Source: a virus. Taken from it: a stretch of DNA of 40,450 nucleotides. Positions 1 to 40,450 of the stretch are shown in pieces. A model generated the notes under the pieces. That model had not been told where the DNA came from. It was given only the letters and a program-made list of their open reading frames with translations, and did not search any database. The stretch spans positions 1 through 40,450 of the IMG/VR virus record IMGVR_UViG_3300027760_000042; one strand, 5' to 3'. Every line of letters begins with the position of its first letter. The stretch's first letter is position 1. A program made the translations under genes and the position numbers.

Positions 1-192
1 CTTGCCGTCCTCCTCGTACTCGCCACTCATGATCTGTTCAAGTTGGTAGATGCGGTGGAACATCCGATCACCAGTTGCGATCAGTTTGTATTCCATGTCC
101 CGATACTCCTCCATTGTCCTGTACAGCAACTTGAGTTGCTGTTCAATTCGCTGAGTCTTCGTGATCTTGGTCTTGCGCTTCTTCTTGCTCAC
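1..192 (-). CDS. Small basic coiled-coil protein, runs off left edge
   Basis: The frame starts at GTG (190-192), which overlaps the TGA of the upstream gene as GTGA. An AAGGAG ribosome-binding site lies just upstream. It encodes 64 residues and is still open at position 1. The N-terminus is very basic (SKKKRKTK), followed by a charged helical stretch (residues 14-55) that suggests a coiled coil. The last visible residues, EEDGK, resemble the C-termini of the neighbouring small proteins (ENGK and EDGK). If the window is a circularised genome, the frame continues without a stop into the gene that enters at the right edge. I do not recognise a family. It is tightly packed with the genes downstream of the primase-helicase and is presumably co-transcribed with them. 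Confidence 0.6.
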   Translation of the reverse strand, partial: MSKKKRKTKITKTQRIEQQLKLLYRTMEEYRDMEYKLIATGDRMFHRIYQLEQIMSGEYEEDGK

Positions 193-527
193 TTGCCGTT
201 CTCCTTGTTACAAACCTTCTTTGGAAGAGTGAGGGGGTCGGAAAATCGGGGGTCGGAAGATCCGCTGACGATTTCATTCTGAATGAGGATGGTCTTGAGC
301 GTGTCAAACACATCGATGTCTCGGGACGAGATTTTGTTGTCAAGATCATTCATTTTCTTGAACAGACCTTCCATCGTCTTTGCAATCTTGTAAAGGTCAT
401 CAGAGTGAACGGTAACGATCTCATCGGAATGAACGGTGATATTCTTGGTCTTGGTTGCGGTCTTCATGTGATTAGTCCTATTCTTGGTCTTGGTTGCGGT
501 CTTAGTCTTAGTTGCAGTCTTGGTCAT
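189..527 (-). CDS. Hypothetical protein with N-terminal Thr-Lys repeats
   Basis: The ATG at 525-527 has a good AAGGAG ribosome-binding site, and the protein is 112 residues long. Residues 1-30 are a low-complexity repeat built from TKTATK units, encoded by near-identical DNA units at about 425-527. The rest is charged and helical, with a duplicated VHSD segment (HSDEIVTVHSDDL) and a likely amphipathic helix around KTMEGLFKKMNDLDNKI. No enzyme motif is visible. The end overlaps the next gene's GTG start by 4 bases, and the start overlaps the upstream gene by 20 bases, as expected in a translationally coupled phage operon. The function is unknown. The repeat may vary in length between relatives through slippage. 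Confidence 0.6.
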   Translation of the reverse strand: MTKTATKTKTATKTKNRTNHMKTATKTKNITVHSDEIVTVHSDDLYKIAKTMEGLFKKMNDLDNKISSRDIDVFDTLKTILIQNEIVSGSSDPRFSDPLTLPKKVCNKENGK

Positions 528-687
528 TGTCAATCTCCTTGTTGTTAGTGTAGAATGTTGCCGCTTCCCGCCTCGCCTCGTCGCGCTCTTTGCGGAGGAG
601 TTCGATCTCGTCTGCTGCAGCGAGCATGATCGATGGCGCAAGACATTCGCTGTTCATGCGAAGTTGGATAACAATATCAGATTTCAT
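508..687 (-). CDS. Small coiled-coil protein of the RDEARRE family
   Basis: The ATG at 685-687 overlaps the end of the primase-helicase gene by 11 bases. The product is 59 residues. Its centre (EIELLRKERDEARREAA) is a short charged helix that recurs in the proteins at 7977-8201 and 40052-40450, so it belongs to a family present several times in this genome. Upstream of the helix is a neutral segment with several Met and Ala residues, and the tail is polar. It is too short for an enzyme and is probably a helical oligomer or an accessory to another protein. The function is unknown. Confidence 0.6.
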   Translation of the reverse strand: MKSDIVIQLRMNSECLAPSIMLAAADEIELLRKERDEARREAATFYTNNKEIDNDQDCN

Positions 688-2263
688 CGTTGACCTCCAT
701 TTCAAGTTCGTGCAGTCTTCCGGTTTCCTTGAAGTAGCGGAGCATTCCGGCAATGCCAGTATCTCCAGTAAATCGATTTTTAAGAACACGGAGTACCAGT
801 TCATTCGGTTCCTCTCCCTGCTGATTGCGTTCCAGACCAATGACGGCATCCGCCAACTGGGCAATGGAGTGGGAGCCACGCAACTGTGCAAGACTGGTCG
901 TTGCGCCCTCCTCATGGCCACGGTCTCCATCCGGCCTACGCAGGTGGCTGACCACGAACATGGCTGCCTGTGTCTCCTCGACAAGCGAACGCAGGGAGGT
1001 CATGGCATTGTCGATCAGTCTGCGCTCATCTCCGTCACCAAGCCCCGACACAACGATGCTGAGGTGGTCAAGGAAGATGTAGTCGCAGCCGCACGACTTG
1101 ATCATGTACCGGGTTCTTGCGAGGAGGTTCTCGGGGTCAACCGATCCGAAGTGGTCGAAAAGTACAACCTTCGCCACGGTCGCATCGAAAGCCTCTCGCT
1201 TCTGTTCCCCAGAGATCCCACGATCTTCCCAAAAGTAAGGGGGTGTATTCAGATGGATGCCCATGAGGTTGCGTCCTGTGCGCTTCACATTCTCCTCTAA
1301 CATGAGCAGCCCAACCTTCTTGCCTGAGCGAATCAAGTGGCACACCATCTCACGGCAGACAGAGGACTTGCCAATGCCTGTGCCTGAGGTTAGGACTACT
1401 AGTTCACCCTTACGGATTCCAAGTAACTTATTGTTGAGCGCAGTCCACGGATAAGAAGTCGATTCATTTTTATCGTCTTCATTAACAGTATCCCACAGAT
1501 CCGCACCAAGAACAACGCCATCCGGACGATAGGCTTTAGCGCCATAGACCGCATCGATGACTCGCTTTCCTTCACCTGCCATGTGGGCTTCGTTGGAATC
1601 CTTGAACCCGTTCACGGTTCCGATCTTGGCCTTGCCCGGGGTGAGTAGCATGGCGCATTCCTTAGCAGCCTTGCGTCCCGGCTCATCGTCATCGAACATG
1701 ATCACGACAGAGTCGAACTTCTCAAGCCATTCAAGATTGTTCTGGAACGACTTGAGTGCACCCGCTGCACCTGTGGGGACGGAGACAACAGGCCACTTGT
1801 TGCCGAAGAGTTGGCTCACGGTGAGGGCATCCACTTCTCCCTCGACAACGGTAACCATGCGGCCTCCGTCCCGCCACAGATGTTGACCATAGAGCGGTGC
1901 TCCCTTGAACTCGCCAATGGTGACGAAGTCCTTGGAAGGGAAGCGCAACTTCTGCGCGATCACCGATCCATCCTTGATGTACTGGGCCACCTGAACAGTC
2001 TGTCCGTTGTACTCGCCAAGGCCGTAGCCCCAGAAGCGACAGGTGTCCTCGGTGATGCCGCGCTTCTTCAGCGCACTAGTAACGACATCGATCAGGTTGC
2101 CAGACTTCTTAATCTCAGGAAGCGGCTCACCGTTCCCGGTCTCGTAGTACTTGCAACCAAAGCAGTATGCATGGCCGTCCGTATAGCGGGCGAGGTTGTC
2201 CTTGCTCCCACAACTGGGGCATGGCTCATGCTGTAGAAACTCCGACTCTTTGTGGCTGTTCAC
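677..2263 (-). CDS. T7 gp4-like DNA primase-helicase
   Basis: Bifunctional primase and hexameric replicative helicase of about 528 residues (T7 gp4 is 566). From the N-terminus there is a zinc ribbon with CPSC (15-18) and CFGC (34-37), and a TOPRIM primase core with VVEGEVDAL (E141) and the acidic cluster FDDDEPG (about 190-196). A RecA-like helicase follows, with Walker A GTGIGKS (294-300), a Walker B-like YIFLDH and a C-terminal arginine/glutamine segment (LRGSHSIAQLADAVIGLERN). I chose GTG at 2263 because it has a GGAAAG ribosome-binding site and gives an N-terminus like T7 gp4 (NSHKES). Longer frames only add sequence that lies inside the RusA gene. It overlaps RusA by 38 bases and should act with the T7-type polymerase and SSB at the fork. 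Confidence 0.95.
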   Translation of the reverse strand: MNSHKESEFLQHEPCPSCGSKDNLARYTDGHAYCFGCKYYETGNGEPLPEIKKSGNLIDVVTSALKKRGITEDTCRFWGYGLGEYNGQTVQVAQYIKDGSVIAQKLRFPSKDFVTIGEFKGAPLYGQHLWRDGGRMVTVVEGEVDALTVSQLFGNKWPVVSVPTGAAGALKSFQNNLEWLEKFDSVVIMFDDDEPGRKAAKECAMLLTPGKAKIGTVNGFKDSNEAHMAGEGKRVIDAVYGAKAYRPDGVVLGADLWDTVNEDDKNESTSYPWTALNNKLLGIRKGELVVLTSGTGIGKSSVCREMVCHLIRSGKKVGLLMLEENVKRTGRNLMGIHLNTPPYFWEDRGISGEQKREAFDATVAKVVLFDHFGSVDPENLLARTRYMIKSCGCDYIFLDHLSIVVSGLGDGDERRLIDNAMTSLRSLVEETQAAMFVVSHLRRPDGDRGHEEGATTSLAQLRGSHSIAQLADAVIGLERNQQGEEPNELVLRVLKNRFTGDTGIAGMLRYFKETGRLHELEMEVNDEI

Positions 2264-2630
2264 GATATTCTTTCCATTCAATTTCGATGCGTGGATTCGT
2301 GCTGTACTGCTTGGACGCTTCGATCCACATGATCTGGACATCGTCCTCCCACGCCCATCCGTTGAGCGAGTCGAGGATCGACTTGATGTGATTGTCGATG
2401 TCTCCAATGGGCCAAGTGTTGGAAGGCTTCTTGGGAGACCGACAGTAGAAAGCAATCTTTACTTTCAGAGGGCCGGGAAGGGGGCAGCCCTTGGGCTTTT
2501 TTACGGCTCCAAGGGCTGCCTTTGCCTCACGGCGATACCGCTCGTAGGTCTTTCCATAGTATGCAAATCCCTTCCGAGAAACTCGGGGGCGGCTTGCAGG
2601 AGTCGGATCAACCCAGAGGACGATCTTCAT
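2226..2630 (-). CDS. RusA-like Holliday junction resolvase
   Basis: A 134-residue protein of RusA length. The family's acidic pattern is complete: GDIDNHIKSILDSLNG (D77, D79, N80, K83, D87) followed by an EDDVQI pair (D96, D97) that binds the catalytic metal. The N-terminus (PTPASRPRVSRKG) also fits the family. RusA dimers cleave four-way junctions and would resolve branched replication or packaging DNA in the cell. It occupies the position of T7 endonuclease I (gene 3), between SSB and primase-helicase, so it is probably a functional replacement. The ATG overlaps the SSB stop as TGATG, which indicates coupled translation. Confidence 0.9.
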   Translation of the reverse strand: MKIVLWVDPTPASRPRVSRKGFAYYGKTYERYRREAKAALGAVKKPKGCPLPGPLKVKIAFYCRSPKKPSNTWPIGDIDNHIKSILDSLNGWAWEDDVQIMWIEASKQYSTNPRIEIEWKEYREQPQRVGVSTA

Positions 2631-3244
2631 CAGAAGTCCGAATCGTCATCCGTGGTATCGGTCGTGGCCTCGGTCGCAGCCTTTGCCACGAAGCCCTTGG
2701 GGTCAGCCTTGAACCCGTAGGCATCGAAGTTGTCGCCGGGGGTGTACTCCTTGAGGTCGAGGATCTGCACGGCCTTCATGCGGAGGGAGACCCCTGCGCC
2801 AACCATGGCCGTAAAGAACGGGATGACCTCAAACGCAACCTTCACCTTGCTGCCGGAGCCGACATTGGGAGCGGCCTGCATCGCGGTTCCCTGTGCATCA
2901 AACAGCACGGGCTTCTGTTCCCACGACTTCTCTTCGTTCCCCGCCTTGGCCTTCAACTTGAACTTGATGCGGATCTTGTTGTCCTCTGTCTCCTTGATGG
3001 GGAGGTCGGCCCGCTTCAACTTCTTGCCGCCCTTGCTCTCGCAGGTGGCCTTGTAAGCCTCATCCGCCGTCTTCTTCAGTCCATTGATGAAGGACGCAAC
3101 TTCCTTGTCGGTGGGGTCCATCTCCAGATCCACGCTGTACACGCCGTCCTTGTCGAACTTGGTGTCGGGCGTGGTCAGCCGGGGATAGATGGCCGTGCCG
3201 ATGGGGGAGGTGATGCGAACAAACTTCTTCTTAGTAGCACTCAT
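2630..3244 (-). CDS. T7 gp2.5-like single-stranded DNA-binding protein
   Basis: This 204-residue protein matches T7 gp2.5 (232) in size, position and organisation. The body is an OB-fold-like domain rich in beta strands and Lys. The C-terminus ends in an acidic tail with a terminal aromatic residue (TDTTDDDSDF). In this family that tail contacts the DNA polymerase and primase-helicase and is displaced by ssDNA. The N-terminus (SATKKKFVRITSPIGTAIYP) is typical of the phage SSB group. The ATG has an AGGAGA site. A degenerate copy of the early 17-bp dyad lies just upstream (3256-3272), in the short gap after the RNA polymerase gene. Confidence 0.92.
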   Translation of the reverse strand: MSATKKKFVRITSPIGTAIYPRLTTPDTKFDKDGVYSVDLEMDPTDKEVASFINGLKKTADEAYKATCESKGGKKLKRADLPIKETEDNKIRIKFKLKAKAGNEEKSWEQKPVLFDAQGTAMQAAPNVGSGSKVKVAFEVIPFFTAMVGAGVSLRMKAVQILDLKEYTPGDNFDAYGFKADPKGFVAKAATEATTDTTDDDSDF

Positions 3245-3255
3245 GTGAATTCTCC

Positions 3256-3272
3256 TGTCTAGACTCTGTACT
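3256..3272. promoter_or_regulatory. 17-bp dyad element (degenerate) before SSB
   Basis: TGTCTAGACTCTGTACT fits the recurring GGTCTA-N5-TAGACC dyad with changes in the outer positions. It lies directly upstream of the AGGAGA ribosome-binding site of the SSB gene and touches the RNA polymerase stop codon. Confidence 0.55.
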
Positions 3273-5665
3273 CAGTTGAAGTAGTAGTCAGAGTCCCTAA
3301 CCTTTGAAACGTCCAGAGAACCGTACTCTGGAACTTCAGGCAGACTAGCAGACGAAGGGAGCATTGTCAAGACCCCCTGACGAAATTCTCGCAGCAGATC
3401 ACGAGAAAATATGTCAATAGTTGCCTCGCGGACGCAAGAAGAGGTCTTCATGTAGTCGCCAGAGAGGCAAAGGATCTGATCGTGGACGCAGCCAAGGTGG
3501 TTGATGCCATTAGAAGCGCACATATTGATTGTGTGACCAAGAAGTCCACCAAATCCGTCAAGAGAGTGAATGTAATTTGCGGGGCCGCCGTTCAGAGCCT
3601 TACGTTTGCTCTGCTTTCCGTTCTCCTGACGCAAAGAAAGCACCTTTGCCTTGGCCCCGATGCGCGTAGAGACCGTAATCACATCGTAATTCTCGTAGCG
3701 CATACGAACGGGGAAGCCGATGGGAGTCATCCAATGAGGCGTGACATCGTTGTCAATAAGCACACCCATGCATCCACGGATGAAATCCATGCCACGTTTG
3801 GCTGAGCCCACGACATCATCAATAGATTCCCAGATGATCTTGCCAAGGAAAGCCACGGGCTTGTAAGTCTCCAGTCCAAAAGGATTCTCTCCAGTCTTTC
3901 TCATCTTTTCCTCTAGCCATTCACGGGTGTAACCCATGCAAGAGTGCAGGGTCAGCCCGTATGGCAGGGTCATAGTCTGACGCTTGGTCGTGGTTCGGTC
4001 AACACCAAACTTCAAAATATTTGAAGCAATAGGATCAGGGGAGTTGATCAGCCGCTTGATGACCTCGTAGGCCACAAACTGGTACGGATCGGATGGCGCG
4101 TTCGATGGGATGACGTTGGTAGCCAAGGCTCCCACAGGGTCGCGAAGCAGCATGGAGTAGATCTGCAAGCCCTGCGTGGTGGCATCCATGGCGATTGGAA
4201 GGCTGCTGATGAAGCCCTTGCCATGGTTCCACAGTCCATTGATCTCACGACAGGCGGCCACAAACGCGAACGGCTCATCAGCCTTTAGCCATTCACGATT
4301 AGACCAAGGATCACGAGCGGTCTGAACGATCAGATTGCGGTTCTCTTCCACCCACTTGACACGTTCCTTGAGCGGCCTCTTGTCAAGACCAAACTTATTG
4401 GCTACCTGCAGGTACAGAGGATACTGGTCTGCCTCGGTGTTCAGCGGCTTGCCGTTGGCAAAGCGCAGCATGGCCTTGGCATATGACACACCCTGAGGGT
4501 GGAGAAACAGGGGAAGCGGGTAACCACGACCACGAAAGTCCAACTGGTGTGGGAACCAGAGGAACTTATGCTGATGCATCTTGTCCGCAATGAACAGCGA
4601 CTTGAGAGTCAGAAGCCGTTGAGATTCATAGGACTCGTTGAGGAAGTGGATCTTAGCAGCAGCCTTGCGCCAAGAGCGTCGAGCCTCATCGTTCGTGTCG
4701 ATGTCTGTCGGCTTGGTAGGAAGTTCCTCGTTACGAGATGGTGGAAGGCCATCAATCGCAAACCCTTCCTTCCAACATTCCTTAACAAGATCCATGGTCT
4801 GAATATCGACAGTCCATGGGGTGTTCTGCACGAAGTTCACAGCCGAGTATACGGCAGGTGACAAACCCGATGATAGTGATTCCTGATATGCTTTGGAGCG
4901 ACTCTTCACTAACGGTCGAGGCTTCCACTCCAACGAGGCATATCCGCCCACCCACGGGTTATTCCACTCCAAAGGCTTCTCAACCGTGGGCAAGAACATC
5001 GGTTCAAGAGTCTCGTGATACTCGTGGCAGTCCTTTATCCACTTGCGGATGTCCTTGGACGGCTGAATGACACAGTAGCGGCGGCCCCGAGCATTCAACT
5101 TGGTGATGATGTCGATGATCCCGGTACGAGTAGCAACCATCTCGACAAGTAGGAGGCCAATCGCAAGCGCGTCAGCCTTGGCCCACCGCTGCGTCACCAG
5201 ATCCACAGCCTTGGCAGCATCACGGGCAAACCTGCGCTTGAACTTCTGACCCACACTCTTAAACGTCTTTTTCTGCACCTGTCGAAGGAAGTCCGGGTTG
5301 TTGTCAGCAAGGTCGGCCAACAGCACCTCATCCTCGATGGCACGACCCACAGCAACACAAGTGCCCGTAAGCATTCGCTCCTGCGACAAGGCATCGATGA
5401 TTACCTTGGAAGCAATGACTGCGATCTTTTCTGGCTCCAGTTGCTGCATGAAGGGAAGACACCGATGTCTACGTCCGGGCCCGCTTGAGGACTTGGCAAT
5501 CCAAGATTCGATCTCGTCTACCAGTTCGGTAGTGCAGCGGTTTAGCATCATCCGCCCGGGGATGGTGTTGCTTTCGGCGGCGATGCGATGGGCCTTTTCG
5601 GTGCGATTCTGATATCGCTGCCTACCCAGTTCAACCATTTCCTTGTCGAGTTTGCTTTGGCGCAT
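3272..5665 (-). CDS. T7-like single-subunit RNA polymerase
   Basis: DNA-dependent RNA polymerase of 797 residues (T7 gp1 is 883) that would transcribe the middle and late phage genes. Catalytic motifs are intact. Motif A is LPIAMDATTQGLQIYSMLLRD with D494. Motif B is RTTTKRQTMTLPYG with K561 followed by the conserved YG. Motif C is CVHDQ with H728-D729. The segment YIHSLDGFGG (about 698-707) matches the T7 VHSQDGSH region. The protein ends in YYFN, comparable to the T7 C-terminal foot (FAFA). The shorter length mainly affects the N-terminal domain, which in T7 binds the promoter. The start at 5665 has no clear ribosome-binding site. A predicted extended -10 promoter lies only about 23 bases upstream, so the message would be nearly leaderless. 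Confidence 0.96.
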   Translation of the reverse strand: MRQSKLDKEMVELGRQRYQNRTEKAHRIAAESNTIPGRMMLNRCTTELVDEIESWIAKSSSGPGRRHRCLPFMQQLEPEKIAVIASKVIIDALSQERMLTGTCVAVGRAIEDEVLLADLADNNPDFLRQVQKKTFKSVGQKFKRRFARDAAKAVDLVTQRWAKADALAIGLLLVEMVATRTGIIDIITKLNARGRRYCVIQPSKDIRKWIKDCHEYHETLEPMFLPTVEKPLEWNNPWVGGYASLEWKPRPLVKSRSKAYQESLSSGLSPAVYSAVNFVQNTPWTVDIQTMDLVKECWKEGFAIDGLPPSRNEELPTKPTDIDTNDEARRSWRKAAAKIHFLNESYESQRLLTLKSLFIADKMHQHKFLWFPHQLDFRGRGYPLPLFLHPQGVSYAKAMLRFANGKPLNTEADQYPLYLQVANKFGLDKRPLKERVKWVEENRNLIVQTARDPWSNREWLKADEPFAFVAACREINGLWNHGKGFISSLPIAMDATTQGLQIYSMLLRDPVGALATNVIPSNAPSDPYQFVAYEVIKRLINSPDPIASNILKFGVDRTTTKRQTMTLPYGLTLHSCMGYTREWLEEKMRKTGENPFGLETYKPVAFLGKIIWESIDDVVGSAKRGMDFIRGCMGVLIDNDVTPHWMTPIGFPVRMRYENYDVITVSTRIGAKAKVLSLRQENGKQSKRKALNGGPANYIHSLDGFGGLLGHTINMCASNGINHLGCVHDQILCLSGDYMKTSSCVREATIDIFSRDLLREFRQGVLTMLPSSASLPEVPEYGSLDVSKVRDSDYYFN

Positions 5666-5668
5666 ATT

Positions 5669-5685
5669 GGTATAGAGTCTAGACT
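5669..5685. promoter_or_regulatory. 17-bp dyad element at the RNA polymerase gene
   Basis: GGTATAGAGTCTAGACT fits the dyad consensus. It begins two bases past the predicted -10 hexamer and so covers the expected transcription start and ends three bases before the start codon. This is a typical operator position. Confidence 0.65.
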
Positions 5686-5687
5686 AA

Positions 5688-5696
5688 ATTATAGCA
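5688..5696 (-). promoter_or_regulatory. Extended -10 promoter for RNA polymerase gene
   Basis: The minus strand reads TGCTATAAT, a perfect TATAAT with the TG of an extended -10. No good -35 hexamer is seen at normal spacing; that stretch is the U-tract and stem of the upstream terminator. Host RNA polymerase would initiate near 5681. Confidence 0.55.
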
Positions 5697-5699
5697 CTA

Positions 5700-5737
5700 A
5701 AAAAACAAACCCCCTGTATCCCAAAGGATACAAGGGG
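5700..5737 (-). terminator. Rho-independent terminator after DUF932-like gene
   Basis: On the minus strand, 5726-5737 (CCCCTTGTATCC) pairs with 5710-5721 (GGATACAGGGGG) around a 4-base loop, with one G-U pair. The run TTTGTTTTTTT follows. It isolates the RNA polymerase gene from early transcription read-through. Confidence 0.88.
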
Positions 5738-5783
5738 CTCGAAAGGAAAGGAGAATGCCGTGACTAGCGGCAACTCCAGTATA

Positions 5784-6512
5784 TCAGGCGTTGGCGTAGT
5801 GAGCCGACAAAGCCTTCTCAAATCCGAGAACTCGCTGCGGTCGCTCGACCGGGTTGAGGGTCTTGGCCAGATGGGTGTATGCCGCGTGGAGATTCCACAG
5901 GCACAGATCGGAGGTCTCGTAGTCAAAAGACGGCTTGACACATTCATCGTAGAAGTCGATGACCTGAGCCTTGTGCAGTAGACCCTTGCGACCAAGATCC
6001 ACGGCAAAGGAGGCCAGTTGCTCCGTGCTTGTGTTGACCTTCTTGAGATCCTCGTAGAACTCGTTAGCCTTGGCGACCTCGTAACCAAAAGAGGCCACGG
6101 CATCGTCGATCATTTTCGGAAGACGATCCCACACATGGGCTGTGTGCTTAGTGCGAAGAACGTGATCAGCGACAATCATGCCGTTGGTGCAGACATACAC
6201 CGTGCCGCCGAAGATGATCCGATTGGAGATGGTCTTGTTGTAACTGTTCATCATGGCAACAGTCCACTTCATGCGACCATCGTTCGGAAGATCCGGCCCC
6301 TCAACATCGATCTTGCTGATGAAGATCGGATGCTTGCGGTGAACCATGTGGGTCTCGTTGTTGAGCGTGTAGCCCCGCAACTCAAAGCGGTTGCAAGCCT
6401 CCTTGAAGAAACTTGCCTGATCCACAGGGGTGTACGACTCGGTGCGCTCCGGGAGGGGAATGCTCTTGATGTCGGCCAGAGTACGGTAGGTAGTGCGAAT
6501 GCGAGTAGCCAT
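5784..6512 (-). CDS. DUF932-like protein
   Basis: A protein of 242 residues. The central segment MMNSYNKTISNRIIFGGTVYVCTNGMIV resembles the DUF932 core, in which an NSYD/G stretch is followed by a conserved (C/T)NG. This family is common in phages and plasmids and its biochemical role is not established. The C-terminal half is helical and charged, with FDYETSDLCLWNLHAAYTHLAK near the end. The start has a GAGAG-type site downstream of a perfect 17-bp dyad (6530-6546). A strong terminator lies about 45 bases after the stop, so the gene closes an early transcription unit just before the RNA polymerase gene. Confidence 0.7.
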   Translation of the reverse strand: MATRIRTTYRTLADIKSIPLPERTESYTPVDQASFFKEACNRFELRGYTLNNETHMVHRKHPIFISKIDVEGPDLPNDGRMKWTVAMMNSYNKTISNRIIFGGTVYVCTNGMIVADHVLRTKHTAHVWDRLPKMIDDAVASFGYEVAKANEFYEDLKKVNTSTEQLASFAVDLGRKGLLHKAQVIDFYDECVKPSFDYETSDLCLWNLHAAYTHLAKTLNPVERPQRVLGFEKALSAHYANA

Positions 6513-6529
6513 AGTGAATCTCTCTTTCT

Positions 6530-6546
6530 GGTCTAGTGTCTAGACC
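6530..6546. promoter_or_regulatory. 17-bp dyad element before DUF932-like gene
   Basis: GGTCTAGTGTCTAGACC has perfect outer arms GGTCTA/TAGACC. It lies 18 bases upstream of the DUF932-like start and supplies the TAG stop codon of the preceding small gene. Confidence 0.75.
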
Positions 6547-6743
6547 AAGGTGTGCGGAGGATTGTCGGTCGCCACACGGAGGAAACGCTCCTCGTCTGGC
6601 GCAATCCACAAGCCATGCTGTTCAGAACGCCAGAGTGCAAGTGTCGCGAGATTGAAAGATGTTTCCAAATCTTCTCGCATCCACCCGACATAGGCTTTCT
6701 GAATCGTGTCAGACATGATGAAGGTGTGCTTGCGTATCTCCAT
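6540..6743 (-). CDS. Hypothetical small early protein
   Basis: The open frame has 67 codons from ATG 6743. An internal ATG at 6716 (MSDTIQKAYVG) is an alternative start. Neither has a clear ribosome-binding site, and the predicted promoter -10 (6750-6755) would place +1 at or just before 6743, so translation may be leaderless or begin internally. The product is a mixed helical protein with several Trp residues. I recognise no family. It is supported mainly by its place between a promoter and a dyad in a compact early operon. Confidence 0.45.
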   Translation of the reverse strand: MEIRKHTFIMSDTIQKAYVGWMREDLETSFNLATLALWRSEQHGLWIAPDEERFLRVATDNPPHTLV

Positions 6744-6749
6744 GTGCGT

Positions 6750-6777
6750 ATATTACAGGAGAATCAGACATTGTCAA
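6750..6777 (-). promoter_or_regulatory. Sigma70-type promoter, TTGACA-N16-TAATAT
   Basis: On the minus strand a perfect TTGACA (6772-6777) is followed after 16 bases by TAATAT (6750-6755). The same 16-base spacing recurs in three other early promoters. The -35 lies inside the last codons of the gene upstream. Confidence 0.7.
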
Positions 6778-7018
6778 TAGGCATGATGTCGAGCCAACCG
6801 GGGCCAGTCATCTCCTCATTGCGCCACGCCTGAACGCTGAATACCTTGCCATCCGGGCGAACCATCACAAGGTTGATGACGTACTCGCCGGGATTGAGGC
6901 GGTCTTCGCCAATGCCGATGCCCATGACGGTTGCGTTCTTGAGAACAGACACACGGTTATAGGCATAGGTTGCGCCTGAGGGAGTGTCACGAGTTGGGGT
7001 CTTTCCAGTCCAAGCCAT
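6764..7018 (-). CDS. Hypothetical early protein
   Basis: I chose ATG 7018 (MAWTGKTPTRDTPSG) because AAGGAG lies 8 bases upstream. A longer frame to 7063 has no such site. The product is 84 residues with Gly-rich turns and alternating hydrophobic residues (GEYVINLVMVRPDGKVFSVQAW), suggesting a small beta fold. No known domain is recognised. The 3' end carries the -35 of the next promoter. It probably follows the 7096-7593 gene on the same transcript; a 7-bp hairpin (7060-7084) lies between them. Confidence 0.55.
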   Translation of the reverse strand: MAWTGKTPTRDTPSGATYAYNRVSVLKNATVMGIGIGEDRLNPGEYVINLVMVRPDGKVFSVQAWRNEEMTGPGWLDIMPIDNV

Positions 7019-7059
7019 TGCTATGCTCCTTGTAAGAGGAAAGCGCGTTATTTGGTAAG

Positions 7060-7084
7060 CCACGGTATGCGCGCCCCACCGTGG
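7060..7084 (-). promoter_or_regulatory. Intergenic hairpin, possible attenuator or processing site
   Basis: CCACGGT (7060-7066) and ACCGTGG (7078-7084) form a perfect 7-bp stem with an 11-base GC-rich loop. No U-tract follows on the minus strand, so it is not a standard terminator. Confidence 0.4.
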
Positions 7085-7095
7085 TATCGAAAGGA

Positions 7096-7593
7096 TTACT
7101 CAGACACCTTGGTGGAGATGCGCTCACAGAGGGCATCCATCACAGTCTCACGGAACTCAGCGTTGTTGACGAACTGCGTGACAATCTGCAGGGCCAACTG
7201 CTTGTGGTTGATGTGTTCGATGATCCTGTCGAAGTCGAGTTCCTCGGCAACGCGGGAGAGGTCGAGGCTCTTGGCCACCTCACGGATGCTCATGGCGTTG
7301 GCAACGTCATCGGTATCCACGTTGTCCGCGACATACTCCGCAAGGCTGCTCATGCAGAGGTGGTCAGCCACAACTGAGGTATCGATCTCTCTTGCAATGT
7401 CGCTTGCGGTGATCTCGGAGGCAACGCCCTCGGCAACGAGGGTCACGAACTCGGAGTCGTTGGCCAGTCGCTCGGCCACGGATCCGTTGGAGACAGCAGC
7501 GGAGGTGGTCAGGTCGGGCTGCGTGATCTGCTCACGAACGGCAGCGGTGATGGAGTCGAGCGAAGACGGGGCAATGGTGACGATCAGTTCCAT
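7096..7593 (-). CDS. Repeat-rich acidic protein with IA/ID/VA motif repeats
   Basis: A protein of 165 residues with an ATG preceded by GAAAGGA. From about residue 60 to 130 it is built of short degenerate repeats of the form I/V-A-x-x-(L/I)-D-x-S/D, for example DIAREID, VVADHL, SLAEYVAD, DVANAM, EVAKSLD, RVAEELD and RIIEHI. The period is about 10 residues. Such arrays suggest a helical solenoid or an extended helical scaffold. Similar unannotated proteins occur in other phages as far as I recall, but no function is known. Its leader is the archetype of the early cassette: sigma70 promoter, 5' hairpin, 17-bp dyad, ribosome-binding site. Confidence 0.65.
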   Translation of the reverse strand: MELIVTIAPSSLDSITAAVREQITQPDLTTSAAVSNGSVAERLANDSEFVTLVAEGVASEITASDIAREIDTSVVADHLCMSSLAEYVADNVDTDDVANAMSIREVAKSLDLSRVAEELDFDRIIEHINHKQLALQIVTQFVNNAEFRETVMDALCERISTKVSE

Positions 7594-7616
7594 GTTCTCA
7601 ATCCTTTCAAGATTGT

Positions 7617-7633
7617 GGTCTAGTGTCTAGACC
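7617..7633. promoter_or_regulatory. 17-bp dyad element before repeat-rich early gene
   Basis: GGTCTAGTGTCTAGACC is identical to the copy at 6530. It lies between the 5' hairpin and the GAAAGGA ribosome-binding site of the gene starting at 7593. Confidence 0.78.
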
Positions 7634-7641
7634 GGGTTGGT

Positions 7642-7696
7642 GTCGAGAGAACATCCCTCGACAAGTGAATAGTACCAGAAGAAACGAATTTGTCAA
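7642..7696 (-). promoter_or_regulatory. Sigma70 promoter plus 5' hairpin
   Basis: Minus-strand TTGACA (7691-7696), 16-base spacer, TACTAT (7669-7674). The shared TTCACTTGT follows, and a GTCGAG/CTCGAC hairpin (7642-7662) begins at the predicted +1. It drives the gene starting at 7593. Confidence 0.75.
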
Positions 7697-7980
7697 CGGC
7701 TCTCAATAGCCTTCTTCACATTCGGTCGGCTGCAGACAGACTGCTTCATGCGTTCAGCAATCTCATCGAAGTTGTTCTCCATGAATTGGTCAAGCCACTT
7801 GGGCCTGTTGTCTCCGTACATCCACACGCGCTCACCGTTGGTGGTCAGACGGGTGGCCTTGATTAGGGTCGAGTCAACACCGACAAACTCTGCACCCTCG
7901 TAGACATCTTCACACGCATAGGCGAGCGTCACGAAGACTTCGCGATGGTCAAAGACGAGGTCGATTGCGAACCGGGTCAT
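7693..7980 (-). CDS. Hypothetical early protein
   Basis: ATG 7980 overlaps the upstream TGA as ATGA and has AGGAGG nearby, which decides this start over longer frames. The product is 95 residues, starting MTRFAIDLVFDHREVF. It is predicted as a mixed alpha/beta fold with a beta-rich first half and a helical C-terminus (DQFMENNFDEIAERMKQSV). There are no catalytic motifs and I know no family. It is the last gene of the gp88-like transcription unit and is followed directly by the next promoter, whose -35 overlaps its stop. Confidence 0.6.
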   Translation of the reverse strand: MTRFAIDLVFDHREVFVTLAYACEDVYEGAEFVGVDSTLIKATRLTTNGERVWMYGDNRPKWLDQFMENNFDEIAERMKQSVCSRPNVKKAIESR

Positions 7981-8201
7981 TGATGCACCTCCTTGAAGCA
8001 ATCCCATCCACGCTCTTCTGCTTCCATCTCAGGGTGATTAGTTCCCTTGCAGATCTCACGCCTTGCCTCATCACGTTGTGCTTTGAGGATTGCGAGTTGG
8101 TTTGCGATGATGCCAAACTTGTTGGCATCTTCAAATGAAAGCCAATCTTGCTTTCGGTTGTCTTCAACGAAGTCGACAATAAATTGAATGAGGTTGTTCA
8201 T
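7977..8201 (-). CDS. RDEARRE-family small coiled-coil protein
   Basis: A protein of 74 residues. The second half reads QLAILKAQRDEARREIC, then a polar linker and the tail EERGWDCFKEVHQ. Both the helix and the RGWDCFK tail recur in the protein at the right edge of the window (QRDEARREAC and LRGWDCFKQEDGK), so the two are clear paralogues. The N-terminus (MNNLIQFIVDFVEDNRKQDWLSFE) is different. It is joined to both neighbours by 4-base ATGA overlaps. A helical adaptor or oligomer is likely; the function is unknown. Confidence 0.65.
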   Translation of the reverse strand: MNNLIQFIVDFVEDNRKQDWLSFEDANKFGIIANQLAILKAQRDEARREICKGTNHPEMEAEERGWDCFKEVHQ

Positions 8202-8533
8202 GCGTTCTCCTTGTTGATGCGTTCATCGAAGATTTCAAGCAGAATCTTGGCCCACTTTGCTCGCGTCTTGCGAGTAGCGTTGGTCTTGAGTCCGAGGAAA
8301 GGACGTAGTGAGTCCACAGTAAACGGCATATTGTCGACGTTCTTGAAAGTTCCTACCAGTCTGCGATCAGTCTCAAGCCTGAACGCAAACTCCTTGATGG
8401 TGACGGTGGTGATCTCGTCAATGCCAACGACCATGGTTGCCCAGATCATGCATTCACAGGTATCAGTCATCACCATCTGGGAGTTCCAACAAGCGGACTG
8501 ATCGCATTCTTTGACGTTCCAAGTAAGTGCCAT
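8198..8533 (-). CDS. Conserved phage hypothetical protein
   Basis: I chose ATG 8533 (MALTWNVKECD) because AAAGGAAA lies upstream and the 17-bp dyad sits just before that. The frame open to 8578 would run through the dyad. The product is 111 residues. The centre (IWATMVVGIDEITTVTIKEFAFRL) and the C-terminal stretch (LRPFLGLKTNATRKTRAKWAKIL) look like a pattern I associate with unannotated phage proteins, but I cannot name a domain. Cys residues cluster near the N-terminus (C10, C15 and about C27-C30 in the sequence), possibly by chance. It is coupled to the next gene by ATGA. Confidence 0.6.
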   Translation of the reverse strand: MALTWNVKECDQSACWNSQMVMTDTCECMIWATMVVGIDEITTVTIKEFAFRLETDRRLVGTFKNVDNMPFTVDSLRPFLGLKTNATRKTRAKWAKILLEIFDERINKENA

Positions 8534-8549
8534 TGTGAAGTTTCCTTTC

Positions 8550-8566
8550 GGTATAGAGTCTAGAAT
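8550..8566. promoter_or_regulatory. 17-bp dyad element after gp88-like gene
   Basis: GGTATAGAGTCTAGAAT fits the dyad consensus. It lies in the short gap between the gp88-like stop and the next ribosome-binding site. Confidence 0.65.
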
Positions 8567-9372
8567 CAAGCGTTCCACACGAACACACTATTGAGGTTGA
8601 TCTTGCCCTTGGCCTTGAGGCCGATGACATAGCCGCCCTTGGGGTCGAGAAACCGGGCATCGGACAGGTCGCCGTTGATGACACGGGCACCCATGCACCG
8701 CTCGGGCAGATCTTTGCGGAACACTACGGCCACGTTGCCACCTGCATTGAGGTACTGGATGCATTGGTCGTGATTGTGACCGGAGTAGGACAGGGTCAGG
8801 TGCAGCGGAAACGCCATGGGCCTAGGCTTCCGAGAGCGAGAGTCCATGGCCCGAGCAAATGACTTGGTGTAGTCATAGTTGTTGGCACAGAACTCGTAGA
8901 TCTGCGGAGCAACGTGTTCCCACGGAATGTCCGAGAGGACGTTAGAGCGGAACGCAAAGCCGTCATGGCCGTGCTTTTTACAGGCCGCATCCAGTTCCTT
9001 GTACAGTTGGCGGAAGAACGTATGCGGATCGGCCATCAGGTACACGGTCTTGGCGATGCGGGCAGCACGGACATTGGAGAACTTGGATCGCCCCGCAGTC
9101 ACGCCAAGGCAAGCAGCCTCACACTCAGGGCTACGCCACGGGCAGAGTTGGTAGCCCGAGGAACCTGCAGGAGCCAAGGTCAGGCCGTAGATGGGCACGG
9201 AACCCTTGGCCAACTTGGTGTTTGCCCCGGGAGGAGTCAGGATCTTGCGATCCCGTCCGCTGAAGGGCGTCTGATACAGGAAGCCACGGAACGCAGCAGC
9301 AGCGGCTTCACGAATGGCATCCCACTTGGGAGCCTTGGCCTCGTTGTTGAGGACGTTGAGAGGAGTAGTCAC
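8566..9372 (-). CDS. gp88-like phage protein with Cys cluster
   Basis: A protein of 268 residues. The GTG start is supported by GAAAGGA 8 bases upstream. The N-terminal third contains a Cys motif CPWRSPECEAACLG followed by GRSKFSNVRAARIAKT. I recognise this as the signature of the phage 'gene product 88' family. Further conserved-looking parts are DGFAFRSNVLSDIPWE, LTLSYSGHN and a C-terminal beta region (NVAVVFRKDLPE, GYVIGLKAKG). The three Cys could bind a metal or iron-sulfur centre; this is inference. The family has no established role. It is the first gene behind an early promoter with the hairpin-dyad leader, so it is probably expressed soon after infection. Confidence 0.75.
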   Translation of the reverse strand: MTTPLNVLNNEAKAPKWDAIREAAAAAFRGFLYQTPFSGRDRKILTPPGANTKLAKGSVPIYGLTLAPAGSSGYQLCPWRSPECEAACLGVTAGRSKFSNVRAARIAKTVYLMADPHTFFRQLYKELDAACKKHGHDGFAFRSNVLSDIPWEHVAPQIYEFCANNYDYTKSFARAMDSRSRKPRPMAFPLHLTLSYSGHNHDQCIQYLNAGGNVAVVFRKDLPERCMGARVINGDLSDARFLDPKGGYVIGLKAKGKINLNSVFVWNA

Positions 9373-9392
9373 GGTCGTTTCCTTTCGAGTTT

Positions 9393-9409
9393 GGTCTAGA
9401 CACTAGACC
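9393..9409. promoter_or_regulatory. 17-bp dyad element before gp88-like gene
   Basis: GGTCTAGACACTAGACC is the exact reverse complement of the copies at 6530 and 7617. The element therefore occurs in both orientations relative to its genes. Confidence 0.78.
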
Positions 9410-9422
9410 GGATTGGAGAGAG

Positions 9423-9473
9423 GGGACACCATGTCCCACAAGTGAATAGTATCCTGCAATCAGGAATTGTCAA
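9423..9473 (-). promoter_or_regulatory. Sigma70 promoter plus 5' hairpin for gp88-like gene
   Basis: Minus-strand TTGACA (9468-9473), 16-base spacer, TACTAT (9446-9451). TTCACTTGT follows, and a GGGACA/TGTCCC hairpin (9423-9437) lies at the predicted 5' end of the message. Confidence 0.75.
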
Positions 9474-9753
9474 TAGGCGGCAGAGCCACGACATGGGCAA
9501 TGATCTTGGCCACATCGTCGGAAGTCTGCCAACCGATCACATCGTCATCGTGAGTCCAGTCGGGCATCCGATAGAGACCGTTTGCACAGAAGATGGCAAC
9601 TTCGGCGTTCTTACACGCACTTGTAAACGACTTTCCACGGTTGTTGCAGTAAGCCAGTCGATGAAACTGGATGCTGATGGTGTAACCGTTGGAGAACTGC
9701 ATATGGATGCCGTTGTGGTTGCTGCTTGCGGCGTTTTGAGTGAGGCTGATCAT
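9460..9753 (-). CDS. Conserved phage hypothetical protein
   Basis: A protein of 97 residues from ATG 9753 with AAAGGAAC upstream. The N-terminal half (NGIHMQFSNGYTISIQFHRLAYCNN) is a beta-strand pattern. The middle holds a short AEVAIF strand and the end an acidic D-DDVIGWQTSDDVAKII element. The combination of a 'sensitive to beta' N-terminus and a 'GWQT-DDVA' C-terminus is one I associate with unannotated phage proteins often found near gp88-like genes, so the gene is probably real. No function can be assigned. Its 3' end overlaps the promoter of the gp88-like gene. Confidence 0.6.
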   Translation of the reverse strand: MISLTQNAASSNHNGIHMQFSNGYTISIQFHRLAYCNNRGKSFTSACKNAEVAIFCANGLYRMPDWTHDDDVIGWQTSDDVAKIIAHVVALPPIDNS

Positions 9754-9764
9754 TTCTAGGTTCC

Positions 9765-9781
9765 TTTCTAAAGTCTAGATT
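9765..9781. promoter_or_regulatory. 17-bp dyad element (weak arms)
   Basis: TTTCTAAAGTCTAGATT keeps the inner TCTA-N5-TAGA but not the outer GG/CC. It lies directly upstream of the GAAAGGAAC ribosome-binding site of the gene starting at 9753. Confidence 0.55.
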
Positions 9782-10182
9782 CAGAGGGCCGTTTCGATGA
9801 TGTCTGCGATCTCGTTGAAGTTCAAGCCACGACAATCGTTGATGTCGGAAATACTGTCGGTATGAAAGACTCCGTGCTTATCAGTCCAAGTGATCCGGGG
9901 ATCCATGTCCGGCAGTTCTGCCCATGCACGAACACGAAACGGCAACGTACCCATGCAGTCATCCATGGTGTACATGGTCACCGAGTCTCGGCTGTGCTGC
10001 CATCCATCCTCTTCCATGAGCATTGCACCACGAGTCACCATCCACAGGTTGCACAGCACCCCAAGGGCACAGAAACAGAGTTGGCCAGATTCCCGATCAT
10101 TGCGGCACAGGGCTCCACTACCCTTCGTGTACTCACCTGAGCGGAGCGCAGAAACCCAAAGAGCCTTGATGTTCTTGTTCAC
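9781..10182 (-). CDS. Conserved phage hypothetical protein (LWVSALRSGEY type)
   Basis: The GTG start at 10182 has GAAAGGA upstream; the frame extends further but would run through the leader. The product is 133 residues. Features are an N-terminal KALWVSALRSGEYTKGSG, a Cys-containing hydrophobic core QLCFCALGVLCNLW, and a C-terminal LNFNEIADIIETAL helix. This arrangement (WVxALRSGxY, FCxLGVLCD/N, FxEIADxIE) recurs in many phages as an unannotated family. The role is unknown; the LNDxGxxFxEIA pattern suggests a compact helical protein. It is the first gene after a promoter with hairpin and dyad in the leader. Confidence 0.7.
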   Translation of the reverse strand: MNKNIKALWVSALRSGEYTKGSGALCRNDRESGQLCFCALGVLCNLWMVTRGAMLMEEDGWQHSRDSVTMYTMDDCMGTLPFRVRAWAELPDMDPRITWTDKHGVFHTDSISDINDCRGLNFNEIADIIETAL

Positions 10183-10201
10183 GGTCGTGTCCTTTCGATT
10201 C

Positions 10202-10218
10202 GGTCTAGACTTTAGAAC
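10202..10218. promoter_or_regulatory. 17-bp dyad element, early leader
   Basis: GGTCTAGACTTTAGAAC lies between the 5' hairpin and the GAAAGGA site of the gene starting at 10182. Confidence 0.68.
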
Positions 10219-10282
10219 TCTCTCACGTTGAGAGAGAACTATGTCCACATCTGAATACTACCACAGATACCCAAGTTGTCAA
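10218..10282 (-). promoter_or_regulatory. Sigma70 promoter plus 5' hairpin
   Basis: Minus-strand TTGACA (10277-10282), 16-base spacer, TAGTAT (10255-10260). A CTCTCTC/GAGAGAG hairpin with ACGTT loop (10218-10236) follows in the leader. Confidence 0.72.
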
Positions 10283-10469
10283 GGGTATCTAATTGGTCTA
10301 CACAATGGTCTACTTGCTATAGTACCTAAGTTACCTAGTACTAGTCTTATATCTTATACCTGTATCTAGATCTATATTAGATACATATATAAGGACTATG
10401 GGTGGACTAAAGATTATACCTAAGTATAGACTCTAGAATGGATGTCTTGCTGAAGCGGTCGCGCCGGGT
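10283..10469. other. AT-rich gene-free stretch with short repeats
   Basis: No credible gene. The stretch 10300-10425 is strikingly AT-rich, with many TAT and CTAG-type words. It contains GGTCTAC twice 12 bases apart (about 10296-10315), repeated CCTAAG/CCTAGT words, and a minus-strand TATAAT (10413-10418) next to a dyad copy. It adjoins the 22-bp tandem repeats, so together they are a candidate replication origin or control region. Confidence 0.5.
10423..10439. promoter_or_regulatory. 17-bp dyad element beside a TATAAT
   Basis: AGTATAGACTCTAGAAT fits the dyad. A minus-strand TATAAT (10413-10418) lies 4 bases downstream, so the dyad would overlap the -35 side of that promoter. Confidence 0.55.
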
Positions 10470-10569
10470 AATGTTGGTAATGACGCAACCTAATGTTGGT
10501 AACGGTGTAACCTGATGTTGGTGATAGTGAAACGTGATGTGCAACCTGATGTTGGTGATAGTGAATTAC
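10470..10569. repeat. 22-bp tandem repeat array
   Basis: Four 22-bp units begin at 10470, 10492, 10514 and 10548, with a 12-bp partial unit at 10536-10547. The shared core is (A/G)ATGTTGGTRA. Units differ at several positions. The array is not coding in any supported frame and is iteron-like. Confidence 0.75.
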
Positions 10570-10570
10570 C

Positions 10571-10614
10571 AAAAAATCGGGGCCAAAAAAAACAGGGGTC
10601 AAAAAAAATGGGGG
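10571..10614. repeat. Three A-tract/G-tract repeats
   Basis: Three successive units of about 14-16 bp, each a run of 6-8 A followed by a short spacer and 4-5 G, lie between the tandem repeats and a dyad copy. On the minus strand these are C-runs followed by T-runs. They may bend DNA or act as weak terminators. Confidence 0.55.
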
Positions 10615-10625
10615 CCGCCCGGGCG

Positions 10626-10642
10626 AGTCTAGACTCTATACC
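10626..10642. promoter_or_regulatory. 17-bp dyad element in early gap
   Basis: AGTCTAGACTCTATACC fits the dyad and is nearly the reverse complement of the RNA polymerase copy. No gene starts directly after it on either strand. Confidence 0.6.
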
Positions 10643-10657
10643 CGAGCGGCCACCAAT

Positions 10658-10693
10658 GGAAAGCCCCGGCCCCGCACTAGGCGGAACCGGGGC
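10658..10693 (-). terminator. Possible terminator after Ala-rich gene
   Basis: Plus arms 10664-10675 and 10681-10692 form a 12-bp GC-rich stem (G-U pairs in the middle) with a 5-base loop, 57 bases after the Ala-rich gene. Only CTTTCC follows, so the U-tract is weak. Confidence 0.5.
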
Positions 10694-10749
10694 AGGTTAA
10701 TCGGCTCATTCAAACACTAGCCAGAGGATGAAATCGGCGAGGATCCAAT

Positions 10750-11571
10750 TCACGCCTTCCCTCCCTTCGCTTCGGCCATGGCCTCGGCCTCCTGCCTCTT
10801 CGCCTCCATGGCCTCGGCCTTCGATGCGGCCTTCGCGAGCAATGCGGCGGCGGCGAGCCCGTCATCCTTCGTCATCTTCATGGCAAACTTATACAGGCGA
10901 TCGATCATGACGGATTCCGATTCTGGTTCGTCCCCCGACACTTGCTTCGCGGCCTTTCGGCAAGCGTCAAGCGAAGGCTTCGTCTCTTCGTTCCCATCCT
11001 GCGCAACATCGGCCATATCGCGAATCTTGGCGGGCTCACCCTTCGCTGCGCTGGCGATTGCCCGGAGTCCTTCCATCGGAAACTTGGCCGCGCGTTCCGT
11101 GCCGATGGCCGCAGTCGCGTTCCCGATGTCCTTCAGATAGTAGACGGTGGCCTTCGCGAGTCCCGCACCCGTGAGGCAGCGCACGACCCATGCCGCGAGG
11201 CTAATCCCGTAGGCGCGAGGAAGGCCAGTAGCGTTCGCTTCGGCGATGGCTACTGCGGCTTCACGGGCTCCGCCTTCGACTGCGGTTGCCTTCGCGATGA
11301 CGTTCGCTTCGGCGGCCTTCATGGCATCACTAAGCACGACGATGCCTTCGGCCTTCGCTTCCGCCTTCGTCATGCCTTCAGCGGCCTTCGGAGCCTCTGC
11401 GGCCTTCGGCTCCCCCTTGCCTGCCTTCGGCATGGCAGGAGCCTCAGGGGCGGCGACTGCGGTGACCTTCGGCCCCTTACCCTTCGGCTTGGTGGTCGGC
11501 TCAACGGGCACGATCATTGCTCCCGCAGGGCCGTAGACGGTGGTGGTGGCGGTGGTGGTTGCGTTCTTCAT
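10750..11571 (-). CDS. Ala-rich early protein of unknown function
   Basis: A 273-residue protein with ATG at 11571 and GAAAGGA upstream. The first 80 residues are low-complexity (Thr-rich start, then Pro/Lys/Ala with repeated PKAAEAPKAAE and KAEAKAE). The central part (residues about 100-220) is better mixed, with GLPRAYGISLAAWVVRCLTGAGLAKATVYYLKDIG, and could be a folded helical domain. The C-terminus is again Ala/Glu/Lys-rich (KAEAMEAKRQEAEAMAEAKGG). Codon use is dominated by GCC/GAA/AAG, producing many CGAAGGC words. It is the first gene after the gene-free region that may hold the genome ends, the usual place for host-takeover genes; that role is inference only. Confidence 0.65.
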   Translation of the reverse strand: MKNATTTATTTVYGPAGAMIVPVEPTTKPKGKGPKVTAVAAPEAPAMPKAGKGEPKAAEAPKAAEGMTKAEAKAEGIVVLSDAMKAAEANVIAKATAVEGGAREAAVAIAEANATGLPRAYGISLAAWVVRCLTGAGLAKATVYYLKDIGNATAAIGTERAAKFPMEGLRAIASAAKGEPAKIRDMADVAQDGNEETKPSLDACRKAAKQVSGDEPESESVMIDRLYKFAMKMTKDDGLAAAALLAKAASKAEAMEAKRQEAEAMAEAKGGKA

Positions 11572-11715
11572 GGCGTTGCATCCTTTCGATGCGCCTTTGG
11601 TTCGACTACCGACCCCAACGCGGGATCCGCCGTAGCCGTTCCTTCAGGCTCACGCATTGTCGCACAAATTCGGGAACGCGCAAGTACCTTTCGAGAAAGT
11701 TTCTCAGATTAATTC

Positions 11716-11732
11716 GGTCTAGGCTCTAGACC
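11716..11732. promoter_or_regulatory. 17-bp dyad element, upstream of Ala-rich gene
   Basis: GGTCTAGGCTCTAGACC has perfect outer arms. It lies 145 bases upstream of the Ala-rich start and 56 bp from a second perfect-arm copy. Confidence 0.72.
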
Positions 11733-11771
11733 GCCTTAGGCCGATAACTAAACGGCGAGAGAGAGGCTCAC

Positions 11772-11788
11772 GGTCTAGACCCTAGACC
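11772..11788. promoter_or_regulatory. 17-bp dyad element, second of a pair
   Basis: GGTCTAGACCCTAGACC has perfect outer arms. The two copies are 56 bp apart centre to centre. Confidence 0.72.
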
Positions 11789-11993
11789 TGCCCCCGCTGC
11801 CCATCGGATAGCCATTGCATAGCCTACGGTTGCCCATTGGCTTGCGCGTTGGCTATTCATAGGGCGCTCGCCGCGTGTGATGACCGTGCTGCCTCGTGCG
11901 CGGCTGCGGGGTACCCCCACGGGGGGACGCGCGGGCCGTGCGTATAATTAAACCACTTCAGATTTTTTTTCCAAAACTAAAAGGCATCCGTAT

Positions 11994-12063
11994 CTGCCAA
12001 GTGGGATTCCCATTACCCACATTGCCGATCATCGGCATCCTCGGGAGGTTGGATCATTGGCAG
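11994..12063 (-). other. Cloverleaf-like inverted-repeat cluster, possible structured late 3' end
   Basis: An outer 7-bp pair CTGCCAA/TTGGCAG (11994-12000, 12057-12063) encloses three hairpins: GTGGG/CCCAC (12001-12020), GCCGAT/ATCGGC (12024-12036) and CCTC/GAGG (12039-12048). On the minus strand it starts 5 bases after the stop of the gene at 12069. It resembles a tRNA outline but lacks a 7-base anticodon loop and a proper T-loop. A CCTTTTAGTTTT stretch follows, so termination is possible. Confidence 0.5.
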
Positions 12064-12068
12064 ACGGC

Positions 12069-12446
12069 CTAGGATGGCTCAGGATCGCGTCCAGCAGACT
12101 GGATGGGCTTGGAGTCATCCTCGTCACCCAGATCGTTCTGGGGGCATTCTGGAGCCCTTCCTAGAAAGACCTGTTCAGTCAGGGCCGGGTTCTGTCGGAA
12201 GATCTGCATCAGGGAGACCTCAAGGGTACGGATCTTGGATTCCGATAAACCCAAATCGTGTATTTCATTCACCATTTCTAGAATTTCATGAAGTACTGTA
12301 CTACAGTACATATAATCTTCTAGTTCTTCTGAGATACAGATCTTAGGAGTAGGAAAGAAGAAGAATTCTCCAAATTCATTCTTAGGCATCTTTGTGGTGA
12401 TCACAGGTATACTGTAAGGGTACCACTTGATTACTAGGTTCTCCAT
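12069..12446 (-). CDS. Small protein resembling a phage metallopeptidase family, HEILE variant
   Basis: A 125-residue product from ATG 12446 (AAAGG upstream); an alternative GTG at 12494 lacks a site. The core STVLHEILEMVNEIHDLGLSESKIRTLEVSLMQIFRQNPAL resembles small phage proteins whose equivalent stretch reads LLHEILH, as in zinc-peptidase-type HExxH motifs, followed by a conserved LGL(S/D)E..IR.LE..L.Q.(F/L)..NP. Here the second His of HExxH is Glu (H53, E54, E57), so zinc binding or catalysis is doubtful. The acidic C-terminus (NDLGDEDDSKP) is disordered. It is the last gene before the gene-free region. The function is uncertain. Confidence 0.6.
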   Translation of the reverse strand: MENLVIKWYPYSIPVITTKMPKNEFGEFFFFPTPKICISEELEDYMYCSTVLHEILEMVNEIHDLGLSESKIRTLEVSLMQIFRQNPALTEQVFLGRAPECPQNDLGDEDDSKPIQSAGRDPEPS

Positions 12447-12458
12447 TTGGCTGCCTTT

Positions 12459-12498
12459 GTACACGTTATTTGGACTTGTCGATTCCACGTACACGTTA
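12459..12498. repeat. Direct repeat GTACACGTTA, 30 bp apart
   Basis: Identical 10-bp copies lie at 12459-12468 and 12489-12498, exactly 30 bp (about three helical turns) apart. The first is 12 bases upstream of the start codon of the HEILE protein, so an operator is possible. Confidence 0.45.
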
Positions 12499-12515
12499 AA
12501 GCAACCAGAACATGA

Positions 12516-12872
12516 TTAACTTTGAGACTTTAGCAGCAAAGCCAAGAGCATATTCTTAAAGTCATCCTTATGTTGCGAATTAGGCTCCTGAGGACCCATA
12601 AGTTCAGTAGCCGGGTTGTTGGCAAGCGCAGGAGTCAAAGATGACTTCTGTTTATCTCCTGCACCTGCAAGATGCTCCTGATAGGTCTGTGTTGCCTTAT
12701 CTTCAGGCTGTTGATCAGCCATCATCATCTGCAACAGCATCATCAGCATTCGATTCTTTGCATTGTTGCCGCCTTTAATGCGGTCGCGATACTTCTGGGA
12801 TCCCCCTAAAGCAGGATTTAGGGCTTCTCCTCCAACGTTCGGTCGGTTGGTTTCACTTGCTGCTGCTGACAT
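12516..12872 (-). CDS. Hypothetical protein, Met/Gln-rich
   Basis: A 118-residue protein whose ATG has a perfect AAGGAGG site 7 bases upstream. Residues 40-52 are a Met/Leu-rich helix (NRMLMMLLQMMMAD), and a second hydrophobic helix (FKNMLLALLLKSQ) forms the C-terminus. The rest is polar and probably disordered (Pro, Asn, Gln, Ser). The two amphipathic or hydrophobic helices could give membrane association or oligomerisation. I know no family. It lies among the small genes after the terminase. Confidence 0.55.
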   Translation of the reverse strand: MSAAASETNRPNVGGEALNPALGGSQKYRDRIKGGNNAKNRMLMMLLQMMMADQQPEDKATQTYQEHLAGAGDKQKSSLTPALANNPATELMGPQEPNSQHKDDFKNMLLALLLKSQS

Positions 12873-12884
12873 TGCACCCTCCTT

Positions 12885-13052
12885 TTACTTCTTCTTGCGA
12901 TTCTTAATACGATTTCCGAACAGGTTCTTCAGCGGATTATGAACATCCTGCAAACCCGTGTCCTTGCGAACCTTCGGGGAGTTGCCCAAGTGCTGTCTAC
13001 TGCCGTGTCCGGCACTCGTATTGGGGTCAGGCTCGGTAGGAGGAGGGGGCAT
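12885..13052 (-). CDS. Small basic protein, paralogue of upstream neighbour
   Basis: A 55-residue protein from ATG 13052 with AAGGA 7 bases upstream. The N-terminus is Pro-rich (MPPPPTEPDP). The C-terminus, LQDVHNPLKNLFGNRIKNRKKK, closely matches the end of the next upstream protein (LQDPLKALFGDRIKNRKPK). The shared part is PLK(N/A)LFG(N/D)RIKNRK, strongly basic, with a short amphipathic helix. The two genes are 9 bases apart and probably arose by tandem duplication. The end may bind nucleic acid or a protein partner. The function is unknown. Confidence 0.6.
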   Translation of the reverse strand: MPPPPTEPDPNTSAGHGSRQHLGNSPKVRKDTGLQDVHNPLKNLFGNRIKNRKKK

Positions 13053-13061
13053 TTGTTTTCC

Positions 13062-13322
13062 TTACTTAGGCTTGCGGTTCTTAATGCGGTCACCAAACAG
13101 CGCCTTAAGCGGATCCTGAAGGTTCTGCGGAGGCGAGTTAACGGTCTTTGCCTTGCCATCAAGAGCCATTGCTGCCGTCATGGGAGTCATGCCACGAGCA
13201 ACCATAGGTGCGAGGGACAGATTGCCCTTCTTCTTATTTTCCGACTTGGTGTTAGTAACAACCTGCTTAACAGGAGGAGCAGGATCATCAATCGATTCGG
13301 GGTCGGGTTCACCCTTTGCCAT
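13062..13322 (-). CDS. Small protein with RIKNR basic tail
   Basis: An 86-residue protein with ATG 13322 and AAGGA 8 bases upstream. The N-terminus is acidic and Pro-rich (KGEPDPESIDDPAPP). The middle has a Lys-rich linker and a segment LAPMVARGMTPMTAAMALDG. The end LQDPLKALFGDRIKNRKPK is shared with the next gene downstream. No domain is recognised. Together with its short paralogue it forms a cassette between the HNH gene and the HEILE protein. It may be a virion-associated or DNA-associated accessory, but nothing proves this. Confidence 0.6.
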   Translation of the reverse strand: MAKGEPDPESIDDPAPPVKQVVTNTKSENKKKGNLSLAPMVARGMTPMTAAMALDGKAKTVNSPPQNLQDPLKALFGDRIKNRKPK

Positions 13323-13343
13323 GTGTATATTCCTTAAAAAGGT

Positions 13344-13571
13344 TTAATGTTTTGCACGGTTTACAGACCGAGGCACAATCCTGAGATTAGACATACGATT
13401 GTCTTTTGGGTTGCCGTTCTTGTGGTCAATGTCTTTGTTATCGCCCTTTTGAACAGCACCCTTTCTGATCATAAGACGCCGCATCTTGTTTCGAGAAGCG
13501 CGATCCTTTTTTGCAGAGGGGCTGCTTTGAAACTTAGCGTACTCGTCTTTATAATTCCTAGGTTTAGCCAT
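13344..13571 (-). CDS. HNH endonuclease (small)
   Basis: A 75-residue protein. The start ATG 13571 overlaps the upstream stop as TAATG. The Lys/Arg-rich helix (KKDRASRNKMRRLMIRKGAVQKGDNK) precedes the HNH core DIDHKNGNPKDNRMSNLRIVPRSVNRAK, with the first His at residue 50, Asn 52-54 and the terminal Asn/Arg block NLR. This is the compact HNH form seen beside terminase genes in many phages, where it can assist packaging, and it is also found as a mobile homing nuclease. The Cys pairs of larger HNH proteins are absent. A packaging link is suggested by position, four genes after the large terminase in transcription order. Confidence 0.82.
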   Translation of the reverse strand: MAKPRNYKDEYAKFQSSPSAKKDRASRNKMRRLMIRKGAVQKGDNKDIDHKNGNPKDNRMSNLRIVPRSVNRAKH

Positions 13572-13804
13572 TAGCAGTCCCATCGCTTTCTTGCAGCCAA
13601 GCCGCGTTCGCCCTTCCAAGAACGACTACGCGCACAGAATGACTTGTGCCTTGAGTTGTTCTTGTCAGTAGAAGGGGCTTTCAGATTGCTCCCGGTTTCG
13701 CGATTGTACTTAGCGCGGCCCTTAGCAGTTAACCCGGCTCCCTTGGGGATGGATAACTTCTCGCCGCGGCCGACCGACAAATTGGGCTTCTTATTACTTG
13801 GCAT
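13571..13804 (-). CDS. DUF6321-like small basic protein
   Basis: A 77-residue basic protein. The signature (AGLTAKGRAKYNRETGSNLKAPST, then RHKSFCARSRSWKG and a terminal AARKRWDC) matches a small phage and bacterial family I know as DUF6321, in which L(T/S)xKGRxKYNxxTGxNLKAP and KSFCARM recur. The function of the family is unknown. The conserved Cys and basic residues suggest nucleic acid contact. The start overlaps the end of the previous gene and its stop overlaps the HNH start, so the four genes from the terminase onward are translationally coupled. Confidence 0.7.
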   Translation of the reverse strand: MPSNKKPNLSVGRGEKLSIPKGAGLTAKGRAKYNRETGSNLKAPSTDKNNSRHKSFCARSRSWKGERGLAARKRWDC

Positions 13805-13967
13805 TTAAACTCCGAAACTGAATCAAAACCTTTGGAGGAAGTTCCTCCCGAAGTTCGCGCATTGCCTTGGCTAGGGCTTTAGACGCTACAAGAGCCTCAT
13901 TGCTCCTTAGATGCTGTTCGTATTTACAAACCACTTCACAGGCTTTGGTGACTAGATGCTGATCCAT
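13794..13967 (-). CDS. Small helical protein overlapping terminase end
   Basis: A 57-residue open frame. ATG 13967 lies inside the last codons of the large terminase and the stop lies inside the start of the DUF6321-like gene. The protein (beginning MDQHLVTKACEVVCKYEQHL) is charged and helical, with a coiled-coil-like stretch VASKALAKAMRELREELPP. No clear ribosome-binding site is visible because the upstream DNA codes for terminase, so translation would depend on coupling. It fills the only gap between terminase and the next gene and has no stop over 57 codons. I consider it likely real; the function is unknown. Confidence 0.5.
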   Translation of the reverse strand: MDQHLVTKACEVVCKYEQHLRSNEALVASKALAKAMRELREELPPKVLIQFRSLNAK

Positions 13968-15610
13968 GAGTCCTGATCCCTTGCCTTTCTACCTAAAGCG
14001 TTGTCTACAAAGCGGTCAATTTCTTTTTGAAATTGGTCTTCAGCGTGGTTTCGCATCTTGCGGTGCACATCCTGCCCCATCTGCTCTACCCATGAGGACA
14101 CAGCCATCGACAGCACATCGATTCTATCGTCGTACGCCAAGGCTCCCTTAGCACGGGTAATGCGGGACATCTGCCACATCAGGCTGTATTGCAAAGACTT
14201 TTCTGAGGCGTATTTCTTGGTGGACTCGTAGTCATCCCGGATGACTCCTGCGTCAATAACCAAGCGGTGCTGATTCATCACAGGCTCTAGGACATCAATA
14301 ATGCGCCTTTCCTTTTGGATGTTGTGGCGCACTTCCTCAACTGAGCAGGGATAAATCTTTACAAGATACGGCTTCAGCAGTTCTGTAAACATACCATCAC
14401 CGAAATTGGATTCGGTAATAATCTTGTTGACTTTCTGACTCTTGGCTACGTTCACGAGTTTAGACAGGGTCTCCTCGCTGTAGCCGCCCTTGACTCCTCC
14501 GGCAGCCGTGACGTACAAGAAGCCGTTCAACATCTTGACCACGGCATATGCGGTTTCGTTGTCGCCACGACCGCTTGGGTCAATAGCCATAATCCCGCCC
14601 TCGTAGGGAATCCACTTGCCTAGGATGTCCATCGGACCATAGTATCGGTCACCATTAAAACCAACACAAGGAATGTCCTTGACAATGTTGTTGCTATTGG
14701 TTGCCCAAACAACACCCTCAGGCGCACACTCCGAATTTAATCCAAGTACCGTAAGATCCGACAACTTAAGTGGATAACGGTCTGCGTCACTCAGGGTGCT
14801 GTCGAGCATGAACTGCAAGGCAAAGCCTGTGCGTCCATAAGAGGCTTCGCGCTCCATGAGATCCATGTTGTTAAAGCGCCTAGGATCCGTAGCCTCGCCT
14901 TCTACACCATTCCTCAGGGTCAAAGCCAACTTCTCACCAAAAGCCGTTCTGAGGCGTTCGTCGGGATATCTAGCACACCAAATACGGGTGTTATAGCCCT
15001 TCTCATGCAGACTGTGGTAAATCGACTGCTCCGTCTGCGGCGTACCGAGAAAGATCACCTCCCCTCCGGGTTTGAGAACGGCTTCAAATTCGGCAATAGA
15101 TGTGTGCAACTTCTCACGCATTGCGAAGGTGGCTGAGTTATTTAAACTTTCCACATCGTCCGCAATAATCAAGTCAGCACGGCTACCCGTGATCTGGCTT
15201 GTGATTCCCTTAGATACCACACTTGGAGCCTGAGAGGCAGGGGCAAGACCCACATCGAACGCAATCTTGGAGTTGCGCTGATCCTCACGGGGCTTCAGAT
15301 GCTGACACAGGGGCAGTTCGTTGATCAGCCGCAGGGTAAACGTACTGAAATCATCAGCACGTTGTTTGGACGCGGAGACCACCAAGACGTTCAAACGGGG
15401 GTCGTGCAGGAGGCGAAAGACTACATAGGCACTAGTAAGCCAACTCTTGCCTACCCCACGGAAGGCTTGTACGACCCGCCTACGCTCTCCCTTCTGGAGA
15501 TAAGAGGCAATGTCTAGTTGGATGGGCGTTGGCTCAGGTAGACCCAAATGATCCCAAGCAAGGAACACAAAGTTCCTAAAGTCCTTTAGTTTTCGTTCAA
15601 GTTCACTCAC
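13952..15610 (-). CDS. Large terminase (T7 gp19-like)
   Basis: The packaging motor and nuclease, 552 residues (T7 gp19 is 586). Walker A is VVQAFRGVGKSWLTSAYVVF (GVGKS at 52-56), strikingly like T7 gp19. Walker B is ADLIIADDVESLNNS with the catalytic acidic pair. An ATPase coupling motif, EVIFLGTPQTEQSIYH, follows. The C-terminal RNase H-like nuclease has GIMAIDPSGRGDNETAYAVVKM and later ITESNFGDGMFTELL, with a final acidic AYDDRIDVLSMAV. It overlaps the small terminase by 4 bases and acts with it and the portal to fill the prohead, cutting concatemers. Confidence 0.95.
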   Translation of the reverse strand: MSELERKLKDFRNFVFLAWDHLGLPEPTPIQLDIASYLQKGERRRVVQAFRGVGKSWLTSAYVVFRLLHDPRLNVLVVSASKQRADDFSTFTLRLINELPLCQHLKPREDQRNSKIAFDVGLAPASQAPSVVSKGITSQITGSRADLIIADDVESLNNSATFAMREKLHTSIAEFEAVLKPGGEVIFLGTPQTEQSIYHSLHEKGYNTRIWCARYPDERLRTAFGEKLALTLRNGVEGEATDPRRFNNMDLMEREASYGRTGFALQFMLDSTLSDADRYPLKLSDLTVLGLNSECAPEGVVWATNSNNIVKDIPCVGFNGDRYYGPMDILGKWIPYEGGIMAIDPSGRGDNETAYAVVKMLNGFLYVTAAGGVKGGYSEETLSKLVNVAKSQKVNKIITESNFGDGMFTELLKPYLVKIYPCSVEEVRHNIQKERRIIDVLEPVMNQHRLVIDAGVIRDDYESTKKYASEKSLQYSLMWQMSRITRAKGALAYDDRIDVLSMAVSSWVEQMGQDVHRKMRNHAEDQFQKEIDRFVDNALGRKARDQDSWISI

Positions 15611-15813
15611 GCAGCCTCTTCTTCATCAAACGGCATAATCTTCGCAAGGTTCAGCATGGGAACGCTTGCGTCAACCACACAATCAATGCTGTTGTCCTTT
15701 AGGAATTGACGGGCTACGTTCAGTTCAGAAGAACTGGCAGAGCCATCCTTGATCTTTTGAAGCAACGCTTCTGCAAGAGCAGAATGAATTTGTTCTAGCG
15801 TTTGTTTATTCAT
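15607..15813 (-). CDS. Small terminase (T7 gp18-like)
   Basis: A 68-residue protein (T7 gp18 is 89). The sequence is helical with the family's typical SSELNVARQFLKDN turn in the middle and an acidic C-terminus (IMPFDEEEAA). The gene immediately precedes the large terminase and overlaps it by 4 bases, as in T7. It should form the ring that recognises phage DNA and controls the motor. The start overlaps the end of the upstream membrane protein gene by ATGA. Confidence 0.85.
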   Translation of the reverse strand: MNKQTLEQIHSALAEALLQKIKDGSASSSELNVARQFLKDNSIDCVVDASVPMLNLAKIMPFDEEEAA

Positions 15814-16028
15814 GTAAAAACCTTAATTGCAAAATTGAGACACAGGGAAACCCCGGCACCTACTGCGGCTGCTATGCCCATTGAAAAGGACTTTGAATGC
15901 TCAAGTTCGCGTAGACGGTCCTCATGGTTCTTGAGTTGTTCCTCATGCAGCCTCTGCATTTGTAGGATAACGTCTACTTTGCCTTCAAGTCTGCCAACCG
16001 CTAACATAAGTTCGGCTTCAGTATGCAT
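15810..16028 (-). CDS. Coiled-coil protein with C-terminal membrane segment, holin candidate
   Basis: A 72-residue protein with AAGGAAA upstream. Residues 1-46 form a coiled coil (LMLAVGRLEGKVDVILQMQRLHEEQLKNHEDRLRELEHSK). Residues 49-69 are hydrophobic (MGIAAAVGAGVSLCLNFAIKV) and can span the membrane once. This layout is like XhlA-type hemolysin/holin-associated proteins. The gene occupies the position of T7 gene 17.5 (holin), between tail fibre and small terminase, which supports a role in lysis. The second holin-like gene at 31729-31923 leaves open which one sets lysis timing. Confidence 0.7.
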   Translation of the reverse strand: MHTEAELMLAVGRLEGKVDVILQMQRLHEEQLKNHEDRLRELEHSKSFSMGIAAAVGAGVSLCLNFAIKVFT

Positions 16029-16039
16029 CGTAGTTTCCT

Positions 16040-17938
16040 TTATACAATACGCTGAACAGTAACTACGTTTGTATAAAGATAACTACTTCCGGAAACCGTC
16101 CAGAGGTTTGTCTTTACATATCCAAAGGTTCGCACCGTAATAAGATCACCTGCGGCTGCGGCAGCCCCTGCGGAAAGCGTACAAGTACCGCTTGCGATTG
16201 TGTAGTCGGTGTAGGGAACAATAGCCCCATTCTTAGTGACAATAAAGTCTTCTTCAGTAGTCATAGAAGAAGGAACAGTAGCCCCGCCGCTGATGGCCAA
16301 AGTAAATGCGGTCTGCCCCGATGTAGCGGTAAATTGCCACACTTTAGGAGTGGACTCAAAATATGGCAATACCTGAATATCTCCTGCGTCAGGAAAAGTA
16401 CTACTACCGCCTGAGCCTCTTTGTATAATTTGAGTGATTGTTGGCGAACTTGCTACTTTCGGAGTAGTGCCACTTGTGGTTCTATACGATCCTTGAGTCG
16501 AATACATAACTTTCCAAACTGCACCTTGGGCTATTCCGGTAAAGTAAATACCTTGTCCCGCTGAGGTAGTTGGACTACTGTTTGAGTTGGTGTAGTTGCA
16601 AACAATAACAAATTCTTTGTACAGCGTGTCATATGCACCACCCGCTGCCAAACTAATTTCAACCGCATTATACCCAATAGCACTTGAAGTTAGATAACTA
16701 CGAATTTCAAGGGTTGGATTTACCTGCAAATAAGTACGCACCGCAGCAACGTCTGTGCTGTTTAGCAAAGCGCGTCCTACGGACGTACATGGAATCTCCA
16801 CAGGCGCACCCGCAGTAATAGCACCAACAACCTTATTGGCGCTCAAACCCTGCATCTTGTCAAAGGTAACACTTGCGTTATCAATGTCCGTAGTACCTAC
16901 GGTTGTCTTAATAGCAAGCGCCTGCAACTGAAGGGCTGTGCGTTGGTCTGCTTCGTTTGTCTTAGTAAGAAAGGTCTGCGCCAACGGCGTACAGGTAACT
17001 TCTTCGACTACTCCCGATCCCGCCGTAACACGACCAAGCAGTTTGTTGGTGGTTACATTCTGAATCTTAGCGTAGGTCACATTAGCATCTGTAATCTTTG
17101 CAGTAGTTACGCTATTTGAGTCAAGTTTTGCAGTAGTTACCGCAGCATCATTAATTTTAGCGGTTGTGACGTTGCCATCAACAATCATCTCCGTCTGCAC
17201 ACTAGAAACAAGACTCCGCGCTACTCCAAGATTACGAATGCTGATTGCAACACCCGCTGTAACACTTGAAGCAAAGACAATTGTAGTGGGGGTTAGGCTA
17301 TAGGCGCTTGGGGGCTGCACGACACCGTTAAGAGTAACAAAGAACAGATCTTTGTTCAGTCCTGAAGGTGCCGGACTAAGCGTATAGGTGGTTGCACCCG
17401 TGGCCGTAATCGACCACAACTCCGGCTGCATGGTAGAACCGCCAAAGAGGGTGGCAAGGTTGAATTGGTTTACCGTAACAGCATCTTGTGCGGTGGTGCC
17501 ATCAGCAACTTCAGTAATCTTCTTGCTTCCCGCAGTCCAAGCAGTCTGCGTTACGTTGAGACCCAACGCACCGGAGCCGCTGTCGTTGGACTCTTGAGCA
17601 ACATGGACAAGACCTTGTACTGCCTTATCAAGATCTCCGGCAGTAAGCACCGAGCCATCGTTAAAGTCAATAATGTTTGACTGAAAGGACGAAAGATCCA
17701 AATTGCCGCCTACCCGTGCGGTTTCACGCTGTAGGCGAATAGTTACACCTGTTCCGGGAGCCGTAGTAAACTGAACCGAAGGTGCAGTAGACATGGTAAT
17801 AAAGGAGTACCCTGTCGTTTGCAGCACATCATTCAAATACACCTTGATAAAGGCGGTGCTTACCCACCCATCAATGCCAGATAGAGCAAAGATTGTAGTT
17901 GAATTGTTGCCCGTATAAAGTTTATAACTGTTTGCCAT
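16040..17938 (-). CDS. Tail fibre protein (T7 gp17-like N-terminus)
   Basis: A 632-residue protein. The first 150 residues (YKLYTGNNSTTIFALSGIDGWVSTAFIKVYLNDVLQTTGY, later TVRLQRETAR and GSVLTAGDLDKAVQGLVHVAQES) match the T7 tail fibre N-terminal domain that docks on the tail. A second copy of the 'FALSGI/TLSPAP..FFVTLNGVVQP' type follows. The middle is a Thr/Ala/Asn-rich beta repeat region with recurring TTAKI(N/T)DA(A/N)VT motifs, typical of trimeric fibre shafts. The C-terminal third has further beta-rich modules (FVVCNYTN, FTLAISGG) and likely determines receptor choice. No chaperone or sialidase motif is seen. AAGGAG precedes the ATG. Confidence 0.9.
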   Translation of the reverse strand: MANSYKLYTGNNSTTIFALSGIDGWVSTAFIKVYLNDVLQTTGYSFITMSTAPSVQFTTAPGTGVTIRLQRETARVGGNLDLSSFQSNIIDFNDGSVLTAGDLDKAVQGLVHVAQESNDSGSGALGLNVTQTAWTAGSKKITEVADGTTAQDAVTVNQFNLATLFGGSTMQPELWSITATGATTYTLSPAPSGLNKDLFFVTLNGVVQPPSAYSLTPTTIVFASSVTAGVAISIRNLGVARSLVSSVQTEMIVDGNVTTAKINDAAVTTAKLDSNSVTTAKITDANVTYAKIQNVTTNKLLGRVTAGSGVVEEVTCTPLAQTFLTKTNEADQRTALQLQALAIKTTVGTTDIDNASVTFDKMQGLSANKVVGAITAGAPVEIPCTSVGRALLNSTDVAAVRTYLQVNPTLEIRSYLTSSAIGYNAVEISLAAGGAYDTLYKEFVIVCNYTNSNSSPTTSAGQGIYFTGIAQGAVWKVMYSTQGSYRTTSGTTPKVASSPTITQIIQRGSGGSSTFPDAGDIQVLPYFESTPKVWQFTATSGQTAFTLAISGGATVPSSMTTEEDFIVTKNGAIVPYTDYTIASGTCTLSAGAAAAAGDLITVRTFGYVKTNLWTVSGSSYLYTNVVTVQRIV

Positions 17939-17959
17939 GTTGGTTTCTCCTTAGATTCG

Positions 17960-20900
17960 TTACCTGTCTCGGGGTTGAGTGTCGGCTAGACGGAAGTAGT
18001 CTGCAATTTCGGCTTCTCCGATGTTCAAAAACTGCTTAACACCCGGTAGATTCTGTCCAAATATGGACAACCGGGCTGAGTGAACGGTGCGTCTAGTAAA
18101 TTCACGACTTAGGCGCGACCCTGTTGCTTTAGCGACCGTAGCACCATAGAGGTCTTGGCCCAAGCCATAGGTGCGCTTAAGGGTGTCCTCAAGAGGAAAA
18201 CCAAACGCAGACTGTCCACTATAGCGATATTGAGAGAAGATGGGATCAGGATCTACAGTCCGCTGCCACACTCCGTCTACCGCCATAAGCGCAAGAAAGA
18301 ATTCTGAGGGTCCCGCTAGTGCGCCACGGACAAAGCCGTCAGCAGTAAGCGTAGTGGCAAGTTCATCTGCCTTTTCGCTATCTGAGGTGTTCTTGTAAGA
18401 GCGCCAATCGGCGTAGTTACGCGCGTAAGCAATAACGCCGGAGAACACCAAGGCAGAACCAATTTCAGCGGCAACACGCTTACCGCCACCCTGCTGTACG
18501 CGACCGATGTTCTGCAACAAGAAGTTATCAATGCCCTTCAAGTTAAAGGATCTAAATTGAGTAAGGGCGCTGCCCCAAAAGCCAAAGAGACTCTTTGCAA
18601 AGTCACCACGGGTTGGCATATCTTGAATACGGGTACGGATAGCACGATCTACCATATCCCTCAGTAGATCCATCTCTACCTTATCCATAGCCGCCATACC
18701 TACAACGCGCTCTCCCAAGAACCCTGCTTTGGTCTGGGCGTTCTTTCCAACATAAGCAATAAGGGTTTCGTATTGCTCAGGAGTTAAACCAAGTCCCTTG
18801 AGGGTGGCGTTGTCTAGCCGGGATATTCCCTTGTTGGCCACTTCCCACAGGTGTTGCATGGTTGTAGCAGCCGTTAGTTGCTGTGTCCAACTTGTCAGGG
18901 GCGCAAGGCCCGACACATCGGCCAATAGGTTTGCTGCCATATCAAGCCCACCACGGATACCCATGCTCTTTTCTTCGGTCTTATCCAAACCGACACTTAT
19001 AAACTGACGGCGCAGACGGTCTGTAGATGGGGACATCCATGCATCAATCCATGATGCAAAGTTCTGCGTAGGACGGTCGAGGTTCCACCAATTGTTGACC
19101 ATCTCCTGCAAGATAGGCATCTGCCTGATGGTCTTTCTCAATCCAAGAGTTCCCACAACTCGTGCGGTTTCTCCCAACTGAGCCAAACCAAACTGTCCAC
19201 CCTTTACAAGGTAACCATAAGACATCAAGATGCCCTTAGCCTTGTCGCTAAATTCGGCTGTACCTGAGTGCAGCGGCTCAAAGCGCATAGCACTTAGAAC
19301 TTCGCGAAGCCCACTTTCGTGGTTGGGATTGATTGGACCCGCAACCAGTTTAGCCGTATCAATTACTTCATCAATACTCGTAAACGGTTTAAAGGGCTGC
19401 TGAACGCCGTCTACCATTGGTCCCTTAAGCCCATTGGCAGCCGCTGCCTCGTTCATGGCATTTAAGAAACGCTTCTCATTTACAGCACCCATAACGGAGG
19501 TGGTGTATCGCTTAAAGATAAGCCCCAGATCGTTGCTTACAAGATCAGCCAACCTTAGATTTGCAGTTCCAATATTTAGGTGATCAGCGGTTCCGGTTAT
19601 TGCGGCTGTTTCATCAAGTGTAATACGGCTGCGACCAAAGGGCGTTCTGCTTGTTCCCTTAGCCTTAAGAGGTGCTACGAGCCCTGCAAGCGCGTCAACC
19701 AGTTCTTGATCTTGAGCAAGAAGCGGCGCGTTTTCAGTTTCAAAAGCAATTTGCTTTAGTCGATTAGCAAAGACAACCGCCGCTTGCCGCACATCTCCCT
19801 GAATCGTTTGCTCCACACCATCAATAACAATCGTGCGGCCACCGCGCTCAAACGATGCCTGAAGCAGCGTAATTAGATCGTTCATGCCCTCTTCAGTACC
19901 CGTGAGCCGCCGAATACGTTCAAAGCGCCATAGGCGTGGAAGATAATTCACAACAGCCGAATTAGTAAACCCGGAGACTCCGGCTTCAAATGCAATGTTA
20001 TGCATCCGTTGCTGCAGTTTCTTAAAAGCATCTGCGGCTTCGTTTACGGCTTCTACAGCATCCGGAGTTCCGCTTCGCATTACAGCAGAAACCCGTTCAT
20101 CAAACTCACGGGCAATCTCCTTGTTTCTCTTACCAAACCGAGAGAGCATTGCGTTGATCAGCGTTGGAGAATCAGTAACGGTTTCTCCCTTAACTCCCAT
20201 AGCAAACTTTGTAGAAGCGTTGCGATAGGCTACTGAGAAATGAAAGAGCGTGGACTGAACAATCTGTATGCCGTGTTCAAAGATTGTCGTGGGCTGTACG
20301 CCATCATGGACACGCCGAGCGTTAAACGCAATGTGAGCCATATACCGCGCCATGCCGTTTTCCGATTGCATAGCAAGCGCGGCTTGGTTTAGGAAGTTAC
20401 TCAAGATAGGCACACGAAGAGTCACTCGCGGGGTGTTCTCAAACGCAGGAGATCCCGTTGCTGCGGAAATAGTTCCTCCGCTTGTAACAGGCGGCATTGA
20501 ACGCATTGACATCTTCTTCAGCAGGTTATTCGGAATCTCGATAGGAGTACTTCCGGGAACATTCTGAATGCGCTTGTTAATAATGTCTACAACAGCCCTA
20601 CGCCTACCCAAGGTATCAAGAGTCTTACGTCCAAGTTTATTAATACGCTTTGGAGGATTCTGCACGATACCTCGCAGATCGTCAATGACTCCTGCGACCA
20701 TTTCGCGGTCAATCACCCCACCCCGTTTTTCGATATCTTCCAATACCTGAAAGATCAGCGACTTTGGATTCGCGGGATCAAGGTGCATCTTGCTTTTGAA
20801 GCCCTTGTGGATTGCCGTGATCATATTTTCGCGGCTTGCTACAGACAGGACATTGCGGTCTACTGTGCTGAAGCGCGGGAGTACGCGATTGATCAAGGCT

Positions 20901-22726
20901 TCACTAATCAGTTGAGCCTGTTGTGGATTTCCTACTTCCTTAATTACCTCTTCCCAAAGACGAGCATTAAAGGCTTTACCTGCAAGACGGCTTTGTTCTG
21001 CGGCCAGTACGCCACGACTAACCTTCTTGAACAACTCCTGATCAACCGGAATACCCAGTTCTTGAAGCGAGTTAACAATGGTCTTTACGGTAGAAGCCGC
21101 ACCACGAACAACCATCTTTCCCGGCTTGACCTTTGCTCCGGGACGAATGAAACGCAACTCGTCACCAACCTGTGGAAGTTCCTTGAGTCCTGCCTTCTGT
21201 AGCGCGTTACGCAAAGTTACAAGATTATCCTCAGTAATCTGACTTACCTTTACGGTAACGCCCTTGATTTGCTTACTGAGTGTTCGGTTATTACTTGCAA
21301 TGTCAAGGGAGATATCAGAAGAAGCATAACGGGCTTCGTCTACGCGACCAGACACCCTGCCGCGAAGTTTTTCTGAAGCAAACTCAATACGAATTGCCCC
21401 GTCTTTTGCGGTTACATCTAGGGTGGTGCTGTTCTTTCGAGTAGCCCCCTTCAGCAAAGTAACAAGTTCTTCCGGACTGCTTATTGTCTTAAACAGGCGT
21501 TTGCCAAAGTCTGTAGCGTTCTTTATTTGTCGCTGCCAGATTCCGGTTACAGGGTTGAAATAACCAGCGGTGGCTTCATTGAAAGGAGGGAAGAACGTAG
21601 CCTCGCCTCCAATGCCAATGGTACCTCTACGGACACCGCCGGAAAGGACTGGGACGTTCGACACCGTTCGGGATCCGGGAATAAACATATCTCCGGTCTT
21701 TTGCCAATCCGCGTGGAGTTCTACGCCAAGTTCATCTGCTGTTCCAAAGCCACGAGCAAACATAACGCCGTCTGCATTAGCGGTAGAACTGAATGCCCAA
21801 TCAGGAGCCACATTAAGTTTGTAGCCTCCGGGCAGATCAGTAATCCCCATTCTTCGAAGATCCTCAGCGGCTTCCTGAATGTTCTGCCGAACAAAGGTTC
21901 TTCCAAAGACAGCGCCACCAAGGACTCCGGAGATACCTCCTGCAACCGTAAGATTAAACAGAATCTCAGAAGCATCCGGATTAGAGTTGGGATCGACTCC
22001 TTCCTTTACGGCTTGAAACATTGCCTCTTCAGCAATACCCAAAGCGCCATAACGAAAGGCTAGATTAGTACGACCAACGGTCTCAGCCGCTGCTGTTACA
22101 GCCTCTGCAAGGGGTTCCAAACGATAGCCCCCTGCTTCATAGACGGCTTTACCTGCAAGCCTAGTGCGCGTACCCAACCCGGCGAGGGCAACAGGTTCCG
22201 CTATGGCTCCGAGAGTCATCATTGTGGAGATATCGGCAGCCATACCCACAGCCTTACCGAGACCTACATTGCCCTGCATCCGTGCTTGTACTTCGGGTAG
22301 ACCGATTCGTACAAAGTCGAGCCTGTCCTTAAAATCTGCATGAGAAGTGGCAGACAAAACATATGGGTACTCCTCAAACGGAATTCCCCGTAGATCGTCT
22401 GTAATTGACTCAATATTGTTGTCCATCCCGTGCGACATCGGGTCGGTAAGCGGGTTGTAGTCAAGACGACTCCTTGAAATATTCAGCGGATCCTGAGAAC
22501 CACTTGGATCAAAGATTTGAAGACCCTTTTGAATGCCGCGAAAGATCCCGGCTCCAATAACAGAAGAACTGCGGGCTCCGGACACAAAACTTGAGAATGG
22601 GGCCGCATCATTTTCCTGTTCCCATGCGGTTCTTGCTCGGCGCTGATTTGCTTCTTCATTAAGAATACGCGCTTCTTCCGCAGGGGTAAGGCTAAAGATC
22701 GGTGACCCAAATATTGCGTCTGCCAT
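17960..22726 (-). CDS. Internal virion protein D (T7 gp16-like)
   Basis: A 1588-residue protein, the largest in the window (T7 gp16 is 1318). Its place between the gp15-like protein and the tail fibre, its length and its helix-rich composition identify it as the ejected core protein that helps form the DNA translocation channel through the cell envelope. In T7 the N-terminus carries a lytic transglycosylase domain. I cannot see its catalytic pattern here: the N-terminus (MADAIFGSPIFSLTPAEEARIL) looks different. A hydrophobic segment at about 165-185 (GLGKAVGMAADISTMMTLGAIAEPVALAGLG) and another at 265-285 (LTVAGGISGVLGGAVFG) could interact with membranes. The C-terminal third is amphipathic and helical. 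Confidence 0.85.
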   Translation of the reverse strand: MADAIFGSPIFSLTPAEEARILNEEANQRRARTAWEQENDAAPFSSFVSGARSSSVIGAGIFRGIQKGLQIFDPSGSQDPLNISRSRLDYNPLTDPMSHGMDNNIESITDDLRGIPFEEYPYVLSATSHADFKDRLDFVRIGLPEVQARMQGNVGLGKAVGMAADISTMMTLGAIAEPVALAGLGTRTRLAGKAVYEAGGYRLEPLAEAVTAAAETVGRTNLAFRYGALGIAEEAMFQAVKEGVDPNSNPDASEILFNLTVAGGISGVLGGAVFGRTFVRQNIQEAAEDLRRMGITDLPGGYKLNVAPDWAFSSTANADGVMFARGFGTADELGVELHADWQKTGDMFIPGSRTVSNVPVLSGGVRRGTIGIGGEATFFPPFNEATAGYFNPVTGIWQRQIKNATDFGKRLFKTISSPEELVTLLKGATRKNSTTLDVTAKDGAIRIEFASEKLRGRVSGRVDEARYASSDISLDIASNNRTLSKQIKGVTVKVSQITEDNLVTLRNALQKAGLKELPQVGDELRFIRPGAKVKPGKMVVRGAASTVKTIVNSLQELGIPVDQELFKKVSRGVLAAEQSRLAGKAFNARLWEEVIKEVGNPQQAQLISEALINRVLPRFSTVDRNVLSVASRENMITAIHKGFKSKMHLDPANPKSLIFQVLEDIEKRGGVIDREMVAGVIDDLRGIVQNPPKRINKLGRKTLDTLGRRRAVVDIINKRIQNVPGSTPIEIPNNLLKKMSMRSMPPVTSGGTISAATGSPAFENTPRVTLRVPILSNFLNQAALAMQSENGMARYMAHIAFNARRVHDGVQPTTIFEHGIQIVQSTLFHFSVAYRNASTKFAMGVKGETVTDSPTLINAMLSRFGKRNKEIAREFDERVSAVMRSGTPDAVEAVNEAADAFKKLQQRMHNIAFEAGVSGFTNSAVVNYLPRLWRFERIRRLTGTEEGMNDLITLLQASFERGGRTIVIDGVEQTIQGDVRQAAVVFANRLKQIAFETENAPLLAQDQELVDALAGLVAPLKAKGTSRTPFGRSRITLDETAAITGTADHLNIGTANLRLADLVSNDLGLIFKRYTTSVMGAVNEKRFLNAMNEAAAANGLKGPMVDGVQQPFKPFTSIDEVIDTAKLVAGPINPNHESGLREVLSAMRFEPLHSGTAEFSDKAKGILMSYGYLVKGGQFGLAQLGETARVVGTLGLRKTIRQMPILQEMVNNWWNLDRPTQNFASWIDAWMSPSTDRLRRQFISVGLDKTEEKSMGIRGGLDMAANLLADVSGLAPLTSWTQQLTAATTMQHLWEVANKGISRLDNATLKGLGLTPEQYETLIAYVGKNAQTKAGFLGERVVGMAAMDKVEMDLLRDMVDRAIRTRIQDMPTRGDFAKSLFGFWGSALTQFRSFNLKGIDNFLLQNIGRVQQGGGKRVAAEIGSALVFSGVIAYARNYADWRSYKNTSDSEKADELATTLTADGFVRGALAGPSEFFLALMAVDGVWQRTVDPDPIFSQYRYSGQSAFGFPLEDTLKRTYGLGQDLYGATVAKATGSRLSREFTRRTVHSARLSIFGQNLPGVKQFLNIGEAEIADYFRLADTQPRDR

Positions 22727-22758
22727 AGAAATCCTAAAAGTGTTAGCGGTTTAAATAT

Positions 22759-25386
22759 TTAGTTTACGCCGCCGAAAGCGCGACCGAAAGGAGTAGCGGT
22801 GATCAATTCCATAAATGTGGGCTGGTCTGTAGTGCGGATTCCATTCGCTCCGAACATATTCGCAGGGTTCTTCCTATTCGCCTCGATCACATCTGCAGTT
22901 GGCTTCCTTGACTCCAAAGCCTTCAGCCAAGCAGCAAAAGCCTGAACCATTTCAGGAGTATCAATACGGACATCGCTTGGAACAACAATCTGATCCACAA
23001 AGCGGTTGTCACGCGAATCACGAACTCCAAACATAGGTTCGCCATCGGGTCTTTCACCAATAACTACAAGTTTGGCGTCCATACCCTTGTATTTAGTATC
23101 AAGCCAAAATTCAAGAGCCTTTGGAGTGATGTCGCTTCTAAAAGCCTTAGTAGGAAGAATAGCGCCGTTCGCCACAAAGTAATTAGCAGGATCCTGCATC
23201 TCTGCTTTAGCCGCTTTAAAGGCAGCATCTGCGTTTAGAGTTACCTGTAGGTTTGCCGTAACCCGCGATCTAAGTTCTCGTGCAAAGTAGACAGAGGAAT
23301 CTCCGGATGTGATCCCTAGATCAACAGCAAGATCACGCGATAGAACAGAGATCTTCTCAGCGTCCTTCCCGCTTCCACGGAAGATGGTGGTGTAGTCGTA
23401 AATGTTGTTGGGATCAAAATCTTCAGTCTTAAACTGCAGCCCCTGACTGACATCGTTGACCGCATCCCTCAACTTCTTCCCTCCACGCATCTGACCAACA
23501 ATCTCGTCTAGGACACTATAAACAGCCTTTCCATTCTTTGTTCCGGCATCAATAGCAAAGGCTTGATTCATAGGGCGGTTCATTCTACCTATGGCGTAGG
23601 CATTAAGAATGTCTCCCAAACGAGGATCAAATTCCTTCTCAACCGTTGGGTTCATAATGGAATTAAGAGTGCGATTCAAAGAAACCGCATAATCCTTGTT
23701 GTCATAGGTTTCACCAAGGGCTAGGCGTGTAAACATGATTTTACCACGCATATCTGCCTTTTTAACCTGAATATCCTGAGTGTCGGAGGGCAGAGCCATC
23801 AGCGTTCCACCAAAGCCCGGTGTTTGCGCGGCTTGTTCTTCGGCTTGGTCTAGAACCGCTGAGTACTTTGCGTAAGACGTAGCGTTGAAGTGCTTGGTAC
23901 TCTCGTCCGTGTCCAACCGCAGGAATGAACGCATTTGATCTTGCTTATCGCGCCCCCTTGCCAAATCCGGAAACGGACCTTGAGTCTTTGGATCAAGAAA
24001 GCGTGTAACCTCTTCGGTAAAAATCGCGACCTGTCCCGGTTGATTTCCTACACCATTATAGAAAGCGGATCCCACGCGCTCAATATATCGCTGCGCTCGT
24101 GCGGGAGCCTGTGCTTGCCAATTCTTTTCAAAGGCATAGAGATACTGTTCACGTTGAACAGGACCAGTTTTAAATTCATCCATTCGCTTGATAAGCGCGT
24201 CCTTAGCAACAGCCTTCAACTCCTCGTCAGGACGAAGAAGCGAGGCAAGCGGGGTAGTTGCGGCGGTCTCTAGCCTCGCACTCTTAGTAACGGTTGTTTC
24301 AAGAGAATTACGGCGATTATTCTCTGCCGCAACGCGCAAGTTTGTATCCGCATTTTGAAGTTCAGACATCACATAATCGCGCTGTTCCTGTGAATTCCCT
24401 GAGGCATCTACAGCCTGTAGAATAGATTCTTTGGTTAGAGCCCCACTTAGATAAGCCCTAACCTGCGAGTCTGTCCAATCAGAAAACTGAGCCTTCTTTT
24501 CAACAGCAAGCCTGTCTTCGTTGTCGTAGATGCGACCGAGATTCAACTCAACTTGCTGTTTGGCATAAGCAGTATCTGAAAGAGGTCCTGTGCCTACCCT
24601 CAAACTCCTAAGAGTATCCATAACTCCCGGAGTGTTTCCATTTGCCGCTTCTTCTACAAGAGTATCAATTGCTACATTGTTGATTAGCGAGTGACTCGTT
24701 GCAGCACCATAGGTGTTAATGCGCTGTTGAAAGACAGGTTGAGCCTCTGCGGCAAATGCCGGGTCTTGTCCGTCCTCAATTAACTGAAAAGTCGCCGCCT
24801 GTGTAGCGTTAGTGAGGACTCTCCGCTGCTCATTGGTGATGTTCTCAAGATGGCGCATCCCCATGCTTGCAATAAAGGGATTAAACGATTCGTAGAAAGC
24901 AGCACTCAGATAAGCCGAGTCGCCCATTCTTGCATTGGCTTCCTTACTAAAAGTACTAGCCAAAACATTAAAGTGACTAGAGTCCTTAAAGAAGTCCGGA
25001 TTTTGGGCTGCCTGATCGTTGTATCGCTGTTGGAACTCAGCACGAGCGTTCAGTCCTTCAATAGCACCACTAGCCTGTTGAGCGCCAATGGCAAGCCACG
25101 GGTTCTCAGCAGGATTGATTAGACCATCAGCCACCAACTGCTTGTATGACTTTTGGTTACTATTAACAAGGAACTGTCCCTGTTGTATGTCTTCTCGGTT
25201 TTGATCCTGCTTAAGAGATCCGGCAAACCGTGCAGCAGATACCGATAGGTTGCTGAACGACTCGCTGAACATCAAAGCAAGCCTTACCGACTGCTCATCA
25301 TACATTTGAGCAGCAACAGGCGCGGGTTGCACATAAGTGCTGACAGGTTGCGCCACAACGCCGAGAGAGGGATTAGGTAGAGCCAT
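22759..25386 (-). CDS. Internal virion protein C (T7 gp15-like)
   Basis: An 875-residue protein (T7 gp15 is 747), directly before the gp16-like gene and after the gp14-like one, as in T7. The sequence is soluble, strongly helical and rich in Gln, Ala and Asn, with Phe/Tyr scattered through helices (AEFQQRYNDQAAQNPDFF, LRVAAENNRRN). It has no enzymatic motif. In T7 the homologous octamer sits in the inner core and enters the periplasm as part of the channel. The assignment rests mainly on order, size and composition rather than on a sharp motif. Confidence 0.8.
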   Translation of the reverse strand: MALPNPSLGVVAQPVSTYVQPAPVAAQMYDEQSVRLALMFSESFSNLSVSAARFAGSLKQDQNREDIQQGQFLVNSNQKSYKQLVADGLINPAENPWLAIGAQQASGAIEGLNARAEFQQRYNDQAAQNPDFFKDSSHFNVLASTFSKEANARMGDSAYLSAAFYESFNPFIASMGMRHLENITNEQRRVLTNATQAATFQLIEDGQDPAFAAEAQPVFQQRINTYGAATSHSLINNVAIDTLVEEAANGNTPGVMDTLRSLRVGTGPLSDTAYAKQQVELNLGRIYDNEDRLAVEKKAQFSDWTDSQVRAYLSGALTKESILQAVDASGNSQEQRDYVMSELQNADTNLRVAAENNRRNSLETTVTKSARLETAATTPLASLLRPDEELKAVAKDALIKRMDEFKTGPVQREQYLYAFEKNWQAQAPARAQRYIERVGSAFYNGVGNQPGQVAIFTEEVTRFLDPKTQGPFPDLARGRDKQDQMRSFLRLDTDESTKHFNATSYAKYSAVLDQAEEQAAQTPGFGGTLMALPSDTQDIQVKKADMRGKIMFTRLALGETYDNKDYAVSLNRTLNSIMNPTVEKEFDPRLGDILNAYAIGRMNRPMNQAFAIDAGTKNGKAVYSVLDEIVGQMRGGKKLRDAVNDVSQGLQFKTEDFDPNNIYDYTTIFRGSGKDAEKISVLSRDLAVDLGITSGDSSVYFARELRSRVTANLQVTLNADAAFKAAKAEMQDPANYFVANGAILPTKAFRSDITPKALEFWLDTKYKGMDAKLVVIGERPDGEPMFGVRDSRDNRFVDQIVVPSDVRIDTPEMVQAFAAWLKALESRKPTADVIEANRKNPANMFGANGIRTTDQPTFMELITATPFGRAFGGVN

Positions 25387-25399
25387 AGTTGTATTTCCG

Positions 25400-26017
25400 T
25401 TATGGGCGGGCGAGGAGTGGGGGCGGTGCAGATGTACCTACGCCGGAAGGTGTCCTGTAGGATCCCAACGAGCCGTAGACGCTGAAGCCTGTACTGATGC
25501 CGTTCATAATACTCGTTGCAGGAGACACGGTCTGCACAGGAGGCAGCGGGGCAGGAGTACCTGCGTTAATAGCAGCCTCACCACGGGCATAGATACCCTG
25601 AGCGTCCATTGAGAACTGCTGTCTCATGTTGTCTTGAGTGCGGACGTAGGCTGATTCGTGTTCAAGAACATCACGTTCAAACTGCTGATGAAGCAAGTTA
25701 ACTGACTGTCCTGTAATACCAGCGCGTCCAAAGGATACAGCGGATGTTGCAGAAGCACTCTTAGCCGCACGGGCAATGCCTTCTAGTTCAAGTCGGGCGG
25801 CGGCACGGGCTTGAAGTTCGCGCAAACCCAACTGATCAATTTGAAGCCCAACGTCCTTGATGACGGCTTCCTTGTTGTTTTCGTAGTTCTGCTGTCCTGC
25901 AATCTTTAAACGCTTACGATAAGCATTCTGCTCGTCTGCTGCGTTCTTTTGAGCAGCCATCCCCACTCCGGCGGCTACGGCTCCAACCCCCAAACCAATT
26001 GACACAGGTTCGCACAT
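25400..26017 (-). CDS. Internal virion protein B (T7 gp14-like)
   Basis: A 205-residue protein (T7 gp14 is 196). The start MCEPVSIGLGVGAVAAGVGMAAQ is typical of the family: Met-Cys, then a short Gly/Ala-rich hydrophobic segment that inserts in the outer membrane. It is followed by a long helical coiled part (KRLKIAGQQNYENNKEAVIKDVGLQIDQLGLRELQARAAARLELEG). The C-terminus is Pro-rich and probably flexible. AAGGA precedes the ATG. In T7 this protein forms the first ring of the ejected core channel. Confidence 0.85.
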   Translation of the reverse strand: MCEPVSIGLGVGAVAAGVGMAAQKNAADEQNAYRKRLKIAGQQNYENNKEAVIKDVGLQIDQLGLRELQARAAARLELEGIARAAKSASATSAVSFGRAGITGQSVNLLHQQFERDVLEHESAYVRTQDNMRQQFSMDAQGIYARGEAAINAGTPAPLPPVQTVSPATSIMNGISTGFSVYGSLGSYRTPSGVGTSAPPPLLARP

Positions 26018-26028
26018 GATTCAAATCC

Positions 26029-26514
26029 TTAAATAGATTTCACAATAGGACTTTGGTTTATTCGGCAAAACTCAACAAAGGGGCGGCGTTCAACACCATA
26101 TGTTGGAATTATACGAATAAACTTAAATTTAAGCCATTCCAAATAACGAATGTGGACGGTATTGCGGCAATCCACCGCATTCATCAGGATTGGATATTTT
26201 TCTTGAAGAGCGTTAACATAAGCAACGGATGACTTTAAGAACCCTACGGAAAGCACAGATATATCGTCCGTCCCTACGCACCAAATCTGCGCGGCGATAG
26301 GGGACGCTGTAGGAGCAATACCACCGAGACAACATGGACGCATAGTCTTTGTTTCAAATACGGTATAGGCTTCTATGCTCATATCTACGGCGGCGTGTAG
26401 TGCCTGTAGTGGGCGCATTCCGCTTCCTGCTTGAATCTCCAAGCGGTCTGCAACCCTCAGATTGAGGGCGATTGGGCGTATGTCTTTACGTTGTGTGGGA
26501 TAGATGGTGATCAT
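26029..26514 (-). CDS. gp13-like internal virion/acetyltransferase-fold protein
   Basis: A 161-residue protein (T7 gp13 is 138) at the T7 gene 13 position between the tubular protein B gene and the gp14-like gene. The sequence has the strand-helix order of a GNAT-like fold (VFETKTMRPCCLGGIAP, AQIWCVGTDDISV, SVAYVNALQEKYPIL, MNAVDCRNTVHIRYLEWLKFKFIRIIPTYG). This resembles gp13 relatives that are annotated as acetyltransferase-like. T7 gp13 is needed for proper virion assembly. An active transferase is not shown by a clear acetyl-CoA loop. The start overlaps the preceding stop region as TAAATG. Confidence 0.75.
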   Translation of the reverse strand: MITIYPTQRKDIRPIALNLRVADRLEIQAGSGMRPLQALHAAVDMSIEAYTVFETKTMRPCCLGGIAPTASPIAAQIWCVGTDDISVLSVGFLKSSVAYVNALQEKYPILMNAVDCRNTVHIRYLEWLKFKFIRIIPTYGVERRPFVEFCRINQSPIVKSI

Positions 26515-29370
26515 TTAGTTACGCAACGACCGCGTTTCATACACGGCTTCAAGTTCAGCGGCAAGCAGTTTACAAGGAAAAGGCGAGTCGTTAATAACGC
26601 TGACCGTTAGGTTGTCCTGCTTTGAATACAGGGGAAGCCTGAAGGTTCCTGAAACAGTCTGCGGTGCGCCAAGCGTCATCAGTCCTACCGTATTAGCGGT
26701 GCAGAAGTACTCATACGGAGTTTCGTCTTTAAGGGAAACCAACACTTTAAAATATCCTGTCTCTGCATATTGAATAGAAAGATATCGCATCTGATACCTT
26801 CCCGAAACAAAGGCACTATTGTTGTTGGCATCTCGCAGATAGAAAGGCGAGAACGTGTAGGTCATGTCGTACTTAGTGCCGATCCAAACCTTCTGATCGT
26901 CCCATTTACCTTGAAGGGTGATAGTGGATTGCGTTGAAGGGGTTGCAGCAGAGTAGGCAGTTCCGGACACAACAGGAATCACATAGCCCGTGGAAGACAC
27001 CGCTTGCGTTAAAGTGGAACTATAACTTAGTGGTTTTGGCAAAGTAAAGGTCGTTGTTTTAGTGTTGGCGTTGTAAGTTCCGGCATTAGAGGCGCTTGTT
27101 GCAAAGTACACGCGCTGATCAAGGAAGGTTGTAGTGTCTACTCCGGACACCAAGAAATCAGTAGTACCCAAGCCAACCTTTATCTTTTCCAAAGTAATCC
27201 AACTTGTAGTTGAAGTCTTTGGGCGCAGCATGATTGCATATAGAACTGACTCTACAAAGCCCACCCACACAGGACGAGCCTTTGCAATACCAGATGAATC
27301 ATTGAAGGTAAACTTAAACCACGCCGACTGCGCCTTCTGTCGATCAGACAGGAAGTAACGGTAGCCATACATATCGCCACCAGAGACTACGACATTAAAA
27401 GTGTCATGCGAGGCGGCAGCAAGGCAAGTCACCGGACCTTGGATGTACTGAGGCACTCGACTAGTCAGTTCATCGGCAAGATAGGCACCACTAAGAGCGG
27501 GCTGCGGAACAAGTTCACGCATTCCCACATAGGCACCGTTGTTGTAAAGAAAGAAAATAGAGTTAGCGGTTGGTACAGGCTTAACAATTGAAGAGGTGTT
27601 CTCAAATTCTCCTACAGGTACAAGACTAACGGTGCTTGGCGTAAAGACAGCGTCAGCCCGTAGCGCAAGTTGGCTTGTAGGAGTAAAGATAATCAGATCT
27701 GTGTTGAAAGGCACAGCAGCCATGACTTTGCCAACGCGGGGGCTGCTTGAGGCAATATCAATAGGATCCATATCTGAGAGTTGTGTTGCCGACTCTTTGA
27801 AGAAATTAAAGAACTCGCCAACACGACTGAAGACAAGGTTTTCACCCGACAGGAAGCCTAGGCGATTTTGGAAGAAGACCATGTCCTGAATCTTGTTTTC
27901 CGTGAAGGAGGGAAAAGGACAAGTTTTGTCATCTCCGACATACCGCTGTTCCCATTTAAAGGCGCTATAGTCAGCCCCTGCGGCTACTCCCGTAGTTCCC
28001 GTGATTCCGTCTGCTTTCTTCAAAAGAAAAGTATTGTCAGACTGGCGAATCAAAACAAGCGGCATAGTACCGTAGTCCCACAGATACTTGAGACCCGGAG
28101 CAAGCGACTCTTCCCAAAGTCCGGGACCAAAGGTACCGTTTTCGGCTACAAACTTTACCCAATAGTCATCTGCGGTTTCTTCGGGAACGCCTGAAATCTT
28201 GATCATGTAGTCGTGCGGGGCTTCGGGAGGAAGGTCTTCAAAGCGTTCCGTACCCTTTAGACTACTAAATGCAGCAATTCCGGCGTTACCAATGGAATCG
28301 CCTACACCAATTTTAAAGTCAATAGAACCTACAACGTGAATGGTGTTGTTGTATAGGGCGCTTCCGCTGTAGTAGCCTCCGGCAGTATCAATTCCCGAGT
28401 CCGTGTTAAGTCCGACTCCGGTATAGAAGCCGCCACTTGCAGGAGTTCGGGCTTCAATAGCGGTGGATCCGCTAAAACTCTTTGTGGAACTGCTGGTGGT
28501 ATTCCTTAGACGATAGGTACCAACACCTCCTGTAGAAGGTACGGAACCGTTTACACCAAAGCCTGTAATTGCCTGTGTCAAAGATCCGGCAGAGGCTCCT
28601 CCGTTTACTCCGGATGTTCCTACGGCTGTTGAGAAGAGTTCAAGTCCAAGTTGAAGCGGAGCCGTTCCGGCAGTAGTTACAGTTAAAACATCGTTTGTAA
28701 TACTTCCTGCAATTCCTGTTGAAACCACCGTTGCTGCCGGAAGTGCGCCACTAAATAGCGCATTAGCCACATAACTCGTACCGTTGTCTCCCGATGAGGC
28801 GGTTTTAAACACGTACTTGGTTTGTGCAATTGCCGCATTTACGGGAACAAGGGTTACAGAGAATGCGCGGTCATAGTTAGACTGCTTAATCCAAACCAAC
28901 CGACTCTTGTTTGGATCGGCAGGAACCTGTGCGGATAGGGTTGAAGCGGCGGCTACCGTTTGAGTGGTGTTCAAAATAAAAGTCAAATCACCAATCGTAA
29001 GGGCTTTACGTTGATAATGAAAAGCAGTTCCAAGACTAGCACCCGCCGCTACGGTCAGCGTCTGTCGAACCCCTGCAAGGTTATAAACAGCAGGAGTCCC
29101 GTCCTTCAGCACCACAAGAACATACCGCTCTACTTCATCACGCTCAATCAGATGTACAAAAGGGGACTCTGTGTTGTTAGCCACAAGCCCAAGCCCAGCA
29201 TTGTCTGTAATAAAGGCTAGATGCTCTGAAGGCGCTCTCTTTAGCAAACCTTCTACTGCCGATGGCACGGCATTCTCAATCACTTCGGCTTCATTTGTAG
29301 CCCGAATAGCGGGAGGCTGTTGGCTTACGCCACCGACGAGATTAGGAATGCTAGTCGTGATAAGAGGCAT
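26515..29370 (-). CDS. Tail tubular protein B (T7 gp12-like)
   Basis: A 951-residue protein (T7 gp12 is 794) that forms the tail nozzle. The N-terminus (SIPNLVGGVSQQPPAIRATNEAEVIENAVPSAVEGLLKRAP) is the hallmark of the family. It is followed by beta-propeller-like repeats and the conserved DDKTCPFPSFTENKIQDMVFFQNRLGFLSGENLVFSRVGEFFNFF, where the protein pins to the fibre and tail interface. An internal Gly/Ser/Thr-rich stretch at about 215-350 is larger than in T7 and accounts for most of the extra length. It is adjacent to the gp11-like gene and shares its unit. Confidence 0.93.
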   Translation of the reverse strand: MPLITTSIPNLVGGVSQQPPAIRATNEAEVIENAVPSAVEGLLKRAPSEHLAFITDNAGLGLVANNTESPFVHLIERDEVERYVLVVLKDGTPAVYNLAGVRQTLTVAAGASLGTAFHYQRKALTIGDLTFILNTTQTVAAASTLSAQVPADPNKSRLVWIKQSNYDRAFSVTLVPVNAAIAQTKYVFKTASSGDNGTSYVANALFSGALPAATVVSTGIAGSITNDVLTVTTAGTAPLQLGLELFSTAVGTSGVNGGASAGSLTQAITGFGVNGSVPSTGGVGTYRLRNTTSSSTKSFSGSTAIEARTPASGGFYTGVGLNTDSGIDTAGGYYSGSALYNNTIHVVGSIDFKIGVGDSIGNAGIAAFSSLKGTERFEDLPPEAPHDYMIKISGVPEETADDYWVKFVAENGTFGPGLWEESLAPGLKYLWDYGTMPLVLIRQSDNTFLLKKADGITGTTGVAAGADYSAFKWEQRYVGDDKTCPFPSFTENKIQDMVFFQNRLGFLSGENLVFSRVGEFFNFFKESATQLSDMDPIDIASSSPRVGKVMAAVPFNTDLIIFTPTSQLALRADAVFTPSTVSLVPVGEFENTSSIVKPVPTANSIFFLYNNGAYVGMRELVPQPALSGAYLADELTSRVPQYIQGPVTCLAAASHDTFNVVVSGGDMYGYRYFLSDRQKAQSAWFKFTFNDSSGIAKARPVWVGFVESVLYAIMLRPKTSTTSWITLEKIKVGLGTTDFLVSGVDTTTFLDQRVYFATSASNAGTYNANTKTTTFTLPKPLSYSSTLTQAVSSTGYVIPVVSGTAYSAATPSTQSTITLQGKWDDQKVWIGTKYDMTYTFSPFYLRDANNNSAFVSGRYQMRYLSIQYAETGYFKVLVSLKDETPYEYFCTANTVGLMTLGAPQTVSGTFRLPLYSKQDNLTVSVINDSPFPCKLLAAELEAVYETRSLRN

Positions 29371-29372
29371 TA

Positions 29373-29975
29373 TTAGTAGATCCTATAGGAGCCTTGGCGA
29401 AGGAACGGACGAATAACACTTTCGCTTTGGAAGATGCTGTAGTCGCCAACCTCATTTTCATATTCAGTCAATCGTGCAAGGGCGGCAACTTCATCTTGCA
29501 TCTCAAACCCATGAAGCGTAGAGGAGCCGACTACACGATCTTGAAAGATACGGGCGGAACGGATTGTAACGTATCGCTTGGCAATCTCAGGCATCTCATC
29601 GAAGTCTAGCAGGGTTACCTGCGTGGTCGTTAGAGCCTCTGTAAAGGCGTAGGACGAGGTCAACCGATTGTACAGGCGATTGCCCCGGATCACCACCTCA
29701 AGGGCAACGGTGTCATCTGTGGAGGCAATGTCAACGCGCACAATGCTGTCGGAGATGTAGATGAACCCGGTAGTGGTCTCAGGGGTCATCACCACATTCT
29801 CATCGGTATTGAACTGCCAACCGTAGGACAGGATATCGCGGGTGGTTTCGTCTAGGATGGTTTGAGCAATCAGCGAGTCTGCGCGTTGGGCTGCCAACGA
29901 GTTAACAGGCGGCTCTCCAATGGCCGAAAGCATCGTGTTGATTGCCTGTAGTTTGTTTGTTTTTGTTAGAGCCAT
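29373..29975 (-). CDS. Tail tubular protein A (T7 gp11-like)
   Basis: A 200-residue protein (T7 gp11 is 196). Family features are LQAINTMLSAIGEPPVNSL at the start, ILDETTRDILSYGWQFNTDENVVMTP in the middle and the strand/helix end (MPEIAKRYVTIRSARIFQDRVVGS...EVAALARLTEYENEVGDYSIF). It is the gatekeeper ring that joins the portal to the nozzle. The ATG has AGGA within a perfect 16-bp palindrome (29975-29990) right after the capsid terminator, so it starts a new segment of the late operon. Confidence 0.94.
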   Translation of the reverse strand: MALTKTNKLQAINTMLSAIGEPPVNSLAAQRADSLIAQTILDETTRDILSYGWQFNTDENVVMTPETTTGFIYISDSIVRVDIASTDDTVALEVVIRGNRLYNRLTSSYAFTEALTTTQVTLLDFDEMPEIAKRYVTIRSARIFQDRVVGSSTLHGFEMQDEVAALARLTEYENEVGDYSIFQSESVIRPFLRQGSYRIY

Positions 29976-29990
29976 TCTAGGATCCTAGAA
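29975..29990. promoter_or_regulatory. Perfect 16-bp palindrome over the gp11-like ribosome-binding site
   Basis: TTCTAGGATCCTAGAA is a perfect palindrome that covers the AGGA site and ends at the start codon. Its outer half (TTCTAG/CTAGAA) resembles the arms of the early dyad. It could be a hairpin or a binding site. Confidence 0.5.
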
Positions 29991-29997
29991 AGATAGA

Positions 29998-30043
29998 CAA
30001 AGAAAAGAGAGGGCGGAACCCAACTTAGGGAACCGCCCTCTCT
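29998..30043 (-). terminator. Rho-independent terminator after capsid gene (T-phi analogue)
   Basis: Minus-strand AGAGAGGGCGG pairs with CCGCCCTCTCT (30033-30043 with 30006-30016), extended by GGG/CCC across a small internal mismatch. TTTTCTTTG follows. T7 has its main terminator at the same place, after gene 10. Confidence 0.88.
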
Positions 30044-30060
30044 TAAACCTAGTAACTCAA

Positions 30061-31209
30061 TTAGGCAGTATACTGCGAACCTGCCGAAGAAGACTGCAGT
30101 TCATAGCAGCACTCTTCGCGCAGGACGTTGTGGCCCATTGCGTACTTAGCAAGCATCAGCGTACCCATACGCTCCATGATGTAGTCAGTCTCAAGCGACA
30201 GATCAAGCAACTTCACCGTTGCAACAGCCTCACGGTGGAAGATGATCCCCTGAGTCTTTGCATTGGAGGTGTTGTAGTTGATACCGGAGTACTTAAGAGA
30301 ACCACCGTTCGGGTTGTTACGAACACCCGCATTGTTGTGAACGCTAGAACCGCTGCTTTCATCGGTCTGCGGAATGTGATTGCTCTTCAGAATACGGATG
30401 CCGTATGCCGAGGCAATCTGGCCCGTTGCAATAGAGCCGTTGTCCGGGGAGAAGTCCCGGTTAATTGCATCGCTGTTACCACCGAGCAGGGTGTAGTAAA
30501 CCTCAGGAGTCACCACGGCAAAACGCTCATCGTTCGGCACGTTGCGCTCATCCATCTTCTGAGCCGCATTTGCAAAACCTGCAAGAATACTTGCAGAGGT
30601 CAGAGTGTAGGTGGTGGTACCACAAGGAATCTTAGCACCAAGATACGCAGCATCAGATCCTGCAAAGCGATCCGTGGTTGCACGAGCGCCACCGATAACG
30701 GTGCGGATCAGGTTCTTGTCTGCAACGTAGGCCAAGGAGCGCCCAATTTCAGTCGAGTAGATGGAGCGAACATCGTAGTGATTCTTCATCTCATCGATAT
30801 CTGCAACGAAGGTCGAAGACACGAGAATATCGTCGATGAAGACGGTGCGCTCGTTGTGCTTGAACTTGTTGAGATACTTAGAACTCTGAACAGTCGATTC
30901 AACAGGAGCGGTCAAAGTACCAACAGCACCGCCGGAAGTCTGCGTTCCATAGGTAGTCGTAGTGGACGATGACTGCGAAAGAACAGACTCGCCGGGGGTG
31001 TGATAACCCGCTGCTGCCGTTCCGGTGACGGGGAAGATTGCGGACTTACCACTCTGAATCGTGCGGACACGATGGAGAGGCATCATAATGTTAGCCTTTT
31101 CAAAGGTCGTAACAATTTCACCGCTGAAGATCTTCAGAAAAAGTGCTTCGGTATCAGTACCAGAGTTGTTAACTAGACCAAGGCGTGACGGATCAGTAAA
31201 CTGTCCCAT
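30061..31209 (-). CDS. Major capsid protein (T7 gp10-like)
   Basis: A 382-residue protein (T7 gp10A is 345). The N-terminal part (ALFLKIFSGEIVTTFEKANIMMPLHRVRTIQSGKSAIFPVTGTAAAGYHTPGE) and the later NERTVFIDDILVSSTFVADIDEMKNHYDVRS are typical of the HK97-fold T7-type capsid (E-loop and spine helix). The C-terminus has IIFHREAVATVKLLDLSLETDYIMERMGTLMLAKYAMGHNVLREECC. It is preceded by scaffold and a lysis-type cassette and followed by a strong terminator, so expression is set apart from the tail genes. No slippery frameshift site for a gp10B form was identified. Confidence 0.95.
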   Translation of the reverse strand: MGQFTDPSRLGLVNNSGTDTEALFLKIFSGEIVTTFEKANIMMPLHRVRTIQSGKSAIFPVTGTAAAGYHTPGESVLSQSSSTTTTYGTQTSGGAVGTLTAPVESTVQSSKYLNKFKHNERTVFIDDILVSSTFVADIDEMKNHYDVRSIYSTEIGRSLAYVADKNLIRTVIGGARATTDRFAGSDAAYLGAKIPCGTTTYTLTSASILAGFANAAQKMDERNVPNDERFAVVTPEVYYTLLGGNSDAINRDFSPDNGSIATGQIASAYGIRILKSNHIPQTDESSGSSVHNNAGVRNNPNGGSLKYSGINYNTSNAKTQGIIFHREAVATVKLLDLSLETDYIMERMGTLMLAKYAMGHNVLREECCYELQSSSAGSQYTA

Positions 31210-31407
31210 AGTTGTTTTCTTTCCTAAATTAGTAAATGATTAGATAGAAGAAGGGTTTGCTGTAACGCGCTTAGAGTTCTCCCTCGCAAGGGGCTAAAAG
31301 CAGTCATAGCAGTTTATGCACAATCCATCTAAAATTATGCACAAATGAAAAGAACCCCATAGATTCCTCTATAGGGTTCCGGTTAGACGCACCACTCAGA
31401 CTTGTCG
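31210..31407 (-). promoter_or_regulatory. Capsid leader with 10-bp direct repeats
   Basis: A gap of about 200 bases. Upstream is a terminator (31345-31379). Below it, identical minus-strand TTGTGCATAA copies lie at 31335-31344 and 31314-31323, 21 bp (about two helical turns) apart. The early 17-bp dyad is absent. A late phage promoter is expected here; these repeats are candidates for it or for a regulator. AGGAAAG precedes the capsid ATG. Confidence 0.5.
31345..31379 (-). terminator. Terminator before capsid gene
   Basis: Minus-strand GAACCCTATAG (31369-31379) pairs with CTATGGGGTTC (31352-31362) around a 6-base loop with one G-U pair. TTTTCATTT follows. It ends the scaffold/holin/lipoprotein unit. 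Confidence 0.75.
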
Positions 31408-31656
31408 TCAGGGTACGCTCTCCGGCGCAATGCCGGGTTCTTCAGGCACATCAGCAGCCCACCATCCGGCGGGGATTTCTACACGATTAGCCGACTTGAT
31501 CTTTGTTCCGTCCTTCTGAACTACAAACACCCGCGCCTCCACAGGCTCCGCTAGTTGGACGGGAGTCCCCGATTGCACGAGCAGCACGGAACTTCCGCAC
31601 CCGCTCAGCAAAACGCTCCCTAATACCATTAGCAGTTGGGTCGGCTTGATTGACAT
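31408..31656 (-). CDS. Small lipoprotein, o-spanin-like candidate
   Basis: An 82-residue protein from ATG 31656 (AAGGA 6 bases upstream; the longer frame to 31683 has no site). The N-terminus (MSIKPTQLLMVLGSVLLSGC) is a lipoprotein signal with lipobox LLSGC and acceptor Cys 20. The mature part (VQSGTPVQLAEPVEARVFVVQKDGTKIKSANRVEIPAGWWAADVP) is short and beta-like, ending in Pro. Many phages encode such a lipoprotein in the lysis region. It starts inside the preceding gene in another frame, as o-spanin genes often do. An outer-membrane location and a lysis role are likely; the partner is not proved. Confidence 0.75.
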   Translation of the reverse strand: MSIKPTQLLMVLGSVLLSGCGSSVLLVQSGTPVQLAEPVEARVFVVQKDGTKIKSANRVEIPAGWWAADVPEEPGIAPESVP

Positions 31657-31729
31657 ATGTTTCCTTGGAAACCATCCGTTCAAAGAACTTGAGAATGGCG
31701 GTAACTAACTCACCTACCCATCCCCACAT
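31487..31729 (-). CDS. Small amphipathic protein, lysis-cassette member
   Basis: An 80-residue protein whose ATG overlaps the holin-like stop as TAATG. Residues 2-20 (WGWVGELVTAILKFFERMV) form an amphipathic or weakly hydrophobic helix. The middle is charged (NGIRERFAERVRKFRAARA), possibly coiled. The last 20 residues are Gly/Ser-rich and overlap the lipoprotein gene in another frame, which explains their odd composition. It sits where an i-spanin would be, but is shorter than usual and lacks a clear long coiled coil. Its exact role is uncertain. Confidence 0.6.
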   Translation of the reverse strand: MWGWVGELVTAILKFFERMVSKETYVNQADPTANGIRERFAERVRKFRAARAIGDSRPTSGACGGAGVCSSEGRNKDQVG

Positions 31730-31923
31730 TAGGGTTCAACCTTCTTCTCAGCATCCTTGGCAAAGATCAGGCCAAACCCCGCAGTAACTCCTGCAACCAC
31801 GGTTGCAATATCAAAGTTAGTAGCAGGATCTCCATCAAAGAGTGCCACAACAGCGGCGGAAAGCACAGTAAGAATGGTGGCAATACCAAGAGCAGTAGTC
31901 TTGAAATCAGTTGGCTTCTTCAT
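31729..31923 (-). CDS. Holin-like membrane protein (two segments)
   Basis: A 64-residue protein. Segment 1 is about residues 9-27 (TALGIATILTVLSAAVVAL), then a short acidic loop (FDGDPATNFD), then segment 2 at about 36-53 (IATVVAGVTAGFGLIFA). The ends are Lys-rich (MKKPTDFK, KDAEKKVEP). Two transmembrane helices with charged ends fit small class II holins. The start overlaps the scaffold stop as ATGA. With the next two genes it makes a candidate lysis cassette between scaffold and capsid, a place where T7 has none. Confidence 0.75.
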   Translation of the reverse strand: MKKPTDFKTTALGIATILTVLSAAVVALFDGDPATNFDIATVVAGVTAGFGLIFAKDAEKKVEP

Positions 31924-32648
31924 CGGGATCCTCCAAAGGCGTTAGAAGTGGCAATTCGACGTTCAACATCGGCGCGATAAGCAGGATCCTTTGAATAACG
32001 GGGATCGCTCATGGCGCTGACAATCTCAGCAACACTACGGAAGGTACCACCGCTTTCGGTCGTAGTACCGCCCTGAAGCAGCCGTCCGGGCTTTCCCATA
32101 GAACCATTGGTCTGCTCATATCGGGCTTTGAGTCCGGAAATAGCCATCTTGATGGTAGCCGTGTCTCCACTTTCCATAATAGAGTTGTAGGCATCAATAT
32201 GCTCTTCAGGAATGTTATTCTGAGCCCAAGACACTAGAGCGTTATACTGCTGCTCACCTCCGGCAACTTCCATAATGCTCTTGACGTTGGCTTCGGCAAG
32301 CGCCTCCTGTCCGGCAACATAAGCACGAACAGTTGCTTCAGGAATGCCAAGATCCACAATCTCTTGCACAGACGCTTCGCTTAGGGTGCCTGTCTTTGCA
32401 AACTCATCTGAGTAATCATCAAGGGAATCAAGCGACTTACCCGAAGAAGTTAACTTGGTTTCAAGCGAGGCATAGGCAGCAGCCAACTCCTCAGGCTTCG
32501 TGAACTTTTCAGGAAGCCACTCAGGACGCTCAGGGCGCTTCTCAGCCTGTTCGGTTTCCTGAGCAGCCCGTGCTACGGCTAGAGCGTCCACTTCGTTATT
32601 AGAAGTAGCGGTGTCTCGGACAATGTCGATTTGTTGATGGTTACTCAT
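31920..32648 (-). CDS. Capsid assembly scaffold (T7 gp9-like)
   Basis: A 242-residue protein (T7 gp9 is 307) between portal and capsid, as in T7. It is acidic and helical, with the family-type opening PEWLPEKFTKPEELAAAYASLETKL (the 'PEKF..PE.La.aY..Le' pattern) and Ala/Glu-rich helices after it. The C-terminus is basic and structured (YSKDPAYRADVERRIATSNAF), which in the family contacts the capsid protein. It acts transiently inside the prohead. It overlaps the portal stop by ATGA and the holin-like gene by ATGA. Confidence 0.92.
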   Translation of the reverse strand: MSNHQQIDIVRDTATSNNEVDALAVARAAQETEQAEKRPERPEWLPEKFTKPEELAAAYASLETKLTSSGKSLDSLDDYSDEFAKTGTLSEASVQEIVDLGIPEATVRAYVAGQEALAEANVKSIMEVAGGEQQYNALVSWAQNNIPEEHIDAYNSIMESGDTATIKMAISGLKARYEQTNGSMGKPGRLLQGGTTTESGGTFRSVAEIVSAMSDPRYSKDPAYRADVERRIATSNAFGGSR

Positions 32649-34171
32649 TGGGGTGTCTGTTGCTTCTCAATAATGTTTCCGACGGTCTTTGCGGTCTGTG
32701 GCATGAGATCCTGCTGCATTTGCTGTTGCTGCGCGGCTTCCATCTCACCCTGAATCTGCTCATCAGTCTTCAGCAAGCCCGTAACATCAATTCCAAGGCT
32801 TGCAGCACGGCGGTTCAGGTATTCTCTGAAGTCAATATACTGCTGAATACCGCCGGGACCGAGAATCTGAGCAATACCTTGCAAATAAAGATCCAAACGG
32901 CTCAAATCGTTTCCGCGACCAAGAGCATCAATACCTGTAACGATTGTAGGAGTGATGTACTTCTTATCAATCTTAGGCATCTTCTTAGCCTTCGTCAGCC
33001 GATCCATCATTCGATGAACCAAAGGCAACTGGAACTCCTGAGATAGGATGCTGTAGATGCCGCCAAGTTGACGCTCAATGCTCTGCGTGACTAGACGAAT
33101 CTCTTCAGCAGTTACACGTTCTGCATTACGAACTGAGGCTTCAGTCAGCAAGAAGGCGTAGGAAAGACGCTCGTTGATGGCCCCCATCGTCTGCAAAGCA
33201 ACACCAAGATCTGCTGACTTAGCCACCTGAAGCACCGTAACGTCAGTAGACATTCCCTCAATAATCGCTCCGTTAGGAGCCTTTGCCAACTTGGAAGCAC
33301 GGGTGGTGCCGACAGGGTTCACGAGGAACAGCACCTTAGCAGATGCCGAAGCGGCTTCCACGATGCTCTTGGACAGGCTTTCCAAAGACACCAAGTCGCC
33401 AAAGTACTGCTCTACATAGCCACGACCGTAGTCCTCGCCGTCCACACGATGCATTCGCAAGGCAAGAAAGGGGCTGCGTTCGATTGGATAGATCATATAT
33501 GATCCGGGAATCTCCATGCCACCAACTTCTTGGTACACCTCGACCTGCTCATTGTCCATGACATGGCAGCAGGTATACAGGTCTACGGTGTCTTCAAGAG
33601 AATTCAGGGTGGTCTGAACCGCAGCCTGTATTTCCGGAGGAAGCATTGCAGGGGAAATGGTTTCCTTTAGGATGACCCTGCGGACGTTGCCCATCGGATC
33701 CCGCTTGACCACATAACGATCAAGACGAATAACACGCATTGGGCCTTCGTCAGGAAAATACAGCAGAGTGTTGCCGCCAACAATCAGTTGCTTAACGGCT
33801 TCAAACAGCGGGACACGAACGCTCAGTCCCTCAATTTCTCGCATAATCAGGCGCTCCATTTGCGACAGACTTTGCTCTGTTTCGCTTTGGGCGCTAGGGG
33901 AGAGTTGCTGTAGATTCTTTACGGCTGCCTCATCAATCACAAAACGAAAGAAGGGCGAGTTCGGGGGCAGTAGCGAAAGCAGCAGAGCCGAGGCCAGATT
34001 GTTGACACCTCGCGCACCCACGGATTGATATGGAGTAACAAACTTACGGCTACTCTGATCTCCCTCATCCGGAAACAGGTGTGGCAGGGTCAAACGAGCG
34101 CAGTCACGAGCGCGTTCCAAATAGGTAAAACGCTGTGCTGCGAGTTTAGAATATAGTTCTTTTCCTGACAC
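32645..34171 (-). CDS. Portal / head-tail connector (T7 gp8-like)
   Basis: A 508-residue protein (T7 gp8 is 536). The GTG start has AGGAG 6 bases upstream. Family features are LERARDCARLTLPHLFPDEGDQSSRKFVTPYQSVGARGVNNLASALLLSLLPPNSPFFRF near the N-terminus and YGRGYVEQYFGDLVSLESLSKSIVEAASASAKVLFLVNP in the middle. The C-terminal Gln-rich helix (EMEAAQQQQMQQDLMPQTAKTVGNIIEKQQ) extends into the barrel. The dodecamer is the packaging entry and tail attachment point. It acts with both terminase subunits and the gp11-like protein. Confidence 0.95.
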   Translation of the reverse strand: MSGKELYSKLAAQRFTYLERARDCARLTLPHLFPDEGDQSSRKFVTPYQSVGARGVNNLASALLLSLLPPNSPFFRFVIDEAAVKNLQQLSPSAQSETEQSLSQMERLIMREIEGLSVRVPLFEAVKQLIVGGNTLLYFPDEGPMRVIRLDRYVVKRDPMGNVRRVILKETISPAMLPPEIQAAVQTTLNSLEDTVDLYTCCHVMDNEQVEVYQEVGGMEIPGSYMIYPIERSPFLALRMHRVDGEDYGRGYVEQYFGDLVSLESLSKSIVEAASASAKVLFLVNPVGTTRASKLAKAPNGAIIEGMSTDVTVLQVAKSADLGVALQTMGAINERLSYAFLLTEASVRNAERVTAEEIRLVTQSIERQLGGIYSILSQEFQLPLVHRMMDRLTKAKKMPKIDKKYITPTIVTGIDALGRGNDLSRLDLYLQGIAQILGPGGIQQYIDFREYLNRRAASLGIDVTGLLKTDEQIQGEMEAAQQQQMQQDLMPQTAKTVGNIIEKQQTPQ

Positions 34172-34190
34172 CTAGGGCTCCTGTTTCTTG

Positions 34191-34742
34191 TTAGCGACCA
34201 ATGCGTAGCATAGCGCGTCCGCTTGATGCTCGTGAGGCTCTCTGTGCTGCCTTTTGCTTCAATTTGGTAGCGATGCGATCTTTGCTTGCTACTGAAGTGG
34301 CTCCGGTGGCTCCGGTAGTTGACGATGCTGCCGAGGCTGCTGCGGGGTGGCTGTTGATATACTCCTGCTTTGCCGCCGCAACTCGTGCTTGGTAGGCAGC
34401 ATCCGATTCATTTGCCTTGCCCAGATCAGAAGCATCAAAGGCAGCCTTTTCGTCTCTCTGGCGCTGATGAAAGTCACTAAGTCGTTCCTGTCTGTTCCCA
34501 TCATGCCGCCGCGCATCGCGGACATACGTCTTTCCTGCGTTTGCGGGGTTGGCTTCAAACGCCTTCTTCGCCACTCTATTTCGCTCCAAGTAATCTGATT
34601 CGCTTTCAAGATCGTTATAACGAGTCACTTGAGAAGTAAAAGGATTAACGATATTTCGCGTTGGGGCCACAAAACCCGCAAGGGGGTCGGGCTGTTTCGG
34701 CTTGTTAGCGGCGCCCGCCATCATTGCTGCTAGGAAACACAT
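34191..34742 (-). CDS. Candidate virion-associated protein (gp6.7-like position)
   Basis: A 183-residue protein. I chose ATG 34742, which has AGGA 6 bases upstream; an ATG two codons earlier is possible. The N-terminus is Met-Cys followed by a short hydrophobic stretch (MCFLAAMMAGAANKPKQPDPLAGF), like T7 gp6.7 (MCFSPKIK) and several virion proteins. The middle is very charged and helical (RHDGNRQERLSDFHQRQRDEKAAF). The C-terminus is a basic Ala/Ser-rich tail ending ASSGRAMLRIGR. The location between the exonuclease and portal genes fits a virion-associated protein. The similarity is loose. Confidence 0.55.
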   Translation of the reverse strand: MCFLAAMMAGAANKPKQPDPLAGFVAPTRNIVNPFTSQVTRYNDLESESDYLERNRVAKKAFEANPANAGKTYVRDARRHDGNRQERLSDFHQRQRDEKAAFDASDLGKANESDAAYQARVAAAKQEYINSHPAAASAASSTTGATGATSVASKDRIATKLKQKAAQRASRASSGRAMLRIGR

Positions 34743-34813
34743 TAGCATCCTGCTTTCTGAATAAGAAATTTATTACGCTTTTTTTCAATCTTAAGGGCTT
34801 TATTTTTCTTCAT
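34742..34813 (-). CDS. Possible 23-residue basic peptide
   Basis: An open frame from ATG 34813, directly after the upstream stop (TAAATG), to TAA at 34742, which overlaps the next start. It encodes MKKNKALKIEKKRNKFLIQK and three further residues. Thirteen of the residues are charged or polar-basic. There is no good ribosome-binding site, and this may be only a leader that couples translation of its neighbours. Confidence 0.3.
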   Translation of the reverse strand: MKKNKALKIEKKRNKFLIQKAGC

Positions 34814-35347
34814 TTAGTTTGCTTTCTTAATTACAAGGCTAGACTTACCCATAAACTGCGCTCCACGAGCAACCTTGAGTCGCCCTGTATTGCTCTTGGC
34901 AACCGAAGTTTCGGTATTCTTTGGTTCGGTATAAGTGGACTTAATACCCAAACGATCAGACGTATATTTCTTAAGCCCCGCCTTGTTCAGCATTGAGGGG
35001 TCGCGGGCAACTTTAGTCTTTGTGCCATCCGCTGCATACGTCTTTTCGTCTGAAAACACCTTGGAATAAAGTTTAGGAGCCTTGGGAGCCTTGGGAGCCT
35101 TGGGAGGCTTTGGGGTCTTCGGGGGATTAGCCTTAGGAGCCGCCGATGCGCTCTTTTGCGGCGCGGTGTAAGCATTCGCATTAGGAACACCTGCATCGTT
35201 TCGCCACCATCCGGCAAAAGAATTTGCAATAGGGGCTCGTTCCCATCCGGCAAAATAAACAGGGGCTTCAGGAGTGAGTCCGGCGGCTTTATTTCGTGCC
35301 GCTTGCATATCAGCCTCATAAGCCATTCGTTCCCAATAAGAAGCCAT
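34814..35347 (-). CDS. Hypothetical protein with Pro-Lys-Ala linker
   Basis: A 177-residue protein from ATG 35347. The first 55 residues (MASYWERMAYEADMQAARNKAAGLTPEAPVYFAGWERAP) look folded and aromatic-rich. Residues about 65-92 are a low-complexity linker (KANPPKTPKPPKAPKAPKAPK) with repeated PPK/APK units. The rest is basic with YTSDRLGIKSTYTEP. No motif is recognised. The gene lies just before the gp6.7-like candidate and portal genes, so a structural role is plausible; the linker resembles those that join virion domains. The function is unknown. Confidence 0.6.
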   Translation of the reverse strand: MASYWERMAYEADMQAARNKAAGLTPEAPVYFAGWERAPIANSFAGWWRNDAGVPNANAYTAPQKSASAAPKANPPKTPKPPKAPKAPKAPKLYSKVFSDEKTYAADGTKTKVARDPSMLNKAGLKKYTSDRLGIKSTYTEPKNTETSVAKSNTGRLKVARGAQFMGKSSLVIKKAN

Positions 35348-35360
35348 GTGGTTTTCCCTA

Positions 35361-35561
35361 TTAATCTAGAAGCGACTCGTTTTGATCATTGAAGACACGC
35401 TGCAGGTGCAAAAACACCGCACGTTGTCCCGCATAAAAGTAAATTTCTTGGACTGTTTCCCCAATCTTGGCACACCGCTCCGGGTACAGATCAGAAAGCA
35501 CCCGCAGCAGTTCTTCGGAAATCGGAGGAAACACGCTATCCTTAGATATGTTATTATTCAT
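35361..35561 (-). CDS. Small conserved phage protein (IYFYAGQRAVF type)
   Basis: A 66-residue protein. I chose ATG 35561 (MNNNISKDS) with AAAGGAAA upstream. The pattern LLRVLSDLYPERCAKIGETVQEIYFYAGQRAVFLHLQRVFNDQNE is one I associate with small phage proteins near the exonuclease and portal genes: an (F/Y)PE(R/)C turn followed by E..(I/V)YFYAGQR. It is helical and probably part of a complex. The function is unknown. It overlaps the end of the Nmad1-like gene. Confidence 0.65.
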   Translation of the reverse strand: MNNNISKDSVFPPISEELLRVLSDLYPERCAKIGETVQEIYFYAGQRAVFLHLQRVFNDQNESLLD

Positions 35562-35892
35562 CTGTTTCCTTTGCGCTTTGGATGAATGCGTACAGAATAA
35601 TGACATAATTGATCATATCAAGGACGGTGTCCCGCAGGGCTTCATCCTTAACCCTGAATTCTCCGGTAGTCAGGAAGGTAGAGAGCCGGGACATCTTGTC
35701 CGTCAGGCGAACCATGATCCCGGCCTCCGTCTTGCAGATCCCCATAGACTCGCAGCGGGTAAAGTTCAGAAAGGGGTGCTTATCGTCCTTCCCCCCGCTG
35801 TAATCATGGTTTTTACGCTCAGAGAGCGCACGGGCTTCATCACACAGTTCCTTATGCATTGCTAGCAGTCGCGTACGATTCATGGCTTCCAT
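35554..35892 (-). CDS. Nmad1/DUF1599-like protein
   Basis: A 112-residue protein. I chose ATG 35892 (MEAMNRTRL) because AAGGAAG lies 7 bases upstream. The pattern KNHDYSGGKDDKHPFLNFTRCESMGICKTEAGIMVRLTDKMSRLSTFL...VKDEALRDTVLDMINYVIILYAF matches the nucleotide modification associated domain 1 (DUF1599), with conserved N-DY, NF, RL-DK-R and EA-DT--D--NY. The family is related in shape to MazG/dUTPase-type all-alpha enzymes, but its activity is not settled. Its place beside exonuclease and polymerase genes suggests a role in nucleotide or DNA metabolism. Confidence 0.78.
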   Translation of the reverse strand: MEAMNRTRLLAMHKELCDEARALSERKNHDYSGGKDDKHPFLNFTRCESMGICKTEAGIMVRLTDKMSRLSTFLTTGEFRVKDEALRDTVLDMINYVIILYAFIQSAKETDE

Positions 35893-36611
35893 AGAGATAC
35901 TTCCTTGGTTTCCCAGTTGTATTCGCCGTGGCGAAGGATGCGGGCGCAACGAGCCTGAGTAAGCGCATACTCCTCGTTAAATCCATTGTTAGTATAAGCC
36001 TCCAGAACTTCACTCCATGTACCGTTCTTGAGGATCTTGGCTGCGGTCACCGGACCTACTCCTTCCAGTCCCGGATAGCCATCGGTCTTGTCGCCAGTCA
36101 GGGTCTGCATCAGCCAGTTGCGATCAGCCTCTTCCTTGGTGATCAGGACTGGCTCCTCGTCCTTGTCGGGATTCCAGAGCATTCCGGGAATGCACTTGAG
36201 ATCCTTGTCGGAAGAGATGATGATGGGATTGATGTAGGAGCCCTCAGTCTGCAGGATGCCGATGATGTCATCTCCCTCAAGCATCGGCTCTTCCTTGACG
36301 CAGTATGCCTTGCTCAGCATCTCCTTCACGGCCTTGTATCCACAGGGCTTGCGACAAGCCTTACGGTGGGCCTTGTAGGTCGGGAAGATATGCTTGCGGA
36401 AGTTGTCCTTGCCCGTGAACCCAAGCACCGCGAAGCCACCATTCAACTTTGTCATCCACGACCGAATGGTGGTCTCGCAGAGGTGCAGGGCTTCTTTGTT
36501 GTTGCAAAATGCAACATCGGTATCGTCATCAAAGCGGGCAACATACTCCACCGCAGAGCAGATGCCATAGATCAGGATGTCACCATCGACAAGTAGCGTT
36601 CTCATTTTCAT
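35880..36611 (-). CDS. T7 gp6-like 5'-3' exonuclease
   Basis: A 243-residue FEN-type nuclease (T7 gp6 is 300). Conserved parts are LLVDGDILIYG (D9, D11), FRKHIFPTYKAHR (arch region), EPMLEGDDIIGIL, IIISSDKDLKCIPG with the acidic metal ligands, and the helix-three-turn-helix TGDKTDGYPGLEGVGPVTAAKIL. It removes RNA primers and degrades host DNA to supply nucleotides. ATG 36611 overlaps the upstream TGA as ATGA; a second ATG two codons on is possible. Confidence 0.92.
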   Translation of the reverse strand: MKMRTLLVDGDILIYGICSAVEYVARFDDDTDVAFCNNKEALHLCETTIRSWMTKLNGGFAVLGFTGKDNFRKHIFPTYKAHRKACRKPCGYKAVKEMLSKAYCVKEEPMLEGDDIIGILQTEGSYINPIIISSDKDLKCIPGMLWNPDKDEEPVLITKEEADRNWLMQTLTGDKTDGYPGLEGVGPVTAAKILKNGTWSEVLEAYTNNGFNEEYALTQARCARILRHGEYNWETKEVSLWKP

Positions 36612-36811
36612 TCATCCATCTGGGCTTCAGCAGCCCGACCAAGGACTTCAATAAGTCCAAAGGCTCCGTGCATTGTGGACTTGACGCAGATGCTGTAGTT
36701 GTCGCTGTTCTTTCCCTTCGTGCTGAACCCGACAAACACCAGTTCATCGAAACGCCGTTTCAGTTCGTGGACTAGTTCATCATCCGTCATGTACTCAATT
36801 GGTGTAGACAT
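36608..36811 (-). CDS. Small conserved hypothetical protein
   Basis: A 67-residue protein directly before the exonuclease and coupled to it by an ATGA overlap. The pattern DDELVHELKRRFDELVFVGFSTKG...MHGAFGLIEVLGRAAEAQ is a helix followed by two strands and a helix; I associate it with unannotated small phage proteins. The ribosome-binding site is weak (AAGAGA). It starts inside the end of the LAGLIDADG frame, so it would be cut if that element is mobile. No function assigned. Confidence 0.6.
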   Translation of the reverse strand: MSTPIEYMTDDELVHELKRRFDELVFVGFSTKGKNSDNYSICVKSTMHGAFGLIEVLGRAAEAQMDE

Positions 36812-37127
36812 TCTTAAGTCTCTTAAGGGTTTTGATGTGTCTAAGTCGTTCTGACTTTATGGTTGCTGCAGCCGCCTGAAACAAGGCGCAGATCTGTGAG
36901 TGCTTGATGATGCTGTATCGAGCCACGCAGGAGAGGTAGGTCAGGGCTTTCTTTCCATAGAGGGTCCAGACGTAAACGCCTTTCTCCTTAATCCTGACGC
37001 TGCCACCCCACTTTTCCTGCATTGAAACAAGCACTCCATAATGTTTGTTCGTGACTTCAATGCTTGGGCTCTTGTTCCAACGAATGCAGCCCTCGCCATC
37101 AAGCAGTCCGGCTGCATAGGCATTCAA
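36795..37127 (-). CDS. LAGLIDADG-type homing endonuclease-like protein
   Basis: A 110-residue frame that begins at TTG 37125-37127, overlapping the DNA polymerase TGA as TTGA; a longer frame (to 37217) would run inside the polymerase. The N-terminus LNAYAAGLLDGEGCIRW contains one LAGLIDADG-like motif (AAGLLDGEG, residues 5-13). A beta-rich saddle follows (SIEVTNKHYGVLVSMQEKWGGSVRIKEKGVYVWTLYGKKALTYL) and a basic helix (IKSERLRHIKTLKRLKN). One motif per chain would mean a homodimer. The start codon is inferred, with no clear ribosome-binding site, so translation is probably coupled to polymerase. It may target a site near the polymerase gene. Confidence 0.7.
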   Translation of the reverse strand: MNAYAAGLLDGEGCIRWNKSPSIEVTNKHYGVLVSMQEKWGGSVRIKEKGVYVWTLYGKKALTYLSCVARYSIIKHSQICALFQAAAATIKSERLRHIKTLKRLKNVYTN

Positions 37128-38887
37128 TGTGTTTCTGCCCAGTTGGCCCCCACGCGGTACTCGCCGTCCAGAGGACAACGGAAATCGAAATCTGCTCCCG
37201 CCTGTTGAATAGCCCATACGACAATATTACCAACCGACTCTGCGTAGTTCTTGGAAACCATGAACTGATATTCGTCATGGACCGAAGCAACCTGTTCAAC
37301 ATCCATTTTCACAGGCTGCTTGTCAAACTGTACCCATGCATTGACGCAAGCCTTCTTCATCACGACTGCACCTGCAGACTGAAGCAGCGTATTGAGTGCT
37401 GCGTATTCAGAACGGGGATACAACGGTCTAAAGTCTAGACCACGCAGGAACCCATTGGATGCAAGCGATAGGGCAACATCAGCCTTGAGCCGCGTGTACG
37501 CAGGAACCTTGGCCTCAAAGTTGGCACGAGCGTTGGCCCCTCGCCGCTTGTCGCCGCCAAGGACCATGCCCAACTTGTCGTTCCCTGCGCCATAGATCAG
37601 CGCATAGATCGCGCCCTTGGCCTGATTGCGGGCTGCCTTATGTTCCGGGTTGGCCTTGTCCTGCGGCACATCCTTGATGAGGCCGAAGGCAATGGCGTTG
37701 CTCCAATGGATGTCTCCAGTAAGAATTTCTTGGGCGTATTTCTTACCGTCATATTTGCCAAGGTAGTGAGCGAGGCAGCGCAGTTCCAGACCAGAGGCAT
37801 CCACGCCAACAAGCACCTTGCCACGGGAAGGAACAAACAGGCTGCGGTACTCCTTGTCCGTGGGAACCTGAGCCATGTTCGGACTGCGGTGGGTGCAGCG
37901 GCCCGTGATGGCTCCGTTGGTGTTCACACGGCCATGCAGACGGCCATCAGGAGCCACCGCCTTGAGCCAAGCCTCGTCACCGTCTGCCAGTTGTCCCAGA
38001 CGCTTCTGAACGGTCAGGTAGCGGCTCAGGATCTTGGCCTCGGGGTAGTCGAGCGAAGCCAGTACAGCCTCGTCAACGCGGGGCTTGCCATCGGGAGTCA
38101 ACTCAGTTGGAGCCCATGAGTACTTTGTCATCAAACGATAAGCAATCTGCGTTCGACTGCCGGGATTGAAGATCTCAACCTTGGACTTCAGACGCTTACC
38201 AGTCTTTTCTGACCTGCGCTCCGTCACGATGGGAGGGAAGACCTCCTGCAGTTTCTGCTCAATATCCAGTTGATCCTTAAGCAGGGTTCCGTGCAGACGC
38301 TGAGCAGCCTCAATGTCAAAGGGGAAGCCAACGCGCTCCTGCTCACGGATGATGGCTGCGAACTGATGCTCCAGAGTCGCCGCTGTAGCCGCACTAGGCA
38401 TGGATGGGTGGTTGAGGAGGTGCTGATGCAGAGCCGCAGTAACACGAACATCCTGCTTGCAGTACTCCCGCAGTTGCTCGGTGTCCTTGGTAAAGTCAGG
38501 AGCCTCGCCCTTGGCAATGCCAAGACGAATGCCCCAAGCCTTCAGCGACTGACTGCCAACCAACTCCTTCGGCAGGGCCTTGATCTGAAAGTCCCGCTCT
38601 CGCTGATCTGCATGAAGCAGACGGCACATGAGAAGTGTGTCCACAACCTTTGCAGGATCTGGCTTAAACGTGGGATACAACTTCTGAAGAGCCGGGATGT
38701 CAAATGACTGGATGTTGTGTCCGATGATCTGATCTGCATTCTGCAGCAGCGTCAGGCCATCCTTGATGTCCACGATCTTGGGGTCTTCGCCATCGATGCT
38801 GACGGCCATGCAAAGCACGGTCTTCACATCAGACAAGTGGATCCAATCGTGGATGTCGTTCGTTTCAATATCAAAGTAAATGTTCAT
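37124..38887 (-). CDS. T7-type DNA polymerase (family A)
   Basis: A 587-residue polymerase with proofreading (T7 gp5 is 704). Exonuclease motifs: DIETN (D6, E8), IIGHNIQSFDIPAL (H57, D63) and EYCKQDV (Y142, D146). Polymerase motifs: A VGVDASGLELRCLAHYL (D363), B RNQAKGAIYALIYGAG (about 420-435), C VASVHDEYQ (H537, D538, E539). It ends RVGANWAETH, close to the T7 end. Between the conserved LQEVFPP and FNPGSR there are only about 22 residues, whereas T7 has about 80 there, including the thioredoxin-binding loop. Host thioredoxin may therefore not be its processivity factor. A degenerate dyad lies 10 bases before the start. Confidence 0.96.
   Translation of the reverse strand: MNIYFDIETNDIHDWIHLSDVKTVLCMAVSIDGEDPKIVDIKDGLTLLQNADQIIGHNIQSFDIPALQKLYPTFKPDPAKVVDTLLMCRLLHADQRERDFQIKALPKELVGSQSLKAWGIRLGIAKGEAPDFTKDTEQLREYCKQDVRVTAALHQHLLNHPSMPSAATAATLEHQFAAIIREQERVGFPFDIEAAQRLHGTLLKDQLDIEQKLQEVFPPIVTERRSEKTGKRLKSKVEIFNPGSRTQIAYRLMTKYSWAPTELTPDGKPRVDEAVLASLDYPEAKILSRYLTVQKRLGQLADGDEAWLKAVAPDGRLHGRVNTNGAITGRCTHRSPNMAQVPTDKEYRSLFVPSRGKVLVGVDASGLELRCLAHYLGKYDGKKYAQEILTGDIHWSNAIAFGLIKDVPQDKANPEHKAARNQAKGAIYALIYGAGNDKLGMVLGGDKRRGANARANFEAKVPAYTRLKADVALSLASNGFLRGLDFRPLYPRSEYAALNTLLQSAGAVVMKKACVNAWVQFDKQPVKMDVEQVASVHDEYQFMVSKNYAESVGNIVVWAIQQAGADFDFRCPLDGEYRVGANWAETH
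37425..37441. promoter_or_regulatory. 17-bp dyad sequence inside polymerase gene
   Basis: GGTCTAAAGTCTAGACC has perfect arms but is coding (RGLDFRP region). It could be a chance match or an internal regulatory site. Confidence 0.4.
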
Positions 38888-38896
38888 GGCGTTCTC

Positions 38897-38913
38897 CTTA
38901 TAGACTCTAGACT
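38897..38913. promoter_or_regulatory. 17-bp dyad element (degenerate) before polymerase
   Basis: CTTATAGACTCTAGACT lies 10 bases upstream of the DNA polymerase start and overlaps its AAGGAG site region and the stop of the HTH gene. Confidence 0.55.
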
Positions 38914-39248
38914 TCGTCCGCTTTCGTGATTCCCTTCGATGCCCAGTATGCGGAAATCTTCTTCAGGGCAATGTCGTGAATGCTCTTTGCCTCATTTGCG
39001 CTGATGCCCGGTTCGTGAGGATACCTAGCATTGAACTCCTTTGCAAGCGCCTCCCAACTCTCCGGCTCTAGCCCTGCGGGGATACCGCGATACTTATTTG
39101 GACGGCTTTCATATCCGTACCTGATTACCGTGGATATCAACTGTGGGCTAACGCCATATTTCTTGGCTATGTCCACCTTCTTTATGGGTGTCTTGGCCAG
39201 AGCCTGAATCTCGGTGATCTGCTGATCAGTCAGTTTTCTCTCGCGCAT
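38907..39248 (-). CDS. Small HTH DNA-binding protein
   Basis: A 113-residue protein. The N-terminal KLTDQQITEIQALAKTPIKKVDIAKKYGVSPQLISTVIRYGY (residues 5-46) is a helix-turn-helix of the Hin-recombinase/HNH-accessory kind. The rest (PAGLEPESWEALAKEFNARYPHEPGISANEAKSIHDIALKKI) is helical and acidic. There is no nuclease motif. It has AGGA before the ATG and overlaps the previous gene. A degenerate dyad copy lies directly upstream (39258), so autoregulation is conceivable. It is the only evident HTH protein in the window and a possible binder of the 17-bp dyad, but this is inference only. Confidence 0.7.
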   Translation of the reverse strand: MRERKLTDQQITEIQALAKTPIKKVDIAKKYGVSPQLISTVIRYGYESRPNKYRGIPAGLEPESWEALAKEFNARYPHEPGISANEAKSIHDIALKKISAYWASKGITKADEV

Positions 39249-39417
39249 TGCTTATCCTGTCTAGACGTTCGACTGCCTTCTCCAATTTACTCATTGCATT
39301 GAGAAATTTTACTTGCTCAAGTGAGCAATTTGTTTTATGACGCTTCCAAGCATCCGACACTTCACGAGATGCCTCGACAATGGTCAGGACGATTCGTTTC
39401 ATCGATCTGGTGATCAT
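39226..39417 (-). CDS. Small hypothetical protein
   Basis: A 63-residue protein. ATG 39417 overlaps the ThyX stop as ATGA, with AGGA upstream. It is charged and helical (ASREVSDAWKRHKTNCSLEQVKFLNAMSKLEKAVERLDRI), and a coiled coil is likely. It overlaps the HTH gene start by 23 bases. No family is known. It lies in the compact nucleotide/replication block and is probably translated by coupling. Confidence 0.55.
   Translation of the reverse strand: MITRSMKRIVLTIVEASREVSDAWKRHKTNCSLEQVKFLNAMSKLEKAVERLDRISNAREKTD
39258..39274. promoter_or_regulatory. Degenerate 17-bp dyad before HTH gene
   Basis: TGTCTAGACGTTCGACT keeps only part of the dyad and is inside the upstream small gene. It is a weak match and listed because it is next to the HTH gene. 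Confidence 0.35.
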
Positions 39418-40055
39418 TCGTTGGTCCTAAGTAGGGCTGTCCAAGAGACTGGAAACATCTCAAGGCAATGAGAATCAATCTGAAGAGCCACACTCATGGT
39501 CTCCTCCTGTGCCTCAGGCTTGGTGCGCTGCGAAACAACACGGAAGAAAGCGTAGAGAGAGCCAGTCCAGATCCATTCCGTCATCATGCCTTGGGGAAGC
39601 ACGGCTCGGGCTTGTTCAGGACACACGCCATCACGAAGAAGTTGTTCATAGGTACGCATTGCAATACCAACTGCGTAATTGAAATCAACAATGCTTCGAT
39701 CATTGTCCACAAGTTCTGCAGAACTGCCCTGCTTGACATTGGCTGCCGCCTTGCGAAGTGCAATTGGCCTCCATGCCTCAGGATCCGTACGCACATAGCG
39801 GCGGCTGACCTCGTTCCACGCAAGGCCGATCTGGTGCTTGGCCAGTTGTCGAGCCACAAAGATCGGAGCCTTGATGCGGAAGGAAAGGCAAGTGTGTGCA
39901 AAGGGCGACCAGTGGTTGTGCTTTGCCAAATAGTTGATCAGTTTGGCATTGCTCTCTAAAGAGTAAAAACTGGCTTCCTTGGAGAAGGAGACACGGGCAG
40001 CATTGACCACGGAGTCATCGTTGCCCATCTTATCGATAAGAGTTACTTTGCTCAC
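39414..40055 (-). CDS. thyX: Flavin-dependent thymidylate synthase (ThyX)
   Basis: A 213-residue enzyme that makes dTMP from dUMP using FAD and methylene-tetrahydrofolate. The GTG at 40055 (VSKVTLIDKMG) has AGGAGG 7 bases upstream and overlaps the previous stop as GTGA. The family signature is present as RQLAKHQIGLAWNEVSRRY (69-87), the phage-type version of the RHRxxSxNExSxRY motif. Further support comes from NYLAKHNHWSPFAHTCLSFRIKAPIFVARQ before it and ARAVLPQGMMTEWIWTGSLYAFFRVVSQR after it (folate and flavin pocket). It supports rapid DNA synthesis by the phage polymerase. Confidence 0.95.
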   Translation of the reverse strand: MSKVTLIDKMGNDDSVVNAARVSFSKEASFYSLESNAKLINYLAKHNHWSPFAHTCLSFRIKAPIFVARQLAKHQIGLAWNEVSRRYVRTDPEAWRPIALRKAAANVKQGSSAELVDNDRSIVDFNYAVGIAMRTYEQLLRDGVCPEQARAVLPQGMMTEWIWTGSLYAFFRVVSQRTKPEAQEETMSVALQIDSHCLEMFPVSWTALLRTNE

Positions 40056-40450
40056 TTGCCGTCCTCCTGTTTGAAGCAGTCCCATCCACGCAATTCTGCC
40101 TCCAACAGGGCTCCACCGATAGTTTCACCATGTCCACAGGCTTCCCGCCTTGCCTCGTCGCGCTGGGCGCGTAGCGTGTCCCGCTCCTGCTTCAGCCGAT
40201 TCACCTGCGTCTCCAACTCATAGATTCGATTGGCGACATAAGCCTCAATCGGTGAAGTGTGCGTCTTGTTGCAAAACTCATCTGCTGCGATCTTGTTGTG
40301 ATTGCTCGTCATGTTTGGATTTCCTGATGCACTACTTTCGATGCGGCAAAGTTCCCGCCGTGCCTCGCCACACTCCCGCTGCAGCCGTTCGATCTCCCTG
40401 ATCGCACAGTTGATGTAGTGCGCTGCGGTGGCGGGGGCATCGAAGTGTCC
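40052..40450 (-). CDS. RDEARRE-family coiled-coil protein, open at right edge
   Basis: The frame is open from the right edge to TGA at 40052 (132 residues visible). An internal ATG at 40312 (MTSNHNK) with AGGAA upstream is an alternative start. Two copies of the family helix are visible: IERLQRECGEARRELCRIE and, later, LKQERDTLRAQRDEARREACG. The C-terminus LRGWDCFKQEDGK matches the protein at 7977-8201 (RGWDCFKEVHQ). If the window is circular, the frame joins that of the gene at 1-192 without a stop. It is coupled to thyX by GTGA. A helical scaffold or adaptor is likely; the function is unknown. Confidence 0.6.
   Translation of the reverse strand, partial: GHFDAPATAAHYINCAIREIERLQRECGEARRELCRIESSASGNPNMTSNHNKIAADEFCNKTHTSPIEAYVANRIYELETQVNRLKQERDTLRAQRDEARREACGHGETIGGALLEAELRGWDCFKQEDGK

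Follow-up and report, generated by a model that had tools for sequence, protein, structure and literature searches.

Lineage-specific dyads at the early genes of an uncultured T7-like phage clade co-vary with the first gene of the genome, a candidate repressor

The analyzed window (the whole stretch of 40,450 nucleotides, IMG/VR record IMGVR_UViG_3300027760_000042) carries about 14 copies of a dispersed dyad at its early and replication genes. In dozens of IMG/VR relatives of this phage, dyads stand at the same gene starts with a sequence specific to each lineage, and this sequence co-varies with the first gene of the genome. We propose that the dyads are, quite probably, operators of a phage repressor encoded by that gene and diversified in the manner of immunity groups.

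The dyad is real. Its core, TCTAG-N3-CTAGA, has five exact copies in the window against 0.01 expected, and 13 copies against 0.72 expected when up to one mismatch is allowed (maximum of 3 in 100 shuffles), while at two mismatches the count is little above chance (30 vs 12.5 expected, shuffle maximum 24). These counts, far above those of shuffled sequence, agree with the non-random motif proposed in a previous sequence-only reading of this DNA, and each of the roughly 15 positions where that reading placed a copy does hold a member of the dyad family (Table 1), although two of them, 3256 and 39258, are weak. Neither is significant alone, because the two-mismatch list barely beats chance; the copy at 3256 is better supported, since relatives have a good copy in the same place before SSB. 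Five or six copies had been credited with perfect outer arms (GGTCTA...TAGACC); we counted six (6530, 7617, 9393, 11716, 11772, and 37425), and the null maximum for the recurrence of such dyads is 1–2. The fuller consensus is GGTCTAG-NNN-CTAGACC with the center ACT/AGT (42 of the 52 exact-core sites of the window’s type). The center had been described as asymmetric and present both ways: both orientations are confirmed, since 27 ACT and 15 AGT were found on the coding strand, but the center is mostly part of the dyad. Both orientations occur in most types, with the exception of type D2, which has a single one (11/11).

Table 1. Dyads and associated features in the window (strand given where assigned)
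Feature	Position	Strand	Remarks
Degenerate dyad	3256..3272		Two core mismatches; before SSB (2630-3244)
T7-type phage RNA polymerase (RNAP)	3272..5665	-	PHROG 414, E=1e-201
Dyad	5669..5685		One core mismatch; over expected RNAP-gene transcription start
-10 box TATAAT of RNAP gene (extended, TGCTATAAT)	5688..5693	-	2 bases before dyad
Intrinsic terminator	5706..5741	-	Separates DUF932-like gene from RNAP promoter; conserved in closer relatives
Dyad GGTCTAGACACTAGACC	6530..6546		Exact core; before DUF932-like gene 5784-6512 (DUF932 match)
Dyad GGTCTAGACACTAGACC	7617..7633		Exact core; before ORF 7096-7593
Sigma70-type promoter TTGACA-N16-TACTAT	7669..7696	-	Dyad 7617 at ~+30
Dyad	8550..8566		One core mismatch; before ORF starting 8533
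Dyad GGTCTAGTGTCTAGACC	9393..9409		Exact core; before Gp88-family gene 8566-9372 (Pfam GP88)
Sigma70-type promoter TTGACA-N16-TACTAT	9446..9473	-	Dyad 9393 at ~+30
Dyad	9765..9781		One core mismatch; before ORF 9460-9753
Dyad	10202..10218		One core mismatch; before ORF 9781-10182
Sigma70-type promoter TTGACA-N16-TAGTAT	10255..10282	-	Dyad 10202 at ~+30
Dyad	10423..10439		Just upstream of TATAAT
Dyad	10626..10642		One core mismatch; just 3' of first (candidate reader) gene, beside terminator-like run
First gene of genome, proposed reader	10750..11571	-	273 aa; tracks dyad type irrespective of backbone
Dyad GGTCTAGAGCCTAGACC	11716..11732		Exact core; upstream of first gene
Dyad GGTCTAGGGTCTAGACC	11772..11788		Exact core; upstream of first gene
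Palindrome TCTAGGATCCTAGA	29976..29989		Abuts start of gene 29373-29975; operator type of related phages
Dyad	37425..37441		Within DNA polymerase coding sequence (GGT CTA GAC TTT AGA CCG)
Dyad	38897..38913		One core mismatch; before DNA polymerase (37124-38887)
Small HTH protein	38907..39248	-	Recognition helix varies little between dyad types; not specificity reader
Weak dyad	39258..39274		Two core mismatches; ends 9 bases before HTH gene; not significant

The dyads of the window are located at the early, RNA polymerase, SSB, and DNA polymerase genes. The earlier proposal that the motif marks early and replication genes is thus supported, in the window as well as in the relatives, and so is its absence from the structural region, the palindrome at 29975 being the operator type of another lineage. 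Copies had been placed 10–25 bases before a ribosome-binding site; instead, nine likely copies abut the Shine-Dalgarno sequence and end 3–23 bases before the start codon. The copies at 10423, 11716, and 11772 lie 144–240 bases upstream of a start, and the 37425 dyad is found in 5/10 phages of the window’s dyad type and in 0/10 of other types. A dyad-like remnant at 10404 overlaps the TATAAT near the 10423 copy.

Among the relatives, we found at least 15 dyad types, ranging from TCTAGGATCCTAGA to GTCCAANNNTTGGAC and TGAAACNNNGTTTCA. Nine near-complete genomes contained 95 exact sites, of which 94 fell outside the portal–TerL interval, although this interval makes up 50–59% of each genome. Four cultured relatives had no recurrent dyads, and a search by k-mer recurrence found no late promoter common to the structural region. 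For the host, the single genome-contig match was a 13-kb contig in a “Proteobacteria bacterium” MAG (L119), which gives no firm assignment.

Promoters of the phage’s own T7-type RNA polymerase had been kept as an alternative in the sequence-only reading. As with T7 promoters, a short site recurs in front of genes in a T7-like phage; the copies stand before genes on the coding strand, and in one of its gene-strand forms (GACTCTATA, GACACTAGA) the dyad bears a faint resemblance to T7/SP6 promoters. However, T7 promoters are asymmetric and one-way, whereas here the sites are dyad-symmetric, the center occurs in both orientations, and the polymerase is constant while the site changes. Indeed, the specificity loop of the enzyme is invariant across dyad types, so it cannot set dyad specificity, and 99% identical polymerases (L015/L016) are paired with different dyads. 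Furthermore, the dyads cluster upstream of the polymerase gene, and the late region lacks them; presence before structural genes, a feature of phage promoters, is limited to 1/95 exact sites within portal–TerL. Phage-polymerase promoters are thus extremely unlikely, and the operator of a DNA-binding protein, which had been preferred to a one-way promoter, finds support in the symmetry, the two orientations, and the position of dyads on either side of a −10 box.

The protein put forward for this role was the small HTH protein encoded beside the DNA polymerase. It carries an HTH signature (PHROG 517, HTH_7), it is encoded by all close relatives with contig coverage from primase/helicase to DNA polymerase, and its gene is usually followed closely by a dyad. 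On the other side, its recognition helix (SPQLxSxxxxxGY) is almost unchanged across eight dyad types, so this protein cannot set the specificity. G012 and G013 have near-identical HTH proteins and different dyads, and three less closely related genomes with dyads (G027, G028, and G030) gave no tblastn match to the protein. On the basis of the near-constant helix and of the G012/G013 pair, its binding to the dyads is not supported, and it is highly unlikely that they are its operators.

The gene that follows the dyad type is the first gene of the genome, which is flanked by dyads of its own type. Its identity correlated with dyad type both when two early genes were controlled for (partial Mantel r=0.68, p=0.0002, 15 genomes) and when TerL was (r=0.58, p=0.0005, 35 genomes); four control genes in the same 15-genome analysis gave r of about 0. 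Phages with 98–99% identical terminases and different dyads have first genes only 26–40% identical (window/L145, TerL 98% and first gene 32%; L145/L032, 99% and 37%; L197/L200, 99% and 26%), and between L015 and L016 the first gene is 32% identical. The window is of dyad type A, L037 of B, L032 of D2, L015 of F, and L016 of G. Across types, the most alike first genes pair with the most alike dyads (A-H 52%, K-K2 48%, B-I 46%). Some first genes of the same type are only 37–42% identical (types E and K), and the non-identical same-type comparisons come mostly from one type (A). On these sequence comparisons, the first gene is best read as coding for the protein that sets dyad specificity. A conserved 67-aa gene (6540–6743) was rejected as reader, being 94% identical between B-type and D2-type phages. 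The first gene, at 10750–11571 (−), was not considered in the earlier reading.

The alignment of the first gene across relatives has no conserved stretch, and its protein had no match in Pfam, PHROG, or NCBIfam. Among cultured phages, neither tblastn with this protein nor a nucleotide search with the first 20 kb gave a match. The protein model is all-helical and confident (pLDDT 91), and fold searches of two first-gene models against the PDB gave no match at E≤0.001; a low E-value match to 7bqq (“Gogy”) was disregarded, as it covers a compositionally simple helical stretch. Because the fold matches no known DNA-binding protein, which we count against the repressor reading, residues 125–156 are read as a helix-turn-helix by eye. 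In one model, the fold faintly resembled that of Spo0J/ParB (1vz0, prob 0.21), which would suit dispersed centromere-like sites, serving partition or genome compaction/replication, with a ParB/KorB-like first gene. KorB of RK2 serves both partition and repression. It is a ParB-type CTPase clamp that has dispersed O_B operators and also represses local promoters (PMC11790492), and the likeness lies in one element-encoded protein, operators dispersed over the element, and repression of local promoters. However, the Spo0J/ParB match was not significant and was gone with the better model (the one with pLDDT 91), leaving no significant ParB similarity; no ParA was seen among the annotated genes, and the dyads occupy promoters and gene starts and avoid half of the genome. 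Partition sites are thus very unlikely.

Operators over or beside early promoters, a feature of temperate immunity, are found here. In types A, B, E, F, and G, the dyad lies at a near-constant spot downstream of sigma70 promoters, a position (~+30) that would be compatible with a reader halting elongation. The dyad of the RNA polymerase gene follows the −10 box immediately or precedes it immediately, depending on the relative. The closeness of the nine likely copies to the start codon would also suit RNA hairpins in the mRNA leader, acting by the ribosome-binding site on translation or mRNA processing; as RNA, the dyad could form a stem of 5–7 bp, and leader hairpins precede several dyads. However, the outer pairs did not clearly compensate (−1/+1, 104 paired vs 98.9±2.6 shuffled; −2/+2, 54 vs 50±4.8, with no G-U excess), and in L091, L093, L100, L102, and L105 the RNA polymerase dyad precedes the likely −10 box and is not part of the leader. 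The half-sites in tandem with a 7-bp period in L039 (5054) and the co-variation with a protein gene also argue against hairpins, which we regard as unlikely.

From these patterns, we infer direct binding, a dimer, repression by occlusion or roadblock, and immunity. The first-gene protein, probably a dimer, would bind dyads that adjoin the −10 box, sit at ~+30 behind strong sigma70 promoters, or lie against the ribosome-binding site, and would cover the starts of almost all early genes, that of the phage RNA polymerase included. Once bound, the protein would keep the host RNA polymerase from initiating or moving past, and the dyads flanking the first gene would provide self-regulation. Protein and sites would switch specificity together between otherwise near-identical phages, as in repressor immunity groups, and the likely role would be the shut-off of lytic early genes, also excluding related phages of the same type. 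Against this repressor reading, we also count the SSB and DNA polymerase sites, expected to be read by the phage polymerase and a misfit for control of the host polymerase only, and the single center orientation of D2, not required of a pure dimer operator. Also counted against it, no tyrosine integrase (PF00589) or serine recombinase (PF00239) was found in the window’s group; a tyrosine integrase occurs only in the distant L114 phage.

Among known systems, the stoperators and Rep of Cluster A mycobacteriophages (L5 group) comprise many dispersed sites with a phage-specific motif, and motif divergence is correlated with repressor divergence; elongation can be affected from sites that lie downstream of promoters, and a stoperator is asymmetric, binds a monomer, and mostly keeps to one orientation (PMC6550527, PMC9283540). 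The phages studied here likewise have many dispersed sites and a genome-specific motif that, by co-variation, would be cognate to the first gene. Unlike Cluster A siphoviruses, they are T7-like podoviruses with dyads in both orientations (D2 excepted), a reader without detectable relation to any known family, and no integrase in the window’s group. The c repressors of phiC31, which bind conserved inverted repeats of about 17 bp dispersed in the early region, offer a similar picture of ~17-bp repeats and one repressor in one phage; phiC31 is, however, a temperate Streptomyces siphovirus with unrelated genes. In the temperate T7-like phages LUZ100, Pasto, and HTVC019P, a MarR-like regulator beside an integrase, just upstream of the RNA polymerase, is proposed to silence the polymerase gene through sites at its promoter (PMC10134795). 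There, too, the phages are T7-like and encode a regulator of their own that is proposed to bind beside that promoter, but here the protein is a different one, at the left end, with sites at nearly all early genes, and the gene upstream of the RNA polymerase is DUF932-like, with no tyrosine integrase in the window’s group.

A repressor/operator “immunity” system of this kind looks previously undescribed. It is possible, at slightly less than even likelihood in our judgment, that a repressor family without recognizable sequence relatives or a matching PDB fold gives an uncultured T7-like clade at least 15 swappable specificities, acting as immunity types without an integrase. The reader family, without named relatives, would then hold many naturally matched protein–site pairs (15 sampled), potential orthogonal repressors. 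The usual view of T7-like phages is of strictly lytic viruses whose early program is hard-wired. If our reading is true, T7-like phages would have a switch for superinfection immunity or non-integrating dormancy on nearly every early gene, and the whole clade would carry a genome-wide early-gene brake, with immunity types exchanged between near-identical phages.

The dispersed dyad described by the sequence-only reading is borne out: the exact core TCTAG-N3-CTAGA occurs five times in the window (0.01 expected), and 13 copies are found at one mismatch or fewer (0.72 expected). The asymmetric centre which that reading attributed to the sites proves largely to extend the dyad itself, the middle being ACT or AGT, and its interpretation of them as operators is supported. 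Nine likely copies end 3-23 bases 5' of a start codon, abutting the Shine-Dalgarno sequence; for those at 10423, 11716, and 11772, the distance to the downstream start is 144-240 bases. Taken singly, neither 3256 nor 39258 reaches significance. One copy lies within the DNA polymerase coding sequence, built from CTA and AGA codons. It is present in 5/10 phages with the dyad type of the window (type A) vs 0/10 of other types; either a genuine intragenic site or shared ancestry could account for this.

The dyads belong to the record of an uncultivated virus, 40,450 bases long, whose genes are T7-like in content and run on the minus strand. By RNA polymerase (RNAP), the nearest cultured phages are Pelagibacter phages (36% identity). 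The contig breaks between primase/helicase and ThyX, and the T7 gene order puts the genome start near 12 kb, with the gene 10750-11571 (hereafter, the first gene). A stretch of 45-nt repeat modules, also between primase/helicase and ThyX, is cut by the contig end; modules are present at both ends.

Coordinates of genes and sequence features in the window
Feature	Position	Strand
RNA polymerase	3272-5665	-
Gp2.5-type SSB	2630-3244	-
Primase/helicase	677-2455	-
ThyX	39414-40085	-
Small HTH protein	38907-39248	-
T7-type DNA polymerase	37124-38887	-
Exonuclease, head-tail adaptor, TerL		-
First gene (273 aa)	10750-11571	-
Early promoter, then its dyad	10282, 10202; 9473, 9393; 7696, 7617	
Leader hairpins	10248-10219; 9439-9410; 7662-7634	-
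67-aa early ORF and its promoter	6540-6777 (ATG at 6743)	-
Dyad within DNA polymerase gene	37425-37441	
Palindrome of another type	29976-29989	
Terminator-like hairpin	29990-30060	-
45-nt repeat modules	565-609; 40142-40186; 40352-40396	

Relatives were gathered by IMG/VR scans with RNAP, DNA polymerase, and TerL, and many were obtained. The majority of the closer ones carry dyads before the same early genes, RNAP, SSB, and DNA polymerase, and the dyad sequence is lineage-specific: TCTAGASTCTAGA in the window, and TCTAGGATCCTAGA, TCTAGTTCCTAGA, TCTAGTCACTAGA, TCTAGACCCTAGA, TCTAAGWCTTAGA, TTATAGASTCTATAA, and TCTAGAACTCTAGA elsewhere. Phages with 62% identical RNAP have sequence-unrelated dyads (TGAAAC-N3-GTTTCA, AATCCCAAATTTGGGATT, GTCCAA-N3-TTGGAC, with 18 copies in the relative G028, and AGTCTCACTACTGAGACT), and the distant T7-like phage L114 (RNAP 39% identical) has its own dispersed dyad, TGTAGCAASTTGCTACA. 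Across nine near-complete genomes, the portal-TerL region, half of each genome, holds 1/95 exact sites. No recurrent dyads were found in the four cultured T7-like phages examined.

Early sigma70 promoters (TTGACA-N16/17-TAnTAT) occur on the coding strand only, and in five dyad types a leader hairpin comes next and then, at about +30, a dyad. Since the scan of the early region alone found four promoters vs 4.0 expected in shuffles, not above chance, these calls rest on the strand bias and on conservation with the dyad in relatives. The leader hairpins have a GGA-NNGTT-TCC-like tip, present also in relatives with other dyad types. Among the four promoter-like TTGACA sites of the window, only one (TTGACA-N16-TAATAT) has no dyad close behind; it abuts the ATG of a 67-aa ORF with homologues in 23/23 genomes of its cluster, which suggests a leaderless transcript.

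At the RNAP gene the order is terminator, -10 box, dyad, and start codon, and in five relatives (L091, L093, L100, L102, and L105) the dyad lies upstream of the likely -10 box. A site able to work on both sides of the -10 box, and also past the start, fits steric repression or a roadblock; it fits neither an activator nor an element required in RNA. Covariation of the flanking pairs gives no clear support to an RNA stem.

The sequence-only reading had proposed the small HTH protein as the binder, but its recognition helix shows almost no variation across eight dyad types, and in the relatives G012 and G013 it is near-identical while the dyads differ. The phage RNAP was also rejected, its specificity loop being constant. 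The sequence comparisons point instead to the first gene as the probable reader of the dyads. The related genomes L015 and L016 share 99% identity in RNAP, 93% in a DUF932-like protein, and 97% in p12069, but only 32% in the first gene, and their dyads differ. Likewise, the window, L145, and L032 have three different dyads with TerL 98-99% and the first gene 31-37% identical, and L197 and L200 have unrelated dyads (TerL 99%, first gene 26%). First-gene identity was associated with shared dyad type in partial Mantel tests on 15 genomes with two early genes controlled (r=0.68, p=0.0002; near zero for four control genes) and on 35 genomes with TerL controlled (r=0.58, p=0.0005), the non-identical same-type pairs being mostly type A. 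Among readers of different types, the greatest similarity coincides with the most similar dyads. On both sides, the first gene has dyads of its own type, in the distant lineages as well.

The AlphaFold2 model of the probable reader (23 homologues) is all-helical, with mean pLDDT 91. It had no PDB match at E<=0.001 and one match to a viral prediction (A0A6J5M438), and no family was found in Pfam, NCBIfam, or PHROG. By eye, the helix pair at residues 125-156 (AKATVYYL in type A) resembles a helix-turn-helix. In the relative L039, four tandem TCTAGAG half-sites with a 7-bp period lie 3' of the reader gene (5054-5086).

The palindrome at 29975 has the sequence TCTAGGATCCTAGA, which is the operator type found in G012, and adjoins the start of gene 29373-29975. 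It abuts this structural gene in G011 and G016 as well as in the window, and all three carry other types as their own dyads. Because identity to G012 is 82-98% for most structural genes of the window, and far lower for the early genes, this copy probably arrived together with the structural module, and the reader encoded in the window need not recognise it. Just before it, after the capsid gene, is the terminator-like hairpin (GAGGG..GGTTCCC..GGGTTCC..CCCTC then TTTT), conserved in 11/11 genomes compared.

The nearest working analogues are the stoperators, whose per-genome site motif correlates with the repressor (PMC6550527, PMC9283540), and, in temperate T7-like phages, the proposed MarR/integrase switch (PMC10134795). 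Stoperators, however, are asymmetric and monomer-bound (PMC6550527, PMC9283540), and the switch uses another protein, beside an integrase (PMC10134795). The window group yielded no integrase, whereas L114 carries, at 6611-7063, a tyrosine integrase next to its RNAP. Given the analogues and this integrase, set against the negative result in the window group, a temperate or superinfection-immunity role of the dyad system is put forward as a proposal rather than as a fact.

Follow-up and report, generated by a model that had tools for sequence, protein, structure and literature searches.

Early-gene leaders in a group of uncultured T7-like phages join a selected 5' RNA hairpin to a genome-specific palindrome that behaves like a DNA operator

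The window, i.e. the whole stretch of 40,450 nucleotides analysed here, contains three early genes on the minus strand that share one leader plan: a sigma70-type promoter, a hairpin, a dyad and a ribosome-binding site (Table 1). The same plan is found in about 31 related contigs of an uncultured T7-like phage group. Every element named for these leaders in an earlier sequence-only reading was found again, far above chance. TTGACA-N15..19-TANTAT occurs four times in the window for 0.09 expected, and the longer TTGACA-N16-TANTAT-TCANNTGT only and exactly at the three leaders, for 0.00 expected. The GAAAGGA attributed to the leaders is present in all three. As a shared cassette, the promoters, hairpins, dyads and GAAAGGA are thus real, but neither a kept hairpin position nor a dyad tied to the leaders was borne out. 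Neither an Rfam scan of 6000-12500 nor a DNA-level comparison of the early and late parts with cultured phages gave a match. Another promoter of this class, the fourth, lies at 6777 and precedes a gene without any leader, whose ATG lies 6 nt past the end of the -10 element in 19 of 19 distinct sequences compared. Such a conserved leaderless early gene is material for translation studies.

Table 1. Positions of the leader elements, dyads and gene X in the window
Feature	Position	Strand	Remark
Degenerate dyad before SSB gene 3244-2630	3258..3270	-	
Variant dyad before RNA polymerase gene 5665-3272	5669..5685	-	
Dyad before gene 6512-5784	6530..6546	-	exact GGTCTAGACACTAGACC
Promoter of leaderless gene 6743-6540	6750..6777	-	without hairpin, dyad or SD; contrast case
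Ribosome-binding site GAAAGGA	7602..7608	-	
Dyad GGTCTAG-ACA-CTAGACC	7617..7633	-	perfect palindrome
5' hairpin TGTCGAGGGA-TGT-TCTCTCGACA	7641..7663	-	at predicted +1; compensatory changes in relatives
Sigma70-type promoter, early gene 7593-7096	7669..7696	-	TTGACA-N16-TACTAT
Variant dyad GATTCTAGACTCTATACC, before gene starting near 8532	8550..8567	-	
Ribosome-binding site GAAAGGA	9380..9386	-	
Dyad GGTCTAG-TGT-CTAGACC	9393..9409	-	perfect palindrome
5' hairpin GGGACA-TGG-TGTCCC	9423..9437	-	at predicted +1
Sigma70-type promoter, early gene 9372-8566	9446..9473	-	TTGACA-N16-TACTAT
Variant dyad ATCTAGACTTTAGAAAG, before gene 9753-9460	9764..9780	-	
Ribosome-binding site GAAAGGA	10190..10196	-	
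Imperfect dyad GTTCTAAAGTCTAGACC	10202..10218	-	
Leader hairpin CTCTCTCA-ACG-TGAGAGAG	10218..10236	-	begins 19 nt past -10
Sigma70-type promoter, early gene 10182-9781	10255..10282	-	TTGACA-N16-TAGTAT
Variant dyad upstream of first early promoter	10425..10437	-	
Variant dyad past X terminator	10625..10642	-	no gene directly after
Terminator after gene X	10663..10693	-	
Gene X, 273 aa orphan Ala-rich helical protein, candidate dyad-binding protein	10750..11571	-	dyad-flanked, tracks dyad class
Predicted X promoter TTGCGC-N16-GACAAT	11656..11683	-	weak consensus match
Second dyad upstream of X promoter	11716..11732	-	
Dyad upstream of X promoter	11772..11788	-	
Variant dyad before DNA polymerase gene 38887-37124	38899..38911	-	

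The hairpins GTCGAGGGATGTTCTCTCGAC, GGGACATGGTGTCCC and CTCTCTCAACGTGAGAGAG were confirmed in the three window leaders. They had been placed at the predicted +1, which holds for the promoters at 7696 and 9473 (6-9 nt past the -10) and fails in one leader of three: at 10282 the stem begins about 12 nt downstream of the predicted +1 region. Among the strong leader hairpins of the family, 16 of 26 begin 6-10 nt and 8 of 26 begin 16-22 nt past the -10. The proposal that the structure is selected passed the check for compensatory changes among relatives. In eight distinct 21-nt leaders, six of nine stem pairs show two-sided compensatory changes and 97.2% of the cells are paired, versus 85.1% in shuffles. 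The covariation score is 0.698 versus 0.406, with none of 500 shuffles as high, and it falls to 0.27 or less when the alignment is slid to other registers. In stems picked by Watson-Crick pairs alone, departures are G-U in 17 cases and A-C in one (p=1.4e-4). By these comparisons, selection acts on the 5' hairpin as an RNA structure. Its place at the predicted 5' end fits the mRNA stabilisation ascribed to 5'-terminal stem-loops of the ompA type (Emory et al. 1992, as cited in PMC3997798). Like those, it is a conserved structure lying no more than a few bases from the mRNA 5' end, here a predicted start site; unlike what is cited there, it recurs as a module of phage early leaders, with a putative effect on half-life. 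The PeSL of T4-like phages (Comeau et al. 2014) likewise repeat a promoter and a stem-loop as a module in a plastic early region. By the title of that paper they are promoter-terminator composites, whereas the window hairpin lies downstream of the promoter, has no T run, and is followed by the operator and then the ribosome-binding site.

The dyad of the window, GGTCTAG-N3-CTAGACC, is a DNA-type palindrome, perfect (7-3-7) at 7617 and 9393 and imperfect at 10202. Its half-site is TCTAG with a spacer of 3-4 bp, some relatives having 4-bp centres. There are about 10-16 copies per genome. Most lie directly 5' of a ribosome-binding site, that of an early gene, of SSB or of DNA polymerase; others flank gene X. 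Each genome carries 3-15 copies of its commonest class of perfect palindrome, for a maximum of 1-3 in resampled genomes. A ribosome-binding site and a start follow the dyad in 140 of 201 sites (median 19 nt to the start codon), and 80 of 90 sites lie outside the late half; a late copy at 29976 departs from its genome's class. The dyad had been described as part of the three-promoter cassette, which does not hold, as it is also found at promoterless genes and outside leaders. Its palindromic form and near absence from the late half ruled it out as a promoter of the phage RNA polymerase. The genomes checked contained no other repeated 10-12-mer resembling a phage promoter.

Is this palindrome read as DNA or as RNA? 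Its flanking and inner pairs depart as G-U in 63 cases and as A-C in 67 (p=0.79), so without G-U preference, and sites with one mismatch comprise 2 G-U, 3 A-C and 15 other. The dyads beside gene X are not followed by a ribosome-binding site, and nothing is translated from them. The dyad had been suggested to be an RNA structure that delays translation; the lack of G-U preference, the copies at X and the genome-specific sequence (see below) speak against this. From these features the dyad behaves like a DNA operator and not like an RNA switch. The hairpin and the dyad, formerly grouped together, are two elements of unlike chemistry, and their G-U to A-C departure ratios give a clean example of how RNA-level and DNA-level palindromes can be told apart. 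The dyad could still act as an RNA hairpin close to the ribosome-binding site, either as the target of an RNA-binding protein of the phage or by adjusting translation on its own. The short distance to the start codon and the 6-7 bp stem with a 3-4 nt loop that perfect copies could form would agree with this, as would the single orientation of the centre in three genomes (11:0 in G019, 6:0 in G003, 11:1 in G028). We nevertheless regard it as unlikely. The 5' hairpin, scored in like manner, does show the G-U preference that is missing here, the copies at X have no ribosome-binding site downstream, window variants like TCTAG-ACT-CTATA pair poorly and still recur at several sites, and the centre occurs both ways round in G009, G010, G013, G023, G025 and the window. 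It may be added that a fixed centre orientation, as in G019, G003 and G028, is not expected of a free symmetric operator. The tight position of the dyad just 5' of the ribosome-binding site suits an RNA role too.

Inside one genome the dyad sequence is constant; between genomes the copies change together. The class is TTCTAGGATCCTAGAA in G015, TTCTAGTCACTAGAA in G019, TTCTAGAACTCTAGAA in G028, GTCTAA(GAC/GTC)TTAGAC in G009 and TTATAG(ACT/AGT)CTATAA in G010. G015 and G019 have RNA polymerases that are 98% identical, yet every early or middle dyad copy differs. At four orthologous sites of this pair the 60 bp upstream are 92-98% identical and the dyad itself is different. Sequence comparison shows that the dyad is kept as a DNA-type, genome-specific and concertedly switched sequence. 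A dyad sequence proper to each phage is expected if each encodes its own DNA-binding regulator. Boundary motifs of other phages have been proposed to be recombination linkers, and the dyads might serve in this way for early-gene shuffling among related phages. Early gene content is indeed variable while backbone genes are conserved, two G015 dyads are separated by only 29 bp, and the dyads of Cluster O phages are involved in deletions (PMC4351075). This role appears improbable to us: shuffling between phages requires common linkers, and the dyad differs despite nearly identical flanks; moreover, linkers need neither a palindromic form nor a strict place 5' of ribosome-binding sites.

The best candidate for such a regulator would be gene X, at the left end of the early region and itself flanked by operators. 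In all 13 genomes printed, dyads lie on both sides of X, the downstream copy having no gene directly after it. The distance between X proteins correlates with the dyad distance (Mantel r=0.60; r=0.48 given gene e3), whereas for e3 given X only 0.05 is left. That X is flanked by dyads and tracks the dyad class is shown by this comparison of sequences, though given the fast early genes e7 and e9 (0.36 and 0.25) X is not clearly the better correlate. The X core model (pLDDT 95.6) has a helix-turn-helix-like segment. Searches of Pfam, PHROGs, cultured phages and fold libraries gave nothing significant for X, which is also absent from the phage collection searched, and the X proteins are too divergent for a sufficiently conserved stretch across all. 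As neither relatives nor a significant fold match could be recognised for X, it is called DNA-binding on the basis of this predicted segment. Its predicted promoter matches the consensus weakly in the window and has a strong TTGACA in several relatives. Autoregulation by promoter blocking is not evident, since the upstream dyad lies upstream of the X promoter in most genomes. We give an even chance to the dyads being operators that would act as stoperator-like roadblocks when bound by a DNA-binding protein of the phage, probably X.

The operators could also have a partner other than X, such as the HTH_7-like protein encoded at 39248-38907, another early protein or a host regulator. We consider this possible but doubtful. 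The HTH_7-like protein has the better recognised helix-turn-helix (E 8.6e-4) and adjoins the DNA polymerase dyad. However, its recognition helix is nearly invariant over dyad classes and its distance follows the dyad no better than backbone genes do (r=0.25 versus 0.26-0.31), so this protein is disfavoured as the partner. The distances of e1, e7 and e9 track the dyad class about equally with X, but e9 is short and not HTH-like. A host regulator is countered by the single testable case, a host-like metagenome-assembled genome of 2.7 Mb in which GTCTAGANTCTAGAC is present on the phage contig only. Three unrelated contigs with the same dyad (G036, G037, G038) have no X and no clear shared partner; a generic HTH match was seen in G037 only, where dyad orientation relative to transcription is mixed (14 TAA and 9 TTA among sites with callable direction).

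Among known elements, the dyad comes nearest to the 7-3-7 repeat of Cluster O mycobacteriophages such as Corndog, in which a 17-bp dyad, TGTTCGG-NNN-CCGAACA, is present in 34 copies genome-wide, about one third of them inside genes (PMC4351075). Both have 7-bp arms that are invariant per genome, a 3-bp centre in both orientations, many intergenic copies and no known function, and no stable lysogens were recovered. Here, in contrast, the arms are TCTAG-based, the fewer copies concentrate in front of early and first middle genes, immediately 5' of their ribosome-binding sites and largely outside the late half, and there is a series of relatives with switched dyad sequence. The SAS/ESAS repeats of Cluster K (PMC3203893) are also linked to the translation starts of a gene subset, with an inverted-repeat consensus that varies between subclusters. 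The SAS is an asymmetric 13-bp repeat, GGGATAGGAGCCC, that overlaps the start region, and the ESAS consists of 17-bp inverted repeats with a 4-13 bp spacer; the dyad shares the tie to starts and is a palindrome, TCTAG-N3/4-CTAGA. The temperate T7-like phages of the LUZ100 type (PMC10134795) are distant relatives with a single-subunit RNA polymerase and sigma70 early promoters, but they differ in carrying MarR and an integrase. The dyad is absent from the early regions of the five cultured relatives checked.

The stoperators of Cluster A phages (L5, Bxb1; PMC6550527, PMC9283540) form genome-specific sets in short intergenic spaces and around the regulator gene, and their sequence varies with that of the regulator. 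The dyads resemble them in number, intergenic place, genome specificity and the sites round a candidate regulator gene, and might accordingly be prophage-type stoperators that maintain the lysogeny of a temperate phage. We find this very unlikely. Stoperators are 13-bp, asymmetric and oriented with transcription, and they bind a monomeric repressor of temperate phages (PMC6550527, PMC9283540), whereas the dyads are palindromic with arms of 5-7 bp. Neither a phage integrase (PF00589) nor an HTH_3 repressor was matched in the ten records searched, among them the window and four relatives with a length of about 39-40 kb. Dyad orientation is mixed in most genomes and fixed in G019, G003 and G028.

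Returning to operators of a phage-coded protein, each leader would be assembled from modules that are independent of one another. Transcription would start at a strong host sigma70 promoter, and the first bases of the transcript would in most cases form a hairpin of 6-11 bp with a small loop, which most likely shields the early message from 5'-end-dependent decay. Next would come the palindrome, one of the genome-specific operators across early and first middle genes, and last the ribosome-binding site. The binder is most likely a DNA-binding protein encoded by the phage and acting as a dimer; from sites between genes and downstream of the promoter, it would stop the host RNA polymerase, early genes would shut off as X accumulates, and a second phage of the same class could also be silenced. 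We tentatively propose, as a possibility about which we remain rather doubtful, a lytic T7-like class whose orphan first-gene protein, X, recognises a palindrome specific to each phage at nearly all early and first middle genes, giving this stop, early shut-off and same-class exclusion, with a specificity that diversifies by concerted operator switching. When the Cluster O palindromes were described in 2015, neither a function nor a binding protein was assigned to them. With many switches among the related contigs, a candidate partner gene and the near-identical G015/G019 pair for a specificity swap, the question of what such palindromes do can now be tested by a simple assay. If the proposal is true, concerted switching would resemble heteroimmunity, but without lysogeny.

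The contig (40,450 bases, minus-strand transcription) has a T7-like gene set comprising, besides a single-subunit RNA polymerase, a T7-type SSB, RusA, primase/helicase, DNA polymerase, portal, capsid and tail genes and terminase. A DNA-level search of cultured phages gave no match to the window, and its RNA polymerase is at most 36% identical to those of cultured phages (Pelagibacter, Roseobacter and Rhizobium phages). Relatives with an RNA polymerase 73–100% identical to that of the window are present among viral contigs. Our comparison set consists of 31 contigs, window included; as some of these are fragments, a gene missing from a single contig has little meaning. The window also contains an HNH_3 endonuclease gene and a weak LAGLIDADG_3 match, possibly homing endonucleases.

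Coordinates of the features discussed in the text
Feature	Position	Strand	Remark
Single-subunit RNA polymerase	5665-3272	minus	
Gene e10	6512-5784		
Gene e9	6743-6540		
Fourth promoter and start of e9	6777-6735		strong sigma70 promoter
Gene e7	7593-7096		
Gene e3	9372-8566		
Gene e1	10182-9781		
Iteron-like repeats	10470-10580		
Gene X	11571-10750		
CTCTC...CCGTTT(A/C)(G/T)TTAT-like stretch	11733-11771		
HNH_3 gene, weak LAGLIDADG_3 match	13344-13619, 36795-37217		
Late dyad at tail tubular A	29976-29989		
HTH_7-like protein	39248-38907		

All the elements described by the sequence-only reading for the three leaders, namely promoter, hairpin, dyad and ribosome-binding site, were found where it had placed them. 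TTGACA-N15..19-TANTAT occurs four times in the window versus 0.09 expected, and the longer promoter motif including TCANNTGT three times versus none expected. That each hairpin begins at the predicted +1 holds for two of the three leaders but not for the 10282 promoter, where it begins 19 nt past the -10, all transcription start sites being predicted ones. At the fourth promoter, the -10 ends exactly 6 nt ahead of the ATG in every one of the 19 distinct sequences from the family, and these have no hairpin, dyad or ribosome-binding site. The message of e9, a conserved early gene, is predicted to be leaderless and translated as such.

The 5' hairpin is retained in most family leaders despite widely differing leader sequences. 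The mean folding z-score over 35 candidate leaders is -1.37, a signal diluted by a few candidates that fall within the RNA polymerase gene. In a set of eight distinct hairpins that share the 9+3+9 length, 97.2% of the cells are paired and two-sided changes affect 6 of the 9 pairs, which bears out the expected compensatory changes; none of 500 shuffles scored as high, and the covariation was lost when partners were slid. The counts are not independent events, as the eight hairpins are related to one another and belong to just two leaders, those of e7 and e3. In an alignment-free test, stems were picked on Watson-Crick pairs alone and the leftover departures tallied, giving 17 G-U, 1 A-C and 9 other in 32 leaders (p=1.4e-4, G-U versus A-C). 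G-U is acceptable in RNA and A-C is not, a distinction that would have no meaning for a DNA palindrome. Judged by these substitutions, the 5' hairpin is an RNA element.

The dyad had been proposed to hold back translation as an RNA structure. Under comparable scoring, 63 G-U and 67 A-C were counted among the pairs flanking its core, and 2 G-U, 3 A-C and 15 other among one-mismatch sites. Moreover, copies without a following translation start lie upstream of the promoter of X, an orphan gene, and between X and the terminator or just past it. Both results speak against the proposal, and by the same reasoning the dyad is a DNA element. Most genomes have dyads with the centre in either orientation, whereas G019, G003 and G028 use a single or nearly single one. 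Only 10 of 90 dyad sites are in the late genome half. One late copy, TCTAGGATCCTAGA, touches the tail tubular A start codon after a terminator-like hairpin; its sequence is shared by the window, G015 and G019 regardless of their own dyad class (the palindrome type of a genome), and it falls outside the pattern.

The palindrome is genome-specific, its perfect form reaching up to 15 copies versus at most 1–3 in resampled sequence. The core half-site reads TCTAG except in G009 and G034, which have TCTAA, and G010, which has TATAG; between genomes there are further differences in the outer bases, the centre and the length of the spacer (3 or 4). Although the RNA polymerases of G015 and G019 are 98% identical, one genome has TCTAGGATCCTAGA as its early and middle dyad and the other has TCTAGTCACTAGA. 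Upstream of the dyad, the leaders of SSB, DNA polymerase, e10 and RNA polymerase are 92–98% identical, yet the dyad itself is switched. On this comparison, site-by-site drift cannot produce such a concerted switch, which requires either a trans-acting partner common to the sites or homogenisation by copying.

X is located just upstream of the early promoters, with a predicted promoter of its own and dyads on both sides in all 13 genomes printed. It diverges fast (36% identity, G015 versus G019). In Mantel tests, which on 14–18 related genomes can argue only weakly for a physical partner, X correlates with dyad distance (r=0.60) more than backbone genes (0.26–0.31), e10 (0.24), e3 (0.47) and e7 (0.51), equally to e9 (0.60) and less than e1 (0.71, 13 genomes). 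X given e3 retains 0.48 (p=0.0007), versus 0.05 for e3 given X; conditioning on e7 or e9 removes its advantage. The conserved core is confidently predicted to be an all-helical domain (pLDDT 95.6) with a helix-turn-helix-like segment, AGLAKATVYYLKDIG; fold and sequence searches found no relatives of X. The obvious alternative partner is an HTH_7-like protein (113 aa), conserved in 17 relatives, where it is encoded upstream of DNA polymerase. Its recognition helix hardly varies, however, and its correlation with the dyad (r=0.25) does not exceed that of backbone genes. We tentatively favour X, a candidate that may well be the partner. Iteron-like repeats such as TTCACTATCACCAACATCAGGTT occupy the stretch between X and the first early promoter, and relatives have repeats resembling TCACTATCATC in the matching place; an origin or another binding region is possible. 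The CTCTC-containing stretch upstream of the X promoter, beside a dyad and conserved in most genomes, may be a genome-end mark.

The dyad has the geometry of Cluster O repeats, whose function was unknown as of PMC4351075. Its logic resembles that of Cluster A stoperators (PMC6550527, PMC9283540); however, these are defined by asymmetry and a temperate lifestyle, and tests for both in this family found neither. In its association with translation starts the dyad is reminiscent of Cluster K SAS/ESAS (PMC3203893), which differ in sequence type. No dyad was present in the early genome part of five cultured distant relatives. TCTAG-N3-CTAGA palindromes, often just 5' of starts, occur in three unrelated phage contigs, G036 (10 copies), G037 (33) and G038 (6), and this type of element therefore extends beyond the family; no X homologue was found in these three.

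Some dyads separate a promoter from its ribosome-binding site and others lie at internal gene boundaries, an arrangement that suits an elongation roadblock better than promoter blocking; a dyad-bound protein would act in this way. Lysogeny is unlikely, since none of ten records contains an integrase or HTH_3 repressor, which would make early-gene shut-off, perhaps together with exclusion of same-class phages, the most economical purpose. Diversification of the site classes would fit phage-phage competition.
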